Shown here: positions 1-55,130 of the stretch, in pieces
Layout: the number at the start of each line of letters is the position of its first letter
Numbering within the stretch: position 1 is the first letter of the stretch
Made by a program: the position numbers and the translations under genes
Notes under the pieces: model-generated
Databases searched by the model: none
Told to the model about the DNA's origin: nothing
Seen by the model: the letters and a program-made list of their open reading frames with translations, nothing else
Origin: Catellatospora coxensis
GTDB lineage: Bacteria; Actinomycetota; Actinomycetes; Mycobacteriales; Micromonosporaceae
Reading direction: 5' to 3'
DNA: 55,130 bases
NCBI RefSeq assembly: GCF_016862635.1
Contig: NZ_BONI01000065.1
Span: forward strand, 1 to 55,130

Positions 1-6
1 GAGGGC

Positions 7-1557
7 ATGAGCACGACCAGCAGTGGGGAGGTCAGGCCCGACCTGGCCGGGTTCCGGGCGAGGGCGGCCCGTCGGCGGGTGGTGCCGGTGACGCGGCGGC
101 TGCTGGCCGACGCGGAGACGCCGGTCGGCGTGTATCGCAAGGTGGCCGGCGGGCCGGGGACCTTCCTGCTGGAGTCCGCCGAGCAGGGCGCCGGTGCGGC
201 GGGCACGGCCTGGTCGCGCTATTCCTTCATCGGGGTGCGCAGCCTGGCGACGCTGACCGAGCGCGGCGGGCAGGCGCACTGGCTGGGCAGCCCGCCGGAC
301 GGCGTGCCGGTCAAGGGCGACCCGGTGAGCGTGCTCCGGGCCACCGTCGCCGCGCTGACCGGCCCCGACACCGACGACGACGGGCTGCCGCCGCTGACCG
401 GGGGACTGGTCGGCTTCCTGTCGTACGACCTGGTGCGCCGGTTCGAGCGGCTGCCGCAACTGGCCGACGACGACCTGCACGTGCCGGAGCTGGGCCTGTT
501 CCTCGCCACCGACCTGGTGGTGCTGGACCACTTCCTGGGCCAGGCGATCGTGGTCGCCAACGCGGTGCTGCCCGAGGACGCCGACGACGAGCAGATCGCG
601 GCGGCGTACCACCACGCGATCGGCCGGCTCGACGCGATGACGACGGCGCTGTCCCGGCCCACCCCGCCGATGATCTCCACGGTGACCGCGGTGCGGCCCG
701 CGGAGCTGGTCTCGCGTACCCCGTCCGGTGAGTTCGGCAAGGCGGTCGAGGTCGCCAAGGAAGCGATCCGGGCCGGCGACTGCTTCCAGATCGTGGTCTC
801 GCAGCGCTTCGAGACGCGCACCGAGGCCGACCCGCTCGACGTCTACCGGGTGCTGCGGGCCACCAACCCCAGCCCGTACATGTACCTGCTGCGCTTCGAC
901 GGCTTCGACATCGTCGGCTCGTCGCCCGAGGCCCACGTGAAGATCGCCAAGGGCGACGACGGCGTACGCCGCGCGCTGCTGCACCCGATCGCGGGCACCC
1001 GGCCGCGGGGCGAGTCGCCGGAGGCGGACGCCGCGCTGGCCGCGGAGCTGATCGCGGACCCGAAGGAGCGCTCCGAGCACGTCATGCTCGTCGACCTGGG
1101 CCGCAACGACCTGGGCCGGGTGTCGCGCGCGGGCACCGTCGAGGTGCCGGAGTTCGCCACCGTCGAGCGCTACAGCCACGTCATGCACATCGTCTCGACC
1201 GTGGTCGGCGAGCTGCGCGAGGGCGTCTCGCCGCTGGACGCGCTGGCCGCCACGTTCCCGGCGGGCACGCTGTCGGGTGCGCCGAAGGTGCGCGCCATGG
1301 AGATCATCGAGGAGCTGGAACCGACCCGGCGCGGCCTGTACGGCGGCACGGTCGGCTACTTCGGCTTCGGCGGCGACCTGGACATGGCGATCGCGATCCG
1401 CACCGCGCTGCTGCGCGACGGTGTCGCGTACGTGCAGGCCGGGGCCGGGGTGGTGGCCGACTCGGATCCGGCCGCCGAGGAGCTGGAGACGCAGAACAAG
1501 GCGATGGCGGTGCTGGCCGCGATCGCCACCGCGCAGACCCTGCAGGCCGCCCGATGA
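7..1557 (+). CDS. trpE: Anthranilate synthase component I
   Basis: The product converts chorismate and ammonia (supplied by a TrpG partner not in this window) to anthranilate, the first step of tryptophan synthesis. It has 516 residues, the usual length. The N-terminal part carries the LLES motif (residues 54-57) known in the family for tryptophan feedback binding. The chorismate-binding half contains IAGTRPRG, DLGRNDLGRV (from about residue 363) and PAGTLSGAPK (from about residue 417), all intact, so an active, feedback-controlled enzyme is expected. The ATG at 7 has GAGGG directly before it, but the promoter lies outside the window. The stop overlaps the next gene in an ATGA junction, so this is the first visible gene of the trp operon. 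Confidence 0.97.
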   Translation: MSTTSSGEVRPDLAGFRARAARRRVVPVTRRLLADAETPVGVYRKVAGGPGTFLLESAEQGAGAAGTAWSRYSFIGVRSLATLTERGGQAHWLGSPPDGVPVKGDPVSVLRATVAALTGPDTDDDGLPPLTGGLVGFLSYDLVRRFERLPQLADDDLHVPELGLFLATDLVVLDHFLGQAIVVANAVLPEDADDEQIAAAYHHAIGRLDAMTTALSRPTPPMISTVTAVRPAELVSRTPSGEFGKAVEVAKEAIRAGDCFQIVVSQRFETRTEADPLDVYRVLRATNPSPYMYLLRFDGFDIVGSSPEAHVKIAKGDDGVRRALLHPIAGTRPRGESPEADAALAAELIADPKERSEHVMLVDLGRNDLGRVSRAGTVEVPEFATVERYSHVMHIVSTVVGELREGVSPLDALAATFPAGTLSGAPKVRAMEIIEELEPTRRGLYGGTVGYFGFGGDLDMAIAIRTALLRDGVAYVQAGAGVVADSDPAAEELETQNKAMAVLAAIATAQTLQAAR

Positions 1558-1886
1558 CCGCCCGCCCGGCTCACGAGGTGGACCCGCAGGCCGGCCCGGC
1601 CACCGGCGACGGCGCGGCACGCGCCCGCTCCCGGCGTACCCGCCTGATCGTGATCTTGGGGTTGGCGGTCCTGGCCGTGCTGTGGTTCGTGCCCGGCGGC
1701 ACGGTCTCGTGGGTGCGCCCCGCGCTGCTCGCGCTCGCCGCGGGCGTGGTCGCGGTCTGGTACTGGCGGCGTTCGGGCGGCCACGCCCGTCGCGAGGCGC
1801 CCGCCGCGCCGCGCGCCGAGGACACCCGCGACCTGTGGGACGCGCTCGACCGGGGCGAGGACCTCACCGATGATCCGCGGGTCTGA
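1554..1886 (+). CDS. Small trp-operon membrane protein
   Basis: This 110-residue protein starts inside the trpE stop codon (ATGA overlap) and is therefore translationally coupled. Two hydrophobic segments (about residues 31-48 and 54-66) follow an Arg-rich cytoplasmic stretch, and the tail is acidic, ending in DLWDALDRGEDLTDDPRV. Actinobacterial trp operons commonly carry a 'Trp-associated transmembrane protein' at this position; the acidic tail and location resemble that family, but the usual member has about 200 residues and four helices. This one is either a shortened member or a positional analogue. Its function is unknown; a role in tryptophan or anthranilate handling at the membrane is only inferred from position. 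Confidence 0.8.
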   Translation: MTARPAHEVDPQAGPATGDGAARARSRRTRLIVILGLAVLAVLWFVPGGTVSWVRPALLALAAGVVAVWYWRRSGGHARREAPAAPRAEDTRDLWDALDRGEDLTDDPRV

Positions 1887-2667
1887 CCGGGCGCTGATCG
1901 TCCGGGTGGACACCGGCACCGCCGAGCTGATCCCCGACCCGGACCTGCCCGACGCCTGGCTGCTGCGGCTCAACGGCACCGCCCAGTCGCACGTCAACCT
2001 CAACGACCCGACGCTGATCGCGTTCGACTACATCCGCCGCTTCGCCGACGTCATCGACGCGGTCGCCCCACCCGGCCCGCTCGACGTGCTGCACCTCGGC
2101 GGCGGCGCGCTCACCCTGCCCCGCTGCCTCTCGGCGATGCGCCCCGGCAGCGGCCAGCGCGTCGTCGAACTGGACCGCGCCCTGGCCGACCTCGTCACCA
2201 CCCGCCTTCCGCTGGACGACGACGACATCGAGCTGATCATCGCCGACGCCCGCGCCGCCCTGGAACAGGCCGAACCCGCCTCAGCGGACGTCATCGTCGC
2301 CGACATCTTCACCGGCAACGAGGTCCCCCCGCACGTCAGCACCGTCGAGTTCGCCGAAGCGGCCCACCGCGTCCTGCGCCCCGGCGGCTGGTACCTCGCC
2401 AACATCATGGACGTGGCCCCCCTCACCACCGCCCGCCGCCAGGCCGCCACCCTCCGCGAGGTCTTCCCCCAGGTGGCCGTCGTAGCCGACGCCGCCCTCC
2501 TGCGCGGCCGAGGCACCGGCAACCTCCTCATGGTCGCGGGCGACAACCCGGAAGGCATCCGCAACCTCACCCGCCGCATAGCCGCCGACCCCACCCGAGC
2601 CCGCGTCGAACACGGCCCGAAACTCGCCGACTTCATCCGCACCGCCCAGCCCAGACGCGACGAATGA
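1870..2667 (+). CDS. Spermidine synthase-like methyltransferase-fold protein
   Basis: The 265-residue product has the Rossmann fold of spermidine synthases and SAM methyltransferases. A glycine-rich nucleotide loop, LHLGGGALTLPR (about residues 74-85), is followed by an acidic strand end, VVELDRAL (about 98-105), and by IIADARAAL and DVIVADIFTG, which fits the PABS-type catalytic region. The gene overlaps the preceding reading frame by 17 bp and so belongs to the trp operon by position. Substrate and role are unknown. Such 'spermidine synthase-like' proteins often lack the residues needed for polyamine synthesis, and nothing here shows which amine or acceptor it uses. Confidence 0.85.
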   Translation: MIRGSDRALIVRVDTGTAELIPDPDLPDAWLLRLNGTAQSHVNLNDPTLIAFDYIRRFADVIDAVAPPGPLDVLHLGGGALTLPRCLSAMRPGSGQRVVELDRALADLVTTRLPLDDDDIELIIADARAALEQAEPASADVIVADIFTGNEVPPHVSTVEFAEAAHRVLRPGGWYLANIMDVAPLTTARRQAATLREVFPQVAVVADAALLRGRGTGNLLMVAGDNPEGIRNLTRRIAADPTRARVEHGPKLADFIRTAQPRRDE

Positions 2668-2757
2668 CACCCGGCCCGCGATCGGCCGAGCATTATGCAC
2701 TAGCCCATCAGGTGAGGCACGCCATACCCCGTTCACCTTGCGCATGGGGGTAGTGCC

Positions 2758-2763
2758 TAGAGT
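2758..2763 (+). promoter_or_regulatory. -10 box TAGAGT of a leaderless trpC start
   Basis: TAGAGT lies six bases before the ATG at 2770. In actinobacteria this spacing places the transcription start at or next to the A of the start codon. It supports an internal promoter for trpC-trpB-trpA and favours the upstream ATG over internal starts. Confidence 0.55.
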
Positions 2764-2769
2764 CTGGCC

Positions 2770-3651
2770 ATGGCATCCGACGAGCTGAGCAGCATGGAGC
2801 CTGGCGAGCCGGCCCCGAGCGCATCGATGCGAGACAGCGGCGGCAGCGTGCTCGACGAGATCATCGCGGGGGTCCGTGAGGACGTCGAGGCGCGCCAGAA
2901 CCAGGTCTCCATGGACGAGATCAAGAAGCGTGCGGCTGCTGCCGCGCCACCCCTGGACGCGTACGCGGCGCTGCGCCGCTCCGGCGTCGGTGTGATCGCC
3001 GAGGTGAAGCGCTCGTCGCCGTCGAAGGGCGCGCTTGCGGAGATCCCGGACCCGGCCGAGCTGGCCGCGGAGTACGAGGCGGGCGGCGCCCGCGCGGTCA
3101 GTGTGCTGACCGAGGGCCGCTGGTTCGGCGGCTCGCTGGACGACCTGGCCGCGGTCCGGGCCCGGATCGGCATCCCGGTGCTGCGCAAGGACTTCGTCTG
3201 CTCGGCGTACCAGGTGCACGAGGCGCGGGCGTACGGCGCGGACCTGGTGCTGCTGATCGTGGCGGCGCTGGAGCAGAAGGTGCTGACGGGCCTGCTGGAC
3301 CGCATCGAGTCGCTGGGCATGACCCCGCTGGTCGAGGTGCACACCGAGGAGGAGGCGGACCGGGCCCTGGAGGCCGGCGCCCGCGTCATCGGTGTGAACG
3401 CCCGCAACCTGCGCACACTTGAGGTGGACCGCACGGTGTTCGAGCGGATCGCGCCCGGCCTGCCGAACAGCGTCCTCAAGATCGCCGAGTCGGGGGTGCG
3501 GGGTCCACTGGACCTGATCAAGTACGCCTCGGCGGGCGCGGACGCGGTGCTCGTCGGTGAGGGCCTGGTGACCCAGAAGAGCCCGCGCGACGCGGTCGCC
3601 GAACTCGTCAACGCCGGCAACCACCCCGCAACGCCGCGGCCGACCCGCTGA
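2770..3651 (+). CDS. trpC: Indole-3-glycerol phosphate synthase
   Basis: The enzyme closes the ring of carboxyphenylaminodeoxyribulose phosphate to give indole-3-glycerol phosphate. The (beta/alpha)8 barrel is complete: [12 protein letters not shown] with catalytic Lys80, VLRKDF with Lys140, GVNARNL, and the phosphate-binding IAESGV and VLVGEGL loops. With the ATG at 2770 the protein has 293 residues, about 25 more at the N terminus than usual. An ATG at 2827 or GTG at 2848 would give the standard N terminus (VLDEIIAGV). The TAGAGT box six bases upstream of 2770 supports a leaderless start there, so the extra residues are probably real but untested. A short gap with a hairpin separates it from trpB. 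Confidence 0.95.
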
Positions 3652-3663
3652 CGCTTCGCTGGA

Positions 3664-3685
3664 CCGCCCCGAGCCTTCGGGGCGG
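3664..3685 (+). terminator. Hairpin between trpC and trpB
   Basis: CCGCCCCGA and TCGGGGCGG form a perfect 9-bp stem with a 4-base loop just after the trpC stop and before the trpB ribosome binding site. There is no T-run, so it may stabilise or partly attenuate the transcript rather than end it. Confidence 0.5.
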
Positions 3686-3706
3686 CGTACGCCGAAGGAG
3701 GGGCAC

Positions 3707-4924
3707 ATGCTGCCCGACGACAGGGGCCACTTCGGCCCGTACGGCGGCCGGTTCGTCCCGGAGGCGCTGATCGCGGCGCTGGACGAGCTGGACGCGCACT
3801 ACCGCAAGGCGATGGCGGACCCCGAGTTCACCGGCGAATTCGAGCGGATGCTGCGCGAGTACGCGGGCACCCCGTCGCTGCTGTACGACGCCACGCACCT
3901 GTCGGCCCACGTCGGCGACGTGCGCATCCTGCTCAAGCGCGAGGACCTCAACCACACGGGCGCGCACAAGGTGCGCAACGTGCTCGGCCAGGCCCTGCTG
4001 ACCAAGCGCATGGGCAAGGGCCGGGTCATCGCCGAGACCGGCGCGGGTCAGCACGGCGTGGCCAGCGCCACCGCCGCGGCGTACCTGGACCTCGAGTGCG
4101 TGGTCTACATGGGCGAGGTCGACACCAAGCGGCAGGCCCTGAACGTGGCCCGGATGAAGATGCTCGGGGCGACGGTCATCCCGGTGACGACCGGCTCGCG
4201 CACCCTGAAGGACGCCATCAACGAGGCGCTGCGCGACTGGGTCACCAACGTCGACGACACCCACTACCTGCTGGGCACCGCGGCCGGGCCGCACCCGTTC
4301 CCGGCGATGGTGCGCGACTTCGTGCGCGGCATCGGCGTCGAGGCGCGGGCGCAGTGCCTGGCGCTGACCGGGGCGCTGCCCGACGCGGTCGCGGCCTGTG
4401 TCGGTGGCGGCTCGAACGCGATCGGCATGTTCCACGCGTTCGTGCCCGACGAGTCGGTGCGGCTGTACGGCTTCGAGGCGGGCGGCGACGGCATCGAGAC
4501 CGGCCGGCACGCGGCGAGCATCACCGGCGGCAGCCACGGCGTGCTGCACGGCTCGCGCTCGTACCTGCTGCAGGACGAGGACGGGCAGACCATCGAGTCG
4601 CACTCGATCTCGGCGGGGCTGGACTACCCGTCGGTCGGCCCGGAGCACGCCTGGCTGCACGACCAGGGCCGGGCCCGCTACCAGCCGGTCACCGACGCCG
4701 AGGCGATGGACGCGTTCGCGCTGCTGTGCCGCACCGAGGGCATCATCCCGGCGATCGAGAGCGCGCACGCGCTGGCCGGCATGCTGCGCGAGATCCCGGC
4801 GCTGCGCGCGGAGCTGGGCCACGAGCCGACGGTCATCGTGAACCTGTCCGGCCGCGGCGACAAGGACATGCACACCGCGGGCGAGTACTTCGGCCTGTTC
4901 GACAGCGGGGAAGTGATCGGATGA
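3707..4924 (+). CDS. trpB: Tryptophan synthase beta chain
   Basis: TrpB condenses indole with serine using pyridoxal phosphate to make tryptophan. The 405-residue product has the PLP lysine in [10 protein letters not shown] (Lys88), the [10 protein letters not shown] loop, the glycine-rich phosphate-binding GGGSNAIG, and the C-terminal NLSGRGDKD. An AAGGAGG ribosome binding site precedes the ATG. The last codons overlap the trpA start, which matches the alpha2-beta2 complex the two proteins form. This is a standard TrpB1-type chain. Confidence 0.98.
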
Positions 4925-5700
4925 CGGTGAGCGTCGCTTTCGAGAAGGCGCGGGCCGAGGGGCGGGCCGCCCTGGTCGGCTACTTGCCCGCCGGGTTCCC
5001 GTCGGTGGCCGAGGGCATCGCCGCGGTCAAGGCCATGATCGAGTCCGGGGTCGACCTGGTGGAGATCGGCCTGCCGTACTCCGACCCGGTCATGGACGGC
5101 CCGGTCATCCAGCGGGCCACCGAGCAGGCGCTGGCCGGGGGCGTGCGCACCCGTGACGTGCTGCACACCGTCGAGGCCGTCTCCGGCGCGGGCGTGCCCG
5201 TGCTGATCATGAGTTACTGGAACCCGATCGAGAAGTACGGTGTCGACGCGTTCGCCCGGGACCTGGCCGCGGCCGGCGGCTCCGGCCTGATCACCCCGGA
5301 CCTGATCCCCGATGAGGCCGAGGAGTGGTTGGCCGCCTCGGACGCGTACCAGCTCGACCGGATCTTCCTGGTCTCGCCGTCGTCGACGGATGAGCGCATC
5401 GCGATGACGGTGGCGCACTGCCGCGGCTTCGTGTACGCCACCGCGGTCATGGGTGTCACTGGTGCCCGCGACAGCACCTCCAGCGCCGCGCCGACCCTGG
5501 TCTCCCGGGTCAAGGCCGCCGCGGGCAACCTGCCCGTCGGCGTAGGCCTCGGCGTGCGCAGCGGCGCCCAGGCCGCCGAGGTCGGGGCGTACGCCGATGG
5601 AGTCATCGTGGGAAGCGCCCTGGTCAGTGCACTGGCCGACGGCGGCCTCCCTGCCCTGCGCACCCTCACTCAGGACCTCCGCTCGGGCCTCACCGCCTGA
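4921..5700 (+). CDS. trpA: Tryptophan synthase alpha chain
   Basis: TrpA cleaves indole-3-glycerol phosphate and channels indole to TrpB. It has 259 residues and a complete barrel with the family catalytic acids, Glu48 in [12 protein letters not shown] and Asp59 in VMDGP. The phosphate site is visible in [10 protein letters not shown] and GVIVGSALV. The start overlaps the trpB stop by 4 bp. A family A inverted repeat begins 16 bases after the stop, behind a short T-run (5706-5710), and probably marks the end of the operon transcript. Confidence 0.98.
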
Positions 5701-5715
5701 CCCCCTTTTTCTTGG

Positions 5716-5776
5716 GTTGATCATGAACTTATGGCACGGTTCGACGGCGTGTCGCCGCCCTAACTTCATGATCAAC
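5716..5776 (+). repeat. Family A GATC inverted repeat, copy 1
   Basis: A 61-bp element with perfect 12-bp ends (GTTGATCATGAA / TTCATGATCAAC) around the core GGTTCGACGGCGTGTCG. It lies just 3' of trpA. Six further copies occur at 6241, 8659, 8745, 36395, 36946 and 40581. This copy is called forward (+); copy 2 faces it across a small gene. Confidence 0.9.
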
Positions 5777-5821
5777 TCGAGCGGGTGGGGCGTGACGGCG
5801 CGCGGGGACGGACACGGCGGA

Positions 5822-5859
5822 TTCCGGTAGCTGCCAGGATGACCTGGCGGCTACCGGAA
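5822..5859 (+). promoter_or_regulatory. Long hairpin covering the ribosome binding site of the next gene
   Basis: Two 17-base arms (5822-5838 and 5843-5859) pair fully apart from one G-U wobble, with loop ATGA. The 3' arm ends in CCGGAA and the following bases complete GGAAGAG, the only good ribosome binding site for the TTG at 5868. Folding would therefore hide part of that site in RNA. It could equally be a terminator-like repeat. Confidence 0.6.
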
Positions 5860-5867
5860 GAGTCGCG

Positions 5868-6224
5868 TTGTCCCGTTCTGTCCGGCATCTCTCCGCGAAT
5901 CACCAGCGGATGAATCCCGCCACAGCACCGGCACTGCGGGTGGCGGAGCTGTGCGACCTGCGATACAGCCGGGCCTGCCTGCGTGCTGCCCACAGGCAGG
6001 GTCGTCGGCCGCGGCCGCAGCGCCTGCGGCACCGGGTGGAGGTCCACCGCTGGGCGCGCCGGCGGCCCGGTGACGCCGACGCCGGCCGCTTCGCCCGCGA
6101 GGCCGAGCGCAGAGCCCGCCGGCGCCTGCACCGCGCCCTCCGTGCGGCCGTACGCGACCCGCACGCCCCCGGCCTCGACATCCCGCCGTACCACCACCGC
6201 CACGGCGCCCACTGGCTCGTCTGA
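5868..6224 (+). CDS. Hypothetical Arg-rich protein between two family A repeats
   Basis: No family was recognised. The frame encodes 118 residues from a TTG at 5868, which has GGAAGAG five bases upstream; an ATG at 5910 would give 104 residues but has no ribosome binding site. The protein is very basic (about one residue in four is Arg) and ends in IPPYHHRHGAHWLV. Third codon positions are almost all G or C, as expected of a real gene here. The gene lies between facing copies of the 58-61 bp family A repeat and directly behind a hairpin that overlaps its ribosome binding site. A nucleic-acid-binding role is a guess from charge only. Confidence 0.55.
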   Translation: MSRSVRHLSANHQRMNPATAPALRVAELCDLRYSRACLRAAHRQGRRPRPQRLRHRVEVHRWARRRPGDADAGRFAREAERRARRRLHRALRAAVRDPHAPGLDIPPYHHRHGAHWLV

Positions 6225-6240
6225 CCGGAATCCGTCAGAT

Positions 6241-6298
6241 CGATCATGAAGTTAGGGCGGCGACACGCCGTCGAACCGCGCCATAAGTTCATGATCAG
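6241..6298 (-). repeat. Family A GATC inverted repeat, copy 2
   Basis: Reverse-oriented copy, facing copy 1 (5716) across the Arg-rich gene. Its ends are CGATCATGAAG and CTTCATGATC-type sequence and the core reads GACACGCCGTCGAACC. It lies 62 bases upstream of lgt. Confidence 0.9.
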
Positions 6299-6360
6299 CC
6301 AAAATGAGGGGACCGGCGGGGGTGTGGAGTTGGGGGGTGGGGGCGGTAGGGTTCTGGCTC

Positions 6361-7419
6361 GTGAACCTCGCCTCCATCCCGTCCCCGTCCACGGCGGTCT
6401 GGCAACTCGGACCCGTGCCGCTGCGGGCGTACGCGCTGTGCATCATCGCGGGCATCGTGCTCGCCTGCATCGTCACCGACCGGCGGATGCGCAGCCGGGG
6501 CGCCCCGCCGTGGGCCGTGCTCGACATCGCCGTGTGGGCGGTGCCGTTCGGCATCGTCGGCGCCCGCATCTACCACGTGCTCAGCTCGCCCGACGCGTAC
6601 TTCGGTGAGGGCGGCGACCTGGTCAAGGCGCTCTACATCTGGGAGGGCGGCCTCGGCATCTGGGGCGGCGTCGCGGGTGGCGCGCTCGGCGCCTGGCTGG
6701 CCTGCCGCCAGCTCGGCATGTCGTTCAGCTTCGTGGCCGACACCATCGCCGTCGGCCTGCCGCTGGCGCAGGCCGTTGGCCGGCTCGGCAACTGGTTCAA
6801 CAACGAGCTGTACGGCGGCAAGACCGACCTGCCGTGGGGCCTGCAGGTGCACGTCATGTCCGACACCCAGCCGGGGCAGGCCATGCTCGGCCCGGACGGC
6901 GAGCCCGAGCTGCGTGAGGGCCTCTACCACCCGACGTTCCTGTACGAGCTGCTGTGGAACCTCGGCGTGGCCGGTGTCGTGTACGCCCTCGACAAGCGGT
7001 TCAAGTTCGGCCGCGGTCGCGCGTTCGCGCTGTACGTGATGCTGTACACCCTGGGCCGCGGTTGGATCGAGGCGATGCGCACCGACACCGCCACCATCAT
7101 CGGCGGCATGCGCCTCAACGTCTGGACCTCGATCATCGTGTTCCTGGCCGCGGCGGCGTTCTTCTTCCTCCGCCAGGGCCCGCAGGAGTTCCTGATCCCG
7201 AACGTCGACGCCGACGGCGAGCCCGTCAAGGGCTTCACCACCGTCACCGAGGCGCAGTACCAGGCCTTCCTGGCCGACGGCACCCGCCCCGAGGCCGCCG
7301 CCCCGGGCGATGGCGAGGACGGCGACAGCGCGCCGAAGGCCGTGACGGACGAGTTCGACGACCCCTCCGACGAGGGTTCCGACCTGTCCGCGCAGAAGAC
7401 CTCCTCGACGAAGGACTGA
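6361..7419 (+). CDS. lgt: Prolipoprotein diacylglyceryl transferase
   Basis: Lgt transfers a diacylglyceryl group from phosphatidylglycerol to the lipobox cysteine of prelipoproteins at the membrane; several such lipoproteins are encoded in this window. The 352-residue product has seven likely membrane helices and the family signature GRLGNWFNNELYG (from residue 140), preceded by the H-containing GARIYHVLSS region. An acidic C-terminal tail of about 70 residues (rich in D, E, A) extends beyond the catalytic fold, as is common in actinobacteria. The GTG at 6361 follows TAGGGT (6347-6352) by eight bases, suggesting a leaderless transcript. The position after the trp genes is typical of actinobacteria. 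Confidence 0.96.
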   Translation: MNLASIPSPSTAVWQLGPVPLRAYALCIIAGIVLACIVTDRRMRSRGAPPWAVLDIAVWAVPFGIVGARIYHVLSSPDAYFGEGGDLVKALYIWEGGLGIWGGVAGGALGAWLACRQLGMSFSFVADTIAVGLPLAQAVGRLGNWFNNELYGGKTDLPWGLQVHVMSDTQPGQAMLGPDGEPELREGLYHPTFLYELLWNLGVAGVVYALDKRFKFGRGRAFALYVMLYTLGRGWIEAMRTDTATIIGGMRLNVWTSIIVFLAAAAFFFLRQGPQEFLIPNVDADGEPVKGFTTVTEAQYQAFLADGTRPEAAAPGDGEDGDSAPKAVTDEFDDPSDEGSDLSAQKTSSTKD

Positions 7420-7422
7420 GCG

Positions 7423-8619
7423 ATGCGCAGCGCGGTGGTGGTCGGTGCGGGCGTCGGCGGCCTCGCCACGGCGGGGGCGCTCGCGCGCACCGGCTGGCGG
7501 GTCACCCTGCTGGAGCGGGCGGACCGGCTACGCGCCGACCCCGCCGCGCTGCTGCTGTGGCCCAACGCCGTCGCCGCGTTGCGCTCCCTCGGGCTCGGCG
7601 GCGGCCTGGCCGCCATCGCGACCCCCGTCCCGTCCGGCGGGCTGCGCCGGGCCGACGGGCAGTACCTCGCCCAGCCGACGCCCGGCACCGCGCAGGCTGT
7701 GGTCGTACACGCCGAGGACCTGCACGACACGTTCATCGCCGGGCTCGGCGACCAGATCGAGATCCGCACCGGCATCACCGTGCGCAGCATGCACGCCCGC
7801 CCCGGGGACCGGCCCGCGGTCGGCGACGGCCGGCACACGTGGGAGGCCGACGTCATCGTCGCCGCCGACGGGGCCGACAGCACGCTGCGGGCCCGGCTCG
7901 CGCCGCAGTCGATCGCGGTCAGCTCCGGCTACGCCGCCTGGCGCGCGGTCATCCCCTGGTATCGCGCCCCGAAGCTGCCCGACGACCTGGTGCTGGCCGG
8001 GGAGACGCTGGGCGGCGGCTACCGCTTCCTGGCCGCCTCGCTCGGCGACCGGGGCAGCTCCGGCGCGTCCAGCCGGGGCGGCATCTACTGGACCGCCACC
8101 GTCGCCGGGGCGGCCCGCCCCGAGTCGAAGGCCACCCAGCTGACGCTGCTCAAGCGCTGGTTCGCCGGCTGGCACGCCCCGATCGCGGACCTGCTGGCCG
8201 CGACCGAGCCCGACGACCTGGTGCAGCAGGACGGCCGCCAGCTGCGCCCGCTGCCCAACGAGCTGGCCTTCCCGGTCGGCACCGGCGGCTTCGCGCTGGT
8301 CGGCGACGCCGCCCACGCCATGCCGCACCACCTCGCCCAGGGCGCCGGGCTGGCCCTGGAGGACGCGGCCACGCTGCGTGCCCTGCTGCACCCGGCGATC
8401 CCCGGGCCGGGCTGCAACGCCGCGCTCGCCGCGTACTCCGCCGCCCGCCGCTCGCGCGCGGCCCAGGTGGTCCGCCAGACCCAGCGCGTCGGCGCGGTGC
8501 TCGCCCCGCGCGGCAACCTGGTCACCCGCGCCCGCGACCGCGCCTTCGGCACCCTCGCCCCCCGCGTCCTCGACCGCGCCGCCTCGGTCGCCGCCGACTG
8601 GCAACCCCCCACCACCTGA
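7423..8619 (+). CDS. FAD-dependent monooxygenase (salicylate hydroxylase-like)
   Basis: The 398-residue product is a class A flavoprotein monooxygenase. It begins with the FAD-binding Rossmann motif VVVGAGVGGLATAGAL, has the middle DG motif (VIVAADGADSTLR, about residues 142-154) and the second FAD motif in ALVGDAAHAMPHHLAQGAG (about 289-307). Such enzymes hydroxylate aromatic or polycyclic substrates with NAD(P)H and oxygen. It starts 3 bases after lgt with AGGA in the lgt end serving as ribosome binding site, so the two are probably cotranscribed. The substrate is not evident; link to Lgt is probably only positional. Confidence 0.88.
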   Translation: MRSAVVVGAGVGGLATAGALARTGWRVTLLERADRLRADPAALLLWPNAVAALRSLGLGGGLAAIATPVPSGGLRRADGQYLAQPTPGTAQAVVVHAEDLHDTFIAGLGDQIEIRTGITVRSMHARPGDRPAVGDGRHTWEADVIVAADGADSTLRARLAPQSIAVSSGYAAWRAVIPWYRAPKLPDDLVLAGETLGGGYRFLAASLGDRGSSGASSRGGIYWTATVAGAARPESKATQLTLLKRWFAGWHAPIADLLAATEPDDLVQQDGRQLRPLPNELAFPVGTGGFALVGDAAHAMPHHLAQGAGLALEDAATLRALLHPAIPGPGCNAALAAYSAARRSRAAQVVRQTQRVGAVLAPRGNLVTRARDRAFGTLAPRVLDRAASVAADWQPPTT

Positions 8620-8658
8620 CCAACCCCGCACCCCGCCCCCGCCGCAGCGCTTCACCGC

Positions 8659-8718
8659 GTTGATCATGAACTTATGGCACGGCTCAGCGGCGTGTCATGC
8701 CCACAACATCATGATCAC
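8659..8718 (+). repeat. Family A GATC inverted repeat, copy 3
   Basis: Forward copy behind the monooxygenase gene, somewhat diverged (GGCTCAGCGGCGTGTCATG core; right end ACATCATGATCACC). It faces copy 4 at a distance of only 26 bp between convergent genes. Confidence 0.88.
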
Positions 8719-8744
8719 CTAGCCGGGCGTCAGTGGGCTGGCAT

Positions 8745-8803
8745 CGATCATGAAGTTGGGCCCGCGACACGCCGTCGAACCGTGCCATAAGTTCATGATC
8801 AAC
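8745..8803 (-). repeat. Family A GATC inverted repeat, copy 4
   Basis: Reverse copy facing copy 3. Together they form a 145-bp inverted structure between the ends of the converging monooxygenase and MscS-like genes, which suits a bidirectional transcript end. Confidence 0.9.
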
Positions 8804-8848
8804 GCGTGGGAAGCCTGGCCGGCCGGGGCGACGGTGGGCGGGTTGCGG

Positions 8849-9700
8849 TCAGAGTTCGGGGCCCTGCATGTCCTTGCGGAGCGCGGTGGCCTTCTCGGTG
8901 AGTTTGTCGGCGGCTTCCTTGGCCGTCGGTTTGACGTCGGAGGGCTTCTCGCCGGGGTACTTGGCCTGGACCATGGTGTCGCCGCGGTCCTTGGACAGGG
9001 CGGCGGTCCGGGCGGCGCGCTGCTCGGCGGCGCGGGTCTTGAGGTGCTCGGAGACGCGGGTGCCCTCTTCCTCGACCTTGTTCAGGGCGCGTTCCCAGCG
9101 TTCCCGCATGGGGGCGATCAGGCCGCCGCCGACGCCGACGATGAGGATGCCCGCGATGGTGGCGAGGACGGCGACCAGCACCGGCATGGTGATGGTGGTG
9201 GCGACGCCGATCTGGTTGAGCGCGGCGATCACGCCGAACGCGATGATCGCGACCTGCGCTATGCGGCCGACGGCGCGGCCGTACGAGAAGTGCGACAGCG
9301 CGTTGGTGATCACGTCGAACACGGCGTTGGCGATGGCCACGGCGACCACCAGGATCACGCAGGCCACGATCAGCCTCGGCAGCCAGGCGATCACGTCGTC
9401 GATCAGGTTGCTGATCGGGTTGGGCCCGAACACGCTGAACGCGAGCTGGAACGTGAACAGCAGCAGCGCGTAGTAGACGAGTTTGCCGACCAGGCCGCTG
9501 GGCGTGTACCTGCCGGTCCACCGGTCCATGCCCGTGCGCTGCGCGAGGTGGTTGAACCTGGCCCGGGCCAGGCCCTTGTCGACCAGGCTGCCGATCGCCT
9601 TGGCGATGATCCAGCCGACGACCAGGATGGCGGCGCAGGCGAGCACCTTGAGGGCGATGTACGCCAGCGCGCTGAGCAGGACCTGCACGGTCGGATTCAC
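8849..9700 (-). CDS. MscS-like / CmpX-type membrane protein
   Basis: The 283-residue protein resembles the small 'conserved TM helix' group related to mechanosensitive channels. About five hydrophobic helices are visible: residues 10-32, 72-90, 105-130, 145-165 and 170-195. Glycine-rich turns (GWIIAKAIGSLVDKGL, ILIVGVGGGLIAPM) are typical of these repeats. A charged cytoplasmic tail of about 85 residues (MRERWERALNKVEEEG onward) is probably helical and contains the Lys-rich end. The GTG start has GGAAGGTGG seven bases upstream. A role in osmotic stress release is inferred from the family; it lacks an obvious full MscS beta domain, so channel activity is uncertain. Confidence 0.8.
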   Translation of the reverse strand: MNPTVQVLLSALAYIALKVLACAAILVVGWIIAKAIGSLVDKGLARARFNHLAQRTGMDRWTGRYTPSGLVGKLVYYALLLFTFQLAFSVFGPNPISNLIDDVIAWLPRLIVACVILVVAVAIANAVFDVITNALSHFSYGRAVGRIAQVAIIAFGVIAALNQIGVATTITMPVLVAVLATIAGILIVGVGGGLIAPMRERWERALNKVEEEGTRVSEHLKTRAAEQRAARTAALSKDRGDTMVQAKYPGEKPSDVKPTAKEAADKLTEKATALRKDMQGPEL

Positions 9701-10427
9701 GGTCGTCCACCTTCCGCCGGAGCGGAGCCGGCGCCGCCTGTCGCCGTGGCCGGCGGCGGGCGAGGGCCGTGCCCCGCGTGAGCGGCCCGCGGCAGCGGAC
9801 CTTCAGCCGCAGACTAAGGCCGTCAACTGCGGATATCGGCTGAATATCGAAAATGCCGCCGCACCGCACGATCGCAGAGCCGTGCCGCGCGGGCGGGGCC
9901 GTGCCGGTTCGCGCCGCACGGGTGTCGCCCGGATCCGGCGGCGACAAGCATCGCCGATGAAGGTGTGTACGGGCGTCGATGTGTCGGCGGCGCGGGCGCG
10001 GTGCGCGGCGACGATCCCGAGACGCGCCGTTAACCTCCGCGACGCGCCCGACATGCGCGGGAAACGCGCATGCCACGGGCCTGATCTCACCCTCGGGCAG
10101 GTGTCCCGCCGACTCGCGGCTACTTACTAACTGGGAAGTAGCTTCCCATCATTTGGACGTGTGATCAATCTGTGTCTGGTGGACACCCAGGGCGTTTAAC
10201 GTAGACTCAACACTCACAGACTCGTCCCCATGCTCGTGCGACCGCGCGAGGGAGTCCGTGTACCGCTGAACCTGCGGGTTCATTCAAGGGCCGACGTCGT
10301 CCCGCTCGGATAGGCACCGCTAACGAACCCGGCATAGCCCCCGCGCCATCGCTGTCGCGGCATCCAGGCATCCCACCCCGTTCGTGGCCGATACCGAAGT
10401 TCATTCCCCGTGACGACAGGAGGCCCG
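9701..10427 (+). promoter_or_regulatory. Long intergenic control region of gltB
   Basis: These 727 bases between divergent genes contain no convincing gene. The gltB side holds a 17-bp palindrome TGGGAAGTAGCTTCCCA (10132-10148), a smaller inverted repeat GTGTC/GACAC (10173-10187) lying on the promoter, a likely -35 TGGACA (10180-10185) and -10 TAGACT (10202-10207) with 16-bp spacing. Transcription from there would leave a leader of about 210 bases before gltB, long enough for an RNA control element, although no known riboswitch was recognised. The left 400 bases show nothing clear. Confidence 0.55.
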
Positions 10428-13400
10428 GTGGCATCGCCGTACCCGCACCCCCTGCAGCCTGGTAGTACGGCCGCTACGGCCGCGACGCAGCCTGGTATGA
10501 CCACCGCGCCCGGCGCGGTCGGTCTCTACGACCCGGCCTTCGAGCACGACTCCTGCGGCGTGGCCTTCGTCGCCGACGTGCACGGCCGCCGCAGCCATAA
10601 CGTGGTGGCCCGCGGCCTGTCCGCGCTGTGCCGCCTGGACCACCGCGGCGCGCGCGGCGCCGAGACCACCACCGGCGACGGCGCGGGCATCCTGATCCAG
10701 GTCCCGGACGCCTTCCTGCGCGAGGCGGTCGACTTCCCGCTGCCGCCCGCCGGCCAGTACGTGACGGGCCTGGTCTTCCTGCCGGTCAACGGCGCCGACG
10801 AGGCCCGCGCGCTGACCGTGCTGGAGAAGTACGCCCTGGTGGAGGGCGCGCAGATCCTCGGCTGGCGCGACGTGCCGGTGGACGCCGAAGGGCTGGGCGC
10901 GACCGCCGACGCCGCGCGCCCGCGCATCCGGCAGGTGTTCCTGAGCGCGCACAGCATCTCCGGCCCCCGCTACGGCGAGCCGCTCGGCGGCCTGGAGCTG
11001 GAGCGCGTGGCCTACTGCGTGCGCAAGCAGACCGAGCGGGAGAGCCGCGAGCGCGGCGTGCCGCTGTACTTCCCGTCGCTGTCCGGCCGGACGATCACCT
11101 ACAAGGGCATGCTCACGCCCGACCAGCTGGCGTCGTTCTTCCCGGACCTGTCCGACGAGCGCGTGGTCAGCGCGATCGCGCTGGTGCACTCGCGGTTCTC
11201 CACGAACACGTTCCCGAGCTGGCCGCTGGCCCACCCGTACCGCTTCATCGCGCACAACGGCGAGATCAACACGATCCGGGGCAACAAGAACTGGATGCAG
11301 GCCCGCGAGGCGCTGCTGGCCAGCCCGCTGCTGCCGGGCAACCTGCGCCGGCTGTTCCCGATCTGCACGCCGGAGGCGTCGGACTCGGCGAACTTCGACG
11401 AGGTGCTGGAGCTGCTGCACCTGGCCGGGCGCAGCCTGCCGCACGCGGTGCTGATGATGATCCCCGAGGCGTGGGAGAACGACCCGGTGATGGACCCCGC
11501 GAAGCGGGCGTTCTACCAGTTCCACGCCAGCCTGATGGAGCCGTGGGACGGCCCGGCCAGCGTCGCCTTCACCGACGGCACGGTCGTCGGCGCGGTCCTC
11601 GACCGCAACGGCCTGCGCCCGGGGCGCTGGTGGCGCACCGAGGACGGACTGGTCGTGCTGGGCAGCGAGGCGGGCATGCTCGACCTCGACCCGGCGACCG
11701 TGGTGGCCAAGGGCCGCCTGGAGCCGGGCCGGATGTTCCTGGTCGACACCGAGCGAGGCCGGGTCGTCTCCGACGAGGAGATCAAGGGCGAACTCGCGGC
11801 CGAGCAGCCGTACGCCGACTGGCTGCACGGCGGGCTGATGCACCTGGAGGGGCTGCCCGAGCGCGAGCACATCGTCTACACCCACGACTCGGTGCAGCGC
11901 CGCCAGCAGACCTTCGGCTACTCCGAGGAGGAGCTGAAGATCCTGCTCGCGCCGATGGCGCGGGCCGGGGCGGAGCCGCTGGGCTCGATGGGCACCGACA
12001 CGCCGATCTCGCCGCTGTCGAGCCGGCCGCGGCTGCTCTACGACTACTTCCATCAGATCTTCGCGCAGGTCACCAACCCGCCGCTGGACGCGATCCGGGA
12101 GGAGATGGTCACCAGCCTGGCGTCGACCATCGGCCCGGAGAGCAACCTGCTGGACCCGGGCCCGACCAGCTGCCGGCAGATCGTGCTGCCGCATCCGGTG
12201 ATCGACAACGACGAGTTGGCCAAGATCCTGTCGATCGACGAGGACGGCGACCTGCCCGGCTTCAAGGCGGTGCGGGTCTCCGGCCTGTACCCGCTGCGCG
12301 ACGGCGCGACCGGCCTGCGGGCCCGGCTGACCGAGATCCGCCGGCACGTGTCCGAGGCGATCGAGGACGGCGTGCGCATCCTGGTGCTGTCGGACCGGGA
12401 CTCCACCGCCGACCTGGCCCCGATCCCGTCCCTGCTGCTGACCGCGGCGGTGCACCAGCACCTGGTGCGGGAGCAGACGCGCACCCAGGTGGCGCTGGTC
12501 GTCGAGTCCGGCGACTGCCGCGAGGTGCACCACGCCGCGGTGCTGGTCGGCTTCGGCGCGGCCGCGGTCAACCCGTACCTGGCCTTCGAGAGCGTCGAGG
12601 ACCTGATCACCACCGGCATCCTGCCGAACATCACGCCCGAGAAGGCCGTGCGCAACGTCGTCAAGGCGCTGGGCAAGGGCATCCAGAAGATCATGTCGAA
12701 GATGGGCATCTCGACCGTGTCGTCGTACTGCGGCGCGCAGGTGTTCGAGGCGGTCGGCCTGTCGTCCGAGCTGGTGGAGCGCTACTTCACCGGCACGCCC
12801 AGCCGCATCCAGGGCATCGGCCTGGCCGAGATCCACGCCGAGGTCGCGGCGCGGCACGCGGTGGCGTACCCGACGAACCCGGCGGAGCAGTCGCACCGGC
12901 GGCTGGAGGTCGGCGGCGAGTACCAGTGGCGCCGCGAGGGCGAGGTGCACCTGTTCAACCCGGAGACGGTGTTCCTGCTCCAGCACGCCACCCGCTCCGG
13001 CCAGTACGACGTGTTCCAGCGCTACACCGAGAAGGTCGACGGCCTGGCGGCCGCGGCCGGCTCGCTGCGCGGGCTGTTCCGGTTCAAGGACGCGACCCCG
13101 ATCCCGATCGAGGAGGTCGAGCCCGCGACGGAGATCGTCAAGCGGTTCGCCACCGGCGCGATGTCGTACGGCTCCATCTCGGCCGAGGCGCACGAGACCC
13201 TGGCCATCGCCATGAACCGGATCGGCGGCAAGTCGAACACCGGTGAGGGCGGCGAGGACGTCGAGCGCCTGTACGACCCGGCCCGCCGCTCGGCGGTCAA
13301 GCAGGTGGCCTCCGGCCGCTTCGGCGTGACCACGGAGTACCTGGTCCACGCCGACGACATCCAGATCAAGATGGCGCAGGGCGCGAAGCCCGGCGAGGGC

Positions 13401-15041
13401 GGACAGCTGCCCGGCAACAAGGTGTGGCCGTGGATCGCCAAGACCCGGCACGCCACGCCGGGCGTCGGCCTGATCTCGCCGCCGCCGCACCACGACATCT
13501 ACTCGATCGAGGACCTGGCGCAGCTGGTGTTCGACGTCAAGTGCGTCAACCCCGGCGCGCGGGTGCACGTCAAGCTGGTCAGCGAGGTCGGCGTCGGCAC
13601 CGTCGCGGCGGGTGTCGCGAAACTGAAGGCCGACGTCATCCTGATCTCCGGCCACGACGGCGGCACCGGCGCGTCCCCGCTGAACTCGCTCAAGCACGCG
13701 GGCACCCCGTGGGAGCTGGGCCTGGCCGAGACGCAGCAGACGCTGCTGCTCAACGGGCTGCGCGACCGGGTCACCGTGCAGGTCGACGGCCAGCTCAAGA
13801 CCGGCCGCGACGTGATCGTGGCGGCGCTGCTGGGCGCGGAGGAGTTCGGCTTCGCCACCGCCCCGCTGATCGTCGAGGGCTGCATCATGATGCGGGTCTG
13901 CCACCTGGACACCTGCCCGGTCGGCATCGCCACGCAGAACCCGGTGCTGCGCGAGCGCTTCACCGGCAAGCCCGAGTTCGTGGAGAACTTCTTCTGGTTC
14001 CTCGCCGAGCAGGTGCGCGAGCAGCTGGCGGCGCTGGGCCTGCGCAGCATCGACGAGGCCGTGGGCCGCGCCGACCTGCTCGACCTGGCCCCGGCGACCG
14101 AGCACTGGAAGGCGCACGGGCTGGACCTGTCGCCGGTGCTGACCGTGCCGTCCTCGCCGTACGGCGACGCGCCCCGCAAGGTGCGCGACCAGGACCACGG
14201 CCTGGAGCACTCGCTGGACAACACGCTGCTGCGGCACGCCGAACCGGCGCTGCTCAACGGCGCGCGGGTGCGCTTCGATGTGCCGGTGCGCAACGAGCAC
14301 CGCAGTGTCGGCGCGATGCTGGGCGGTGAGGTCGTGCGGCGCGCGGGAGGGGCGGGCCTGCCCGACGGCACCATCGACGTGACCCTGCACGGCACGGCCG
14401 GGCAGTCGTTCGGCGCGTTCGTGCCGCGCGGTGTCACGTTGCGGCTGCTCGGCGACGCCAACGACTACGCGGGCAAGGGCCTGTCCGGCGGGCGGCTGAT
14501 CGTGCGCCCGGACGCGCGCAGCCAGTTCGCCGCCGAGGAGCACATCATCGCCGGCAACACCCTGCTGTACGGCGCGACCGCGGGCGAGGTGTACCTGCGC
14601 GGCCGGGTCGGCCAGCGGTTCGCGGTGCGCAACTCCGGCGCGACCGCGGTCGTCGAGGGCGTGGGCGACCACGGTTGCGAGTACATGACCGGCGGCACCG
14701 TGGTGGTGCTCGGCCCGACCGGGCGCAACTTCGCCGCGGGCATGTCCGGCGGCGCGGCGTTCGTGCTCGACCTGGACCCGCTCCTGGTCAACCGGGAGCT
14801 GGTCGACCTCGGCCCGGTCGGCGACGTGGAGGCCGAGGGCCTGCTGGAGATCGTCGAGCGGCACTTCCAGGAGACGGGGTCGGCGGTGGCGGAGAAGCTG
14901 CTGGCCGACTGGGCGGGCAGCGTGGAACGCTTCACCGCCGTGATCCCGCGCGACTACAAGCGCGTGATCGAAGCCATGCGGGCCGCCGAGGCTGCCGGCC
15001 GCGACATCGACGCCGCGGTCATGGAGGTGGCACGTGCCTGA
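10428..15041 (+). CDS. gltB: Glutamate synthase (GOGAT) large subunit
   Basis: GltB makes two glutamates from glutamine and 2-oxoglutarate. Using the GTG at 10428 (AGGAGG just upstream) the protein has 1,537 residues. A propeptide of about 42 residues precedes the amidotransferase cysteine in HDSCGVAF (Cys43). Then follow the central domain, the FMN-binding synthase domain ([32 protein letters not shown]), the 3Fe-4S cluster cysteines in [12 protein letters not shown], and the C-terminal beta-helix domain rich in glycine ([20 protein letters not shown]). A GTG at 10410 is in frame but has no ribosome binding site. It overlaps gltD by 8 bp, matching the GltB-GltD complex. Confidence 0.97.
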
Positions 15042-16503
15042 CCCGAACGGTTTCCTGCGCTACGGCCGGCGGATGCCGGCCCGCCGGCCGGTGCCGGTGC
15101 GCATCATGGACTGGCGCGAGGTGTACCCCTCCGCCGACGACGAGCTGATCCGCGAGCAGGCGGGCCGCTGCATGGACTGCGGCATCCCGTTCTGCCACGA
15201 GGGCTGCCCGCTCGGGAACCGGATTCCCGACTGGAACGACCTCGTGCGCACCGGCAACTGGAACGCCGCGATCCAGTCGCTGCACAGCACGAACAACTTC
15301 CCGGAGTTCACCGGGCGGCTGTGCCCGGCGCCCTGCGAGGCGTCGTGCGTGCTGGCCATCGGCGACGACGCGGTCACGATCAAGCAGGTCGAAGTCGAGA
15401 TCATCAACCGGGCGTACGAGAACGGCCGGGTCCGCCCGCAGCCGGCCGCCACCCCGTCCGGCAAGACGGTGGCCGTGGTCGGCTCCGGCCCGGCCGGCCT
15501 GGCCGCGGCGCAGCAGCTGGCCCGCGCCGGTCACACGGTGACGGTGTACGAACGCGACGACGCCATCGGCGGCCTGCTGCGCTACGGCATCCCGGACTTC
15601 AAGCTGGAGAAGCAGCACATCGACGCGCGCGTCGAGCAGCTGCTGGCCGAGGGTGTGCGGTTCCGCACCGGGGTGAACGTCGGCGTGGACGTGTCCGCGG
15701 CGCAGCTGCGTGCCGAGCACGACGCGGTGCTGCTGGCGACCGGCGCGCTGGCCGGCCGGGAGACCGACACCCCGGGCCGGGAGCTGGCCGGCATCCACCA
15801 GGCGATGGCGCACCTGAGCCAGTCCAACGTGGCCGTGGCGGGCGGACCGCAGCCGGAGATCACCGCCGCGGGCAAGCACGTGATCATCATCGGCGGCGGC
15901 GACACCGGCGCGGACTGCCTGGGTGTGGCCCACCGGCAGGGCGCGGCGTCGGTGACCCAGCTCGACCGGTACCCGCAGCCTCCGGACGCCCGCGACGAGC
16001 AGCGCGACCCGTGGCCGACCTGGCCGTGGATCCTGCGCAACTACGCCGCGCACGAGGAGGGCGGCGACCGGGTGTTCTCCGTCGCCGTGCAGCGTTTCGT
16101 CGGCGACGAGCAGGGCCGCGTCCGCGCGATCGTGCTGGTCGACGTGCTCGTGGAGCGGGTGAACGGGCGCGGTGTGGTCACCGAGGTGGCCGGCACCGAG
16201 CGGGAGATCCCGGCCGACCTGGTGCTGCTGGCCATCGGCTTCGAGGGCACCGACGCCACCGGGGCGCTGGAGCAGCTCGGCCTGGCCCGCAGCCCCCGGG
16301 GCACCGTCGAGTGCGGCCCGGACTGGCAGACCCCCGCCGACGGCGTCTTCGTCGCCGGCGACGCCCACAAGGGCGCGTCCCTGATCGTCTGGGCGATCGC
16401 CGAGGGCCGCAGCGCCGCCGCCGCCATCCACCGCTACCTCGGCGGCGAGGGCAGCCTCCCGGCTCCGGTGGCCCCGTCCTCCCGCCCCCTCATCCCCGCC
16501 TGA
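15034..16503 (+). CDS. gltD: Glutamate synthase small subunit
   Basis: GltD passes electrons from NADPH to GltB through FAD and iron-sulfur clusters. The 489-residue product begins with the cluster motif [13 protein letters not shown] (Cys46, 49, 54, 58) and a second group [10 protein letters not shown] (Cys97, 101, 105). FAD-binding [14 protein letters not shown] begins near residue 149 and the NADPH-binding [12 protein letters not shown] near residue 287. The C-terminal FAD motif [12 protein letters not shown] is present. The GTG start lies within the end of gltB and has GGAGGTG upstream. Family length and motifs are complete. Confidence 0.97.
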
Positions 16504-16511
16504 CCGAAGCA

Positions 16512-16560
16512 AAGGAAGGGCACCTTCACAACGCTCCGCGTTGTAGAAGGTGCCCTTCTT
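16512..16560. terminator. Bidirectional hairpin, family D copy 1
   Basis: Arms AAGGGCACCTTC and GAAGGTGCCCTT enclose a second stem AACGC/GCGTT. It sits between the converging gltD and 16580 genes, with TTCTTAT on the right side, and so can stop transcription from both. A second copy of the same arms lies at 46508. Confidence 0.8.
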
Positions 16561-16579
16561 ATCGTTGCAGGCCGGTGGC

Positions 16580-17125
16580 CTAGCGGTTCGCCGGGCCGCG
16601 GGTCTTCGGGTCGGTGTTGCGGCGCACCGGCAGGACGGTGACGTTGTCGGCCTGCATCCGGGTGACCACTTCGAACAGCTCTTCCTGGTCCTCGCGGAGC
16701 AGCTCCACCATGGCGCTGAGCTTGCCGAGGTCCTCGCGCACGTGCAGCTGCGGAGACTCCCCGGGGCTTGCCCGCCCGGCCGTCTCCTCCAAAGTCTTGC
16801 TGAACTGGGCGAGCTGCTGGACGATGTCGCTCAGTGCCGTGATCACGATGCGCATGTGCTCACCGCGCTGGTGGTCGCGGGCCAGCTGCCGGGTTTCCGC
16901 CTCGTGCAGGCGGTTGACGAGGTGCTGGTTGGACAGCGCCACCGCGCCGGCGAGCATGAGCACCACGCCGATCGCGGTCGCGGCTATCACCCTGGCCAGC
17001 ACGCTCGTCTCTTCGCTCACCCCCTGGCCGGCCGGCCAGACGACGAGATATGCAGCCAGTACCAGGACCAGAGCGAGGCCGACGATCGAGAGCCAGAACG
17101 CCCCGCTCTTGACTTTGACAATCAC
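16580..17125 (-). CDS. Two-helix membrane protein with coiled-coil tail
   Basis: No family was recognised. The 181-residue product has two membrane helices (about residues 8-30 and 44-66) joined by a short external loop. A long charged helical region of about 110 residues follows, with heptad-like spacing (NQHLVNRLHEAETRQLARDH, then LSAMVELLREDQEELFEVV), so a cytoplasmic coiled coil is likely. The GTG at 17125 is chosen because AAGGGAAGACAG stands before it; the frame is open further upstream, but without a ribosome binding site. It is separated from the sigma operon by 394 bases and probably has its own promoter. A role in signalling or scaffolding is only a guess. Confidence 0.7.
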   Translation of the reverse strand: MIVKVKSGAFWLSIVGLALVLVLAAYLVVWPAGQGVSEETSVLARVIAATAIGVVLMLAGAVALSNQHLVNRLHEAETRQLARDHQRGEHMRIVITALSDIVQQLAQFSKTLEETAGRASPGESPQLHVREDLGKLSAMVELLREDQEELFEVVTRMQADNVTVLPVRRNTDPKTRGPANR

Positions 17126-17519
17126 CTGTCTTCCCTTCCGGGACCACTGGGCGTCCGGGCGTACGCGCCGAATGAACGAATACTCAGCGTGCCTCCAGCG
17201 ACGGCGCTGCGCTAGTAACACAGAGCGAATTCACGCACGACGCCGAATTGTGGACTGCAGGTCAACCCGCCATCATCCGGACGTACTGACTCCGGGCGCT
17301 GAGGACATCACCGATTCAATGAAGACGCATGTTGCAATTCGCACGTGCACCGTACGTCTAAAAATGCGGATATAGCAACTCTTGGGTGGATCGCCCCCGC
17401 GTCACCATGAGTGACAACATGAGTGGACATCGATGTACATTAACGAGGTGTTACATCGAATCGGGCAGTTGCCTTCAAAAATAGGCTACTCAGAGTAGTA
17501 CTCGATCACTCTGTGCTGA
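17126..17519. other. AT-rich intergenic segment with small repeats
   Basis: This region has a clearly lower GC content than its surroundings and no convincing gene. It contains a tandem 12-bp repeat (CATGAGTGACAA at 17406 and CATGAGTGGACA at 17418), the palindrome ACATCGATGT (17427-17436) and TGTACAT/TGTTACA half-sites. It must hold the promoter of the minus-strand gene starting at 17125; no clear -35/-10 pair could be chosen. The composition suggests binding sites for one or more regulators. Confidence 0.5.
17477..17500 (-). terminator. Weak terminator of the sigma operon
   Basis: On the minus strand CTACT/AGTAG forms a short stem followed by CCTATTTTTG, 20-40 bases after the stop of the 47-residue gene. 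The stem is only 5 bp, so confidence is low. Confidence 0.35.
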
Positions 17520-17663
17520 TCAATGAACCAGGGCGAGCATGGTCGTGAACACTCCGAAGGAGACGAACACCCCCAGCCCGAAGATCACGCCCTCGGCGAA
17601 CAGCAGCAGCATCGCCGGCAGCCTGGTGCTGCCGTGCCTGCGGCGATAGAGCTCCGAAGCCAT
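17520..17663 (-). CDS. 47-residue membrane peptide
   Basis: This short frame begins with ATG eight bases after AAGGAGTG, a strong ribosome binding site, 12 bases behind the BldC-like gene. The product starts MASELYRRRHGSTR, a basic cytoplasmic head, and continues with a single hydrophobic helix (about residues 15-45, LPAMLLLFAEGVIFGLGVF), ending in LVH. One Glu lies inside the helix (residue 24). No family was recognised. Its placement as the last gene of the sigma operon, the strong ribosome binding site and the membrane-like composition argue that it is real. It could be a small regulator of a membrane partner such as the TM protein encoded at 18321. Confidence 0.65.
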   Translation of the reverse strand: MASELYRRRHGSTRLPAMLLLFAEGVIFGLGVFVSFGVFTTMLALVH

Positions 17664-17675
17664 CGACCCACTCCT

Positions 17676-18014
17676 TCAGCGTGGCACCCAGCCGTGCTTG
17701 ACCAGCAGAGCGGCGACGTCCTCGCGCAGGTACCGGCGGTGCCCGCCGGCGGTGCGCGTGACGCGCAGCAGGCCGCGGTCGGCCCAGCGCTTGACGGTCT
17801 TGCGGTCCACCGGCAGCAGCGCCAGCACCTCGGCCGGGGTCATCATGTCGCGGCGGCCGGCGCGCACGCCGGCCCCGTCGCGCAGCCCCGCGGCGTAGAC
17901 GGCGGCGAGCGCCGTCACCAGCCGCGGGGTCAGCTCGTCGCCACCGCAGGCGTGCACCGCCACCTCGCGTACGTGCGCGGGCAGCCGCGGGACGGGCGTG
18001 GGGGAGTCAGACAC
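17676..18014 (-). CDS. BldC-like MerR-family DNA-binding protein
   Basis: The C-terminal 57 residues match the winged-helix domain of BldC-type proteins: MTPAEVLALLPVDRKTVKRW, then the wing TRTAGGHRRY and LREDVAALL. BldC itself is a 68-residue developmental regulator that binds DNA without an effector domain. Here about 55 extra residues precede the domain and contain the Ala-rich ELTPRLVTALAAVYAAGLRDG segment. The GTG at 18014 overlaps the upstream gene by 8 bp and has GAGGGAG nine bases before it. It is the fourth gene of the sigma factor operon. Target sites are unknown; autoregulation of the operon is a reasonable guess. Confidence 0.8.
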   Translation of the reverse strand: MSDSPTPVPRLPAHVREVAVHACGGDELTPRLVTALAAVYAAGLRDGAGVRAGRRDMMTPAEVLALLPVDRKTVKRWADRGLLRVTRTAGGHRRYLREDVAALLVKHGWVPR

Positions 18015-18321
18015 CGGCGTGCTCCCTCGTGCCGGGCTGCTCGCCGCCGGCGAGTCCGCGGGGGCCGGCCGACCAGGTGGGCCACCAGGGCTCGTCGCCG
18101 CCGATGAGGTCGCGCACCGCGGCCAGCTCGGCGTGCAGCGCGACCGCCTCACCGCGGTAGCGGTCGCGCTCCCGGCAGGCGCGCCGCGCCAGCTCCTCGG
18201 CGCGCCGGGCGAGCACCGCCTCGGCCACCAGCGCCGAGCGCAGCGCGCTCACCTCCACCCCGGCCCGCATGGCCTCCCGGTCGCACAGCCGGGCCAGCCA
18301 CCGCCGCCACGCCCTTCGCAT
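18007..18321 (-). CDS. Small Ala/Arg-rich helical protein
   Basis: No family was recognised. The 104-residue product is predicted mostly helical: a basic head (MRRAWRRWLARL), a long Ala/Arg/Glu helix (residues about 20-72) with coiled-coil character, and a Gly/Pro-rich tail (GGDEPWWPTWSAGPRG). Its ATG shares bases with the stop of the membrane protein gene (TGATG), and its end overlaps the BldC-like gene by 8 bp, so translation of the three is coupled. A GTG one codon upstream is an alternative start. A partner role with the neighbouring regulators is inferred from this coupling only. Confidence 0.65.
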   Translation of the reverse strand: MRRAWRRWLARLCDREAMRAGVEVSALRSALVAEAVLARRAEELARRACRERDRYRGEAVALHAELAAVRDLIGGDEPWWPTWSAGPRGLAGGEQPGTREHAGV

Positions 18322-18782
18322 CACAGGTATGCCTGCCGGGTCGACGGGACCTGCGGGTACGCCCCGGTCGCGGTGTGCCTGCCCCGGTAGTCCACGGCCG
18401 GGTACGGCGGCACCGCGTCGAGGTACGCCGTCACCTCGGGATCAGCCTCCGGCCGGCGTACCGGCGCGGCCTGCCCCACCGCGGTCGCCCGGCTCGCCGG
18501 GACGGGGTCGCCGGCCGGTCCGGCGGGTCGCCGCCGGGATCCCTCCGGCCGGCGCCGGTCCAGTGCGTGGCGCCAGAACGCCACGATCGTGCGCCGCCGC
18601 GCGGGCTGCGGACCGTCCTCGGGGCCCCACCACCGCTCCTCGGTGTCGTCGACCCGGTCCAGGATCAGCTTCGCCTCCTCGACCAGCGACAGCCGGTCGC
18701 GCATCAGGAACAGCGTCGCGGAGAAGCTCACCGCGGCCACCGCCGCCGTGTACAGCGACAGGAAGGTGGTGGACAGGGTCAT
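18321..18782 (-). CDS. Single-pass membrane protein, possible sigma partner
   Basis: The 153-residue product begins with one hydrophobic helix (about residues 5-26, FLSLYTAAVAAVSFSATLFLM), followed by a charged stretch, RDRLSLVEEAKLILDRVDDTEERWW, and a basic, Pro-rich tail. Positive charges after the helix place the C-terminal part in the cytoplasm. The ATG overlaps the stop of the sigma gene (ATGA), so the two are made together. In Streptomyces the BldN sigma factor is held by a membrane anti-sigma factor, RsbN, encoded next to it. This protein has no recognisable anti-sigma motif, and its order of domains is different, so a similar job is only a hypothesis from position. Confidence 0.7.
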   Translation of the reverse strand: MTLSTTFLSLYTAAVAAVSFSATLFLMRDRLSLVEEAKLILDRVDDTEERWWGPEDGPQPARRRTIVAFWRHALDRRRPEGSRRRPAGPAGDPVPASRATAVGQAAPVRRPEADPEVTAYLDAVPPYPAVDYRGRHTATGAYPQVPSTRQAYL

Positions 18783-19432
18783 GACCTGCCCTCCTCGAAG
18801 CCGTCGGGCAGCAGCCGGCCGAGCATGCGTACCGCGCGGCACTGCAACGCCTTGACCGCGCCCTCGCTCTTGCCCATCGACTGCGCGGTCTCCGCGGTGG
18901 ACAGTCCCACCAGGAACCGCAGCGCGATGCAGCGCTGCTGCGAGGGGTTGAGCTTCTTGACCGCCGCGAGCAGCGCGAGGTTGTTCACGTGGTCCATGGC
19001 GACCCGGTCCGGAGCGCCGTCGAGGCTGAACTCCTCCTGGTCGAAGTCGAGGACCTCGCCGCTGACCTCGAAGCGGTAGCGGCCCGACTTGTAGTAGTCG
19101 GCCACGATGTGGCGCGCGATGGTGATCAGCCAGGCCGCGAAGTCCCGGCCCTGCCAGCGCACGCTGCCGATGCGCTTGAGGGCGCGCAGGAAGGTGTCGG
19201 ACGTCAGGTCCTCGGCGGTGGGGCTGTGCCGGACCCGGAAGTAGATGAAGCGGAAGACCGCGGGGGCGTACTGCGCGTAGATCTTCCCGAACGCCTCGGT
19301 GTCGCCCTGCTGCGCTCGTTCGACCAGGTTCCATACGTACGACTGCTCCTCGGGCACCGATCCGGCGAGGGTGGTGCGGGCTTCCGTCGTGACAGCGGTC
19401 GGGCTCATCCGCGCGACACCCGGCCCTTGCAT
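18779..19432 (-). CDS. ECF sigma factor of the BldN type
   Basis: The 217-residue product carries sigma region 2 (LVERAQQGDTEAFGKIYAQY, then FIYFRVRHSPTAEDLTSDTF) and region 4 (LNPSQQRCIALRFLVGLS and AQSMGKSEGAVKALQCRAVR). The runs TAEDLTSDTFLRALKRIG and WQGRDFAAWLITIARHIVAD are very close to BldN/AdsA of Streptomyces, which directs developmental and cell-surface genes there. The start is uncertain: ATG at 19432 or 19408; a GAGGAG lies about 24 bases before the first. The short N-terminal extension lacks the longer pro-region of Streptomyces BldN. It heads an operon with a membrane protein and a BldC-like protein and has a long leader with a terminator-like hairpin. Confidence 0.9.
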   Translation of the reverse strand: MQGPGVARMSPTAVTTEARTTLAGSVPEEQSYVWNLVERAQQGDTEAFGKIYAQYAPAVFRFIYFRVRHSPTAEDLTSDTFLRALKRIGSVRWQGRDFAAWLITIARHIVADYYKSGRYRFEVSGEVLDFDQEEFSLDGAPDRVAMDHVNNLALLAAVKKLNPSQQRCIALRFLVGLSTAETAQSMGKSEGAVKALQCRAVRMLGRLLPDGFEEGRS

Positions 19433-19484
19433 GTCATGAGCACGTAGGTTGCTCCTCTTCTTGCGGGGGGATCGTTCATCGAAA

Positions 19485-19519
19485 GGCCCGCCGGACCGGG
19501 GTTCACGGTCCGGCGGGCC
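19485..19519 (-). terminator. Terminator-like hairpin in the sigma gene leader
   Basis: Perfect 14-bp arms (GGCCCGCCGGACCG and its complement) with a 7-base loop. On the minus strand the hairpin is followed by TTTC and then, about 20 bases on, by AAGAAGAGGAGC before the sigma start. It could attenuate transcription of the sigma operon. Confidence 0.6.
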
Positions 19520-19746
19520 CGGGGTGTGGCCGCCCAGTGCCTTGGACGGCCACACCGCGAGGGGGAGCAGCGGCGTACCGCTGCGGCGCCTGCCGGCCGA
19601 CCCCGAGACGATGACGCGGTCCGGGCGCGGACCACGTTGTTTGCGGGCGACGCACCGTCATCTGGATCTGTCGGTCTGGCGCTGGACGTCACGATAACCG
19701 TCGTCCATACACGACGCAAGCAACGACGTATGGAAACGACGTTTAC

Positions 19747-19775
19747 CCTCTAATGGGTGACCGTGAACCGGTCAA
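19747..19775 (-). promoter_or_regulatory. Possible promoter of the sigma operon
   Basis: On the minus strand TTGACC (19775-19770) and TAGAGG (19752-19747) are separated by 17 bp, upstream of a leader of about 310 bases. The -10 box is imperfect. Several ACGACGT motifs follow (around 19700-19742, and another near 19821) and may be regulator sites. Confidence 0.4.
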
Positions 19776-19874
19776 AACCCTTACTTCGCCGAGGCCATCA
19801 CCGGAACTCGCGTCGCTTGTTAACGACGTGTGGGGGATGGAAACGCATCGGATGAGCCCGGTAGCCTGTTAGGT

Positions 19875-20297
19875 ATGGGCGACGTATCAGCGGCAGCGGC
19901 GGACCGGGCGCAGCCGGACACCGAATGGGGCCGGTATCTGCGTCGCATGACCCGCCGGCCCGGCTGGTCGGTGGCGAAGCTCGCGCGCGACTCGGGCATC
20001 GCCCGGCAGACGATCTTCGACTGGATCCGGGACGGCGGCGACTCGGTGACCGTCGGCTCGGTGCGCCGCGTCGCCGACGCGCTCGGCGACGACGTCGTCA
20101 ACGCCCTGACGGCCGCGGCCAACGTGGCACACCACGACGCCGACGAGGAGCTGACCCCGATCCTGCAGTCCGACCTCGACCCGCAGGCCAAGGCCGAACT
20201 CGTCGAGTACCTCACCGGCCTGCGCGAGGCCCAGCGCCACGCCCGCCGCACCGAGATCACCGCCATGCTCAACCGCCCCCGCAGAGCTGCTGCGTAA
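19875..20297 (+). CDS. XRE-family helix-turn-helix regulator
   Basis: The 140-residue protein has an N-terminal Cro/C1-type domain, WSVAKLARDSGIARQTIFDW (about residues 31-50), followed by SVTVGSVRRVADALGDDV. The rest is helical and ends in a basic tail. The ATG lies seven bases after TAGCCT (19862-19867), so the transcript is probably leaderless. It is transcribed divergently from the sigma operon, with about 440 bases between the two starts, and may control it or itself. No sensory domain is visible. Confidence 0.82.
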   Translation: MGDVSAAAADRAQPDTEWGRYLRRMTRRPGWSVAKLARDSGIARQTIFDWIRDGGDSVTVGSVRRVADALGDDVVNALTAAANVAHHDADEELTPILQSDLDPQAKAELVEYLTGLREAQRHARRTEITAMLNRPRRAAA

Positions 20298-20323
20298 CCT
20301 GCCCCGCTGCTAGCCTCGGTGCA

Positions 20324-21214
20324 ATGCGAGTCTCCGCGTTGATCCTGCCTGTGTACCCCTGGCGCGAAGGCCGCCACGTCTGGCGGGAGGCTGAGGACCT
20401 CGGGTTCCACGCCGCCTACACGTACGACCACCTGTCCTGGCGGACGTTCCGGGACGGTCCCTGGTTCGGCGCGGTGCCGACGCTCACCGCCGCGGCCGGG
20501 GTCACCGAGCGGCTGCGGCTGGGCACCATGGTCACCTCGCCGAACTTCCGGCACCCGGTCACGCTGGCCAAGGACGTGATGACGCTCGACGACGTGTCGG
20601 ACGGGCGGGTCACGGTCGGCATCGGCGCGGGCGGCATCGGGTTCGACGCCGCGGTGCTCGGCCAGGCGCCGTGGTCCACCGCGGAGCGCACCGAACGCTT
20701 CGAGGAGTTCGTGCCGCTGCTCGACCGGCTGCTCACCGACGGCGACACCACCCACCACGGCAAGCACTACTCGGCGTACGAGGCACGCATGCTGCCCGGC
20801 TGCGTGCAGCGGCCCCGGGCCCCGCTCGCGATCGCCGCCACCGGCCCGCGGGGGCTGGCGCTGGCGGCCCGGCACGGGCAGGCCTGGATCACCACCGGAC
20901 CGGCCCGCAAGGGCGACGAGACCGACCCTGAGCTGCTGCCGGGCATCATCGCGGGCCAGCTCGACGGGCTGGGGCGGGCGTGCGCCGCGGAGGGCCGCGA
21001 CCCGGCGGAACTGTCGCATATCCTGCTCACCGGTTTCACGCAGGAGCGGCCGCTGGCGTCGGTGCAGGCGTTCGTCGACTTCGCGGGCCGCTACGCCGCG
21101 CTGGGCATCGACGAGATCGTGGTGCACCGCCCCGTTCCGGGCACCTGTTTCGACCCCGGCCAGGGCGTTTACGAGAAACTCCCGGCCGCGGTGGCGGCGG
21201 CGTTCGGCGGCTGA
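20324..21214 (+). CDS. LLM-class flavin/F420-dependent oxidoreductase
   Basis: The 296-residue protein has the luciferase-like TIM barrel: MRVSALILPVYPW at the start, the WREAEDLGFHAAYTYDH region, RLRLGTMVTSPNFRHPVTLAKDVMTLD and the GIGAGGIGFD phosphate-binding turn. In actinobacteria most such enzymes use coenzyme F420 and reduce or oxidise small organic substrates, but FMN cannot be excluded. The ATG follows TAGCCT by seven bases (leaderless). It is 26 bases behind the XRE gene but has its own promoter box, so it is a separate unit. The substrate is unknown. Confidence 0.88.
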   Translation: MRVSALILPVYPWREGRHVWREAEDLGFHAAYTYDHLSWRTFRDGPWFGAVPTLTAAAGVTERLRLGTMVTSPNFRHPVTLAKDVMTLDDVSDGRVTVGIGAGGIGFDAAVLGQAPWSTAERTERFEEFVPLLDRLLTDGDTTHHGKHYSAYEARMLPGCVQRPRAPLAIAATGPRGLALAARHGQAWITTGPARKGDETDPELLPGIIAGQLDGLGRACAAEGRDPAELSHILLTGFTQERPLASVQAFVDFAGRYAALGIDEIVVHRPVPGTCFDPGQGVYEKLPAAVAAAFGG

Positions 21215-21243
21215 GCGGGCGCGTCGAACGTCCCGTTTCCGCC

Positions 21244-21263
21244 GACTGAGCGATCGTTCAGTC
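21244..21263. promoter_or_regulatory. 20-bp palindrome upstream of pyk
   Basis: GACTGA and TCAGTC flank GCGATCGT, giving a near-perfect 20-bp palindrome 80 bases before the pyk start. The form suits a TetR-type or similar dimeric repressor. No such regulator gene is next to it. Confidence 0.5.
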
Positions 21264-21344
21264 TCGCGCGTGTATCCGGGATTTGTCGAGACAGTGACGC
21301 CCCGTTGCAACCTAGGTCACATCAGAGGACTAGGCTTGCCCGTC

Positions 21345-22802
21345 GTGACACGCCGCGCAAAGATCGTCTGTACTCTCGGCCCTGCCACCTGGTCCCCCGA
21401 GCGCCTCCGCGGGCTCGTCGAGGCCGGGATGGACGTCGCCCGCATGAACTTCAGCCACGGCTCCCACGCCGACCACGAGCAGGCCTACCTGCGGGTCCGT
21501 GAGGTGTCGGCCGCGACCGGCAAGGCTGTCGCGACGCTGGCCGACCTGCAAGGTCCGAAGATCAGACTTGGCAAGTTCGCGGACGGCCCCCACGAGTGGC
21601 GTACCGGTGACAGTGTTGTCATCACCAGCGACGACATTCTCGGCACCGCCGACCGGGTCTCCTGCACCTACCGCAAGCTGCCGGCCGAGGTCAAGACCGG
21701 CGACCGCCTGCTCATCGACGACGGCAAGGTCGCCGTCGAGGTGACCGGCGTTACCGGACCGGACATCCGCTGCCTCGTCATCGAGGGCGGGCCGGTCTCC
21801 AACAACAAGGGCGTCTCGCTGCCGAACGTGGCCGTGTCGGTGCCCGCCATGTCCGAGAAGGACGCCGAGGACCTGCGCTTCGCGCTGGCGCTGGGCGTCG
21901 ACCTCATCGCGCTGTCGTTCGTGCGCTCGCCCGAGGACATCAAGCTGGTCCACGCGATCATGCACGAGGTGGGCGTCGTCCGCCCGGTCATCGCGAAGAT
22001 CGAGAAGCCCGAGGCGGTCGACAACCTCGAGGCCATCGTGGACGCCTTCGACGGCCTCATGGTCGCCCGCGGCGACCTCGGCGTCGAGCTCCCCCTCGAC
22101 CAGGTCCCCCTGGTGCAGAAGCGCGCCGTCCAGCTCGGCCGCGAGTACGCCAAGCCGGTCATCGTGGCCACGCAGATGCTCGACTCCATGATCGAGAACT
22201 CGCGGCCCACCCGCGCCGAGGCCTCCGACGTCGCCAACGCCGTGCTCGACGGCGCGGACGCCGTGATGCTCTCGGGCGAGACCAGCGTCGGCAAGTACCC
22301 GGTGCTGACCGTCAGCACCATGGCGAAGATCATCACGACCACCGAGGCCGGGCAGATCTCCGTGCCGCGGCTGCAGCACGACCCGCGGACCCGCGGTGGC
22401 GCGCTCACCGTCGCGGCCTCCCAGATCGCCCGCGCCGTCGGCGCCAAGGCCCTGGTCGCGTTCACCGTCACCGGCGACACCGTGCACCGGCTCGCCCGGC
22501 TGCACTGCGAACTGCCGCTGCTGGCCTTCACCCCCGAACCCGCGGTACGCGACCAGCTCGCGCTCGCCTGGGGCGTGGAGACCTTCCTGATGCCGTTCGT
22601 GCACCACACCGACGACATGTTCCGCCAGGTCGACGAGCGCCTGCTCAGCCTCGGCCGGGCCGGCGTCGGCGACTACGTGGTGGTCGTCGCGGGCAGCCCG
22701 CCCGGCACCCCCGGCTCCACCAACACCCTGCGCGTACACCAGCTCGGCTCGCTGGCGATGCCGCAGACCCTGGCCCAGGCCGCACAGCCGACCCAGGGCT
22801 AG
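21345..22802 (+). CDS. pyk: Pyruvate kinase
   Basis: Pyruvate kinase converts phosphoenolpyruvate and ADP to pyruvate and ATP at the end of glycolysis. The 485-residue product starts with TRRAKIVCTLGPA and has the substrate and metal sites MDVARMNFSHG, DLQGPKIRLG, KIEKPEAVDN (catalytic Lys in IAKIEKP) and MVARGDLGVELP, then the ATQMLDSMIE helix and SGETSVGKYP. The C-terminal allosteric domain is complete. A GTG at 21345 lies eight bases after TAGGCT (21331-21336), probably leaderless; the open frame continues upstream to 21270 without a ribosome binding site. Nothing unusual was seen. Confidence 0.96.
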   Translation: MTRRAKIVCTLGPATWSPERLRGLVEAGMDVARMNFSHGSHADHEQAYLRVREVSAATGKAVATLADLQGPKIRLGKFADGPHEWRTGDSVVITSDDILGTADRVSCTYRKLPAEVKTGDRLLIDDGKVAVEVTGVTGPDIRCLVIEGGPVSNNKGVSLPNVAVSVPAMSEKDAEDLRFALALGVDLIALSFVRSPEDIKLVHAIMHEVGVVRPVIAKIEKPEAVDNLEAIVDAFDGLMVARGDLGVELPLDQVPLVQKRAVQLGREYAKPVIVATQMLDSMIENSRPTRAEASDVANAVLDGADAVMLSGETSVGKYPVLTVSTMAKIITTTEAGQISVPRLQHDPRTRGGALTVAASQIARAVGAKALVAFTVTGDTVHRLARLHCELPLLAFTPEPAVRDQLALAWGVETFLMPFVHHTDDMFRQVDERLLSLGRAGVGDYVVVVAGSPPGTPGSTNTLRVHQLGSLAMPQTLAQAAQPTQG

Positions 22803-22815
22803 GGTGAGCGCGACG

Positions 22816-22831
22816 CCGAACGAACGTTCGG
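22816..22831. promoter_or_regulatory. Palindrome resembling a LexA (SOS) box
   Basis: CCGAACGAACGTTCGG is a 16-bp palindrome of the CGAAC-N4-GTTCG type known for LexA in actinobacteria. It lies 20 bases before the thioesterase start. The match is to the form only; regulation is not shown. Confidence 0.45.
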
Positions 22832-22851
22832 CCCGCGCGAACGGAAGTGAC

Positions 22852-23730
22852 ATGAGCGAGCCCATCACCGGCCAGGCCGCCGTGGACAGCCTGGTCGAGC
22901 TGCTGGACCTGGCCCCGGTCGACGAACTCGTCTTCCGGGGCCAGAACCCGCCGATCGGGCCGCCGCGCGTCTACGGCGGCCAGGTCGCCGCGCAGGCGCT
23001 GGTCGCCGGCGGCCGCACCGTGGACCCGTCCCGGCACGTGCACTCGCTGCACGGCTACTTCGTCCGCGCCGGCAACATGGCCGAGCCGATCGACTACCAC
23101 GTGGAGAAGATCCGCGACGGCCGCTCCTTCTCGGTCCGCCGCTCCGTGGCGATGCAGCGCGGCAAGCCCATCTTCCTGATGTCGGCCTCGTTCCAGGTGC
23201 GTGAGGAAGGCCTGGACCACCACGACCCCGCCCCGGTCGGCGTGCCCGCCCCCGACGAGCTGCCCACCATGGCCGACCGGCTCTCGCCGTACCCGGAACG
23301 CCTGGGCATCTGGAAGATCCTGCCCCGCCCCATGGACGTGCGCTACGTCGACGAGCCCGGCTGGGTCCGCCCCGGCAAACGCGCCGCCAACGACCAGCAG
23401 CGCGTCTGGATGCGCCTCGACGGCAAGCTCCCCGACGACCCGCTCCTGCACGCCTGCGCCCTGACCTACCTGTCCGACCTGACCCTGCTCGACGCGGTCC
23501 TGTCGGTCCACGGCGAGGTCTGGGGCCCCGGCGGCGTCATCGGCGCCAGCCTCGACCACGCCCTCTGGTTCCACCGCCCGTTCCGCGCCGACGAGTGGTT
23601 CCTCTACGACTGCGCCAGCCCCTCCGCCTCCGGCTCCCGCGGCCTCGCCACCGGCCGCATGTTCACCCGCGACGGCCGCCACATCGCCACCGCCGCCCAA
23701 GAAGGCCTCCTCCGCCCCGTCGGCGCCTGA
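22852..23730 (+). CDS. tesB: Acyl-CoA thioesterase II
   Basis: The 292-residue protein is a double hot-dog thioesterase that hydrolyses medium- and long-chain acyl-CoA. Visible family motifs are RVYGGQVAAQAL (about residues 39-50), HSLHGYFVRAG (about 64-74), GRSFSVRRSVAMQRGK and, in the second hot-dog, SLDHALWFHRPFRADEW. The ATG at 22852 has GGAAG six bases upstream; an in-frame GTG at 22804 would add 16 residues but overlaps the palindrome and lacks a ribosome binding site. It follows pyk by 49 bases. A possible LexA site in this gap is unusual for this family. Confidence 0.92.
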   Translation: MSEPITGQAAVDSLVELLDLAPVDELVFRGQNPPIGPPRVYGGQVAAQALVAGGRTVDPSRHVHSLHGYFVRAGNMAEPIDYHVEKIRDGRSFSVRRSVAMQRGKPIFLMSASFQVREEGLDHHDPAPVGVPAPDELPTMADRLSPYPERLGIWKILPRPMDVRYVDEPGWVRPGKRAANDQQRVWMRLDGKLPDDPLLHACALTYLSDLTLLDAVLSVHGEVWGPGGVIGASLDHALWFHRPFRADEWFLYDCASPSASGSRGLATGRMFTRDGRHIATAAQEGLLRPVGA

Positions 23731-23762
23731 CCCCTCGCTCGGCTCCCTCGCCCCCTCTGCCG

Positions 23763-23837
23763 CGGCGATCTTGCGTGAACTGTGGGTGCGACACGCCTGA
23801 AACGGGCAAAAGGTCAACAGTTCACGCAAGATCGTCG
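23763..23837. repeat. Family B GATC inverted repeat, copy 1
   Basis: Perfect 17-bp arms (23767-23783 and 23817-23833; GATCTTGCGTGAACTGT) enclose a 33-base core starting GGGTGCGACACGCC. It lies directly behind the thioesterase stop. Copy 2 is at 33501. The core shares CGACACGCC with family A. Confidence 0.88.
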
Positions 23838-23913
23838 TGATCATGGGTGGAGTGGGTCACGGGGTGGGGTTCGTTCGGGTGGGGGAGTGATCCGGGCGGG
23901 CGATAATCGGGGC

Positions 23914-24351
23914 ATGCGACTGTCCGCTCGTGTCGATTACGCGCTTCGTGCGGTGATCGAGCTCGCCTCGGCCGGGGACGGCCCGGTCACCTCTGAGCGC
24001 ATCGCGCGGGCGCAGGAGATCCCGCCGAAGTTCTGCGAGAGCATCCTGCTGCAGCTGCGGCGGGGCGGCGTCGTGTTCGCCCAGCGCGGGCCGGACGGCG
24101 GGTACTGGCTGGCCCGGCCCGCCGAGCAGATCTCCCTGGTCGAGGTCGTCGAGGTGATCGACGGGCCGCTCGGCTCGCCGCGCGCCGCGCAGGCCGACGC
24201 CCCGCTGGGCGCGGCGCACGCGCTGCAGCAGGTGTGGACCGCCGTGGAGGAGTCCGAGCGGGCCATCCTGACCCAGGTCACCATCGCGCACGTCATCGCG
24301 GGGGTGCTGCCCGAACCGGTCGCCGCCCACCTGCCGCTCGCCGCCTCCTGA
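23914..24351 (+). CDS. Rrf2-family transcriptional regulator
   Basis: The 145-residue protein has the Rrf2 winged helix: RVDYALRAVIELA, SERIARAQEIPPKFCESILLQLRRGGVV, and the wing QRGPDGGYWLARP. Members sense iron-sulfur clusters, nitric oxide or cysteine precursors. The three-cysteine cluster pocket of IscR and NsrR is missing; only Cys41, in the recognition-helix region, is present, so a cluster-free, CymR-like mode is more likely. The ATG lies six bases after GATAAT (23902-23907). It precedes a TauE/SafE exporter gene with a palindromic promoter, suggesting control of sulfur-compound export. Confidence 0.88.
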   Translation: MRLSARVDYALRAVIELASAGDGPVTSERIARAQEIPPKFCESILLQLRRGGVVFAQRGPDGGYWLARPAEQISLVEVVEVIDGPLGSPRAAQADAPLGAAHALQQVWTAVEESERAILTQVTIAHVIAGVLPEPVAAHLPLAAS

Positions 24352-24395
24352 CGGATACCGGACAGGGTCGTCTCACCAGTGGTTCACAGGCGGGC

Positions 24396-24435
24396 TTGCC
24401 TTCTCCACCATTCCTATTAAACTGATCGGAAATAC
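24396..24435 (+). promoter_or_regulatory. Promoter and likely operator of the TauE/SafE gene
   Basis: TTGCCT (24396-24401) and TAAACT (24418-24423) have 16-bp spacing. TATTCC (24409-24414) and GGAAATA (24428-24434) form an inverted repeat around the -10 box, where a dimeric Rrf2 protein could block transcription. The gene upstream encodes such a protein. Confidence 0.5.
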
Positions 24436-24467
24436 CAAGAAGCTGGGATCAGTAGGAGGCAACGGCC

Positions 24468-25370
24468 GTGCGGAAACTGCTGGTCATGGCATTGGTGGGG
24501 CTCGCCGCCCAGCTCGTCGACGGAGCACTCGGCATGGCGTACGGCGTCACCTCCAGCACCCTGCTCCTCATCGCCGGCATCTCCCCGGCCACCGCCTCCG
24601 CCTCCGTGCACCTCGCCGAGGTCGGCACCACCCTCGCCTCCGGCATCTCGCACTGGCGCTTCGGCAACGTCGACTGGCGCGTCGTACGCAACATCGCCCT
24701 GCCCGGAGCCGTGGGAGCCTTCGCCGGAGCCACCGTGCTCAGCAGCATCTCCACCGAATCCGCCATCCCGTGGACCGCAGGCATCCTCTTCGCGCTCGGC
24801 GTCTACCTGCTCATCCGCTTCGCCCGCCCGCTGCGGCCCACCCGCCCCCGCGCGCTCCCGCGCCGCTTCCTCGCCCCGCTCGGCCTGTTCGCCGGCTTCA
24901 TCGACGCCACCGGCGGCGGAGGCTGGGGCCCCGTCGCCACCCCGACACTGCTCGCCTCCGGCAGCATGGAACCCCGCAAGGTGATCGGGTCCGTCGGCAC
25001 GTCCGAGTTCCTCGTCGCCGGCGCGGCCAGCATCGGTTTCCTGCTCGGGCTCGGCTCCGAAGGCTTCGTGCTGCCGACCGTCGCCGCACTGCTGGTCGGC
25101 GGCGTCATCGCCGCGCCGATCGCCGCCTGGCTGGTCCGCCACGTGCCCGCGCAGCTGCTCGGCGCGTTCGTCGGCGGGCTCATCGTGCTCGTCAACACGC
25201 GCAGCCTGCTGCGGGTGTTCAAGGTCGAGCCCGACCTCGGGCCGTACGCGTACCCGCTGGTCGTCGTGCTCTGGGCGGTGGCGATCAGCTTCGCGGTGGG
25301 CGCCTGGCGGCGTACCCGTGCGACGCAGGCCGCAGTCACCGCCGAGCCGGAGCTCGTGCCCGCCGGCTGA
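24468..25370 (+). CDS. TauE/SafE-family membrane exporter
   Basis: The 300-residue protein has about eight hydrophobic helices in two repeats. The first repeat has GLAAQLVDGALGMAYGVTSS and ASASVHLAEVGTTLASG; the second has GLFAGFIDATGGGGWGPVAT and GSVGTSEFLVAGAAS, the paired motifs of the family. Members export sulfite, sulfoacetate or related organosulfonates. The GTG start has AGGAGG eight bases upstream. The neighbouring Rrf2 regulator and the palindrome over its promoter point to induction by a sulfur compound. The exact substrate is not evident. Confidence 0.9.
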   Translation: MRKLLVMALVGLAAQLVDGALGMAYGVTSSTLLLIAGISPATASASVHLAEVGTTLASGISHWRFGNVDWRVVRNIALPGAVGAFAGATVLSSISTESAIPWTAGILFALGVYLLIRFARPLRPTRPRALPRRFLAPLGLFAGFIDATGGGGWGPVATPTLLASGSMEPRKVIGSVGTSEFLVAGAASIGFLLGLGSEGFVLPTVAALLVGGVIAAPIAAWLVRHVPAQLLGAFVGGLIVLVNTRSLLRVFKVEPDLGPYAYPLVVVLWAVAISFAVGAWRRTRATQAAVTAEPELVPAG

Positions 25371-25386
25371 TCCGGACATGGCACCT

Positions 25387-25428
25387 GACCACAGCCCTCG
25401 GCCGGTTCCCCGGTCGAGGGCTGTGGTC
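25387..25428. terminator. Hairpin between the exporter and LAGLIDADG genes
   Basis: Arms GACCACAGCCCTCG and CGAGGGCTGTGGTC (14 bp, perfect) with a 14-base loop, just after the exporter stop. Genes on both sides converge here. The remaining 120 bases to 25551 show only a short direct repeat (TCGGGCAGCG at 25521 and 25541). Confidence 0.7.
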
Positions 25429-25551
25429 TGTCGGCCGAAGGGCGTGAACTGGATTCCTAGGATGGTGGAGAGGTGGTGCCGGCTGCCACGCGGCGATGGC
25501 CGCCGGTGTGCCGGTGACGGTCGGGCAGCGGCGGCGGCCGTCGGGCAGCGG

Positions 25552-26301
25552 TCAGGACTTCGGTCCGACGTGCCGGTCGAGCAGGGCGACGGCGTCGCGG
25601 CGGGCGACGGACAGGGAGTTGCGGCGGTTCAGCCGCCACGCGACGCCGAGCAGGTCCAGCGCCCAGCCGCAGAGCGCGAGGATGTCCGCGGACTCGTTGG
25701 CGAACAGGTAGCGCGGATACTCGTAGGTCCGGCCGGCTTTGGTGATCCGGTTGACGGCCCGGCACCCGTCGGAATGAAACAGGCCTCGTACGAACGCCCC
25801 TGGGTGGTCGAGGACGGTGGCCCGCTGCCAGGGCTCGAGCTCGATCTTGCGCTCGTGCTTCTTTCCCGGGCCGGCTTGGGGGAAAAGGCACGGCCAGTGT
25901 TTCGAGTAGCTCTGCAGGTTCACGCATCCCTTTTGTCGGATGCGCTGGACGCGATTGGCGAGTGTGGCGAGCATCGCTCTTTCTGTCTGGTCCATGAGGT
26001 CCGGGTAGACCTCGGTGCAGGAGATCCGCAGCACCGGGACCTTCGCGGAGGTGACCAGGTGACCGTCGCCGAGGTAGGCGCCCAGCAGATAGGCGTACTG
26101 CGCATGGTCGGCGGGCGTGGCCGGGCGGCATCGGAAGCACCGATCCTCGGTGAATCGGCTGTCCGGTGCGCCTTCATGGCGGCACCACGTGCGCACCGTC
26201 TGGTAGGGCAGGCCGAGGCGGGCTGCGATCGAGGAGATCGACGACCCGTTGCGGTGTTCGAACTGTGCCTGACGGCGAACGGCGAGGGGGCGCACAGCCA
26301 T
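25552..26301 (-). CDS. HTH–LAGLIDADG protein behind tRNA-Leu
   Basis: The 249-residue protein combines an N-terminal helix-turn-helix (GSSISSIAARLGLPYQTVRTW, residues 19-39; last 20 quoted in part) with two LAGLIDADG motifs, YLLGAYLGDG (residues 71-80) and GAFVRGLFHSDG (168-179). The acidic residues Asp79 and Asp178 that bind metal in homing endonucleases are kept. Between the parts, Cys40, His42, Cys55 and Cys58 could form a zinc knuckle. It is not inside an intron or intein. The gene starts 26 bases after tRNA-Leu(CAA) on the same strand. It may be a free-standing homing endonuclease or, like WhiA, a regulator built on this fold. Confidence 0.82.
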   Translation of the reverse strand: MAVRPLAVRRQAQFEHRNGSSISSIAARLGLPYQTVRTWCRHEGAPDSRFTEDRCFRCRPATPADHAQYAYLLGAYLGDGHLVTSAKVPVLRISCTEVYPDLMDQTERAMLATLANRVQRIRQKGCVNLQSYSKHWPCLFPQAGPGKKHERKIELEPWQRATVLDHPGAFVRGLFHSDGCRAVNRITKAGRTYEYPRYLFANESADILALCGWALDLLGVAWRLNRRNSLSVARRDAVALLDRHVGPKS

Positions 26302-26326
26302 CGATTATCGAACGTCTGTACGACAC

Positions 26327-26413
26327 TGGTGCCGGGAACGGGATTCGAACCCGCATGCCCTTTCGGACAATCGCTTTTGAGGCGATCGCGTCAGCCTGTT
26401 GCGCCATCCCGGC
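26327..26413 (-). tRNA. tRNA-Leu (CAA)
   Basis: On the minus strand the acceptor stem GCCGGGA pairs with TCCCGGC. The anticodon loop CTCAAAA gives anticodon CAA (codon UUG, leucine). A long variable arm (TGTCC-GAAA-GGGCA) and the T arm GGGTTCGAATCCC fit a type II tRNA. Discriminator A and a 3' CCA are encoded. The HTH-LAGLIDADG gene follows on the same strand. Confidence 0.95.
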
Positions 26414-26489
26414 GAGCTTGCGTCACTGTACCCGACTAGGCTGCCGGGTAGGCAAACGGCATTCGTGGTGTGTGGGGGTTGTGGTTCCG

Positions 26490-27101
26490 GTGACCGAGAA
26501 GCAGGCTGGTGTCGCGCGTAAGCGTGTGCTGATCGCGGAGGATGAGGCGCTGATCAGGCTGGACCTGGCCGAGATGCTCGGCGAGGAGGGCTACGACGTG
26601 GTCGGCGAGGCCGGTGACGGCGAGACCGCGGTGAAGCTGGCCGAGGAGCTGCACCCCGACCTCTGCATCCTGGACATCAAGATGCCGATCATGGACGGTC
26701 TGGCGGCCGCGGAGCGGATCGCCGGCGCGCGCATCGCCCCGGTGATCATCCTGACCGCGTTCAGCCAGCGTGACCTGGTCGAGCGGGCCCGTGCCGCGGG
26801 CGCGATGGCCTACCTCGTCAAGCCGTTCCAGCAGAGTGACCTGGTGCCCGCGATCGAGATCGCGCTGTCCCGGTTCGCCGAGGTGGCGGCCCTGGAGGCC
26901 GAGGTCGCCGGGCTGAACGACCGGCTGGAGACCCGCAAGGCCGTGGAGCGGGCCAAGGGCGCGCTGATGACGCAGTACGGCATGAACGAGCCGCAGGCGT
27001 TCAAGTGGATCCAGCGCACCGCGATGGACCACCGCCTGACGATGCGCGAGGTGGCCGAGCGCATCATCGTCGAGGCGGCGGCGGCCGAGTCCGCCGAGTA
27101 G
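26490..27101 (+). CDS. pdtaR: ANTAR-domain response regulator
   Basis: The 203-residue protein has a receiver domain with the acidic pocket EDE (residues 17-19), phospho-acceptor Asp62 in CILDIKMP, the conserved Thr in ILTAFS and Lys in YLVKPF. A helical linker (VAALEAEVAGLNDRLETRK) leads to a C-terminal ANTAR domain (AKGALMTQYGMNEPQAFKWI), which binds RNA hairpins and prevents transcription termination. In mycobacteria PdtaR works with the kinase PdtaS; no kinase gene is in the window. The GTG at 26490 gives the family N terminus VTEKQAG; an in-frame GTG at 26481 is possible. GGGGG stands 11 bases upstream. Confidence 0.93.
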   Translation: MTEKQAGVARKRVLIAEDEALIRLDLAEMLGEEGYDVVGEAGDGETAVKLAEELHPDLCILDIKMPIMDGLAAAERIAGARIAPVIILTAFSQRDLVERARAAGAMAYLVKPFQQSDLVPAIEIALSRFAEVAALEAEVAGLNDRLETRKAVERAKGALMTQYGMNEPQAFKWIQRTAMDHRLTMREVAERIIVEAAAAESAE

Positions 27102-27166
27102 CAGCTCATGTGCGCGCGCCGCGGCCGGGGTCCCCACGGTCGCGGCGGCGGGCCTACGATCGGTCG

Positions 27167-28336
27167 ATGCCGTCCGGTCGTGGCTTCGTCGCGCTGACAC
27201 TCCTGGTCGCTCTCCTCGGCGGGTGCACCCCGGCCGGGACGTCCCCGCCGCCCGAGGTCGTGCTCCGCCCGCAGTGGCGCGAGTTGGCGCTGCCCATGCC
27301 GCCAGGCCCGGCGGGCCGACTGGTGCTGCGTGACGCGACGGTGTGCGGCGGCCGGTGGTACGTGACGGGTGCGCTCGCCGACGCTGACGGGATGACCCGG
27401 CCGGTGGCGTGGACCAGCCCGGACGGGGAGCGCTGGCGGTCGCTGGAGTTCCTGGGCACCACTCACTACGGCCTGCGGGCCGTGATCTACGCGCTGGGCT
27501 GCCGGGGTGACCGGATCGCGATGCTGGGAGCGCGCAGCGGGGGAGCGCACGGCAATCCCCGGGTGACCCAGTGGTACGGCGGCCCGGACGGCCCGATGCA
27601 CGAGGTGATCGCCGGCTTCCAGCTGTACGGCGGCCCGGATGCGGTGAACGTGGCCCGGCTGGCGGGCGGCCCGCGGGGCTGGGCGATCGCGGGCAACCGG
27701 CTGGCGGGGGCGGCGGTGTGGCTGTCGCCGGACGCGGCCGAGTTCGGCCTCCGCGAGGGCGTGCCGGAGCTGGCGGGCGACGCGCGCGGCGAGACGATGG
27801 CGTACGACGTGACGCCCGTGCCGGACGGCTGGCTGATGGTGGGGGCGCTGAGCCCCGCGGACCGGATCGACCGGGACGCGCTGGCGTGGCTGTCGCCGGA
27901 CGGCGAGCGCTGGTCGCGCGTGCCCGCGCCGGCGTCGCCGGAGTATGAGGAGTTCGACCGGGTGGCCGTGGTGGCGGGCACGCCGTACGCGGTGGGGTTG
28001 CGCGGGGCGCGGTTCGGGGCGTGGCGGCTGGTGGACGGCGGGTGGGCCGATGCCGGGGTGTTCGGTTCGACGCGGCCGGGGCCGGTGGCGTGGGTGGCGG
28101 AGCTCGCGGTGACGGACGGGGGTCTGCTGGCTGCCGTCTCGGATGGCGAGATGTACCGATTGTGGCTCATGTCACCGGAACAGGGCTGGGTCGGGGTCGC
28201 TACGCCGGCTCCGCTGTCCGCGGCCGGGGTGAGCGCCGCGGGGGTCGCCGGGGCGGGCCGGCGGGTTCTGGCGTTGGGTGACGACGGTTCCGGAGCGCAC
28301 GTGTGGATCATGGACCTGCCGCCGAAGCACGCATGA
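27167..28336 (+). CDS. Hypothetical lipoprotein with beta-propeller-like repeats
   Basis: A lipobox ALLGGC places the acylated cysteine at residue 20, so the protein is exported and membrane-anchored. The 389-residue product has repeated short units in which a WTSPDGERW, WYGGPDG, WLSPDAAEF or WLSPDGERW turn follows a hydrophobic strand, at about 50-60 residue spacing. This resembles the blades of a beta-propeller or BNR-type fold. No catalytic residues could be assigned. The ATG lies six bases after TACGAT (27155-27160), suggesting a leaderless transcript. It stands alone between pdtaR and the liv operon. Confidence 0.75.
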   Translation: MPSGRGFVALTLLVALLGGCTPAGTSPPPEVVLRPQWRELALPMPPGPAGRLVLRDATVCGGRWYVTGALADADGMTRPVAWTSPDGERWRSLEFLGTTHYGLRAVIYALGCRGDRIAMLGARSGGAHGNPRVTQWYGGPDGPMHEVIAGFQLYGGPDAVNVARLAGGPRGWAIAGNRLAGAAVWLSPDAAEFGLREGVPELAGDARGETMAYDVTPVPDGWLMVGALSPADRIDRDALAWLSPDGERWSRVPAPASPEYEEFDRVAVVAGTPYAVGLRGARFGAWRLVDGGWADAGVFGSTRPGPVAWVAELAVTDGGLLAAVSDGEMYRLWLMSPEQGWVGVATPAPLSAAGVSAAGVAGAGRRVLALGDDGSGAHVWIMDLPPKHA

Positions 28337-28411
28337 TACTCGCAGGTCACCGGGGGGTACGCCCGAATGGTGCTGCTCACGTAACGGTTGGGTCAACCCT
28401 TAGGCGAGCTC

Positions 28412-28439
28412 TTACCGATCCGGGTGTGAGTCGTATAAC
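28412..28439 (+). promoter_or_regulatory. Likely promoter of the liv operon
   Basis: TTACCG (28412-28417) and TATAAC (28434-28439) are separated by 16 bp, about 100 bases before the livK start. A short hairpin GGTTG/CAACC lies just upstream (28386-28398) and may end transcription of the lipoprotein gene. Confidence 0.5.
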
Positions 28440-28536
28440 GTCCCTGGCCAGATCGTGGTTCACGATCTGTTCCGGTCCTGCTGCCCGCACAGTCGCGGCG
28501 ACGGGTCCGGATCTCGGATGGAGGAGGGTTCTAGCC

Positions 28537-29700
28537 TTGAGGCAACGACTCGCGCGGGTGCTCGGAGGCGTCGCCATTCTGGCGCTCGTCGCCGGTGGCG
28601 CCGCCGCATGCAAGAAGGAAGAGCCGACGACGCCTGGTGGCTCGACGGTCTCGGGTCTGAAGATCGGTTTCTTCGGCGCCCTCACCGGTGACGCCGCTGG
28701 TCTCGTGACCCCGGGCAAGAACGGCGCTGAGCTCGCGATCGCCGAGTACAACGCCGCCAACCCGGGTGCCAACGTCACCCTGGTGCCGTTCGACTCGCAG
28801 GGCTCCGGCGACAAGGCCGCCCCGCTGGCGACCGCCGCCGTCGCGGACGAGAAGATCATCGGCATCGTCGGCCCGGCGTTCTCGGGTGAGTCCGAGGTCG
28901 CCAACCCGATCTTCGACAAGGCCGGCATGCCGATCATCACCCAGTCGGCCACCCGGCCGAGCCTGAGCGGCAAGGGCTGGAAGATCTTCCACCGCGGCGT
29001 CGGCAACGACCTGTCGCAGGGCCCGGCCATCGGCCGTTACCTGAAGGACGTCGCCAAGGCGGAGAAGGTCTTCCTCGTCGACGACCAGTCCGCGTACGGC
29101 ACCGGCCTGCGTGACGAGGTCGAGAAGATCCTCGGCGCCGCCGTCGTCGGCAAGGACAAGGTCACCGAGAAGCAGGTCGAGTTCGGCCCGGTCGTGACGG
29201 CCGTCAAGAACAGCGGCGCGACCGCGGTGTTCTACGGTGGTTACACCCCGGAGGCCGCCCCGTTCCTGAAGCAGCTGCGTGCCGGTGGCTACAAGGGCAC
29301 CTTCATCGGTGGCGACGGCCTCTACGACGCCAACATGCTGAGCGTTACCGGCAAGGCTGACGTCGAGGGCGCGGTCGTGACCTGCCCGTGCGGCCCGGCC
29401 ACCGCGGCCAAGGGCAACTTCGTGGCCGACTTCAAGGCCAAGTTCGGCACCGACCCGGGCGTGTACGCCGACGTCGCGTACGACCTGACGAAGGTCTTCC
29501 TCGAGGGCTTCAAGGCCGGCAAGACCACGCGCGCCGACATGCAGGCGTTCCTGGGCACCTACAACGGGGTCGGCACCGCCACCGGTGTGACCTACAAGTG
29601 GGAGGCCAACGGCGAGCTGGACCCGGCGCAGGTGTCGATCTGGGCGTTCGTCGCCAAGGACGGCGCGTGGGCGAACCCGCAGCAGCTCCCGAAGAGCTGA
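28537..29700 (+). CDS. livK: Branched-chain amino acid ABC transporter, binding lipoprotein
   Basis: The 387-residue protein is a periplasmic-binding type I (LivK-like) receptor. A signal peptide ends in the lipobox GGAAAC, with the lipid-bearing Cys25. The mature part starts LKIGFFGALTGDAAGLV, has the family's ligand-pocket regions FDSQGSGDKAAP, GIVGPAFSGE and QSATRPSLS, and FLVDDQSAYGTGL in the second lobe. The TTG start is supported by GGAGGAGGG nine bases upstream. Two close cysteines (TCPCGP) may form a disulfide. It leads the livHMGF genes; a terminator-like hairpin follows it, allowing more receptor than membrane parts. Confidence 0.93.
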   Translation: MRQRLARVLGGVAILALVAGGAAACKKEEPTTPGGSTVSGLKIGFFGALTGDAAGLVTPGKNGAELAIAEYNAANPGANVTLVPFDSQGSGDKAAPLATAAVADEKIIGIVGPAFSGESEVANPIFDKAGMPIITQSATRPSLSGKGWKIFHRGVGNDLSQGPAIGRYLKDVAKAEKVFLVDDQSAYGTGLRDEVEKILGAAVVGKDKVTEKQVEFGPVVTAVKNSGATAVFYGGYTPEAAPFLKQLRAGGYKGTFIGGDGLYDANMLSVTGKADVEGAVVTCPCGPATAAKGNFVADFKAKFGTDPGVYADVAYDLTKVFLEGFKAGKTTRADMQAFLGTYNGVGTATGVTYKWEANGELDPAQVSIWAFVAKDGAWANPQQLPKS

Positions 29701-29737
29701 TCTTTCCCGATCGGCAAGTGTTTCGCAGTTGATACCC

Positions 29738-29778
29738 GGTGCGGCCGGAGGTTCCCCCTTCCGGCCGCACCCGGCTTT
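29738..29778 (+). terminator. Partial terminator between livK and livH
   Basis: Perfect 12-bp arms GGTGCGGCCGGA / TCCGGCCGCACC, 10-base loop, then CGGCTTTT. It is placed within the operon, so it probably lets only part of the transcripts continue into livHMGF. Confidence 0.7.
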
Positions 29779-29801
29779 TCAGAACCCTTTCGGGAGCCCC
29801 C

Positions 29802-30752
29802 GTGAATTTCGATGACCTGATCCAGGGTTTCCCTGATCTGACGACCACCGGATTGGCCCAAGGGTCGATCTACGCGCTGGTGGCGCTCGGATACACCCTG
29901 GTCTACGGCGTCCTGCGCCTGATCAACTTCGCCCACTCCGAGGTCTTCATGTTCGGCACCTTCGCCGCGCTGTGGACCTGGGGGATCATGGGCTACGACA
30001 GCAACTCCACCCGCCCGGACCTGGGCACCGCACTGTTGCTGATCCTCGTCTCGCTGGTGGTCGCCTCACTGTTCTCCGGTGGTGTGGCGATGGCGGTCGA
30101 GGCGGTGGCCTACCGGCCGCTGCGTAAGCGCAACGCCCCACCCCTTGTCTTTCTGATCAGCGCCATCGGCGCGTCGTTCGTGCTCGCCGAGCTGATGGGC
30201 GCGTTCACCGAGCGCCGCCAGCAGGGCATCCCGGGCCTGCTGCCGGGTGAGCCGCTGTTCTCCGCCGGCGGCTGGACGGTCTACCCGCTGCAGCTGATGA
30301 CCTTCGTGGTCGCGCTCGCCGTGATGTTCGGCCTGGACTGGTTCGTGGCCAAGACCCGCTTCGGCCGGGGTATCCGCGCCGTCGCGCAGGACGCCGACAC
30401 CGCCGCCCTGATGGGTGTGAACAAGGGGCGCGTGATCGCGCTCGTGTTCCTGCTCGGCGGCCTGCTGGCCGGCGTCGCCGCGGTGTTCTACAGCATGAAG
30501 CAGGGCAACACGCGGTTCAACGTGGGCTTCCTGATCGGTCTGAAGGCGTTCTCCGCCGCGGTGCTCGGCGGTATCGGCAACCTGCGCGGCGCGCTGGTCG
30601 GCGGTCTGCTGCTGGGCCTGGTCGAGTCGTACGGCGCGGCGCTGTTCGGCTCGAACTGGACCAACGTCATCGCGTTCGTGGTGCTGCTCGTCCTGCTGAT
30701 GTTCCGCCCCACCGGTCTGCTGGGAGAATCGCTGGGGAGGGCCCGCGCATGA
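29802..30752 (+). CDS. livH: Branched-chain amino acid ABC permease LivH
   Basis: The 316-residue membrane permease has eight or more hydrophobic helices. Family motifs are GLAQGSIYALVALGYTLVYG near the N terminus, RLINFAHSEVFMFG, YRPLRKRNAPPL, and the ATPase-contact loop GRGIRAVAQDADTAALMGVN. The C-terminal AAVLGGIGNLRGALVGGLLLG is typical. The GTG at 29802 has CGGGAG before it. The last codons overlap livM (ATGA), so both permeases are produced together. Confidence 0.93.
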   Translation: MNFDDLIQGFPDLTTTGLAQGSIYALVALGYTLVYGVLRLINFAHSEVFMFGTFAALWTWGIMGYDSNSTRPDLGTALLLILVSLVVASLFSGGVAMAVEAVAYRPLRKRNAPPLVFLISAIGASFVLAELMGAFTERRQQGIPGLLPGEPLFSAGGWTVYPLQLMTFVVALAVMFGLDWFVAKTRFGRGIRAVAQDADTAALMGVNKGRVIALVFLLGGLLAGVAAVFYSMKQGNTRFNVGFLIGLKAFSAAVLGGIGNLRGALVGGLLLGLVESYGAALFGSNWTNVIAFVVLLVLLMFRPTGLLGESLGRARA

Positions 30753-31951
30753 CGACCGAGACTGTCAAGAAGCAGCGCTGGAAGCTGAACCTGCGGGACC
30801 GCTTCCAGGATCTGCCCAAGCCGGCGCGGATCGCCGCGATGGTGGTCTTCGTGGTGCTGCTGTACCTGCTGCCGACGAAGGCGTTCTACGAGAACCTGGG
30901 CTTCCCGATCCCGGTGGGCAGCGGTTACCTGCCGTTCTACACGACCGGCTCGGACATGGCCGGTGTGCTGTTCCAGTGCGGGTACTACATCCTGCTGGCG
31001 CTGGGCCTGAACGTGGTGCTCGGTTACGCGGGTCTGCTCGACCTGGGCTTCTTCGGCTTCTTCGCGGTGGGCGCCTACACGGTGGCGCTGCTGACGTCGC
31101 CGGAGAGCAAGCTGATCACGGAGTACAACTGGCTGGAGAGCCCGTGGCCGTGGCTGGTGACGGTGCCGATCGCGATCGCGCTGGCGATGCTGTCGGGTGT
31201 GCTGCTGGGCTGGCCGACGCTGCGGTTGCGCGGTGACTACCTGGCGATCGTGACGCTGGGCTTCGCCGAGATCATCCGGATCGTGGCGAAGAACCAGGAC
31301 TGGATCCTCAACGGCGACCGGGGCATCCCGAGCGTCGGGCACCCGCCGGGCACCTGGCCGGACGGCGAGGCGATCTTCGACCTGGAGTTCACGCCGTACT
31401 ACTGGCTCGTGCTGACGGTGATCATCGCGGTCATCTTCCTGATCCGGAACCTGGCCAACAGCCGGGTGGGCCGGGCGTGGGTGGCCATCCGCGAGGACGA
31501 GGACGCGGCCGAGCTGATGGGCGTGCCGACGTTCAAGTTCAAGCTGTGGGCGTTCGCGATCGGTGCGGCGATCGGCGGCCTGTCCGGTTCGCTGTGGGCG
31601 GGTCAGGCGAACTTCGTCAACTCGAACACGTTCAGCCTGGAGAACTCGATCCTGGTGCTGGCGGCGGTGCTGCTGGGCGGTGCGGGCAGCATCGGCGGCG
31701 CGATCCTGGGCGGCTTCATCGTCATCTACCTGCCGGAGTGGCTGCGCTCGGTCGGTGACGTGTTCGGCTGGCCGACGCAGGTGGAGATCGCGGGCATCCA
31801 CATCGACGTCAGCCCGACGTCGCTGCGGTTCGTGATCTTCGGCGCGCTGCTGATCGTCGTGATGATCTACCGCCCCCAGGGCCTGTGGCCCAACCGCCGC
31901 CGCGCGGCGGAGCTCAAGGACCGGCAGAAGGAGGTGGCCCCCGTTGAGTGA
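30749..31951 (+). CDS. livM: Branched-chain amino acid ABC permease LivM
   Basis: The 400-residue second permease has about ten helices. LNVVLGYAGLLDLGFFGFFA, WPTLRLRGDYLAIVTLGFAEI and the ATPase-contact segment GRAWVAIREDEDAAELMGV are the hallmarks of LivM. An insert after NQDWILNGDRGIP forms an external loop. It partners with LivH in the membrane. The start overlaps livH by 4 bp and the end overlaps livG by 8 bp, so the whole set is translationally coupled. Confidence 0.93.
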   Translation: MTTETVKKQRWKLNLRDRFQDLPKPARIAAMVVFVVLLYLLPTKAFYENLGFPIPVGSGYLPFYTTGSDMAGVLFQCGYYILLALGLNVVLGYAGLLDLGFFGFFAVGAYTVALLTSPESKLITEYNWLESPWPWLVTVPIAIALAMLSGVLLGWPTLRLRGDYLAIVTLGFAEIIRIVAKNQDWILNGDRGIPSVGHPPGTWPDGEAIFDLEFTPYYWLVLTVIIAVIFLIRNLANSRVGRAWVAIREDEDAAELMGVPTFKFKLWAFAIGAAIGGLSGSLWAGQANFVNSNTFSLENSILVLAAVLLGGAGSIGGAILGGFIVIYLPEWLRSVGDVFGWPTQVEIAGIHIDVSPTSLRFVIFGALLIVVMIYRPQGLWPNRRRAAELKDRQKEVAPVE

Positions 31952-32723
31952 GCGTAAAGCTCTGCTGGAGGTCGACAACGTCACGCTGCGCTTCGGCGGC
32001 GTGGTGGCGCTGAACCAGGTCGACTTCACCCTCTACGAGGGCGAGATCCTCGGCCTGATCGGCCCGAACGGCGCCGGCAAGACCACCTGCTTCAATGCGA
32101 TGACGGGCGTGTACCTGCCGACCGAGGGCCAGATCCGGTTCAAGGGCGAGCAGGTCAGCGGTAAGAAGCGCAACAAGATCACGAAGATGGGCATGGCTCG
32201 CACGTTCCAGAACATCCGTCTCTTCCCGGAGATGACGGCGCTGGAGAACGTGCTGGTCGGCGCGGACGCGCACAACAGCACCAGCGTGCCGACGGCGCTG
32301 CTGCGGCTGCCCAAGCACTGGCGCGAGGAGCGGCAGAGCAAGGCGCGGGCGCTGGAGCTGCTCGACTTCGTGGGCATCACGGGTCGCAGCGACGACCTGG
32401 CCCGCAACCTGTCCTACGGTGACCAGCGGCGGCTGGAGATCGCCCGCGCGCTGGCCACCAACCCCGCGCTGCTGTGCCTGGACGAGCCGGCCGCCGGCTT
32501 CAACCCGGCGGAGAAGGTGGCGCTGCTCGAGCTGATCAAGAAGATCCGTGACTCGGGCGTGACCGTGCTGCTCATCGAGCACGACATGCGGCTGGTCATG
32601 GGTGTGACGGACCGGATCGTCGTGCTCGAGTTCGGCAGGAAGATCGCTGAGGGTACTCCCGAGGAAGTGCGGGACAACCCGAAGGTGGTCGCGGCGTACC
32701 TGGGAGTTCCCGATGCTGCTTGA
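31944..32723 (+). CDS. livG: Branched-chain amino acid ABC ATPase LivG
   Basis: The 259-residue ATPase has Walker A GPNGAGKTT (residues 40-48), the Q loop in ARTFQNIRLF, signature LSYGDQRRLEIARAL and Walker B LLCLDEPAAGFNP, followed by H in LLIEHDM. The LivG-specific NP-x-E motif (AGFNPAEK) after Walker B is present. A TTG start overlapping the livM stop is chosen because AAGGAGG lies nine bases upstream. It pairs with LivF to power the importer. Confidence 0.94.
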   Translation: MSERKALLEVDNVTLRFGGVVALNQVDFTLYEGEILGLIGPNGAGKTTCFNAMTGVYLPTEGQIRFKGEQVSGKKRNKITKMGMARTFQNIRLFPEMTALENVLVGADAHNSTSVPTALLRLPKHWREERQSKARALELLDFVGITGRSDDLARNLSYGDQRRLEIARALATNPALLCLDEPAAGFNPAEKVALLELIKKIRDSGVTVLLIEHDMRLVMGVTDRIVVLEFGRKIAEGTPEEVRDNPKVVAAYLGVPDAA

Positions 32724-33423
32724 GATCGATGACATCACGCTGCACTACGGGCGGATCCAGGCGCTGCACGGCATCAGCCTGCACGTCAACGAGGGCGAGA
32801 TCGTCGCGCTGATCGGCGCGAACGGCGCCGGCAAGTCGACCATCATGCGGGCCATCTCCGGCCTGCGGGCGGTCTCGCGGGGCGCGATCCGGTTCAACGG
32901 CGAGGACATCAGCAAGGTCCGGGCGGACCTGCGGGTGGCTCGCGGCATCTGCCAGGCGCCGGAGGGCCGGGGCGTGTTCCCGGGTATGACGGTGCAGGAG
33001 AACCTGGAGATGGGCGCGTACATCCGGCGCGACCACGCGGCGATCGCGCAGGACATGGAGCGGGTCTTCGGCCTGTTCCCGCGCCTGCTGGAGCGGCGCA
33101 AGCAGGCCGGCGGCACGCTGTCCGGCGGCGAGCAGCAGATGCTCGCCGTGGGCCGCGCGCTGATGGCCCGCCCGAAGCTGCTCCTGCTCGACGAGCCGTC
33201 GATGGGTCTCGCTCCGATGATCATCCAGCAGATCTTCACGATCATCACGGAGATCAACCAGCAGGGCACCACGGTGCTCCTGGTGGAGCAGAACGCCCAG
33301 CAGGCCCTCTCCCGCGCCCACCGCGCGTACGTCCTGGAGACCGGCAACATCGTCAAGGAGGGCACGGGCGCCGACCTGCTGCACGACCCGGCAGTCAAAG
33401 CCGCCTACCTCGGCGTCGCCTAA
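32713..33423 (+). CDS. livF: Branched-chain amino acid ABC ATPase LivF
   Basis: The 236-residue ATPase has Walker A GANGAGKST (residues 35-43), Q loop in GICQAPEGRGVF, signature LSGGEQQMLAVGRALM and Walker B LLLLDEPSMGLAP, all as in LivF. H in LVEQNAQQAL replaces the usual switch His position with Gln-Asn, a normal LivF variation (LVEQN). It overlaps livG by 11 bp and ends the operon; a strong hairpin follows 28 bases after the stop. Confidence 0.94.
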   Translation: MLLEIDDITLHYGRIQALHGISLHVNEGEIVALIGANGAGKSTIMRAISGLRAVSRGAIRFNGEDISKVRADLRVARGICQAPEGRGVFPGMTVQENLEMGAYIRRDHAAIAQDMERVFGLFPRLLERRKQAGGTLSGGEQQMLAVGRALMARPKLLLLDEPSMGLAPMIIQQIFTIITEINQQGTTVLLVEQNAQQALSRAHRAYVLETGNIVKEGTGADLLHDPAVKAAYLGVA

Positions 33424-33450
33424 CTCCCTCCCCACCCTCGCAACACCCCG

Positions 33451-33491
33451 ACGGCCCCGGCCCGGACCCCACAGGTCCGCACCGGGGCCGT
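33451..33491. terminator. Terminator hairpin after livF
   Basis: Arms ACGGCCCCGG and CCGGGGCCGT, with an inner stem GGACC/GGTCC, form a long GC-rich hairpin 28 bases after the livF stop. A family B repeat follows ten bases later. Confidence 0.8.
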
Positions 33492-33500
33492 CCCCGTTGC

Positions 33501-33575
33501 CGACGATCTTGCGCGAACTGTGGGTACGACACGGGCAGACGTCGCGAAAAGGCAACAGTTCGCGCAAGATCGTCG
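33501..33575. repeat. Family B GATC inverted repeat, copy 2
   Basis: Perfect 21-bp arms (33501-33521 and 33555-33575), which begin CGACGATCTTGCGCGAACTG, enclose a 33-base core starting GGGTACGACACG. Length and layout match copy 1 at 23763. Confidence 0.9.
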
Positions 33576-33673
33576 GGATCTTCGTGAAGGGCCGCGTCGG
33601 TGGGGATTTGGGGCGGGTGGTTGCTTGCTTTGGGTTACCGTGAATCATCACACGGTGCGCAAAGGGGATGGAC

Positions 33674-34555
33674 GTGCTCAAGACGCTGATTCCGGTCGGG
33701 GTGATAGCGATCGCGCTGGCCGCGGGCGGTTGTGGCGGCGGGGGTGAGCCGGCCGGATCCCCTAGTGCCGCGCCCAGTGTGTCGGTGAATCCGACGCTGG
33801 CGGCTATGGTGCCGGACGCGATCAAGGCTGACGGGAAGATCCTGGTGGGCGTCGACGCGACGTACGCCCCGAACGAGTTCCTCGCCCCGGACGGGTCCAC
33901 CGTGGTCGGGTTCGACGTGGACCTGTTCAAGGCCGTCGCGCAGACCCTCGGGCTGACCGCCGAGTTCCAGCCGGCCACCTTCGGCGACATCATCCCGGGT
34001 GTCGGGTCCGGCAAGTACGAGGTCGGCGTCTCCTCGTTCACCGTCAACGACGAGCGCAAGAAGCAGGCCCAGATGGTCACCTACTTCAGCGCCGGCACCC
34101 AGTGGGCGACCAAGACCGGCAACCCGGCCGGGATCAACCCCGACGACCCGTGCGGCAAGCGCATCGCGGTGCAGAAGGACACGGTCCAGTTCGAGGACAT
34201 CACCAAGCGCTCCGAGGCGTGCGTCGCCGCGGGCAAGCCCGCCGTGACCATCCAGCCGTACGCGGGTCAGGACCAGGTCGCCAGCTCGGTGGTGTCCGGC
34301 AAGGACGACGCCATGCTCGCCGACTCGCCAGTCGCGGCGTACGCGGTCAAGCAGTCCAACGGCCAGCTGGAGCTGCTCGGCGGCATCTACGACTCGGCCC
34401 CGTACGGCTACGTGGTCAGCAACAACCAGGCGGAGTTCGCCAAGGCGCTGCAGGGCGCGGTCGACGAGCTGATCAAGAACGGGACGTACGAGAAGATCCT
34501 CAGCAACTGGGGCGTGCAGGCGGGCGCCGTGCCCAGCGCGCAGATCAACCCGTAG
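33674..34555 (+). CDS. Polar amino acid ABC transporter, binding lipoprotein
   Basis: The 293-residue protein is a family 3 solute receptor. A short signal peptide ends in ALAAGGC with the lipid-bearing Cys20. The mature part has the ligand lobes ILVGVDATYAPNEF, VVGFDVDLFKAVAQTLG, GKYEVGVSSFTVNDERKKQ and, at the C-terminus, NGTYEKILSNWGV, typical of receptors for glutamate, glutamine or cystine. The GTG at 33674 is preferred over the ATG at 33668 because AAAGGGG would touch the ATG. It leads a three-gene importer with the permease and ATPase that follow. Confidence 0.92.
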   Translation: MLKTLIPVGVIAIALAAGGCGGGGEPAGSPSAAPSVSVNPTLAAMVPDAIKADGKILVGVDATYAPNEFLAPDGSTVVGFDVDLFKAVAQTLGLTAEFQPATFGDIIPGVGSGKYEVGVSSFTVNDERKKQAQMVTYFSAGTQWATKTGNPAGINPDDPCGKRIAVQKDTVQFEDITKRSEACVAAGKPAVTIQPYAGQDQVASSVVSGKDDAMLADSPVAAYAVKQSNGQLELLGGIYDSAPYGYVVSNNQAEFAKALQGAVDELIKNGTYEKILSNWGVQAGAVPSAQINP

Positions 34556-34558
34556 ACC

Positions 34559-35536
34559 ATGACCGCCCCGGACACGTCGGCGAGCCCGGTGCCGCGGGAA
34601 GCCGAACCGATCAAGGCCATCCCGGTCCGGCACCCGGGGCGGTGGGTCGCGATCGCCGTGATCGCGGTGCTGGCGGCGATGTTCGTGCACCTGCTGGTCA
34701 CGAACAAGGCCTTCAACTGGCCGTTCATGTTCCAGAACATGTTCACGCCGCCGGTGATCCGGGGACTGGTCGGCACCGTCACCATCACCGTCCTCGCGAT
34801 GATCATCGGCGTGGTGCTGGGCATCGTCGTCGCGGTCGCCCGGCTGTCGGACAACCCGATCCTGCGCGGCACCTCGTGGGCGTACACCTGGTTCTTCCGG
34901 GCCGTGCCCCGGTACGTGCTGCTGATCGTCATGGGCAACCTGGGCATCCTCTGGCCGCGGCTGGAGATCGGCGTCCCGTTCGACACGTACCTCGGCAAGC
35001 TGTTCGGGCTGGAGAACGCGCACTGGCGGCTGTTCGGCATCGAGACCCGCGAGCTGCTCGTCGGGTTCTGGGTCGGCGTGCTCGGCCTGGCGCTGTCCGA
35101 GGCCGCGTACATGGCCGAGATCGTGCGCGCCGGCATGCTGTCGGTCGACCCGGGCCAGGACGAGGCGGCCACCGCGCTCGGCATGAGCCGCGGGCAGGCC
35201 CTGCGCCGCGTGGTGCTGCCGCAGGCCATGCGCGTGATCATCCCGCCGACCGGCAACGAGACGATCGCGATGCTGAAGGACACCTCGCTGCTCATCGCGG
35301 TGCCGGTCACCGCCGAGCTGTTCTTCCAGCTGTCGGCCATCGGCAACCGGACCTTCCAGGTGTTCCCGATGCTCGTCGCGGCGATCATCTGGTACCTGGT
35401 CCTGGTCAGCATTCTGCTGGTCGGGCAATACTTCCTGGAGAAGCGCTTCTCGCGCGGGTACGGCCGTGCGGCGAAGGCGAAGATGAAGCTCGAAGGCCTG
35501 GCCGCCGAGCACGGGGCGAACCCGGAGGTGCCGTGA
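34559..35536 (+). CDS. Polar amino acid ABC permease
   Basis: The 325-residue permease of the HisM/GlnP type has a first helix at about residues 29-49 and a main membrane domain starting with [20 protein letters not shown]. The ATPase-contact motif is [20 protein letters not shown]. The usual RGTPLLVQ stretch reads [10 protein letters not shown], a substitution that may affect substrate or partner contacts. It is followed by a family-specific loop of about 40 residues ([20 protein letters not shown]). It starts 3 bases after the receptor gene's stop. Confidence 0.9.
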
Positions 35537-35573
35537 GCCGTTCCGAAGCAGCCGAGCACAGCGGGGCCACGGC

Positions 35574-36386
35574 ATGACCACCCCGCAGCCCGCCCGCCAC
35601 CGCGCGCCCGACGACCCCGCCGGCGCCGAGCCGATGGTGCGCACCGAGAACGTGCACAAGGCGTTCGGGCACGTCAAGGTGCTGCGCGGCATCGACGTCA
35701 CGGTGCCGCGGGGCAACGTATGCGTGGTGCTGGGCCCGTCCGGCTCGGGCAAGTCGACGTTCCTGCGCTGCATCAACCACCTGGAGAAGATCGACGCCGG
35801 GCGGATCTGGGTCGACGGCAGGCTCGTCGGCTACCAGCAGAAGGGCGACAAGCTCCACGAGCTGCACGACAAGGCCGTCGCCGCGCAGCGCCGCGAGATC
35901 GGCATGGTGTTCCAGCGGTTCAACCTGTTCCCGCACATGTGCGCGCTGGAGAACGTGATCGAGGCCCCGACGATGGTCAAGGGGCAGAACAAGGCCGACG
36001 CCCGCCGCCGCGGCATGGAGCTGCTCGACCGGGTCGGCCTGGCCGACAAGGCGCTGAACTACCCGTCCCAGCTGTCCGGCGGCCAGCAGCAGCGCGTCGC
36101 GATCGCCCGCGCCCTGGCCATGGACCCCAAACTGATGCTGTTCGACGAGCCCACCAGCGCCCTGGACCCCGAACTCGTCGGCGACGTCCTCGACGCGATG
36201 AAGGACCTGGCCCGCTCCGGCATGACCATGGTCGTGGTCACCCACGAGATCGGCTTCGCCCGCGAGGTGGGCGACCAGCTCATCTTCATGGACGGCGGCG
36301 TCGTCGTCGAATCCGGCCCGCCCCGCCAGGTCCTCACCACCCCCCAACACCCCCGCACCCGCGACTTCCTCAGCAAGGTCCTCTAA
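35574..36386 (+). CDS. Polar amino acid ABC ATPase
   Basis: The 270-residue ATPase of the GlnQ/HisP type has Walker [10 protein letters not shown] (residues 54-62), Q loop [12 protein letters not shown], signature [15 protein letters not shown], Walker [14 protein letters not shown] and switch His in VVVTHE. About 20 Pro/Ala-rich residues precede the domain; an ATG at 35634 would remove them. A stretch of about 15 residues ([14 protein letters not shown]) forms an insertion typical of this subgroup. It closes the importer operon, and a family A repeat follows the stop after 8 bases. Confidence 0.93.
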
Positions 36387-36394
36387 CCGAGCGC

Positions 36395-36455
36395 GTTGAT
36401 CATGAACCTATGGCACGGTTCGGCGGCGTGTCGTGGGCACAAGTTCATGATCGAC
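36395..36455 (+). repeat. Family A GATC inverted repeat, copy 5
   Basis: Forward copy directly after the ATPase gene: GTTGATCATGAACC at the left end, TTCATGATCGAC at the right, core GGTTCGGCGGCGTGTCG. It faces copy 6 across the PPOX-fold gene. Confidence 0.9.
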
Positions 36456-36538
36456 GTGGCTCGGCTCCGCTGGACGGCCGCGGTGGGACGGGCGGGCTGG
36501 TGATCGCCGGGGCGGCGGGTGGCGATTAGGGTGGGCGC

Positions 36539-36931
36539 ATGCCTACCGTCGCGGATCTCGAATTCGGGAACTACCTGCTGGTCACCACGTTCCGCAAGGA
36601 CGGGCGGGCCGTGTCGACGCCGGTCTGGGCGGTGCGCGACGGGGCCGACATCTACGTGTGGACCGTCGCCGACAGCGGCAAGGTCAAGCGGCTGCGCCGC
36701 AGCAGCAAGGTCACCATCAGCGACTGCGACGTGCGCGGCAAGGTCAAGGGCCCGAGCATCCCGGCCCGCGCGAAGCTGCTGAGCGCGCCGGAGACCGAGG
36801 CCGTGCGACACCTGCTGGCCAGGAAGTACGGCATCCTCGGCCGCATCACGATGTGGGGCAGCAGGATCCGCCGCGGCGCGGAGGGCACCGTCGGCGTACG
36901 CATCACCGAACCCCTCCCGCCCAAAGCCTGA
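36539..36931 (+). CDS. PPOX-class F420-dependent oxidoreductase-like protein
   Basis: The 130-residue protein has the split-barrel fold: LEFGNYLLVTTFRKDGRAVSTPVW, then VRDGADIYVWTVADSGKVKRLRR and VTISDCDVRGKVKGP. These strands bind FMN or, in most actinobacterial members of this size, coenzyme F420. The ATG follows TAGGGT (36527-36532) by six bases (leaderless). It is a single gene enclosed by facing copies of repeat A (36395 and 36946). The substrate is unknown. Confidence 0.88.
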   Translation: MPTVADLEFGNYLLVTTFRKDGRAVSTPVWAVRDGADIYVWTVADSGKVKRLRRSSKVTISDCDVRGKVKGPSIPARAKLLSAPETEAVRHLLARKYGILGRITMWGSRIRRGAEGTVGVRITEPLPPKA

Positions 36932-36945
36932 CCCGCCTCCCTGGG

Positions 36946-37004
36946 CGATCATGAAGTTGTGGCCGTGACACGCCGTCGAGCCGTGCCATAAGTTCATGAT
37001 CAAC
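36946..37004 (-). repeat. Family A GATC inverted repeat, copy 6
   Basis: Reverse copy, ends CGATCATGAAG and TTCATGATCAAC, core GACACGCCGTCGAGCC. It faces copy 5; a G-rich tandem repeat begins two bases after it. Confidence 0.9.
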
Positions 37005-37005
37005 G

Positions 37006-37050
37006 CGGTCGGGGCGGTCGGGGCGGTCGGGGCGGTCGGGGCGGTCGGGG
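37006..37050 (+). repeat. G-rich tandem repeat upstream of polA
   Basis: Five perfect copies of the 9-bp unit CGGTCGGGG, followed by less regular G-runs to 37069. GGGG tracts separated by 5-base loops fit a G-quadruplex on the coding strand, about 60 bases before the polA promoter. Confidence 0.9.
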
Positions 37051-37118
37051 CGGGCGGGGGAGGCGGGGGTGAGGCGGCGCTGAGGGAGGGCGTCGGGGGG
37101 AGGGCATAAGCTCTTCGG

Positions 37119-39785
37119 GTGACTGAGACGCTGCTGCTGCTGGATGGGCATTCGCTGGCTTACCGGGCGTTCTTCGCGCTGCCCGTGGAGAACTTCGCGA
37201 CCTCGACGGGGCAGCCCACCAACGCCGTGTACGGCTTCACCTCGATGCTGATCAACGTGCTGCGCGACGAGAAGCCCACCCACATCGCCGTCGCCTTCGA
37301 CGTGTCGCGCCAGTCCTTCCGCACCGAGCAGTACGCGGAGTACAAGGCCGGCCGCTCGGAGACCCCGACCGACTTCAAGGGGCAGGTCAGCCTGGTCCAG
37401 GAGGTGCTGGACGCGCTGCAGGTCAAGCACGTGCAGCTGGCCGGCTACGAGGCCGACGACATCATCGCCACGCTCGCCCGGCAGGGCCGCGAGGCCGGCA
37501 TGCGGGTGCTGATCTGCACCGGCGACCGCGACGCGTTCCAGCTGGTCACCAAGGACGTCACGGTGCTGTACCCGCGCAAGGGCGTGTCCGACCTGGCCCG
37601 CATGGACCCGGCCGCGGTGCTGGAGAAGTACGGCGTCGGCCCGGAGCGCTACCGGGATCTGGCCGCGCTGGTCGGCGAGTCCAGCGACAACCTGCCCGGC
37701 GTGCCGGGCGTGGGCCCGAAGACCGCCGCCAAGTGGATCAACCAGTACGACGGCCTCGACGGCGTCATCGCCCGCGTCGACGAGATCAAGGGCAAGGCGG
37801 GCGAGAGCCTGCGCGAGCACCTGGCCGGGGTGATGCGCAACCACCAGATCAACGAGCTGCGCGACGACCTCGACCTGCCGCTGGACGTGCCGTCCTCGCA
37901 CTGGACCACCTGGGACCGCGAGGCCGTGCACCAGGTCTTCGACACGCTGCAGTTCCGGGTGCTGCGCGAGCGGCTGTACCAGTACCTCGACACCGCCGAG
38001 CCGGAGGCCGAGGCGGGCTTCGAGATCGACGGCACGGTGCTCACCGAGCCCGGCGCGCTGGCCGCGTGGCTGGCCGAGCAGGCGCCCGGGCCGGTCGGCG
38101 TCGCCGTCAGCGGCACGTTCGGCCGGGGCACCGGCACGCTGACCGGGCTGGCGCTGGCCGCCGACCACACCGCGGTCTGGGTCGACCCGACCGACCTGGA
38201 AGCCGCCGACGACGCGGCGCTGGCCGCCTGGCTGGCCGACCCGGCGCGGCCCAAGGTGCTGCACGACGCGAAGCCGGCGCTGCTGGCGTTGCAGGCCCGC
38301 GGCTGGGAGCTGAACGGGCTGACCAGCGACACCGCCCTCGCGGCCTACCTGGCCCGTCCCGACCAGCGCTCCTACGACCTGGCCGACCTGGCGGTGCGCT
38401 ACCTGCACCGGGAGCTGCGCGCCGAGGCCAACGACACCGGCCAGCTGGCGCTGGACTTCGGCGACGGCACCGCCGACCACGCCGCCGAGGAGGCGCTGAT
38501 GCTGCGCGCCCGGGCGACCCTCGACCTGGTCGAGGCGCTGGGCGGCGAGCTGGACCGCGGCGACGGCGACCGGCTGCTGGCCGACGTGGAGCTGCCGCTG
38601 GTGCCGGTGCTGGCCGCGATGGAGCGGGTCGGCATCGCCGCCGACACCGACTACCTGACCGAGCTGGAGGCCCAGTTCGCGGGCGAGGTGAAGGCGGCGG
38701 CGCAGGCCGCGTACGGCGACGTGGGCCGCGAGTTCAACCTCGGCTCGCCCAAGCAGCTGCAGGAGATCCTGTTCGGCGAGCTGAACCTGCCCAAGACCAA
38801 GAAGATCAAGACGGGGTACACCACCGACGCCGACGCGCTGCAGTGGCTGTTCGCGCAGACCGGGCACCCGGTGCTGGAGCACCTGCTGCGCCACCGCGAC
38901 GTGGCCAAGCTGAAGTCGACGGTGGACGGCCTGCTCAAGTCGGTCAGCGACGACGGCCGCATCCACACCACGTTCTTCCAGACCGTGGCGGCCACCGGCC
39001 GGCTGTCCAGCACCGACCCGAACCTGCAGAACGTGCCGATCCGCACCGAGGAGGGCCGGCGCATCCGCCGCGCCTTCGTGGTCGGGCCCGGCTACGAGTC
39101 GCTGCTGACGGCCGACTACAGCCAGATCGAGATGCGCATCATGGCGCACCTGTCGCAGGACGCCGGCCTGATCGAGGCCTTCGCCTCCGGCGAGGACCTG
39201 CACACCACGGTCGCCTCGAAGGTCTTCGCGACCGACGAGGTCACCGCCGAGCAGCGGCGCAGGATCAAGGCCATGTCGTACGGGCTGGCGTACGGCCTGT
39301 CGGCGTACGGGCTCTCGCAGCAGCTGGGCATCTCCACCGCGGAGGCGACCGCGCTGATGGAGGACTACTTCGCCCGCTTCGGCGGCGTGCGCGACTACCT
39401 GCACGCGGTCGTCGACCAGGCCCGCAAGGACGGTTACACGGCCACCATCCTGGGCCGCCGCCGCTACCTGCCCGACCTGGTCAGCGACAACCGGCAGCGG
39501 CGCGAGATGGCCGAGCGCATGGCGCTCAACGCCCCGATCCAGGGCTCGGCCGCCGACGTCATCAAGCTCGCGATGCTCCGCGTCGACAAGGCGCTGCGGG
39601 CCGAGGGGCTGGCCTCGCGGATGCTGCTCCAGGTCCACGACGAGCTGGTGTTCGAGGTCGCCGCGGGTGAGCGGGTGGCGCTGGAGGCGCTGGTGCGCCG
39701 GGAGATGGGCGGCGCGGTGGACCTGTCCGTGCCGCTGGAGGTCTCCGTGGGCGCGGGCCACGACTGGAACGAGGCCGACCACTGA
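37119..39785 (+). CDS. polA: DNA polymerase I
   Basis: PolA fills gaps and removes RNA primers. The 888-residue protein has an N-terminal 5'-3' exonuclease (about 1-290; LLLLDGHSLAYRAFFAL, YEADDIIATLA, GDRDAFQLV, SDNLPGVPGVG), a degenerate 3'-5' exonuclease-like middle part, and a polymerase domain (about 500-888). Catalytic acids are Asp666 in ADYSQIEMR and Asp841 in QVHDELVFE. The middle domain lacks the DxE-type metal acids, so proofreading is not expected, as in mycobacteria. The GTG start lies six bases after TAAGCT (37107-37112), suggesting a leaderless transcript. A hairpin ends the gene. Confidence 0.97.
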   Translation: MTETLLLLDGHSLAYRAFFALPVENFATSTGQPTNAVYGFTSMLINVLRDEKPTHIAVAFDVSRQSFRTEQYAEYKAGRSETPTDFKGQVSLVQEVLDALQVKHVQLAGYEADDIIATLARQGREAGMRVLICTGDRDAFQLVTKDVTVLYPRKGVSDLARMDPAAVLEKYGVGPERYRDLAALVGESSDNLPGVPGVGPKTAAKWINQYDGLDGVIARVDEIKGKAGESLREHLAGVMRNHQINELRDDLDLPLDVPSSHWTTWDREAVHQVFDTLQFRVLRERLYQYLDTAEPEAEAGFEIDGTVLTEPGALAAWLAEQAPGPVGVAVSGTFGRGTGTLTGLALAADHTAVWVDPTDLEAADDAALAAWLADPARPKVLHDAKPALLALQARGWELNGLTSDTALAAYLARPDQRSYDLADLAVRYLHRELRAEANDTGQLALDFGDGTADHAAEEALMLRARATLDLVEALGGELDRGDGDRLLADVELPLVPVLAAMERVGIAADTDYLTELEAQFAGEVKAAAQAAYGDVGREFNLGSPKQLQEILFGELNLPKTKKIKTGYTTDADALQWLFAQTGHPVLEHLLRHRDVAKLKSTVDGLLKSVSDDGRIHTTFFQTVAATGRLSSTDPNLQNVPIRTEEGRRIRRAFVVGPGYESLLTADYSQIEMRIMAHLSQDAGLIEAFASGEDLHTTVASKVFATDEVTAEQRRRIKAMSYGLAYGLSAYGLSQQLGISTAEATALMEDYFARFGGVRDYLHAVVDQARKDGYTATILGRRRYLPDLVSDNRQRREMAERMALNAPIQGSAADVIKLAMLRVDKALRAEGLASRMLLQVHDELVFEVAAGERVALEALVRREMGGAVDLSVPLEVSVGAGHDWNEADH

Positions 39786-39791
39786 TCGTCG

Positions 39792-39830
39792 CCAGGTGGC
39801 GGGGACGGGCCGTCCGGCCCCGCCACCTGG
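39792..39830 (+). terminator. Terminator hairpin after polA
   Basis: Perfect 13-bp arms CCAGGTGGCGGGG and CCCCGCCACCTGG with a further small inner stem, seven bases after the polA stop. There is no clear T-run. Confidence 0.75.
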
Positions 39831-39883
39831 GACGGCGGCGATGCGCGGATCGCGGCGCGGCAGGCTGAGCTAGGGTCACGATC

Positions 39884-40390
39884 GTGAGCGCTTCGACCGT
39901 ACTCGTCATGGGAGTGTCCGGCAGCGGCAAGACGACCGTCGGCACGCAGCTGGCCAAGCGCCTCGGCGCCGTCTTCGCCGACGGCGACGACCTGCACCCG
40001 CAGGCCAACGTGATGAAGATGTCCGCGGGCATCCCGCTGACCGACGAGGACCGCGCGCCCTGGCTGCGGCTGTGCGCGCAATGGCTGGCCGGGCAGCAGG
40101 ACGAGGGCATCCCCGCGGTGCTGGCCTGCTCCGCGCTCAAACGCTCCTACCGCGACCTGTTGCGCGAGTCCGCGGCCGGCCTGGCCGTGGTGTACCTGGA
40201 CGGCTCCCGGGAACTGCTGGCCTCGCGGCTGTCGCGCCGCCCCGGGCACTTCTTCAACCCGCGCCTGCTCGACTCGCAGCTCGCCGACCTCGAAGTCCCC
40301 GGCCCCGACGAGGGCGCGATCGTCGTCCCGATCACCCTCAGTCCCGAGGAGATCCTCGACCAGGCTGTGGCGGCGCTGTCCCGGGCCTGA
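39884..40390 (+). CDS. gntK: Gluconokinase
   Basis: The 168-residue kinase phosphorylates gluconate to 6-phosphogluconate for the pentose phosphate pathway. P-loop GVSGSGKTT (residues 10-18), the substrate region DGDDLHPQANVMKMSAGIPL, and ACSALKRSYRDLLR match the GntK family, as do the length and VYLDGSRELLASRLSRRPGH lid. The GTG follows TAGGGT (39871-39876) by seven bases (leaderless). It is monocistronic: polA's terminator precedes it and a long inverted repeat follows 9 bases after its stop. Confidence 0.94.
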   Translation: MSASTVLVMGVSGSGKTTVGTQLAKRLGAVFADGDDLHPQANVMKMSAGIPLTDEDRAPWLRLCAQWLAGQQDEGIPAVLACSALKRSYRDLLRESAAGLAVVYLDGSRELLASRLSRRPGHFFNPRLLDSQLADLEVPGPDEGAIVVPITLSPEEILDQAVAALSRA

Positions 40391-40399
40391 CCCGCGTGT

Positions 40400-40468
40400 A
40401 GATAGACGTTGGCCTATCACGTCGAAAACGATCTACCCGGATTCGATGTGATAGGCCACCGTCTATGC
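40400..40468. repeat. Long inverted repeat, family G
   Basis: Arms of about 26 bases (ATAGACGTTGGCCTATCACG and its near complement) differ by two mismatches and one indel and enclose 17 bases. It follows gntK directly and is rich in A and T compared with its surroundings. Only one copy is in the window. Confidence 0.8.
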
Positions 40469-40580
40469 TGGCCGGCCTCCCGGCCTCCCGGTCGCACTGC
40501 GCCCGGCCCGCGCTCAGCCCCGCCCGGGCTCAGCCCCGCCCGCGCGTGACCGTCGCGCGTCGAGTCGTTGAACCCTGCGT

Positions 40581-40639
40581 CGATCATGAAGTTGTGGACA
40601 CGACACGCCGTCGAACCGTGCCATAAGTTCATGATCAAC
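40581..40639 (-). repeat. Family A GATC inverted repeat, copy 7
   Basis: Reverse copy, 17 bases after the stop of the subtilisin gene (which runs on the minus strand), so it lies 3' of that gene. No facing partner is present nearby. Confidence 0.9.
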
Positions 40640-40656
40640 GCGGGGGAGGGGAGGGG

Positions 40657-41865
40657 TCAGAGGGTTAGTTTGTTGAGGAGGCGGTTGGGGGTGCCGGAGA
40701 GGGAGCCGGTGACCACGTTGGGGGTGGCGTTGGTGACGATCCAGGAGTGAACCGTGGCCTGGCTGGCGTCGCCGTAGGTGGCCTTGTAGAGGGCGGCTAT
40801 GCCGGCGGCGTGCGGGGTGGACATCGAGGTGCCGTTCTTGCTGCCGGTGCCGCCGCCGGGCACCGTCGACACGATGCCCGAGCCGGGGCCGTACAGGTCG
40901 ACGCAGGAGCCGGTGGAGGAGTAGCTGGCGCGGGCGTCGGTGGAGGTGGTGGCCGCGACGACGAGCGACGCGGTCAGGTTGCGGGGCAGCCGGTCGCAGG
41001 AGTTGCCGCCGGTGTTGCCGGCCGAGGTGGCCAGGAAGACGCCCGCGTTCATCATGTTGGTCAGCGCCGTGGCCAGCGTCGAGCTGTACGTCATGTTCCA
41101 CGAGGTGTTGGCGACGGCCGGCTTGACGTGGTTGGTGCGCACCCAGTTGACCGCGGCGACGGCCGATGAGGTGGTGCCGCTGCCGGCGCAGTTGAGCCAC
41201 TTCACGCCGTGCAGCCGTACGGCCTTGGCCACGCCGTACGAGGTGGAGCCGATGGTGCCGGCCACGTGCGTGCCATGGCTGTTGCAGTCGGTGTTGTTGC
41301 TGTCGATCGAGTTGTAGTCGAACGACGCCCGGGTGCCGAAGTTCGGGTGGGACGCGTCGATGCCCGAGTCGATGATGTACGCGTGCACGCCCGCGCCCGT
41401 CGCGGTGTACGTGTAGCTCGCCGACAGCGGCAGCGCGCTCTGGTCGATGCGGTCGATGCCCCACGCGGGCGGGTTGCTCTGCGTGGTGTCGAGCACGTTG
41501 TGGTGCCAGGCGTCGCGCTCGATGGCCAGCACGTCGGCGCTGTGCGACAGCTCGCGCACCTGGGCGGCGCTCAGCTCGGCGGCGAAGCCGTTGACGGTGG
41601 TCCCGAAGTCGACGCGGGCGGTGGTGTGCAGCGCCCGCAGGGCGACCCCGCGGTCCGCGCCCGCGCGGAAGGTGACCAGGTAGGCGCCCGGGATGACGGT
41701 GACGTCCGGGCCGGCGGCGGGGGCGGTGATCGGGACCGGGATCGCCCGGTAGGGCGCGCCGGCGGCGAGCGCGGGTGACGGCAGGGCCACGACGGTGGCC
41801 AGGGCGGTGGCGGTGATCGCGGTGGACGCCAGTAGGCGGGCACGCCAGGACCGGTTGGTTGGCAC
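40657..41865 (-). CDS. Secreted subtilisin-like serine protease
   Basis: The 402-residue preproprotein has a signal peptide (about 1-35, ending ALPSPALAAG), an inhibitor I9-like propeptide (about 57-120, VIPGAYLVTFRAG) and an S8 catalytic domain. The triad is Asp166 in YIIDSGID, His197 in NSHGTHVAG and Ser347 in NGTSMSTPHAAG; Asn284 in SAGNTGGN forms the oxyanion hole. Paired cysteines (C194/C226, C290/C321) suggest disulfides, as in proteinase K-type enzymes. The GTG start has GGGGAGGAAG upstream. The promoter region holds an AT-rich stretch with palindrome TTACAGTAA (41935-41943). It is probably an extracellular scavenging protease. Confidence 0.94.
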   Translation of the reverse strand: MPTNRSWRARLLASTAITATALATVVALPSPALAAGAPYRAIPVPITAPAAGPDVTVIPGAYLVTFRAGADRGVALRALHTTARVDFGTTVNGFAAELSAAQVRELSHSADVLAIERDAWHHNVLDTTQSNPPAWGIDRIDQSALPLSASYTYTATGAGVHAYIIDSGIDASHPNFGTRASFDYNSIDSNNTDCNSHGTHVAGTIGSTSYGVAKAVRLHGVKWLNCAGSGTTSSAVAAVNWVRTNHVKPAVANTSWNMTYSSTLATALTNMMNAGVFLATSAGNTGGNSCDRLPRNLTASLVVAATTSTDARASYSSTGSCVDLYGPGSGIVSTVPGGGTGSKNGTSMSTPHAAGIAALYKATYGDASQATVHSWIVTNATPNVVTGSLSGTPNRLLNKLTL

Positions 41866-41960
41866 GTCTTCCTCCCCAATACCAGGCGCCGCCCTGTTTG
41901 GACGGCGGCTGGCTCGGAGAGTACATAGATATTGTTACAGTAATCAATGTCTGGGGCACG

Positions 41961-41995
41961 AAAAGAGGGCGCCGCCCCGGTGTGGGGCGGCGCCC
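41961..41995 (-). terminator. Terminator of the amino acid permease gene
   Basis: Perfect 12-bp arms GGGCGCCGCCCC / GGGGCGGCGCCC with a 5-base loop, followed on the minus strand by CTCTTTTCG. It is 13 bases after the permease stop: a classic intrinsic terminator. Confidence 0.85.
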
Positions 41996-42007
41996 GGTGC
42001 CACGGAC

Positions 42008-43528
42008 TCACTCGACGTTGGGCCCCTTGTAGGGGTCCGTGCCCTCGTAGGTCTTCGCGTGCTCCCGGTCGTAGCGGATGCCGGGCCGTTCGCGGCTGTG
42101 GTGGTAGCTGTAGATGAAGTAGATGATGAAGCCGAGCAGCATCCAGACCGCGAACCGGACCCAGGTGTCGACGGGCAGGTTGAGCATCAGCCACAGGCTC
42201 GCCAGCGCGGCCAGGATCGGCAACACCGGCACCCACGGCACCCGGAACGGGCGCGGCAGGTCGGGACGGGTCTTGCGTAGCACGATCACGCCGAGCGCGA
42301 CCACGAAGAAGGCGAACAGCGTGCCGATGCTGACCAGCTCGGAGAGCTTCTCCAGCGGGATGAACGCGGCCAGCAGGGCGATGACGACGCCGACCCCGAT
42401 GGTGATCAGGTACGGCGTGCCGTAGGTGCGGTGCACCTTGGCCATGCCGATCGGCAGCAGGCCGTCGCGGGACATCGCGAACAGCACGCGCACCTGGCCG
42501 AGCAGCAGCACCAGCACCACGGTGGTGATGCCGCAGATCGCGCCGAGCGAGATCAGCTTGGCCACCCAGGGCTGGCCGACCACGTCGAACGCGTGCGCCA
42601 GCGGCGCGTCGACGGCCAGCTGCGTGTAGTGCACCATGCCGGTGATGACCAGCGAGACCAGCACGTAGAGCAGGGTGCAGATGACCAGCGAGCCGATGAT
42701 GCCGCGCGGCATGTCCCGTTGCGGGTTGCGCACCTCCTCGGCGGTGGTGGCCACGATGTCGAAGCCGATGTAGGCGAAGAAGACGATCGCCGCGGCGGCC
42801 AGGATGCCCGGGATGCCGAAGTGCACCGGTTCGATGCCGAGCAGCAGCTGGGACAGCGGGGTGTGCCACACCGAGGCGCCGGTCTGCGCGGTCGGCTCGG
42901 CCGGCGGGATGAACGGCTTGTAGTTGGCGAACTTGATGAAGAAGGCGCCCACCACGATCACCAGCAGCACCACGGCCACCTTGATCGCGACCAGTACGCC
43001 GGAGACCCGGCTCGACAGCTTGGTGCCCAGCACGCCCAGGAAGGTGCAGACCGCCACGATGAAGATCGCCCCGAAGTCGGGTATCGCCTTCTCGCCGGCC
43101 ACCCAGGCGGGCAGGCTCAGCAGGTTCGCCAGGTACGCCGACCAGCCGCGGGCCACCACGGCCGCGCCCAGGCCGAGTTCGAGCACCAGGTCCCACCCGA
43201 TGATCCAGGCGACGATCTCGCCCAGGGTCGCGTAGGAGTAGGTGTACGCCGAACCGGCCACCGGCACGGTCGAGGCGAACTCGGCGTAGCAGAGCGCGGC
43301 CAGGCCGCAGACGATGCCGGCCACCACGAACGAGATCACGATCGCGGGACCGGCGTTGACGGCGGCCTGGCGGCCGGTCAGCACGAAGATGCCGGTACCG
43401 ATGATCACGGCGACGCCGAAGATGATCAGGTCGAGGGTGCTCAGGTTCTTCTTGAGTCTGTGTTCAGGCTCGATCGTCTCGGCCATCTCGGCTTCGACAC
43501 GCTTTGTCCTGAATATCCCTATCGCCAC
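42008..43528 (-). CDS. APC-family amino acid permease (cationic type)
   Basis: The 506-residue protein has about twelve hydrophobic helices. The start of helix 1, FGVAVIIGTGIFVLTG, and AALCYAEFASTVPVAGSAYTYSY are typical of the APC superfamily; the N-terminal FRTKRVE and PEHRLKKNLSTLDL match the cationic amino acid transporter group. The family imports basic or small neutral amino acids with protons. The GTG at 43528 keeps the family N terminus; an ATG at 43486 would cut it. The C-terminal tail (YDREHAKTYEGTDPY) is cytoplasmic. Between it and the next gene lies a family C repeat. Confidence 0.92.
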   Translation of the reverse strand: MAIGIFRTKRVEAEMAETIEPEHRLKKNLSTLDLIIFGVAVIIGTGIFVLTGRQAAVNAGPAIVISFVVAGIVCGLAALCYAEFASTVPVAGSAYTYSYATLGEIVAWIIGWDLVLELGLGAAVVARGWSAYLANLLSLPAWVAGEKAIPDFGAIFIVAVCTFLGVLGTKLSSRVSGVLVAIKVAVVLLVIVVGAFFIKFANYKPFIPPAEPTAQTGASVWHTPLSQLLLGIEPVHFGIPGILAAAAIVFFAYIGFDIVATTAEEVRNPQRDMPRGIIGSLVICTLLYVLVSLVITGMVHYTQLAVDAPLAHAFDVVGQPWVAKLISLGAICGITTVVLVLLLGQVRVLFAMSRDGLLPIGMAKVHRTYGTPYLITIGVGVVIALLAAFIPLEKLSELVSIGTLFAFFVVALGVIVLRKTRPDLPRPFRVPWVPVLPILAALASLWLMLNLPVDTWVRFAVWMLLGFIIYFIYSYHHSRERPGIRYDREHAKTYEGTDPYKGPNVE

Positions 43529-43644
43529 GCCCTGATCATCCGCCCGGCGTCACCGTTCGCGCGCGGTTTCGAGGAAAGTGCAATTGCACCGCCAGGCCGC
43601 ATCCCGGCCGTCCCCGCCGCAGGCGACCCGCAGCGCGCGCGCAA

Positions 43645-43706
43645 GATCGCCGTTTCCGGTCACGAAGTGGTGTTCAGACCACAGTTCTTGCCCGGAAACG
43701 GCGATC
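43645..43706. repeat. Family C GATC inverted repeat, copy 1
   Basis: Perfect 15-bp arms GATCGCCGTTTCCGG and CCGGAAACGGCGATC enclose 32 bases. It lies 50 bases after the methyltransferase stop (minus strand). Copy 2, at 46567, has different inner arms but the same layout. Confidence 0.85.
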
Positions 43707-43755
43707 ACGCATCGCGGCGGCGGAGGTGGCGTCGCCGGTGGCGGGACGGCGGTGC

Positions 43756-44619
43756 TCAGGCCGCGGGCTTGTCTGCCACGAAGACGGCCGTGCCGGGGAA
43801 CAGCCGGCCGCGCAGCGGGGACCACTGGCCCCAGATCTGCTCGTGGCCTGCGGGCCACTCCGGTTCGATCAGATCGATCAGCGTGAAGCCGGCCCCCAGC
43901 AGCTCGCGCAGCCGGTCGCCCATGGTGCGGTGGTGCTCGACGTAGGTCGCCGCGCCGCTCTCGTCGTACTCGACGTAGGGCCGGCGGTCGAAGTAGGAGT
44001 GCACCGCCCGCAGGCCGCCCTCGGTGGGGTCGTCGAGGAAGATCCAGCGCATCGGGTGGGTGACCGAGAAGGCCCAGCGCCCGCCCGGCTTGAGCACCCG
44101 GTGCACCTCGCGCATGACCAGGGCCGAGTCGTCGACGAACGGCACCGCGCCGAACGCGGTGCACACGACGTCGAAGGCCCCGTCGGCGAACGGCAGGGCA
44201 CAGGCGTCGGCCTGCACCAGCGGCACCGTGATGCCGGTACGCGCGGCGGCCTCGGCGGCGTGGCGCAGCATGCCCGCGGACAGGTCCATCGCCACCACGT
44301 CGGCGCCCTGGGCGGCCAGCCAGCGTGCCGCGGCGGCCGCGCCGCAGCCCAGCTCCAGCACCCGGCGCCCGGCGACGTCGCCGAGCAGCTTCGCGTCGGC
44401 CTCGCGCAGCCCCTCGGGGCACCAGACGAAGTCGGCCTCGCCCAGGAACTCGCCGTGCTCGGACTGATAGTTGTCGGCGTCGGCGTCCCACCAGCCGCGG
44501 GAGGCGCGCAGGTTCTCCGCGGCCGTGACCGGGCGGCGGGTCACGCCGGGGCCGGACTCGACGATCTCGAAGTCGCCGTCCGGGTCGAGGTCGTCGTCGC
44601 CGACGGGATGGATCTCCAC
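43756..44619 (-). CDS. Class I SAM-dependent methyltransferase
   Basis: The 287-residue protein has a complete methyltransferase core: motif I VLELGCGAAAAARWLAAQGA, motif II VVAMDLSAGML, LVQADACALPFADGAFDVV, and LKPGGRWAFSVTHP. About 85 residues precede the core (GWWDADADNYQSEHGEFLG, a lid often seen before this fold). The GTG at 44619 is chosen because TACGCT lies six bases before it (leaderless); the open frame continues upstream without a signal. Small-molecule methylation is likely, but the substrate is unknown. It is divergent from rpsA. Confidence 0.88.
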   Translation of the reverse strand: MEIHPVGDDDLDPDGDFEIVESGPGVTRRPVTAAENLRASRGWWDADADNYQSEHGEFLGEADFVWCPEGLREADAKLLGDVAGRRVLELGCGAAAAARWLAAQGADVVAMDLSAGMLRHAAEAAARTGITVPLVQADACALPFADGAFDVVCTAFGAVPFVDDSALVMREVHRVLKPGGRWAFSVTHPMRWIFLDDPTEGGLRAVHSYFDRRPYVEYDESGAATYVEHHRTMGDRLRELLGAGFTLIDLIEPEWPAGHEQIWGQWSPLRGRLFPGTAVFVADKPAA

Positions 44620-44744
44620 CCGGACAGCGTACGAGCCGGTCGGGCAGGGGCGGCGCACCTGGTGTGACGCAGAGAACAATTCGCCCGCAATCGCCTTGCA
44701 GTCCCCCGAATCAGGAAGAGGGGAGCGTCACGGGAGGGGTGGGG

Positions 44745-44775
44745 TTGCGTCGTGTGGTAATGGGCACGGTAAGCT
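44745..44775 (+). promoter_or_regulatory. Possible promoter of rpsA
   Basis: TTGCGT (44745-44750) and TAAGCT (44770-44775) are spaced by 19 bp, slightly long. The resulting leader to the ATG at 44919 would be about 135 bases. Confidence 0.35.
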
Positions 44776-44918
44776 GTTCGATGCACTCGCACGTCCGCGG
44801 TTCTCGGCATGGAGCAGACCCGTAGCGCGCCGGATCACCGGAGCGTAGGCGAGCGGGAGCGGCAGTGGAATACCCACTGGGTCACACTGAACATCCATCC
44901 GACGGAGCAACAGTCCAC

Positions 44919-46400
44919 ATGACGAGCAGCATCGAGGCCACCTCGAGCGCCAACAGGGTCACCATCGACGATCTCGGCTCTGAGGAGGCTTTCCTCGCCG
45001 CGATCGACGAGACCATCAAGTACTTCAACGACGGCGACATTGTCGAAGGCACCGTCGTCAAGGTCGACCGGGACGAGGTCCTGCTCGACATCGGCTACAA
45101 GACCGAGGGCGTCATCCCCTCGCGCGAGTTGTCGATCAAGCACGATGTGGACCCTGCTGAGGTCGTCTCCGTCGGAGATCACATCGAGGCCCTGGTCCTC
45201 CAGAAGGAGGACAAGGAGGGGCGTCTGATCCTCTCCAAGAAGCGCGCGCAGTACGAGCGTGCGTGGGGCACCATCGAGAAGATCAAGGAAGACGACGGCG
45301 TCGTCCGTGGCTCCGTCATCGAGGTCGTCAAGGGTGGCCTCATCCTCGACATCGGCCTGCGGGGCTTCCTGCCGGCCTCGCTCGTCGAGATGCGCCGCGT
45401 CCGCGACCTGCAGCCGTACGTCGGCCGTGAGCTCGAGGCGAAGATCATCGAGCTGGACAAGAACCGCAACAACGTGGTCCTGTCCCGCCGGGCCTACCTC
45501 GAGCAGACCCAGTCCGAGGTGCGCACCGAGTTCCTGAACAAGCTCCAGAAGGGCCAGGTCCGCAAGGGCGTCGTGTCCTCGATCGTCAACTTCGGCGCCT
45601 TCGTGGACCTGGGCGGCGTGGACGGTCTGGTGCACGTGTCGGAGCTGTCCTGGAAGCACATCGACCACCCGTCCGAGGTCGTCGAGGTCGGCACCGAGGT
45701 CGAGGTCGAGGTTCTCGACGTGGACCTGGACCGCGAGCGCGTCTCCCTGTCGCTGAAGGCGACCCAGGAGGACCCGTGGCGTCAGTTCGCCCGTACCCAC
45801 GCGATCACGCAGATCGTGCCGGGTAAGGTCACCAAGCTGGTGCCGTTCGGTGCGTTCGTCCGGGTCGAGGACGGCATCGAGGGCCTGGTGCACATCTCCG
45901 AGCTGGCCGAGCGCCACGTGGAGATCCCGGAGCAGGTCGTTCAGGTCGGCTCCGACGTGATGGTCAAGGTCATCGACATCGACCTCGAGCGTCGCCGCAT
46001 CTCGCTGTCGCTCAAGCAGGCCAACGAGGGCTTCGTCGAGGGCGAGGAGCACTTCGACCCGACGCTGTACGGCATGGCCGCCACGTACGACAACGAGGGC
46101 AACTACATCTACCCCGAGGGCTTCGACCCGGAGACGGGCGAGTGGCTCGAGGGCTACGAGAAGCAGCGCGAGATCTGGGAGCAGCAGTACGCTGACGCCC
46201 GCGCGCGCTGGGAGGCGCACACCAAGCAGGTCCAGACCTCGCGCGCGGCCGACGCTGCCGCCGCGTCGGAGGTCCCGACCGGCAACGTGTCGACCTCGAC
46301 CCCGGCCCCGGCCAAGGCGGCGGAGGAGCCCAGCGGCACCCTCGCCACCGACGAGGCCCTCGCCGCGCTGCGCGAGAAGCTGGCGGGCGGAAAGGCCTGA
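44919..46400 (+). CDS. rpsA: 30S ribosomal protein S1
   Basis: S1 helps place mRNA on the ribosome. The 493-residue protein contains four S1 RNA-binding domains (about residues 36-105, 121-190, 207-276 and 293-362); repeats such as GTVVKVDRDEVLLDIGYKTE, GSVIEVVKGGLILDIGLRGF, GVVSSIVNFGAFVDLGGVDG and GKVTKLVPFGAFVRVEDG are visible. The acidic N terminus and the C-terminal Ala/Glu-rich tail are typical of actinobacterial RpsA. The ATG at 44919 (MTSSIEAT) is the family start with CGGAG 11 bases upstream; an in-frame ATG at 44865 would add 18 residues. Confidence 0.97.
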   Translation: MTSSIEATSSANRVTIDDLGSEEAFLAAIDETIKYFNDGDIVEGTVVKVDRDEVLLDIGYKTEGVIPSRELSIKHDVDPAEVVSVGDHIEALVLQKEDKEGRLILSKKRAQYERAWGTIEKIKEDDGVVRGSVIEVVKGGLILDIGLRGFLPASLVEMRRVRDLQPYVGRELEAKIIELDKNRNNVVLSRRAYLEQTQSEVRTEFLNKLQKGQVRKGVVSSIVNFGAFVDLGGVDGLVHVSELSWKHIDHPSEVVEVGTEVEVEVLDVDLDRERVSLSLKATQEDPWRQFARTHAITQIVPGKVTKLVPFGAFVRVEDGIEGLVHISELAERHVEIPEQVVQVGSDVMVKVIDIDLERRRISLSLKQANEGFVEGEEHFDPTLYGMAATYDNEGNYIYPEGFDPETGEWLEGYEKQREIWEQQYADARARWEAHTKQVQTSRAADAAAASEVPTGNVSTSTPAPAKAAEEPSGTLATDEALAALREKLAGGKA

Positions 46401-46430
46401 GGTTCACCCCTCACGCCTTGAGTGACCCGA

Positions 46431-46472
46431 AGAGGGCGGCCCCCGACTCCACGGAGTCGGGGGCCGCCCTCT
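46431..46472 (+). terminator. Strong terminator after rpsA
   Basis: A 19-bp perfect stem (outer AGAGGGCGGCC, inner CCCGACTC) with a 4-base loop lies 30 bases after the rpsA stop. It is the first of three long hairpins before coaE. Confidence 0.88.
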
Positions 46473-46507
46473 TCGCATCTCCACCCCGCCCCGCTCCGCG
46501 AGGATGG

Positions 46508-46551
46508 GAAGGGCACCTTGCCATCGTTTTCCGTAGAGGAAGGTGCCCTTC
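46508..46551. repeat. Family D hairpin, copy 2
   Basis: Arms GAAGGGCACCTT and AAGGTGCCCTTC with a 20-base loop, followed by TTAAC. The same arms occur after gltD at 16512. Confidence 0.8.
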
Positions 46552-46566
46552 TTAACCTCGGGCTTG

Positions 46567-46646
46567 GCGAAGATCGCTGTTTTCGGGCCGAGGCTGCGGC
46601 TCGGCAGCGGATTCCTGACCGGCTGACCGGAAACAGCGATCTTCGC
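46567..46646. repeat. Family C GATC inverted repeat, copy 2
   Basis: Arms of 20 bases (GCGAAGATCGCTGTTTTCGG and its complement) with a single mismatch enclose 40 bases. GATC lies near the outer end of each arm, as in copy 1 at 43645. Confidence 0.85.
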
Positions 46647-46709
46647 GCGCCGCCGGGGGTGGAGCGGGCGGGCGCGCTGCGGGCGGGGCGGGCGTGCGAG
46701 CATGGGGCG

Positions 46710-47300
46710 GTGCGATGGGTGGGGCTGACCGGCGGGATCGGGTCCGGTAAGAGTGCGGTGGCGGCGCGGCTGGCCGAGCTGGGCGCGGTGGTGATCGACT
46801 CCGACCGGCTGGCCCGCGAGGCCGTCGCGCCCGGCACGGACGGGCTCGCCGAGGTGGTCGCCCGGTTCGGGGAGCAGGTGCTCGGCGCGGACGGCGCGCT
46901 GGACCGGCCGGCGCTCGGCAAGGTCGTGTTCGGCGACGAGACGGCCCGCCGCGACCTGGAGGCGATCATCCACCCGCGGGTACGGGCCCGCACGATGGAG
47001 CTGGCTGCCGCGGCGCCGCCCGACACGGTCGTCGTCAACGACGTGCCGCTGCTGATCGAGGCAGGACTGGCCGCGCAGTACGAGCTGGTCATCGTGGTCT
47101 TCGCCGACGAGGCGACCCGGGTGGCCCGGCTGGTGCGCGACCGGGGCATGACCGAGGACGAGGCGCGTGCCCGCATCGCGGCGCAGGCCACCGACGAGCA
47201 GCGGCGCGCCGCGGCCCACGTCGCGATCGTGAACGAGGGCACGCTGGCGGAACTGCACGCCGCCGTCGACGAGGTCTGGCACACGCGCCTGCGCCCCTGA
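46710..47300 (+). CDS. coaE: Dephospho-CoA kinase
   Basis: CoaE phosphorylates dephospho-CoA, the last step of coenzyme A synthesis. The 196-residue protein has the P-loop GLTGGIGSGKS (residues 5-15), VVIDSDRLAREAVAPG with the substrate-binding acid, IIHPRVRAR and VVNDVPLLIEAGL, all standard. The C terminus ends in a normal helix. The GTG at 46710 gives the family start VRWVGLTGG; GGGG precedes it. The gene is alone, 64 bases after a family C repeat, and no leaderless -10 box was seen. A long inverted repeat follows it. Confidence 0.95.
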   Translation: MRWVGLTGGIGSGKSAVAARLAELGAVVIDSDRLAREAVAPGTDGLAEVVARFGEQVLGADGALDRPALGKVVFGDETARRDLEAIIHPRVRARTMELAAAAPPDTVVVNDVPLLIEAGLAAQYELVIVVFADEATRVARLVRDRGMTEDEARARIAAQATDEQRRAAAHVAIVNEGTLAELHAAVDEVWHTRLRP

Positions 47301-47354
47301 CCCGCCTCCGGGCAGCGCCCGCCGGCGTTTCGCGCCGCGGCCCAGCGCGACGGG

Positions 47355-47435
47355 CATGATCGCCGGACTTGCCCGGCAGGTGGGCGAAAGCGCGGTCAAG
47401 ATACGCACAGGTGCCAGGCAAGTCGAGCGATCATG
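47355..47435. repeat. Family H GATC inverted repeat
   Basis: Arms of 24 bases starting CATGATCGCCGGACTTGCC pair with three mismatches and enclose 33 bases. It lies between the converging coaE and lipoprotein genes, so it can end both transcripts. Confidence 0.85.
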
Positions 47436-47493
47436 AGGGCTCGCCTGGGAAAGGCCCGCGCCGCCGGGGCGGCACGGGCCTCGTGAAGCCGGG

Positions 47494-49266
47494 TTACTTG
47501 ACCTTCGCCGGGAGAGCCGGCGGCTTGTCCTTCAGGTCCAGGTCGAGTTGGGCGAAACCGCCCGTGGCGGTACGCAGCTCCAGCCGCTTCAGCACGCCCG
47601 AGTTGTCCACCCAGTAGCGCATCCGGGCCTGCCCCGCCGGCACGTTCGTCTCGACCGCGCTGGGCAGCTCGAACACGCCCACCGGCACCTTGCCCAGCAC
47701 GTCGACACGCAACCGGCGGCCGTGCTTGGCGATGTGCGCGGCGTCGTCGGGCACGTTGGCTGCCAGCGACAGCGCCTCGTAGATCAGGTAGTCCAGGTCG
47801 GTGATCTCGCCGGAGCTGCCCAGCACGACCCACTCGGCCCGCTCCCACTTGCCGGTCGGCGCGGGCAGCGGCGGCTGCTCGGGCACCCGCTTGCCGGGTT
47901 TGCGGATGGCGATGCCGGTGCGGTCGGCATGCATCAGCACGTCGTAGCTCTCGTCGTCCTGGTCGCGTACGGCGAGGTACGCGAGCTGCTTCTGCCAGTC
48001 CAGCCAGCCCTTGCCGGTGCGCAGCACGCCCGGGTTGACCGGCATGGTCACGGTGACCGCACCGCCGCGGGCCTTCAGGTTGCGCTGGCGCAGCTGGGAC
48101 AGCACCTTCGCCTCGGCCTTGGTGATCTCGGTCGGCTTGTTGTCGCGGCCGCCGAGCGCCATCGTGCGCACGAACTCCTGCTGCTGGCCGCGCTGCAGGT
48201 CGAGCACGGACGGCAGGCCGTCGCCGAGCACCGTCTCCAGGCGTACCAGGGAACCCTTGGCGTCCAGCCAGTAGCCGACCGCGCCGCCGTTGGCCTCCAG
48301 CGACTTCGGGTCGGGGGCGGGCGACGGGCTGGCGCTCGCCTTGGTGGGCTCGTCCGCGCCGGCCGAGGCACCGGCCCCGGGGGAGGCCTGCGCGCCGGGG
48401 GAGGCGGCGGGAGCGGTCGGGGACGGCACCGTGGTCGCCTCCGTGCGCGGAGCGGTCGCCGCGGAGGCGGACACCCCGGCCGAGGCGACCGCGGACGGCA
48501 CGGCGGAGGTGGACGACATCCCGGAGGAGGACGGTGCCGCGCTGGGCGCGGTCTGCGGCAGCAGCGCCGGGCCGAGCAGCACGTCCACCGGGGCGCCGTC
48601 GAACGTGTCGCGGCGGACCCACTCGTTGCGCAGCTCGCCGAGCGGCCCGGTCGGGTCGGCCTCCTGCTTGGCCAGCAGGAACAGGAAGGCGACCAGGTTG
48701 TCGATGGGCCGCTCCTCGTCGCCGCCGAGCTGCAGCGGGCGCACCCGCCAGCCGTCCTCCGGCGCGATCAGCGGCGGCTTTCCGGCGGGGACCGCGGCGG
48801 CGGCCGCAGACGTCGCCGCGGCGGGTGAGGCGGCAGGTGCGGCCGATTCGCGGGCCGACTCCGGCGCGGGGCCCGACGCCGCGGGCGCGGGCAGCGCGCC
48901 GGGGCGCATCGCGACCACCCCGGGCGTGGCCTGGATCAGCAGCGTGCCGGCCCCGGCCCCGGTGCCGGCCACGGACAGGTAGACGAGCTGGCGTTTCCAG
49001 TCGACCCAGCCGTCGACCTTGGTCTGCTTGCTGCCCGGCCCGATGGTGCCGCGCAGGCCGACCCGGCCGTCGGCGAAGTTGCGCGCCCGCATGCCGGCGA
49101 GGCGTTCGAGTTCGCCCTTGTTCAGCGGCCGGCTCTTCTCCACGGCGGGCTTGTCCGCCGAGCAGGAGGCCAGGCCGCCGGTCATGGTCGCGGCGAGGCC
49201 CAGCAGGAGCCCGCCCGCGGCGAGGAGGTGGAGGATCCGGCGTCGTCCGTTGGTCGAGGTTCCCAC
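47494..49266 (-). CDS. Two-module secreted lipoprotein of unknown function
   Basis: The 590-residue protein has a lipobox ending at Cys35 (TGGLASC). Two similar modules follow: each contains a G-x-[VL]-DW-[KR/QK]-QL-x-YL unit (GWVDWKRQLVYLSVAG, near residue 85, and GWLDWQKQLAYLAVRDQ) and a Y-W-x-D-x-x-G-x-L-x-RLE unit (YWLDAKGSLVRLETVLGDG and YWVDNSGVLKRLELRTATG). A Ser/Ala/Pro-rich spacer separates them and the first module also holds an Ala-rich insert. This looks like an internal duplication of an outer-surface domain of the type seen in lipid-carrier lipoproteins, but no family could be assigned. The GTG start is weakly supported. Confidence 0.7.
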   Translation of the reverse strand: MGTSTNGRRRILHLLAAGGLLLGLAATMTGGLASCSADKPAVEKSRPLNKGELERLAGMRARNFADGRVGLRGTIGPGSKQTKVDGWVDWKRQLVYLSVAGTGAGAGTLLIQATPGVVAMRPGALPAPAASGPAPESARESAAPAASPAAATSAAAAAVPAGKPPLIAPEDGWRVRPLQLGGDEERPIDNLVAFLFLLAKQEADPTGPLGELRNEWVRRDTFDGAPVDVLLGPALLPQTAPSAAPSSSGMSSTSAVPSAVASAGVSASAATAPRTEATTVPSPTAPAASPGAQASPGAGASAGADEPTKASASPSPAPDPKSLEANGGAVGYWLDAKGSLVRLETVLGDGLPSVLDLQRGQQQEFVRTMALGGRDNKPTEITKAEAKVLSQLRQRNLKARGGAVTVTMPVNPGVLRTGKGWLDWQKQLAYLAVRDQDDESYDVLMHADRTGIAIRKPGKRVPEQPPLPAPTGKWERAEWVVLGSSGEITDLDYLIYEALSLAANVPDDAAHIAKHGRRLRVDVLGKVPVGVFELPSAVETNVPAGQARMRYWVDNSGVLKRLELRTATGGFAQLDLDLKDKPPALPAKVK

Positions 49267-49655
49267 GCGAGATGCAACGGGCCGGGGCGGGTGAGGTGAC
49301 GTGCCAAACCGGTCAGGGTCGCCGTCGGGGGCCGGGCGTGCCCGGATACGTCAAGACCGCCCGCGGCGGCCGGTCGGCGCACACAGTGTGCGCGACCGCA
49401 GCGGTGCGCTCATCGATCCTGCGGTGGGGCGGATCGAGGCTGCTACCGGTGCGCCAGAGGTGATGACCGGCCGGTGTGGAGGTCCGGTCGCTCTGGGACG
49501 GCCGCCGCGAACGGCCTACCACACGACGGTATCGCGGTGATTGATGACACACAATCGCAATATTGGAGCCGGTCACTCACCTACCGTCACACCAGCCCCG
49601 CTTACCTGCACAGCGGCTCGCGCGAGTGTCACACGCCCGGCGTAGGTTGGGTCAC
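49267..49655. other. Divergent intergenic region before uvrB
   Basis: These 389 bases separate the minus-strand lipoprotein gene from uvrB. No gene is convincing. The right end holds the uvrB promoter elements described separately; the left part should hold the lipoprotein promoter, which could not be located. No long repeat is present. Confidence 0.4.
49626..49648 (+). promoter_or_regulatory. uvrB promoter with leaderless start
   Basis: TAGGTT (49643-49648) lies seven bases before the uvrB ATG. Upstream, GTGTCACAC (49626-49634) is placed eight bases before the -10 box, like the TTGTCRGTG element of the RecA-independent DNA damage promoters of mycobacteria, though the last three bases differ. 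Confidence 0.45.
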
Positions 49656-51812
<2,157 letters not shown>

Positions 51813-51875
51813 CCGGCCTCCTTCGCACGCCCGGCCCGCCAGCCACCCGGCACGGCGGGCCGCCGCCCGACACGG

Positions 51876-51942
51876 GCCGCAACTTTTAAAGACCTGCGCC
51901 TTCCGGATGGCCGGGAGTGCGCAGGTCTTTAAAAGTTGCGGC
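51876..51942. repeat. Long perfect inverted repeat, family E
   Basis: Arms of 24 bases pair perfectly (51876-51899 and 51919-51942), each with the AT-rich core CTTTTAAAG, around a 19-base loop. It lies between the converging uvrB and hemerythrin genes. Only one copy is in the window. An intrinsic bidirectional terminator is likely. Confidence 0.88.
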
Positions 51943-51962
51943 AGAAGCGGTGGGGCGGGCGG

Positions 51963-52607
51963 TCACCGGGGATCGAGGTGGTCGGGGTAGGTGGGGCGGC
52001 CGGTGACGGCGTCGCGGAGCTTGTCGGCGACGCCGAGCATCGGGTCGACGATCTTGTTCCACGGCGGGGTGCTGGGCGACTTGGGGTGCGGGCGGGTGCC
52101 CGCCGCCTCCTCGGCGATCGCGGCCCGGTTGCCCAGGCGGATCAGCTCGTCGTCGTCGGCGAGTTCCTTCAGCCGACTGTGGATGCGGCGGTCGGCGGTG
52201 TGCTTGTGGCGGCGCAGGTGGGCGTCGACCTCCAGGGCGAGGTTCTGGAAGCCCTCGTCCTCGGCGGGCATGACCGACAGCGTCTGCAGCACCTGGCGGA
52301 TCGCGCCGTCCTCGGCGAGTTCCCGGTTGACCAGGTCGTCGCCGTCGGGGAACAGGCTCTTCACCGTGGGCAGCAGGTACTGCTCCTCGGCCGCGAGGTG
52401 CCGGCTGACGACGGCGGTCACCACCTCGGCGACCTGGCGGCGCCGGGCCGGTGAGGCCGTCGCGGCCTCACCGGCCAGCTCCGCGGAGAGCCGGGTGATC
52501 TGCCGGTGCTCGTCGGCCAGCATGTCGACGATGCTCTGCCCGGCGGGGGTGTACTGGGCTTCGGCCTCGGGGGACAAAGGCGGTAGTGGTGGCAGCTCAG
52601 CGCTCAT
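51963..52607 (-). CDS. Hemerythrin-domain protein
   Basis: The 214-residue protein has a helical HHE domain: MLADEHRQITRLSAEL (first His), VVSRHLAAEEQYLLPTV (HxxxE), and EVDAHLRRHKHTADRRIHSRL, the His/Glu ligands that bind a di-iron centre in this family. The C-terminal part (about 150-214) is Pro-rich and shows no further fold. Such proteins bind oxygen or nitric oxide or help in iron handling; which is true here cannot be told. The ATG is the natural family start. It is divergent from the xylanase gene and convergent with uvrB. Confidence 0.86.
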   Translation of the reverse strand: MSAELPPLPPLSPEAEAQYTPAGQSIVDMLADEHRQITRLSAELAGEAATASPARRRQVAEVVTAVVSRHLAAEEQYLLPTVKSLFPDGDDLVNRELAEDGAIRQVLQTLSVMPAEDEGFQNLALEVDAHLRRHKHTADRRIHSRLKELADDDELIRLGNRAAIAEEAAGTRPHPKSPSTPPWNKIVDPMLGVADKLRDAVTGRPTYPDHLDPR

Positions 52608-52800
52608 GTCGCGGAGCTACCCGGGCCGGGCATCGAGCAAACCTGACCGGGTTTGACGCCGCCGGGCGTAGCTCATAGCATCGACGCCGATCGCCTCCGG
52701 GCTACGGCGGTCGTCTTCTCGGCGTGGTCGGTCCGACCGCCAAGGGCAGTGGTGTGTGCGTCCGTTCGCGCATGAATCCTTCCGGAACAGGATCCCCACA

Positions 52801-54891
52801 GTGCCCACACTCTCCTCCAGAGCCGGGCGTGCCACGCTCGGCGTCCTCATGCTGACCCTGTCCGCGCTCGCGGTCGTGGTCGCCGCCACCTCCACTCCGG
52901 TCCGCGCCGCCGATCCGGTGACCGTGCTGTCCAGCGGTTTCGAGGACGGCACCGTCCAGGGCTGGGCCCGGCGCGGCACCGTCGAGCTCGTCGAGAACAG
53001 CTCCGCCGTCGCCCGCACCGGCACCCGCAGCCTGCTCACCTCGGGCCGCACCGCGGCCTGGAACGGTCCCAGCCGGGACCTGCTGACCACGGTCGCCCGC
53101 GGCACCCGCTACACGTACTCGGTCTGGGCGCGCGCCGCCGCCGGGGCGGGCAGCGTGCAGCTGCGGATGAGCGTCGAGCGCCGCTGGCAGGGCACCGCCA
53201 ATTACGAGCAGGTCGTCAACAGCACCACCGTCACCGACGGCGGCTGGACCCAGCTGACCGGCGGCTACACCCTGGCCAACGACGCCGACTTCTTCGCCGT
53301 GTACGTCGAGACGGTCAGCGGCACGGCGTCGTTCCACATCGACGACTTCAGCCTGTCGTACCTGCCGCCGAGCCCGATCCAGACCGACATCCCGTCGCTG
53401 AAGTCGGTGTTCGCGAACGACTTCCCGATCGGCGCGGCGGTCGGCCGCCCGCAGCTGCTCGCCGAGCGCGGCCAGCTGCTGGCCAAGCACTTCAACTCGG
53501 TCACCGCGGGCAACGCGATGAAATGGGACGCCACCGAGCCCACCGAGGGGGTGTACAACTGGACCGACGCCGACGCGATCGTCGCGTTCGCGCGGGCCAA
53601 CGCCATGAAGGTGCGCGGCCACACGTTCGTCTGGCACAACCAGACCCCGGCCTGGGTGTTCAACGACGCCGGCGGGCAGCCGATGACCGCGACCGCGGCC
53701 AACAAGACGCTGCTGCTGGCCCGGCTGGAGGCGCACATCCGCGCGGTCGGCGGCCGGTACGCCGACGACGTGTCCGCGTGGGACGTGGTCAACGAGGTCA
53801 TCGACGAGAATCAGTCGGACGGCCTGCGCCGCAGCACCTGGTACACCATCACCGGCCTGGACTACATCCGCACCGCGTTCCGGGTGGCCCGGCAGGTCGC
53901 GCCGAACGCGAAGCTGTTCATCAACGACTACAACACCAACGTGCCGGCCAAGCGCGACAAGCTGTACAACCTGGTCGCGCAGCTCAAGGCCGAGGGTGTG
54001 CCGATCGACGGGGTGGGCCACCAGCAGCACGGCAACATCTCCTGGCCGACCGGCGCGGAGACCGACTCGATGATCGCCACGTTCGTCCCGCTCGGCGTCG
54101 AGCAGCAGATCACCGAGATGGACGCCAGCATTTACACCAGCAGCTCGGAGAGCTTCACCACGCCGCCCGCGGACCGGCTGGCCAGCCAGGCCGCGCGCTA
54201 CAAGGCCTGGTTCGACGTGTTCCGCAAGTACAAGGCGAACATCACCTCGGTGACGCTGTGGGGCCTGGCCGACGACGAGACCTGGCTGGACAGCTACCCG
54301 GTGAGCCGCAAGGACTTCCCGCTGCTGTTCGACGTGCAGCTGCAGGCCAAGCCGGCGTACTGGTCGATCATCGGCGGGGCCTCGCCGACCACGTCCGGGC
54401 AGGCCTCGCCGAGCGCGTCGGTCTCGCCGAGCCCGTCCCGCAGCGCTTCGCCGTCGCCGAGCGCGTCGGCCAGCCCCAGCGCGTCGCCGAGCCCGTCGGC
54501 GTCGCGCAGTCCGTCGGCCTCGCCGAGCGCCAGCGCGTCGCCGTCGCCGAGCGGCACGCCGATGCCGGGATCGTGCCGGGTCAAGTACACCGTCACCAAC
54601 CAGTGGAACACCGGCTTCCAGGGTGACGTGGTGATCACCAACACCGGCTCGGCGGCGGTCAACGGCTGGGCGCTGCGCTGGACGTTCGCCAACGGCCAGG
54701 TCGTGAACCAGTCCTGGAGCAGCGTGTACGCGCAGAGCGGGGCGAACGTGACGATCACGAACGCGGCCTGGAACGCCGCGATCGGCGCGAACGGCGGCAC
54801 CGCCTCCTTCGGCTTCCTGAGCAGCTGGAGCGGGTCCAACCCGGCCCCGGCGACGTTCACTCTCAACGGCAGCGTCTGCACGCAGGGCTGA
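52801..54891 (+). CDS. Secreted GH10 endo-xylanase with two carbohydrate-binding modules
   Basis: The 696-residue protein is exported by a signal peptide (about 1-35, ending PVRAADP). Next is a CBM4/9- or CBM22-like beta-sandwich (about 38-190, FEDGTVQGWARRGTVEL), a GH10 barrel (about 195-525), a Ser/Pro linker (about 527-596) and a C-terminal CBM2 cellulose-binding module (CRVKYTVTNQWNTGFQGDV). GH10 catalytic residues are the acid/base Glu332 in WDVVNEVIDE and the nucleophile Glu439 in QITEMDASI. The enzyme hydrolyses xylan backbones. The GTG at 52801 gives a normal signal peptide; a GTG at 52756 would add 15 residues. Confidence 0.93.
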   Translation: MPTLSSRAGRATLGVLMLTLSALAVVVAATSTPVRAADPVTVLSSGFEDGTVQGWARRGTVELVENSSAVARTGTRSLLTSGRTAAWNGPSRDLLTTVARGTRYTYSVWARAAAGAGSVQLRMSVERRWQGTANYEQVVNSTTVTDGGWTQLTGGYTLANDADFFAVYVETVSGTASFHIDDFSLSYLPPSPIQTDIPSLKSVFANDFPIGAAVGRPQLLAERGQLLAKHFNSVTAGNAMKWDATEPTEGVYNWTDADAIVAFARANAMKVRGHTFVWHNQTPAWVFNDAGGQPMTATAANKTLLLARLEAHIRAVGGRYADDVSAWDVVNEVIDENQSDGLRRSTWYTITGLDYIRTAFRVARQVAPNAKLFINDYNTNVPAKRDKLYNLVAQLKAEGVPIDGVGHQQHGNISWPTGAETDSMIATFVPLGVEQQITEMDASIYTSSSESFTTPPADRLASQAARYKAWFDVFRKYKANITSVTLWGLADDETWLDSYPVSRKDFPLLFDVQLQAKPAYWSIIGGASPTTSGQASPSASVSPSPSRSASPSPSASASPSASPSPSASRSPSASPSASASPSPSGTPMPGSCRVKYTVTNQWNTGFQGDVVITNTGSAAVNGWALRWTFANGQVVNQSWSSVYAQSGANVTITNAAWNAAIGANGGTASFGFLSSWSGSNPAPATFTLNGSVCTQG

Positions 54892-54899
54892 CGTTCTAC

Positions 54900-54951
54900 G
54901 CGGGCCTACATCTTCTTTGCTGTGCGCACAGCAGAGAGGATGTAGGCCCGC
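54900..54951. terminator. Long hairpin after the xylanase gene, family F
   Basis: Arms GCGGGCCTACATCTTCT and AGAGGATGTAGGCCCGC (one mismatch) enclose a perfect inner palindrome TGCTGTGCGCACAGCA. It begins 8 bases after the xylanase stop and probably ends the transcript. Confidence 0.85.
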
Positions 54952-55031
54952 CGCGCGACATGTGCCCGCGCGGGGTCGCCACCGAGCAAATCCCGTGCCG
55001 CCGGCGCCGAACTCGTCTACGCTCGCGTCCC

Positions 55032-55130
55032 GTGACCGACGTTGACGCCCTCTTCACCCCGCTGGCCGCCGAGGCCGTGCCGGCCGTGTCCCGCCTGGCC
55101 GCCCGGTGCCTCGCCGTCGACGGCGGCCTG
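55032..55130 (+). CDS. Start of a gene cut by the window edge
   Basis: A GTG at 55032 opens a frame with typical high-GC codon use that continues to the end of the window (33 codons). TACGCT (55018-55023) lies eight bases upstream, as in other leaderless genes here. The visible part (TDVDALFTPLAAEAVPAVSR onward, Ala/Val-rich) is too short to name a family. Confidence 0.6.
   Translation, partial: MTDVDALFTPLAAEAVPAVSRLAARCLAVDGGL

Follow-up and report, generated by a model that had tools for sequence, protein, structure and literature searches.

Dispersed hairpins with a GATC foot behind genes of Catellatospora coxensis: candidate REP-like repeats possibly moved by a factor distinct from known RAYT

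The window, that is the whole stretch of 55,130 nucleotides of Catellatospora coxensis DNA analyzed here (contig NZ_BONI01000065.1), contains 45 genes, the positions of which were obtained with a codon-score gene finder written for the analysis. Long hairpins are found in its intergenic regions (Table 1). The initial annotation of this DNA had listed at least twelve of them with GATC near both ends. All twelve were recovered with family profiles and carry GATC at both ends, and most of them are also among the 25 longest inverted repeats of the window. They belong to the families A, B, C and H. Five further dispersed hairpins of the window, one each of the families E, F and I and two of the family J, are without GATC ends. 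In the Rfam search of the window at the gathering score, the sole match was a tRNA, and the hairpins match no family. Fifteen frames of the 45 genes were scanned with Pfam, three of which match no family; no mobility gene beside the elements was found among them.

Table 1. Dispersed hairpins of the window, with positions counted from its first nucleotide.
Feature	Position	Strand	Remarks
Family A hairpin	5716..5776	+	Follows the trpA stop codon at a distance of 15 nt; inverted-repeat and profile search
Family A hairpin	6240..6297	-	Profile search
Family A hairpin, left of convergent pair	8659..8718	+	Inverted-repeat and profile search
Family A hairpin, right of convergent pair	8744..8803	-	Inverted-repeat and profile search
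Family J hairpin, without GATC ends	16512..16560	+	Profile search
Family B hairpin	23763..23841	+	Same site occupied in 5/7 congeners
Family B hairpin	33501..33579	+	Absent in 7/7 congeners compared
Family A hairpin	36395..36455	+	Same site in 6/7 congeners
Family A hairpin	36946..37004	-	Same site in 6/7 congeners
Family E hairpin, dispersed, without GATC ends (related kind)	40402..40467	-	
Family A hairpin	40579..40639	-	Inverted-repeat and profile search
Family C hairpin	43643..43706	+	Profile search and congener alignment
Family J hairpin, without GATC ends	46507..46553	+	
Family C hairpin	46567..46646	-	Inverted-repeat and profile search; profile match at 46572..46643
Family H hairpin	47355..47434	-	Inverted-repeat and profile search
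Family F hairpin, without GATC ends	51877..51941	+	Profile search
Family I hairpin, without GATC ends	54904..54947	-	

The families A, B, C and H are dispersed repeats. Searches of the C. coxensis genome gave 58, 56, 39 and 55 match rows, respectively, some of which represent two strands of one copy, with 40 candidates scored for each family out of 112, 88, 67 and 176 first-look candidates. The unit is 58–82 bp long, nearly the whole of it is hairpin, and its core is family-specific and conserved. De novo clustering of 1.48 Mb, including 80 loci chosen for family A, led to 19 clusters, which were judged by eye to be 12 dispersed families and seven single-site or spurious groups. The element set comprises hundreds of copies of several unrelated sequences in C. 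coxensis and its relatives. Partial versus full copies amount to 0/373 in A, 0/130 in B, 1/172 in C, 2 rows/148 in H and 4/133 in J, in a tally that counts overlapping loci as well as both strands and from which diverged fragments escape. Family B is present in eight of the 11 genomes of the genus, G007, G008 and G009 being the ones in which it was not found, and occurs at full length in G069, which belongs to another genus. Family J is present in several genera.

GATC lies near both ends of 171 of 176 copies of family A, 65 of 66 of B, 90 of 91 of C and 76 of 90 of H, these copies having been found with profiles that themselves contain GATC. The tetranucleotide was also ranked with no family profile, in the outermost 14 nt at each hairpin end, and was the top of all 256 tetramers in C. 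coxensis (26/89), in its congener G006 (18/40) and in G069 (40/67). Among the other arrangements of these four bases, the best one scored 10 in the C. coxensis DNA, compared with 26 for GATC. It could be argued that the shared GATC is a product of chance or base composition: the tetranucleotide has a background frequency of 6.5 per kb, and of the 87 long hairpins with an arm score of at least 14 in 455 kb, 61 are without GATC at both ends. The initial annotation would have taken a majority of such hairpins as a sign of chance or of pure terminator function. The majority is indeed there; the top rank of GATC in three lineages nevertheless disfavors chance. GATC is not the top tetramer in G007 and G043, where it stands at both ends of 5 of 46 and 2 of 19 hairpins, respectively, and it is found in none of 28 hairpins in small samples, of 80 kb per genus, from five other genera with a similar GATC background. 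Moreover, the positions adjoining the foot covary (60 vs 41 expected at −1/+1 in family C; 45 vs 28 expected at −2/+2 in family B). Chance can thus hardly account for the shared foot. The bases just outside GATC are A/T-rich in C, in H and on the left side of A; this does not hold for the inner GATC of B. GATC is missing from five of the 12 dispersed families (E, F, I, J and M), which nonetheless occupy the same kind of site, so that the foot is perhaps not the decisive feature.

The observation that the GATC frame is constant while the arms differ was borne out, the arms differing both between and within families. In 94 ortholog pairs, which are mutually non-independent and from which pairs below 72% identity were dropped, the stems change about half as fast as the unpaired bases (0.106 vs 0.216). 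Two-sided stem changes between orthologs number 76 vs 28 expected, and the pair is kept in 42 of them; one-sided changes number 374, with the pair broken in 240. Family B shows no pair-keeping double change. At one position where the copies of the main clade mostly have a C/G pair, 15 of 18 H copies from G007–G009, which are the best matches to a C. coxensis query, have G/C, as do two of four further H copies of G007. The arms change partly in compensatory steps; such paired changes could also be explained by template switching between arms.

Solo arms are rare. A partner arm within 110 bp was detected for 51/51 arms of B, 40/40 of P1, 56/57 of H, 30/31 and 29/30 in two sets of C, 54/60 of A and 38/43 of P2, whereas displaced control windows gave 0–3 partners. 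This test scanned 1.94 Mb and allowed up to six substitutions and no indels. With four substitutions, 40 of 60 A arms are paired, because the arms of this family are imperfect; a C-C mismatch is conserved in the A stem. Half copies comprise two of P2 and one of H. The arm of family F is itself palindromic.

Turnover of the elements at orthologous sites is well supported. Such sites hold the same element, none, or an element of another family. The convergent A pair at 8659/8744 is kept in G004, G005 and G010, while its site holds C in G002, B and C in G001/G006, and E in G007. The B element at 33501 is found only in C. coxensis, and at the B site 23763 of G010 a C element lies inside an apparent degraded B. 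The C site 43643 carries C in G010, J in G006 and no element in G002, G004 and G005. The intergenic site of the J and C elements at 46507/46567 is occupied by H in G002, G004 (a half copy), G005, G006 and G010. Conversely, the H site 47355 holds B in G006, E in G007 and none in G002, G004, G005 and G010. At the F site 51877, F is present in G002, G005 and G010, C in G004, and the alignment shows a different GATC hairpin in G006. In the close pair G001/G006, a 252-bp block of A, C and J is located behind a stop codon in one genome only, a C unit is doubled in the other, and one B site is occupied by another hairpin (by eye). The block and the C duplication could be explained equally by deletion and ordinary recombination. 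Strand calls had suggested that H copies are inverted between G001 and G006; this was rejected, as the alignments show the same orientation. Nesting was seen by eye in G069, where P4 lies within the loop of P4 and P3 within P3; other hairpins, found by following unpaired P2 arms, are located between the two halves of P2. Presence and absence, nesting and exchange of families indicate movement of the elements, as the initial annotation had proposed, and the copies are not always at the same orthologous places. With a close-anchor filter, none of the 632 comparisons of an element with a genome yielded a clean empty site with identical flanks, and the insertion unit is thus one that we infer.

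MITEs such as Correia/NEMIS or RUP are intergenic, high-copy inverted repeats that can fold as RNA. The long inverted repeats, common end letters, intergenic location and high copy number of the present elements would suit MITEs of a DDE transposon with terminal inverted repeats. We regard this origin as quite unlikely, since no target-site duplication stands out in the eight families analyzed (thousands of combinations of offset and length gave a best z of 4.1, with element edges uncertain by a few bases) and solo arms, expected of an autonomous element, are rare in the 1.94 Mb scanned. In contrast to Correia/NEMIS and RUP, no partner transposon was seen, and nearly the whole element is hairpin.

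As extragenic, high-copy, imperfect palindromes, the elements correspond to REP sequences. The REP/BIME repeats moved by RAYT (TnpA-REP; PMC8266576 and PMC2817692) share with them a tetranucleotide foot, arms that vary with the family and possibly the inverted pairs, as in family A. They differ in having GTAG before the hairpin, where the present elements have GATC at both feet, and in their length of 20–50 nt instead of 58–82 bp. Mobilization by RAYT, which the convergent A pairs and the conserved C-C mismatch of the A stem would favor, is very unlikely. The initial annotation had suggested looking for a RAYT-like or other transposase gene that correlates with the elements; for a RAYT/Y1 gene this received no support. 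The Y1/RAYT family PF01797 was not found in five of the 11 genomes of the genus (C. coxensis included), of which G001 and G010 are element-rich, nor in G069, though a diverged HUH enzyme might escape this search. The single PF01797 copy of C. coxensis has a stop codon and resembles by eye the first gene of an IS605-type element. The convergent A pairs, for example 8659/8744, may simply serve two convergent genes. The genes L145, L153 and L180, each bracketed by two A copies that face each other at a distance of about 1.1 kb, look ordinary; one is dapB-like and one DUF559-like (by eye). The CGTC-tagged repeats of PMC3733652, which are palindromic families sharing a tetranucleotide and reported without a dedicated transposase, are also similar, but their tag is at one end and has other letters, and their size is different. 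The main text of PMC3733652 contains none of the terms Actinobacteria, Streptomyces, Frankia, Salinispora and GATC. No published account of the present repeats was found in the open-licence literature.

The elements follow stop codons at a distance of some tens of bases and are seldom found between divergent genes: 63 of 113 convergent gaps of at least 60 bp are occupied vs 13 of 142 divergent ones. The first 15 nt after the stop are C-rich and G-poor (56–58% C, 24–26% G; gene ends with an element less than 15 nt away left out), which at the sequence level corresponds to the run-up of a Rho-type protected 3′ end. The seven window copies that were folded give stable RNA folds (z −5.5 to −8.2). 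A stable hairpin behind a stop codon is a feature of intrinsic terminators; the U-tract is mostly absent, at least three T in the next 8 nt being found in 18/189 contexts of A, 23/87 of B, 19/97 of C and 4/90 of H. Duplicate contexts were removed, so that the tallies per genome in this count are lower bounds. Families A, B and J follow the gene strand more often than not. In H and C, neither strand is preferred with respect to the genes, and an RNA role is accordingly less well supported for these two families.

The AT-rich foot in a genome of 71% GC and the unoriented C and H elements might point to architectural DNA sites to which a nucleoid protein or a topoisomerase binds and which have spread through selection. 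This is unlikely in view of the conserved cores, the orientation of A and B and the tight coupling to stop codons. The position behind stop codons and the slower change of the stems are compatible with structured RNA 3′ ends; this earlier suggestion is retained as a possibility read from sequence features, weakened for H and C by their missing strand preference. According to PMC8269248, structured 3′ ends without a U-rich tract are a large class in Streptomyces clavuligerus. Such U-less or Rho-type ends resemble the elements in the stable GC-rich stem behind genes, mostly without a U-tract, but dispersed families with a fixed foot are not described in the passages on these ends. The elements might thus be purely transcript-end hairpins, either Rho-type ends trimmed back to the hairpin or U-less terminators, that are kept as 3′ UTR structures by selection and copied by ordinary recombination with no transposition. 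The occupancy of convergent gaps, the run-up, the stable folds, the slow stems and the strand bias of A, B and J fit this tentative alternative. It leaves unexplained the near-identical sequence of many unlinked copies, the lineage-bound GATC foot, the nesting and the distribution of B, which occurs in a distant genus but was not found in G007–G009. A separate terminator-like hairpin, seen by eye beside the elements at two loci, also argues against it.

We propose, with a probability of about 0.5, that the elements are REP-like short non-coding mobile palindromic repeats with a GATC foot, moved by a factor distinct from the known RAYT and kept as transcript-end hairpins. The mobile unit would be the hairpin of 58–82 bp, with a family core and with GATC at the foot of each arm, the arms being free as long as they pair. 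New copies would for the most part arise in the C-rich sequence that closely follows a stop codon, and families would displace, join or enter each other at one site. A common hairpin-reading enzyme or a template-switching process may recognize the foot on folded DNA, and the host may benefit through the formation or protection of mRNA 3′ ends. A more specific version, which we put forward as a doubtful possibility, is the RAYT-independent copying of folded DNA hairpins that are marked only by the GATC foot, have free arms and are planted behind stop codons or in the loops of other hairpins, where they supply transcript ends, in at least two genera. If a family can alter its arms and go on spreading, what is recognized is not a sequence but a shape that stands on a foot of four letters. 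This would point to a novel enzyme or copying process in actinomycetes and would suggest that many genes receive the 3′ ends of their mRNAs from mobile hairpins that can be exchanged. The GATC foot does recur with other arms in the second genus, in G069.

The initial annotation had described at least twelve long inverted repeats of the window with GATC at or near both outer ends, and all twelve that it listed were confirmed at their positions (see table). Their families A, B, C and H are each dispersed across the 9.35 Mb draft genome, of which the window forms contig C65 (G+C of the window about 71%). A profile search of 455 kb of this genome gave densities per Mb of 40 for A, 37 for J, 33 for H, 20 for E, 15 each for C and F, 13 for B, 11 for I and 7 for D. 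A 23-base segment of family A matches exactly in at least 86 stretches of the genome collection, and all 80 loci among the matches listed belong to Catellatospora. Family H is present in all 11 genomes of the genus, with a marginal match in one of 139 others. Family B was found in 8 of the 11 genomes and at full length in one other genus (genome G069); G029, G043 and G068 gave matches that are short and marginal. Family J occurs in all 11 genomes and in 13 genomes of other genera.

When 343 hairpins from 1.48 Mb were clustered de novo, 19 clusters with at least three members resulted, 12 of which we judged to be dispersed. Most members are GATC-ended in seven of these (A, B, C, D, H, K and N), and GATC ends are wanting in the other five (E, F, I, J and M). 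Among profile-found copies, GATC lies near both ends in 171 of 176 for A, 65 of 66 for B, 90 of 91 for C and 76 of 90 for H. The two bases outside GATC are mostly A or T in C, in H and on the left side of A, not at the inner GATC of B; one base beside GATC covaries between the two sides in C and B. Without the use of profiles, GATC ranks first of the 256 tetramers at hairpin ends in C. coxensis (26/89), in the congener G006 (18/40) and in G069 (40/67). It does not rank first in the congener G007 (5/46) or in G043 from another genus (2/19), and none of 28 hairpins from five further genera (80 kb each) is GATC-ended. In 400 kb of G069 (loci L384-L403), GATC-ended families proper to this other genus, P1-P4, were observed. 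The G069 clusters carry GATC in 18/19, 18/18, 3/4 and 3/3 members on arms that differ from the Catellatospora families; P1 combines the outer 17 bases of B with a different core. The profile counts, the profile-free ranking and the G069 clusters with other arms show that the GATC frame is real, lineage-bound and largely arm-independent. It is not universal among hairpins, as 61 of 87 in C. coxensis DNA lack it.

The arms of H mostly read ACTTGCC/GGCAAGT in the main clade. In 15 of 18 copies fetched from the congeners G007-G009 a G/C pair replaces the main-clade C/G pair, most of the copies from these genomes retain the core GCGTATCTTG, and at least one C. coxensis copy has the G007-G009-type pair. 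Of 7 C. coxensis copies of C, 5 have arms ending in CGGTC; the ending is CGTGTC in 18 of the 20 copies from the congeners G001 and G006. Family M is present in G007, where GATC ends are few. Together with the different H arms of G007-G009, this suggests that the GATC foot at the base of the arms may have been gained or lost inside the genus.

Syntenic DNA of seven congeners was compared with the window. The B element at 23763 occupies the same site in five of them, with diverged flanks; at this site G010 has a C element, which by the alignment lies inside an apparent B remnant; the profile detects only C there. The B element at 33501 was seen only in C. coxensis. G004, G005 and G010 retain the A/A pair at 8659/8744; in its place G002 has C, G001 and G006 have B and C, and G007 has E. 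Where the window has J+C, at 46.5 kb, five congeners carry H, once as a half copy. Where it has H, G006 has B, G007 has E and four congeners have no element; where it has F, three congeners also have F, G004 has C and G006 has a different GATC hairpin. In the close pair G001/G006, 220 and 229 kb with 37 and 41 elements were compared, most of them orthologous. The two differ by a 252-bp A+C+J block after a stop codon, present in one genome only, and by a C unit that is doubled in the other; near 83.5 kb of contig C4, G001 has an unrelated long hairpin with arms TTTGCTCTGCACACAAATACGC where G006 has family B. Orthologous elements are more similar than paralogs. Orthologs of A, B, C and H are also more similar than their own 40-bp flanks (B, 0.949 versus 0.77-0.79), which is not the case for J (0.827 versus 0.825-0.875).

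In G069, a P4 hairpin lies within the loop of another P4 and a P3 within a P3, and other hairpins separate two P2 halves that both carry the 13-nt CCGAATCTTG(G/A)GC. The nested hairpins and the split P2 may reveal the insertion mechanism.

Locations of the hairpins and related features
Feature	Location	Basis
Family A	window 5716, 6241, 8659, 8745, 36395, 36946, 40581	
Family B	window 23763, 33501	
Family C	window 43645, 46567	
Family H	window 47355	
Families E, F, I, J	window 16512, 40402, 46507, 51877, 54904	
Terminator-like hairpin	window 46428-46475	
Interval between facing A elements	window 5777-6239	
Nested / split hairpins of G069	L394:1960-2760; L397:4000-4200; G069:C1:96651	by eye
Y1 match (L029)	G000:C10:62235-62555	PF01797 search; TnpB-like neighbour by eye

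Searches for the Y1 transposase family (PF01797) found no match in five Catellatospora genomes out of 11 (G001, G007, G008, G009 and G010) and none in G069, G043 and G028 from other genera. The only Y1 match of C. coxensis contains a stop codon, stands beside a TnpB-like reading frame and was assigned by eye to an IS605-type element, whose end hairpin is unrelated. No flank duplication stands out around the elements. The observations fit neither movement by a REP-associated Y1 transposase (RAYT) nor a TIR/DDE element. REP sequences (PMC8266576) are the closest known kind, yet defining features of REPs fail for the GATC-footed elements, which are therefore classed among palindromic repeats rather than as REPs. 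Repeats tagged with CGTC have no dedicated transposase according to PMC3733652, and orphan palindromic families are thus known elsewhere.

Most likely, the elements are REP-like mobile repeats that are read by shape and foot and kept as transcript-end hairpins. A hairpin would be recognised by its shape plus the GATC foot and then mobilised as a REP-like repeat; turnover, nesting, patchy descent and the lineage-bound foot argue for this half of the reading. The elements would be retained as transcript-end hairpins, to which their position, the C-rich run-up and stem conservation point. What is said here of an enzyme, of the unit of insertion and of a role in RNA is inferred.

Positions were counted against gene calls made within the analysis. 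The median distance from a stop codon to the downstream element is smallest for J (6.5 nt), followed by A (19), B (23), H (25) and C (30.5). In co-directional gaps the element lies in the stop-proximal half in 73/90 (A), 24/27 (B), 32/38 (C) and 44/50 (H) cases. Divergent gaps account for 35,144 of the 104,842 intergenic bases and hold 8/165 (A), 1/64 (B), 5/88 (C) and 13/88 (H) copies. Among gaps of at least 60 bp, a known element is found in 63/113 convergent, 90/372 co-directional and 13/142 divergent ones. Ahead of an element, C makes up 56-58% and G 24-26% of the first 15 nt behind the stop; where there is no element, the shares are 38-47% and 29-32%. Families A, B and J tend to be oriented like the gene; no such tendency is seen for H and C. 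A U-tract is mostly absent downstream of the elements. Across 94 ortholog pairs, change per base is 0.106 in stems versus 0.216 in unpaired positions. Two-sided stem changes number 76 versus 28 expected, with the pair kept in 42, and one-sided changes break the pair in 240 of 374. Solo arms are rare and partial copies few.

Families E, F, I and J, which are not GATC-ended, take the same 3'-end positions as the GATC-ended families. The terminator-like hairpin of the window has a perfect 23-bp stem and is kept in all six aligned congeners, with mobile hairpins downstream. Between two facing A elements lie about 460 bp in which no gene was called, and five of seven congeners have a shorter gap around this interval.
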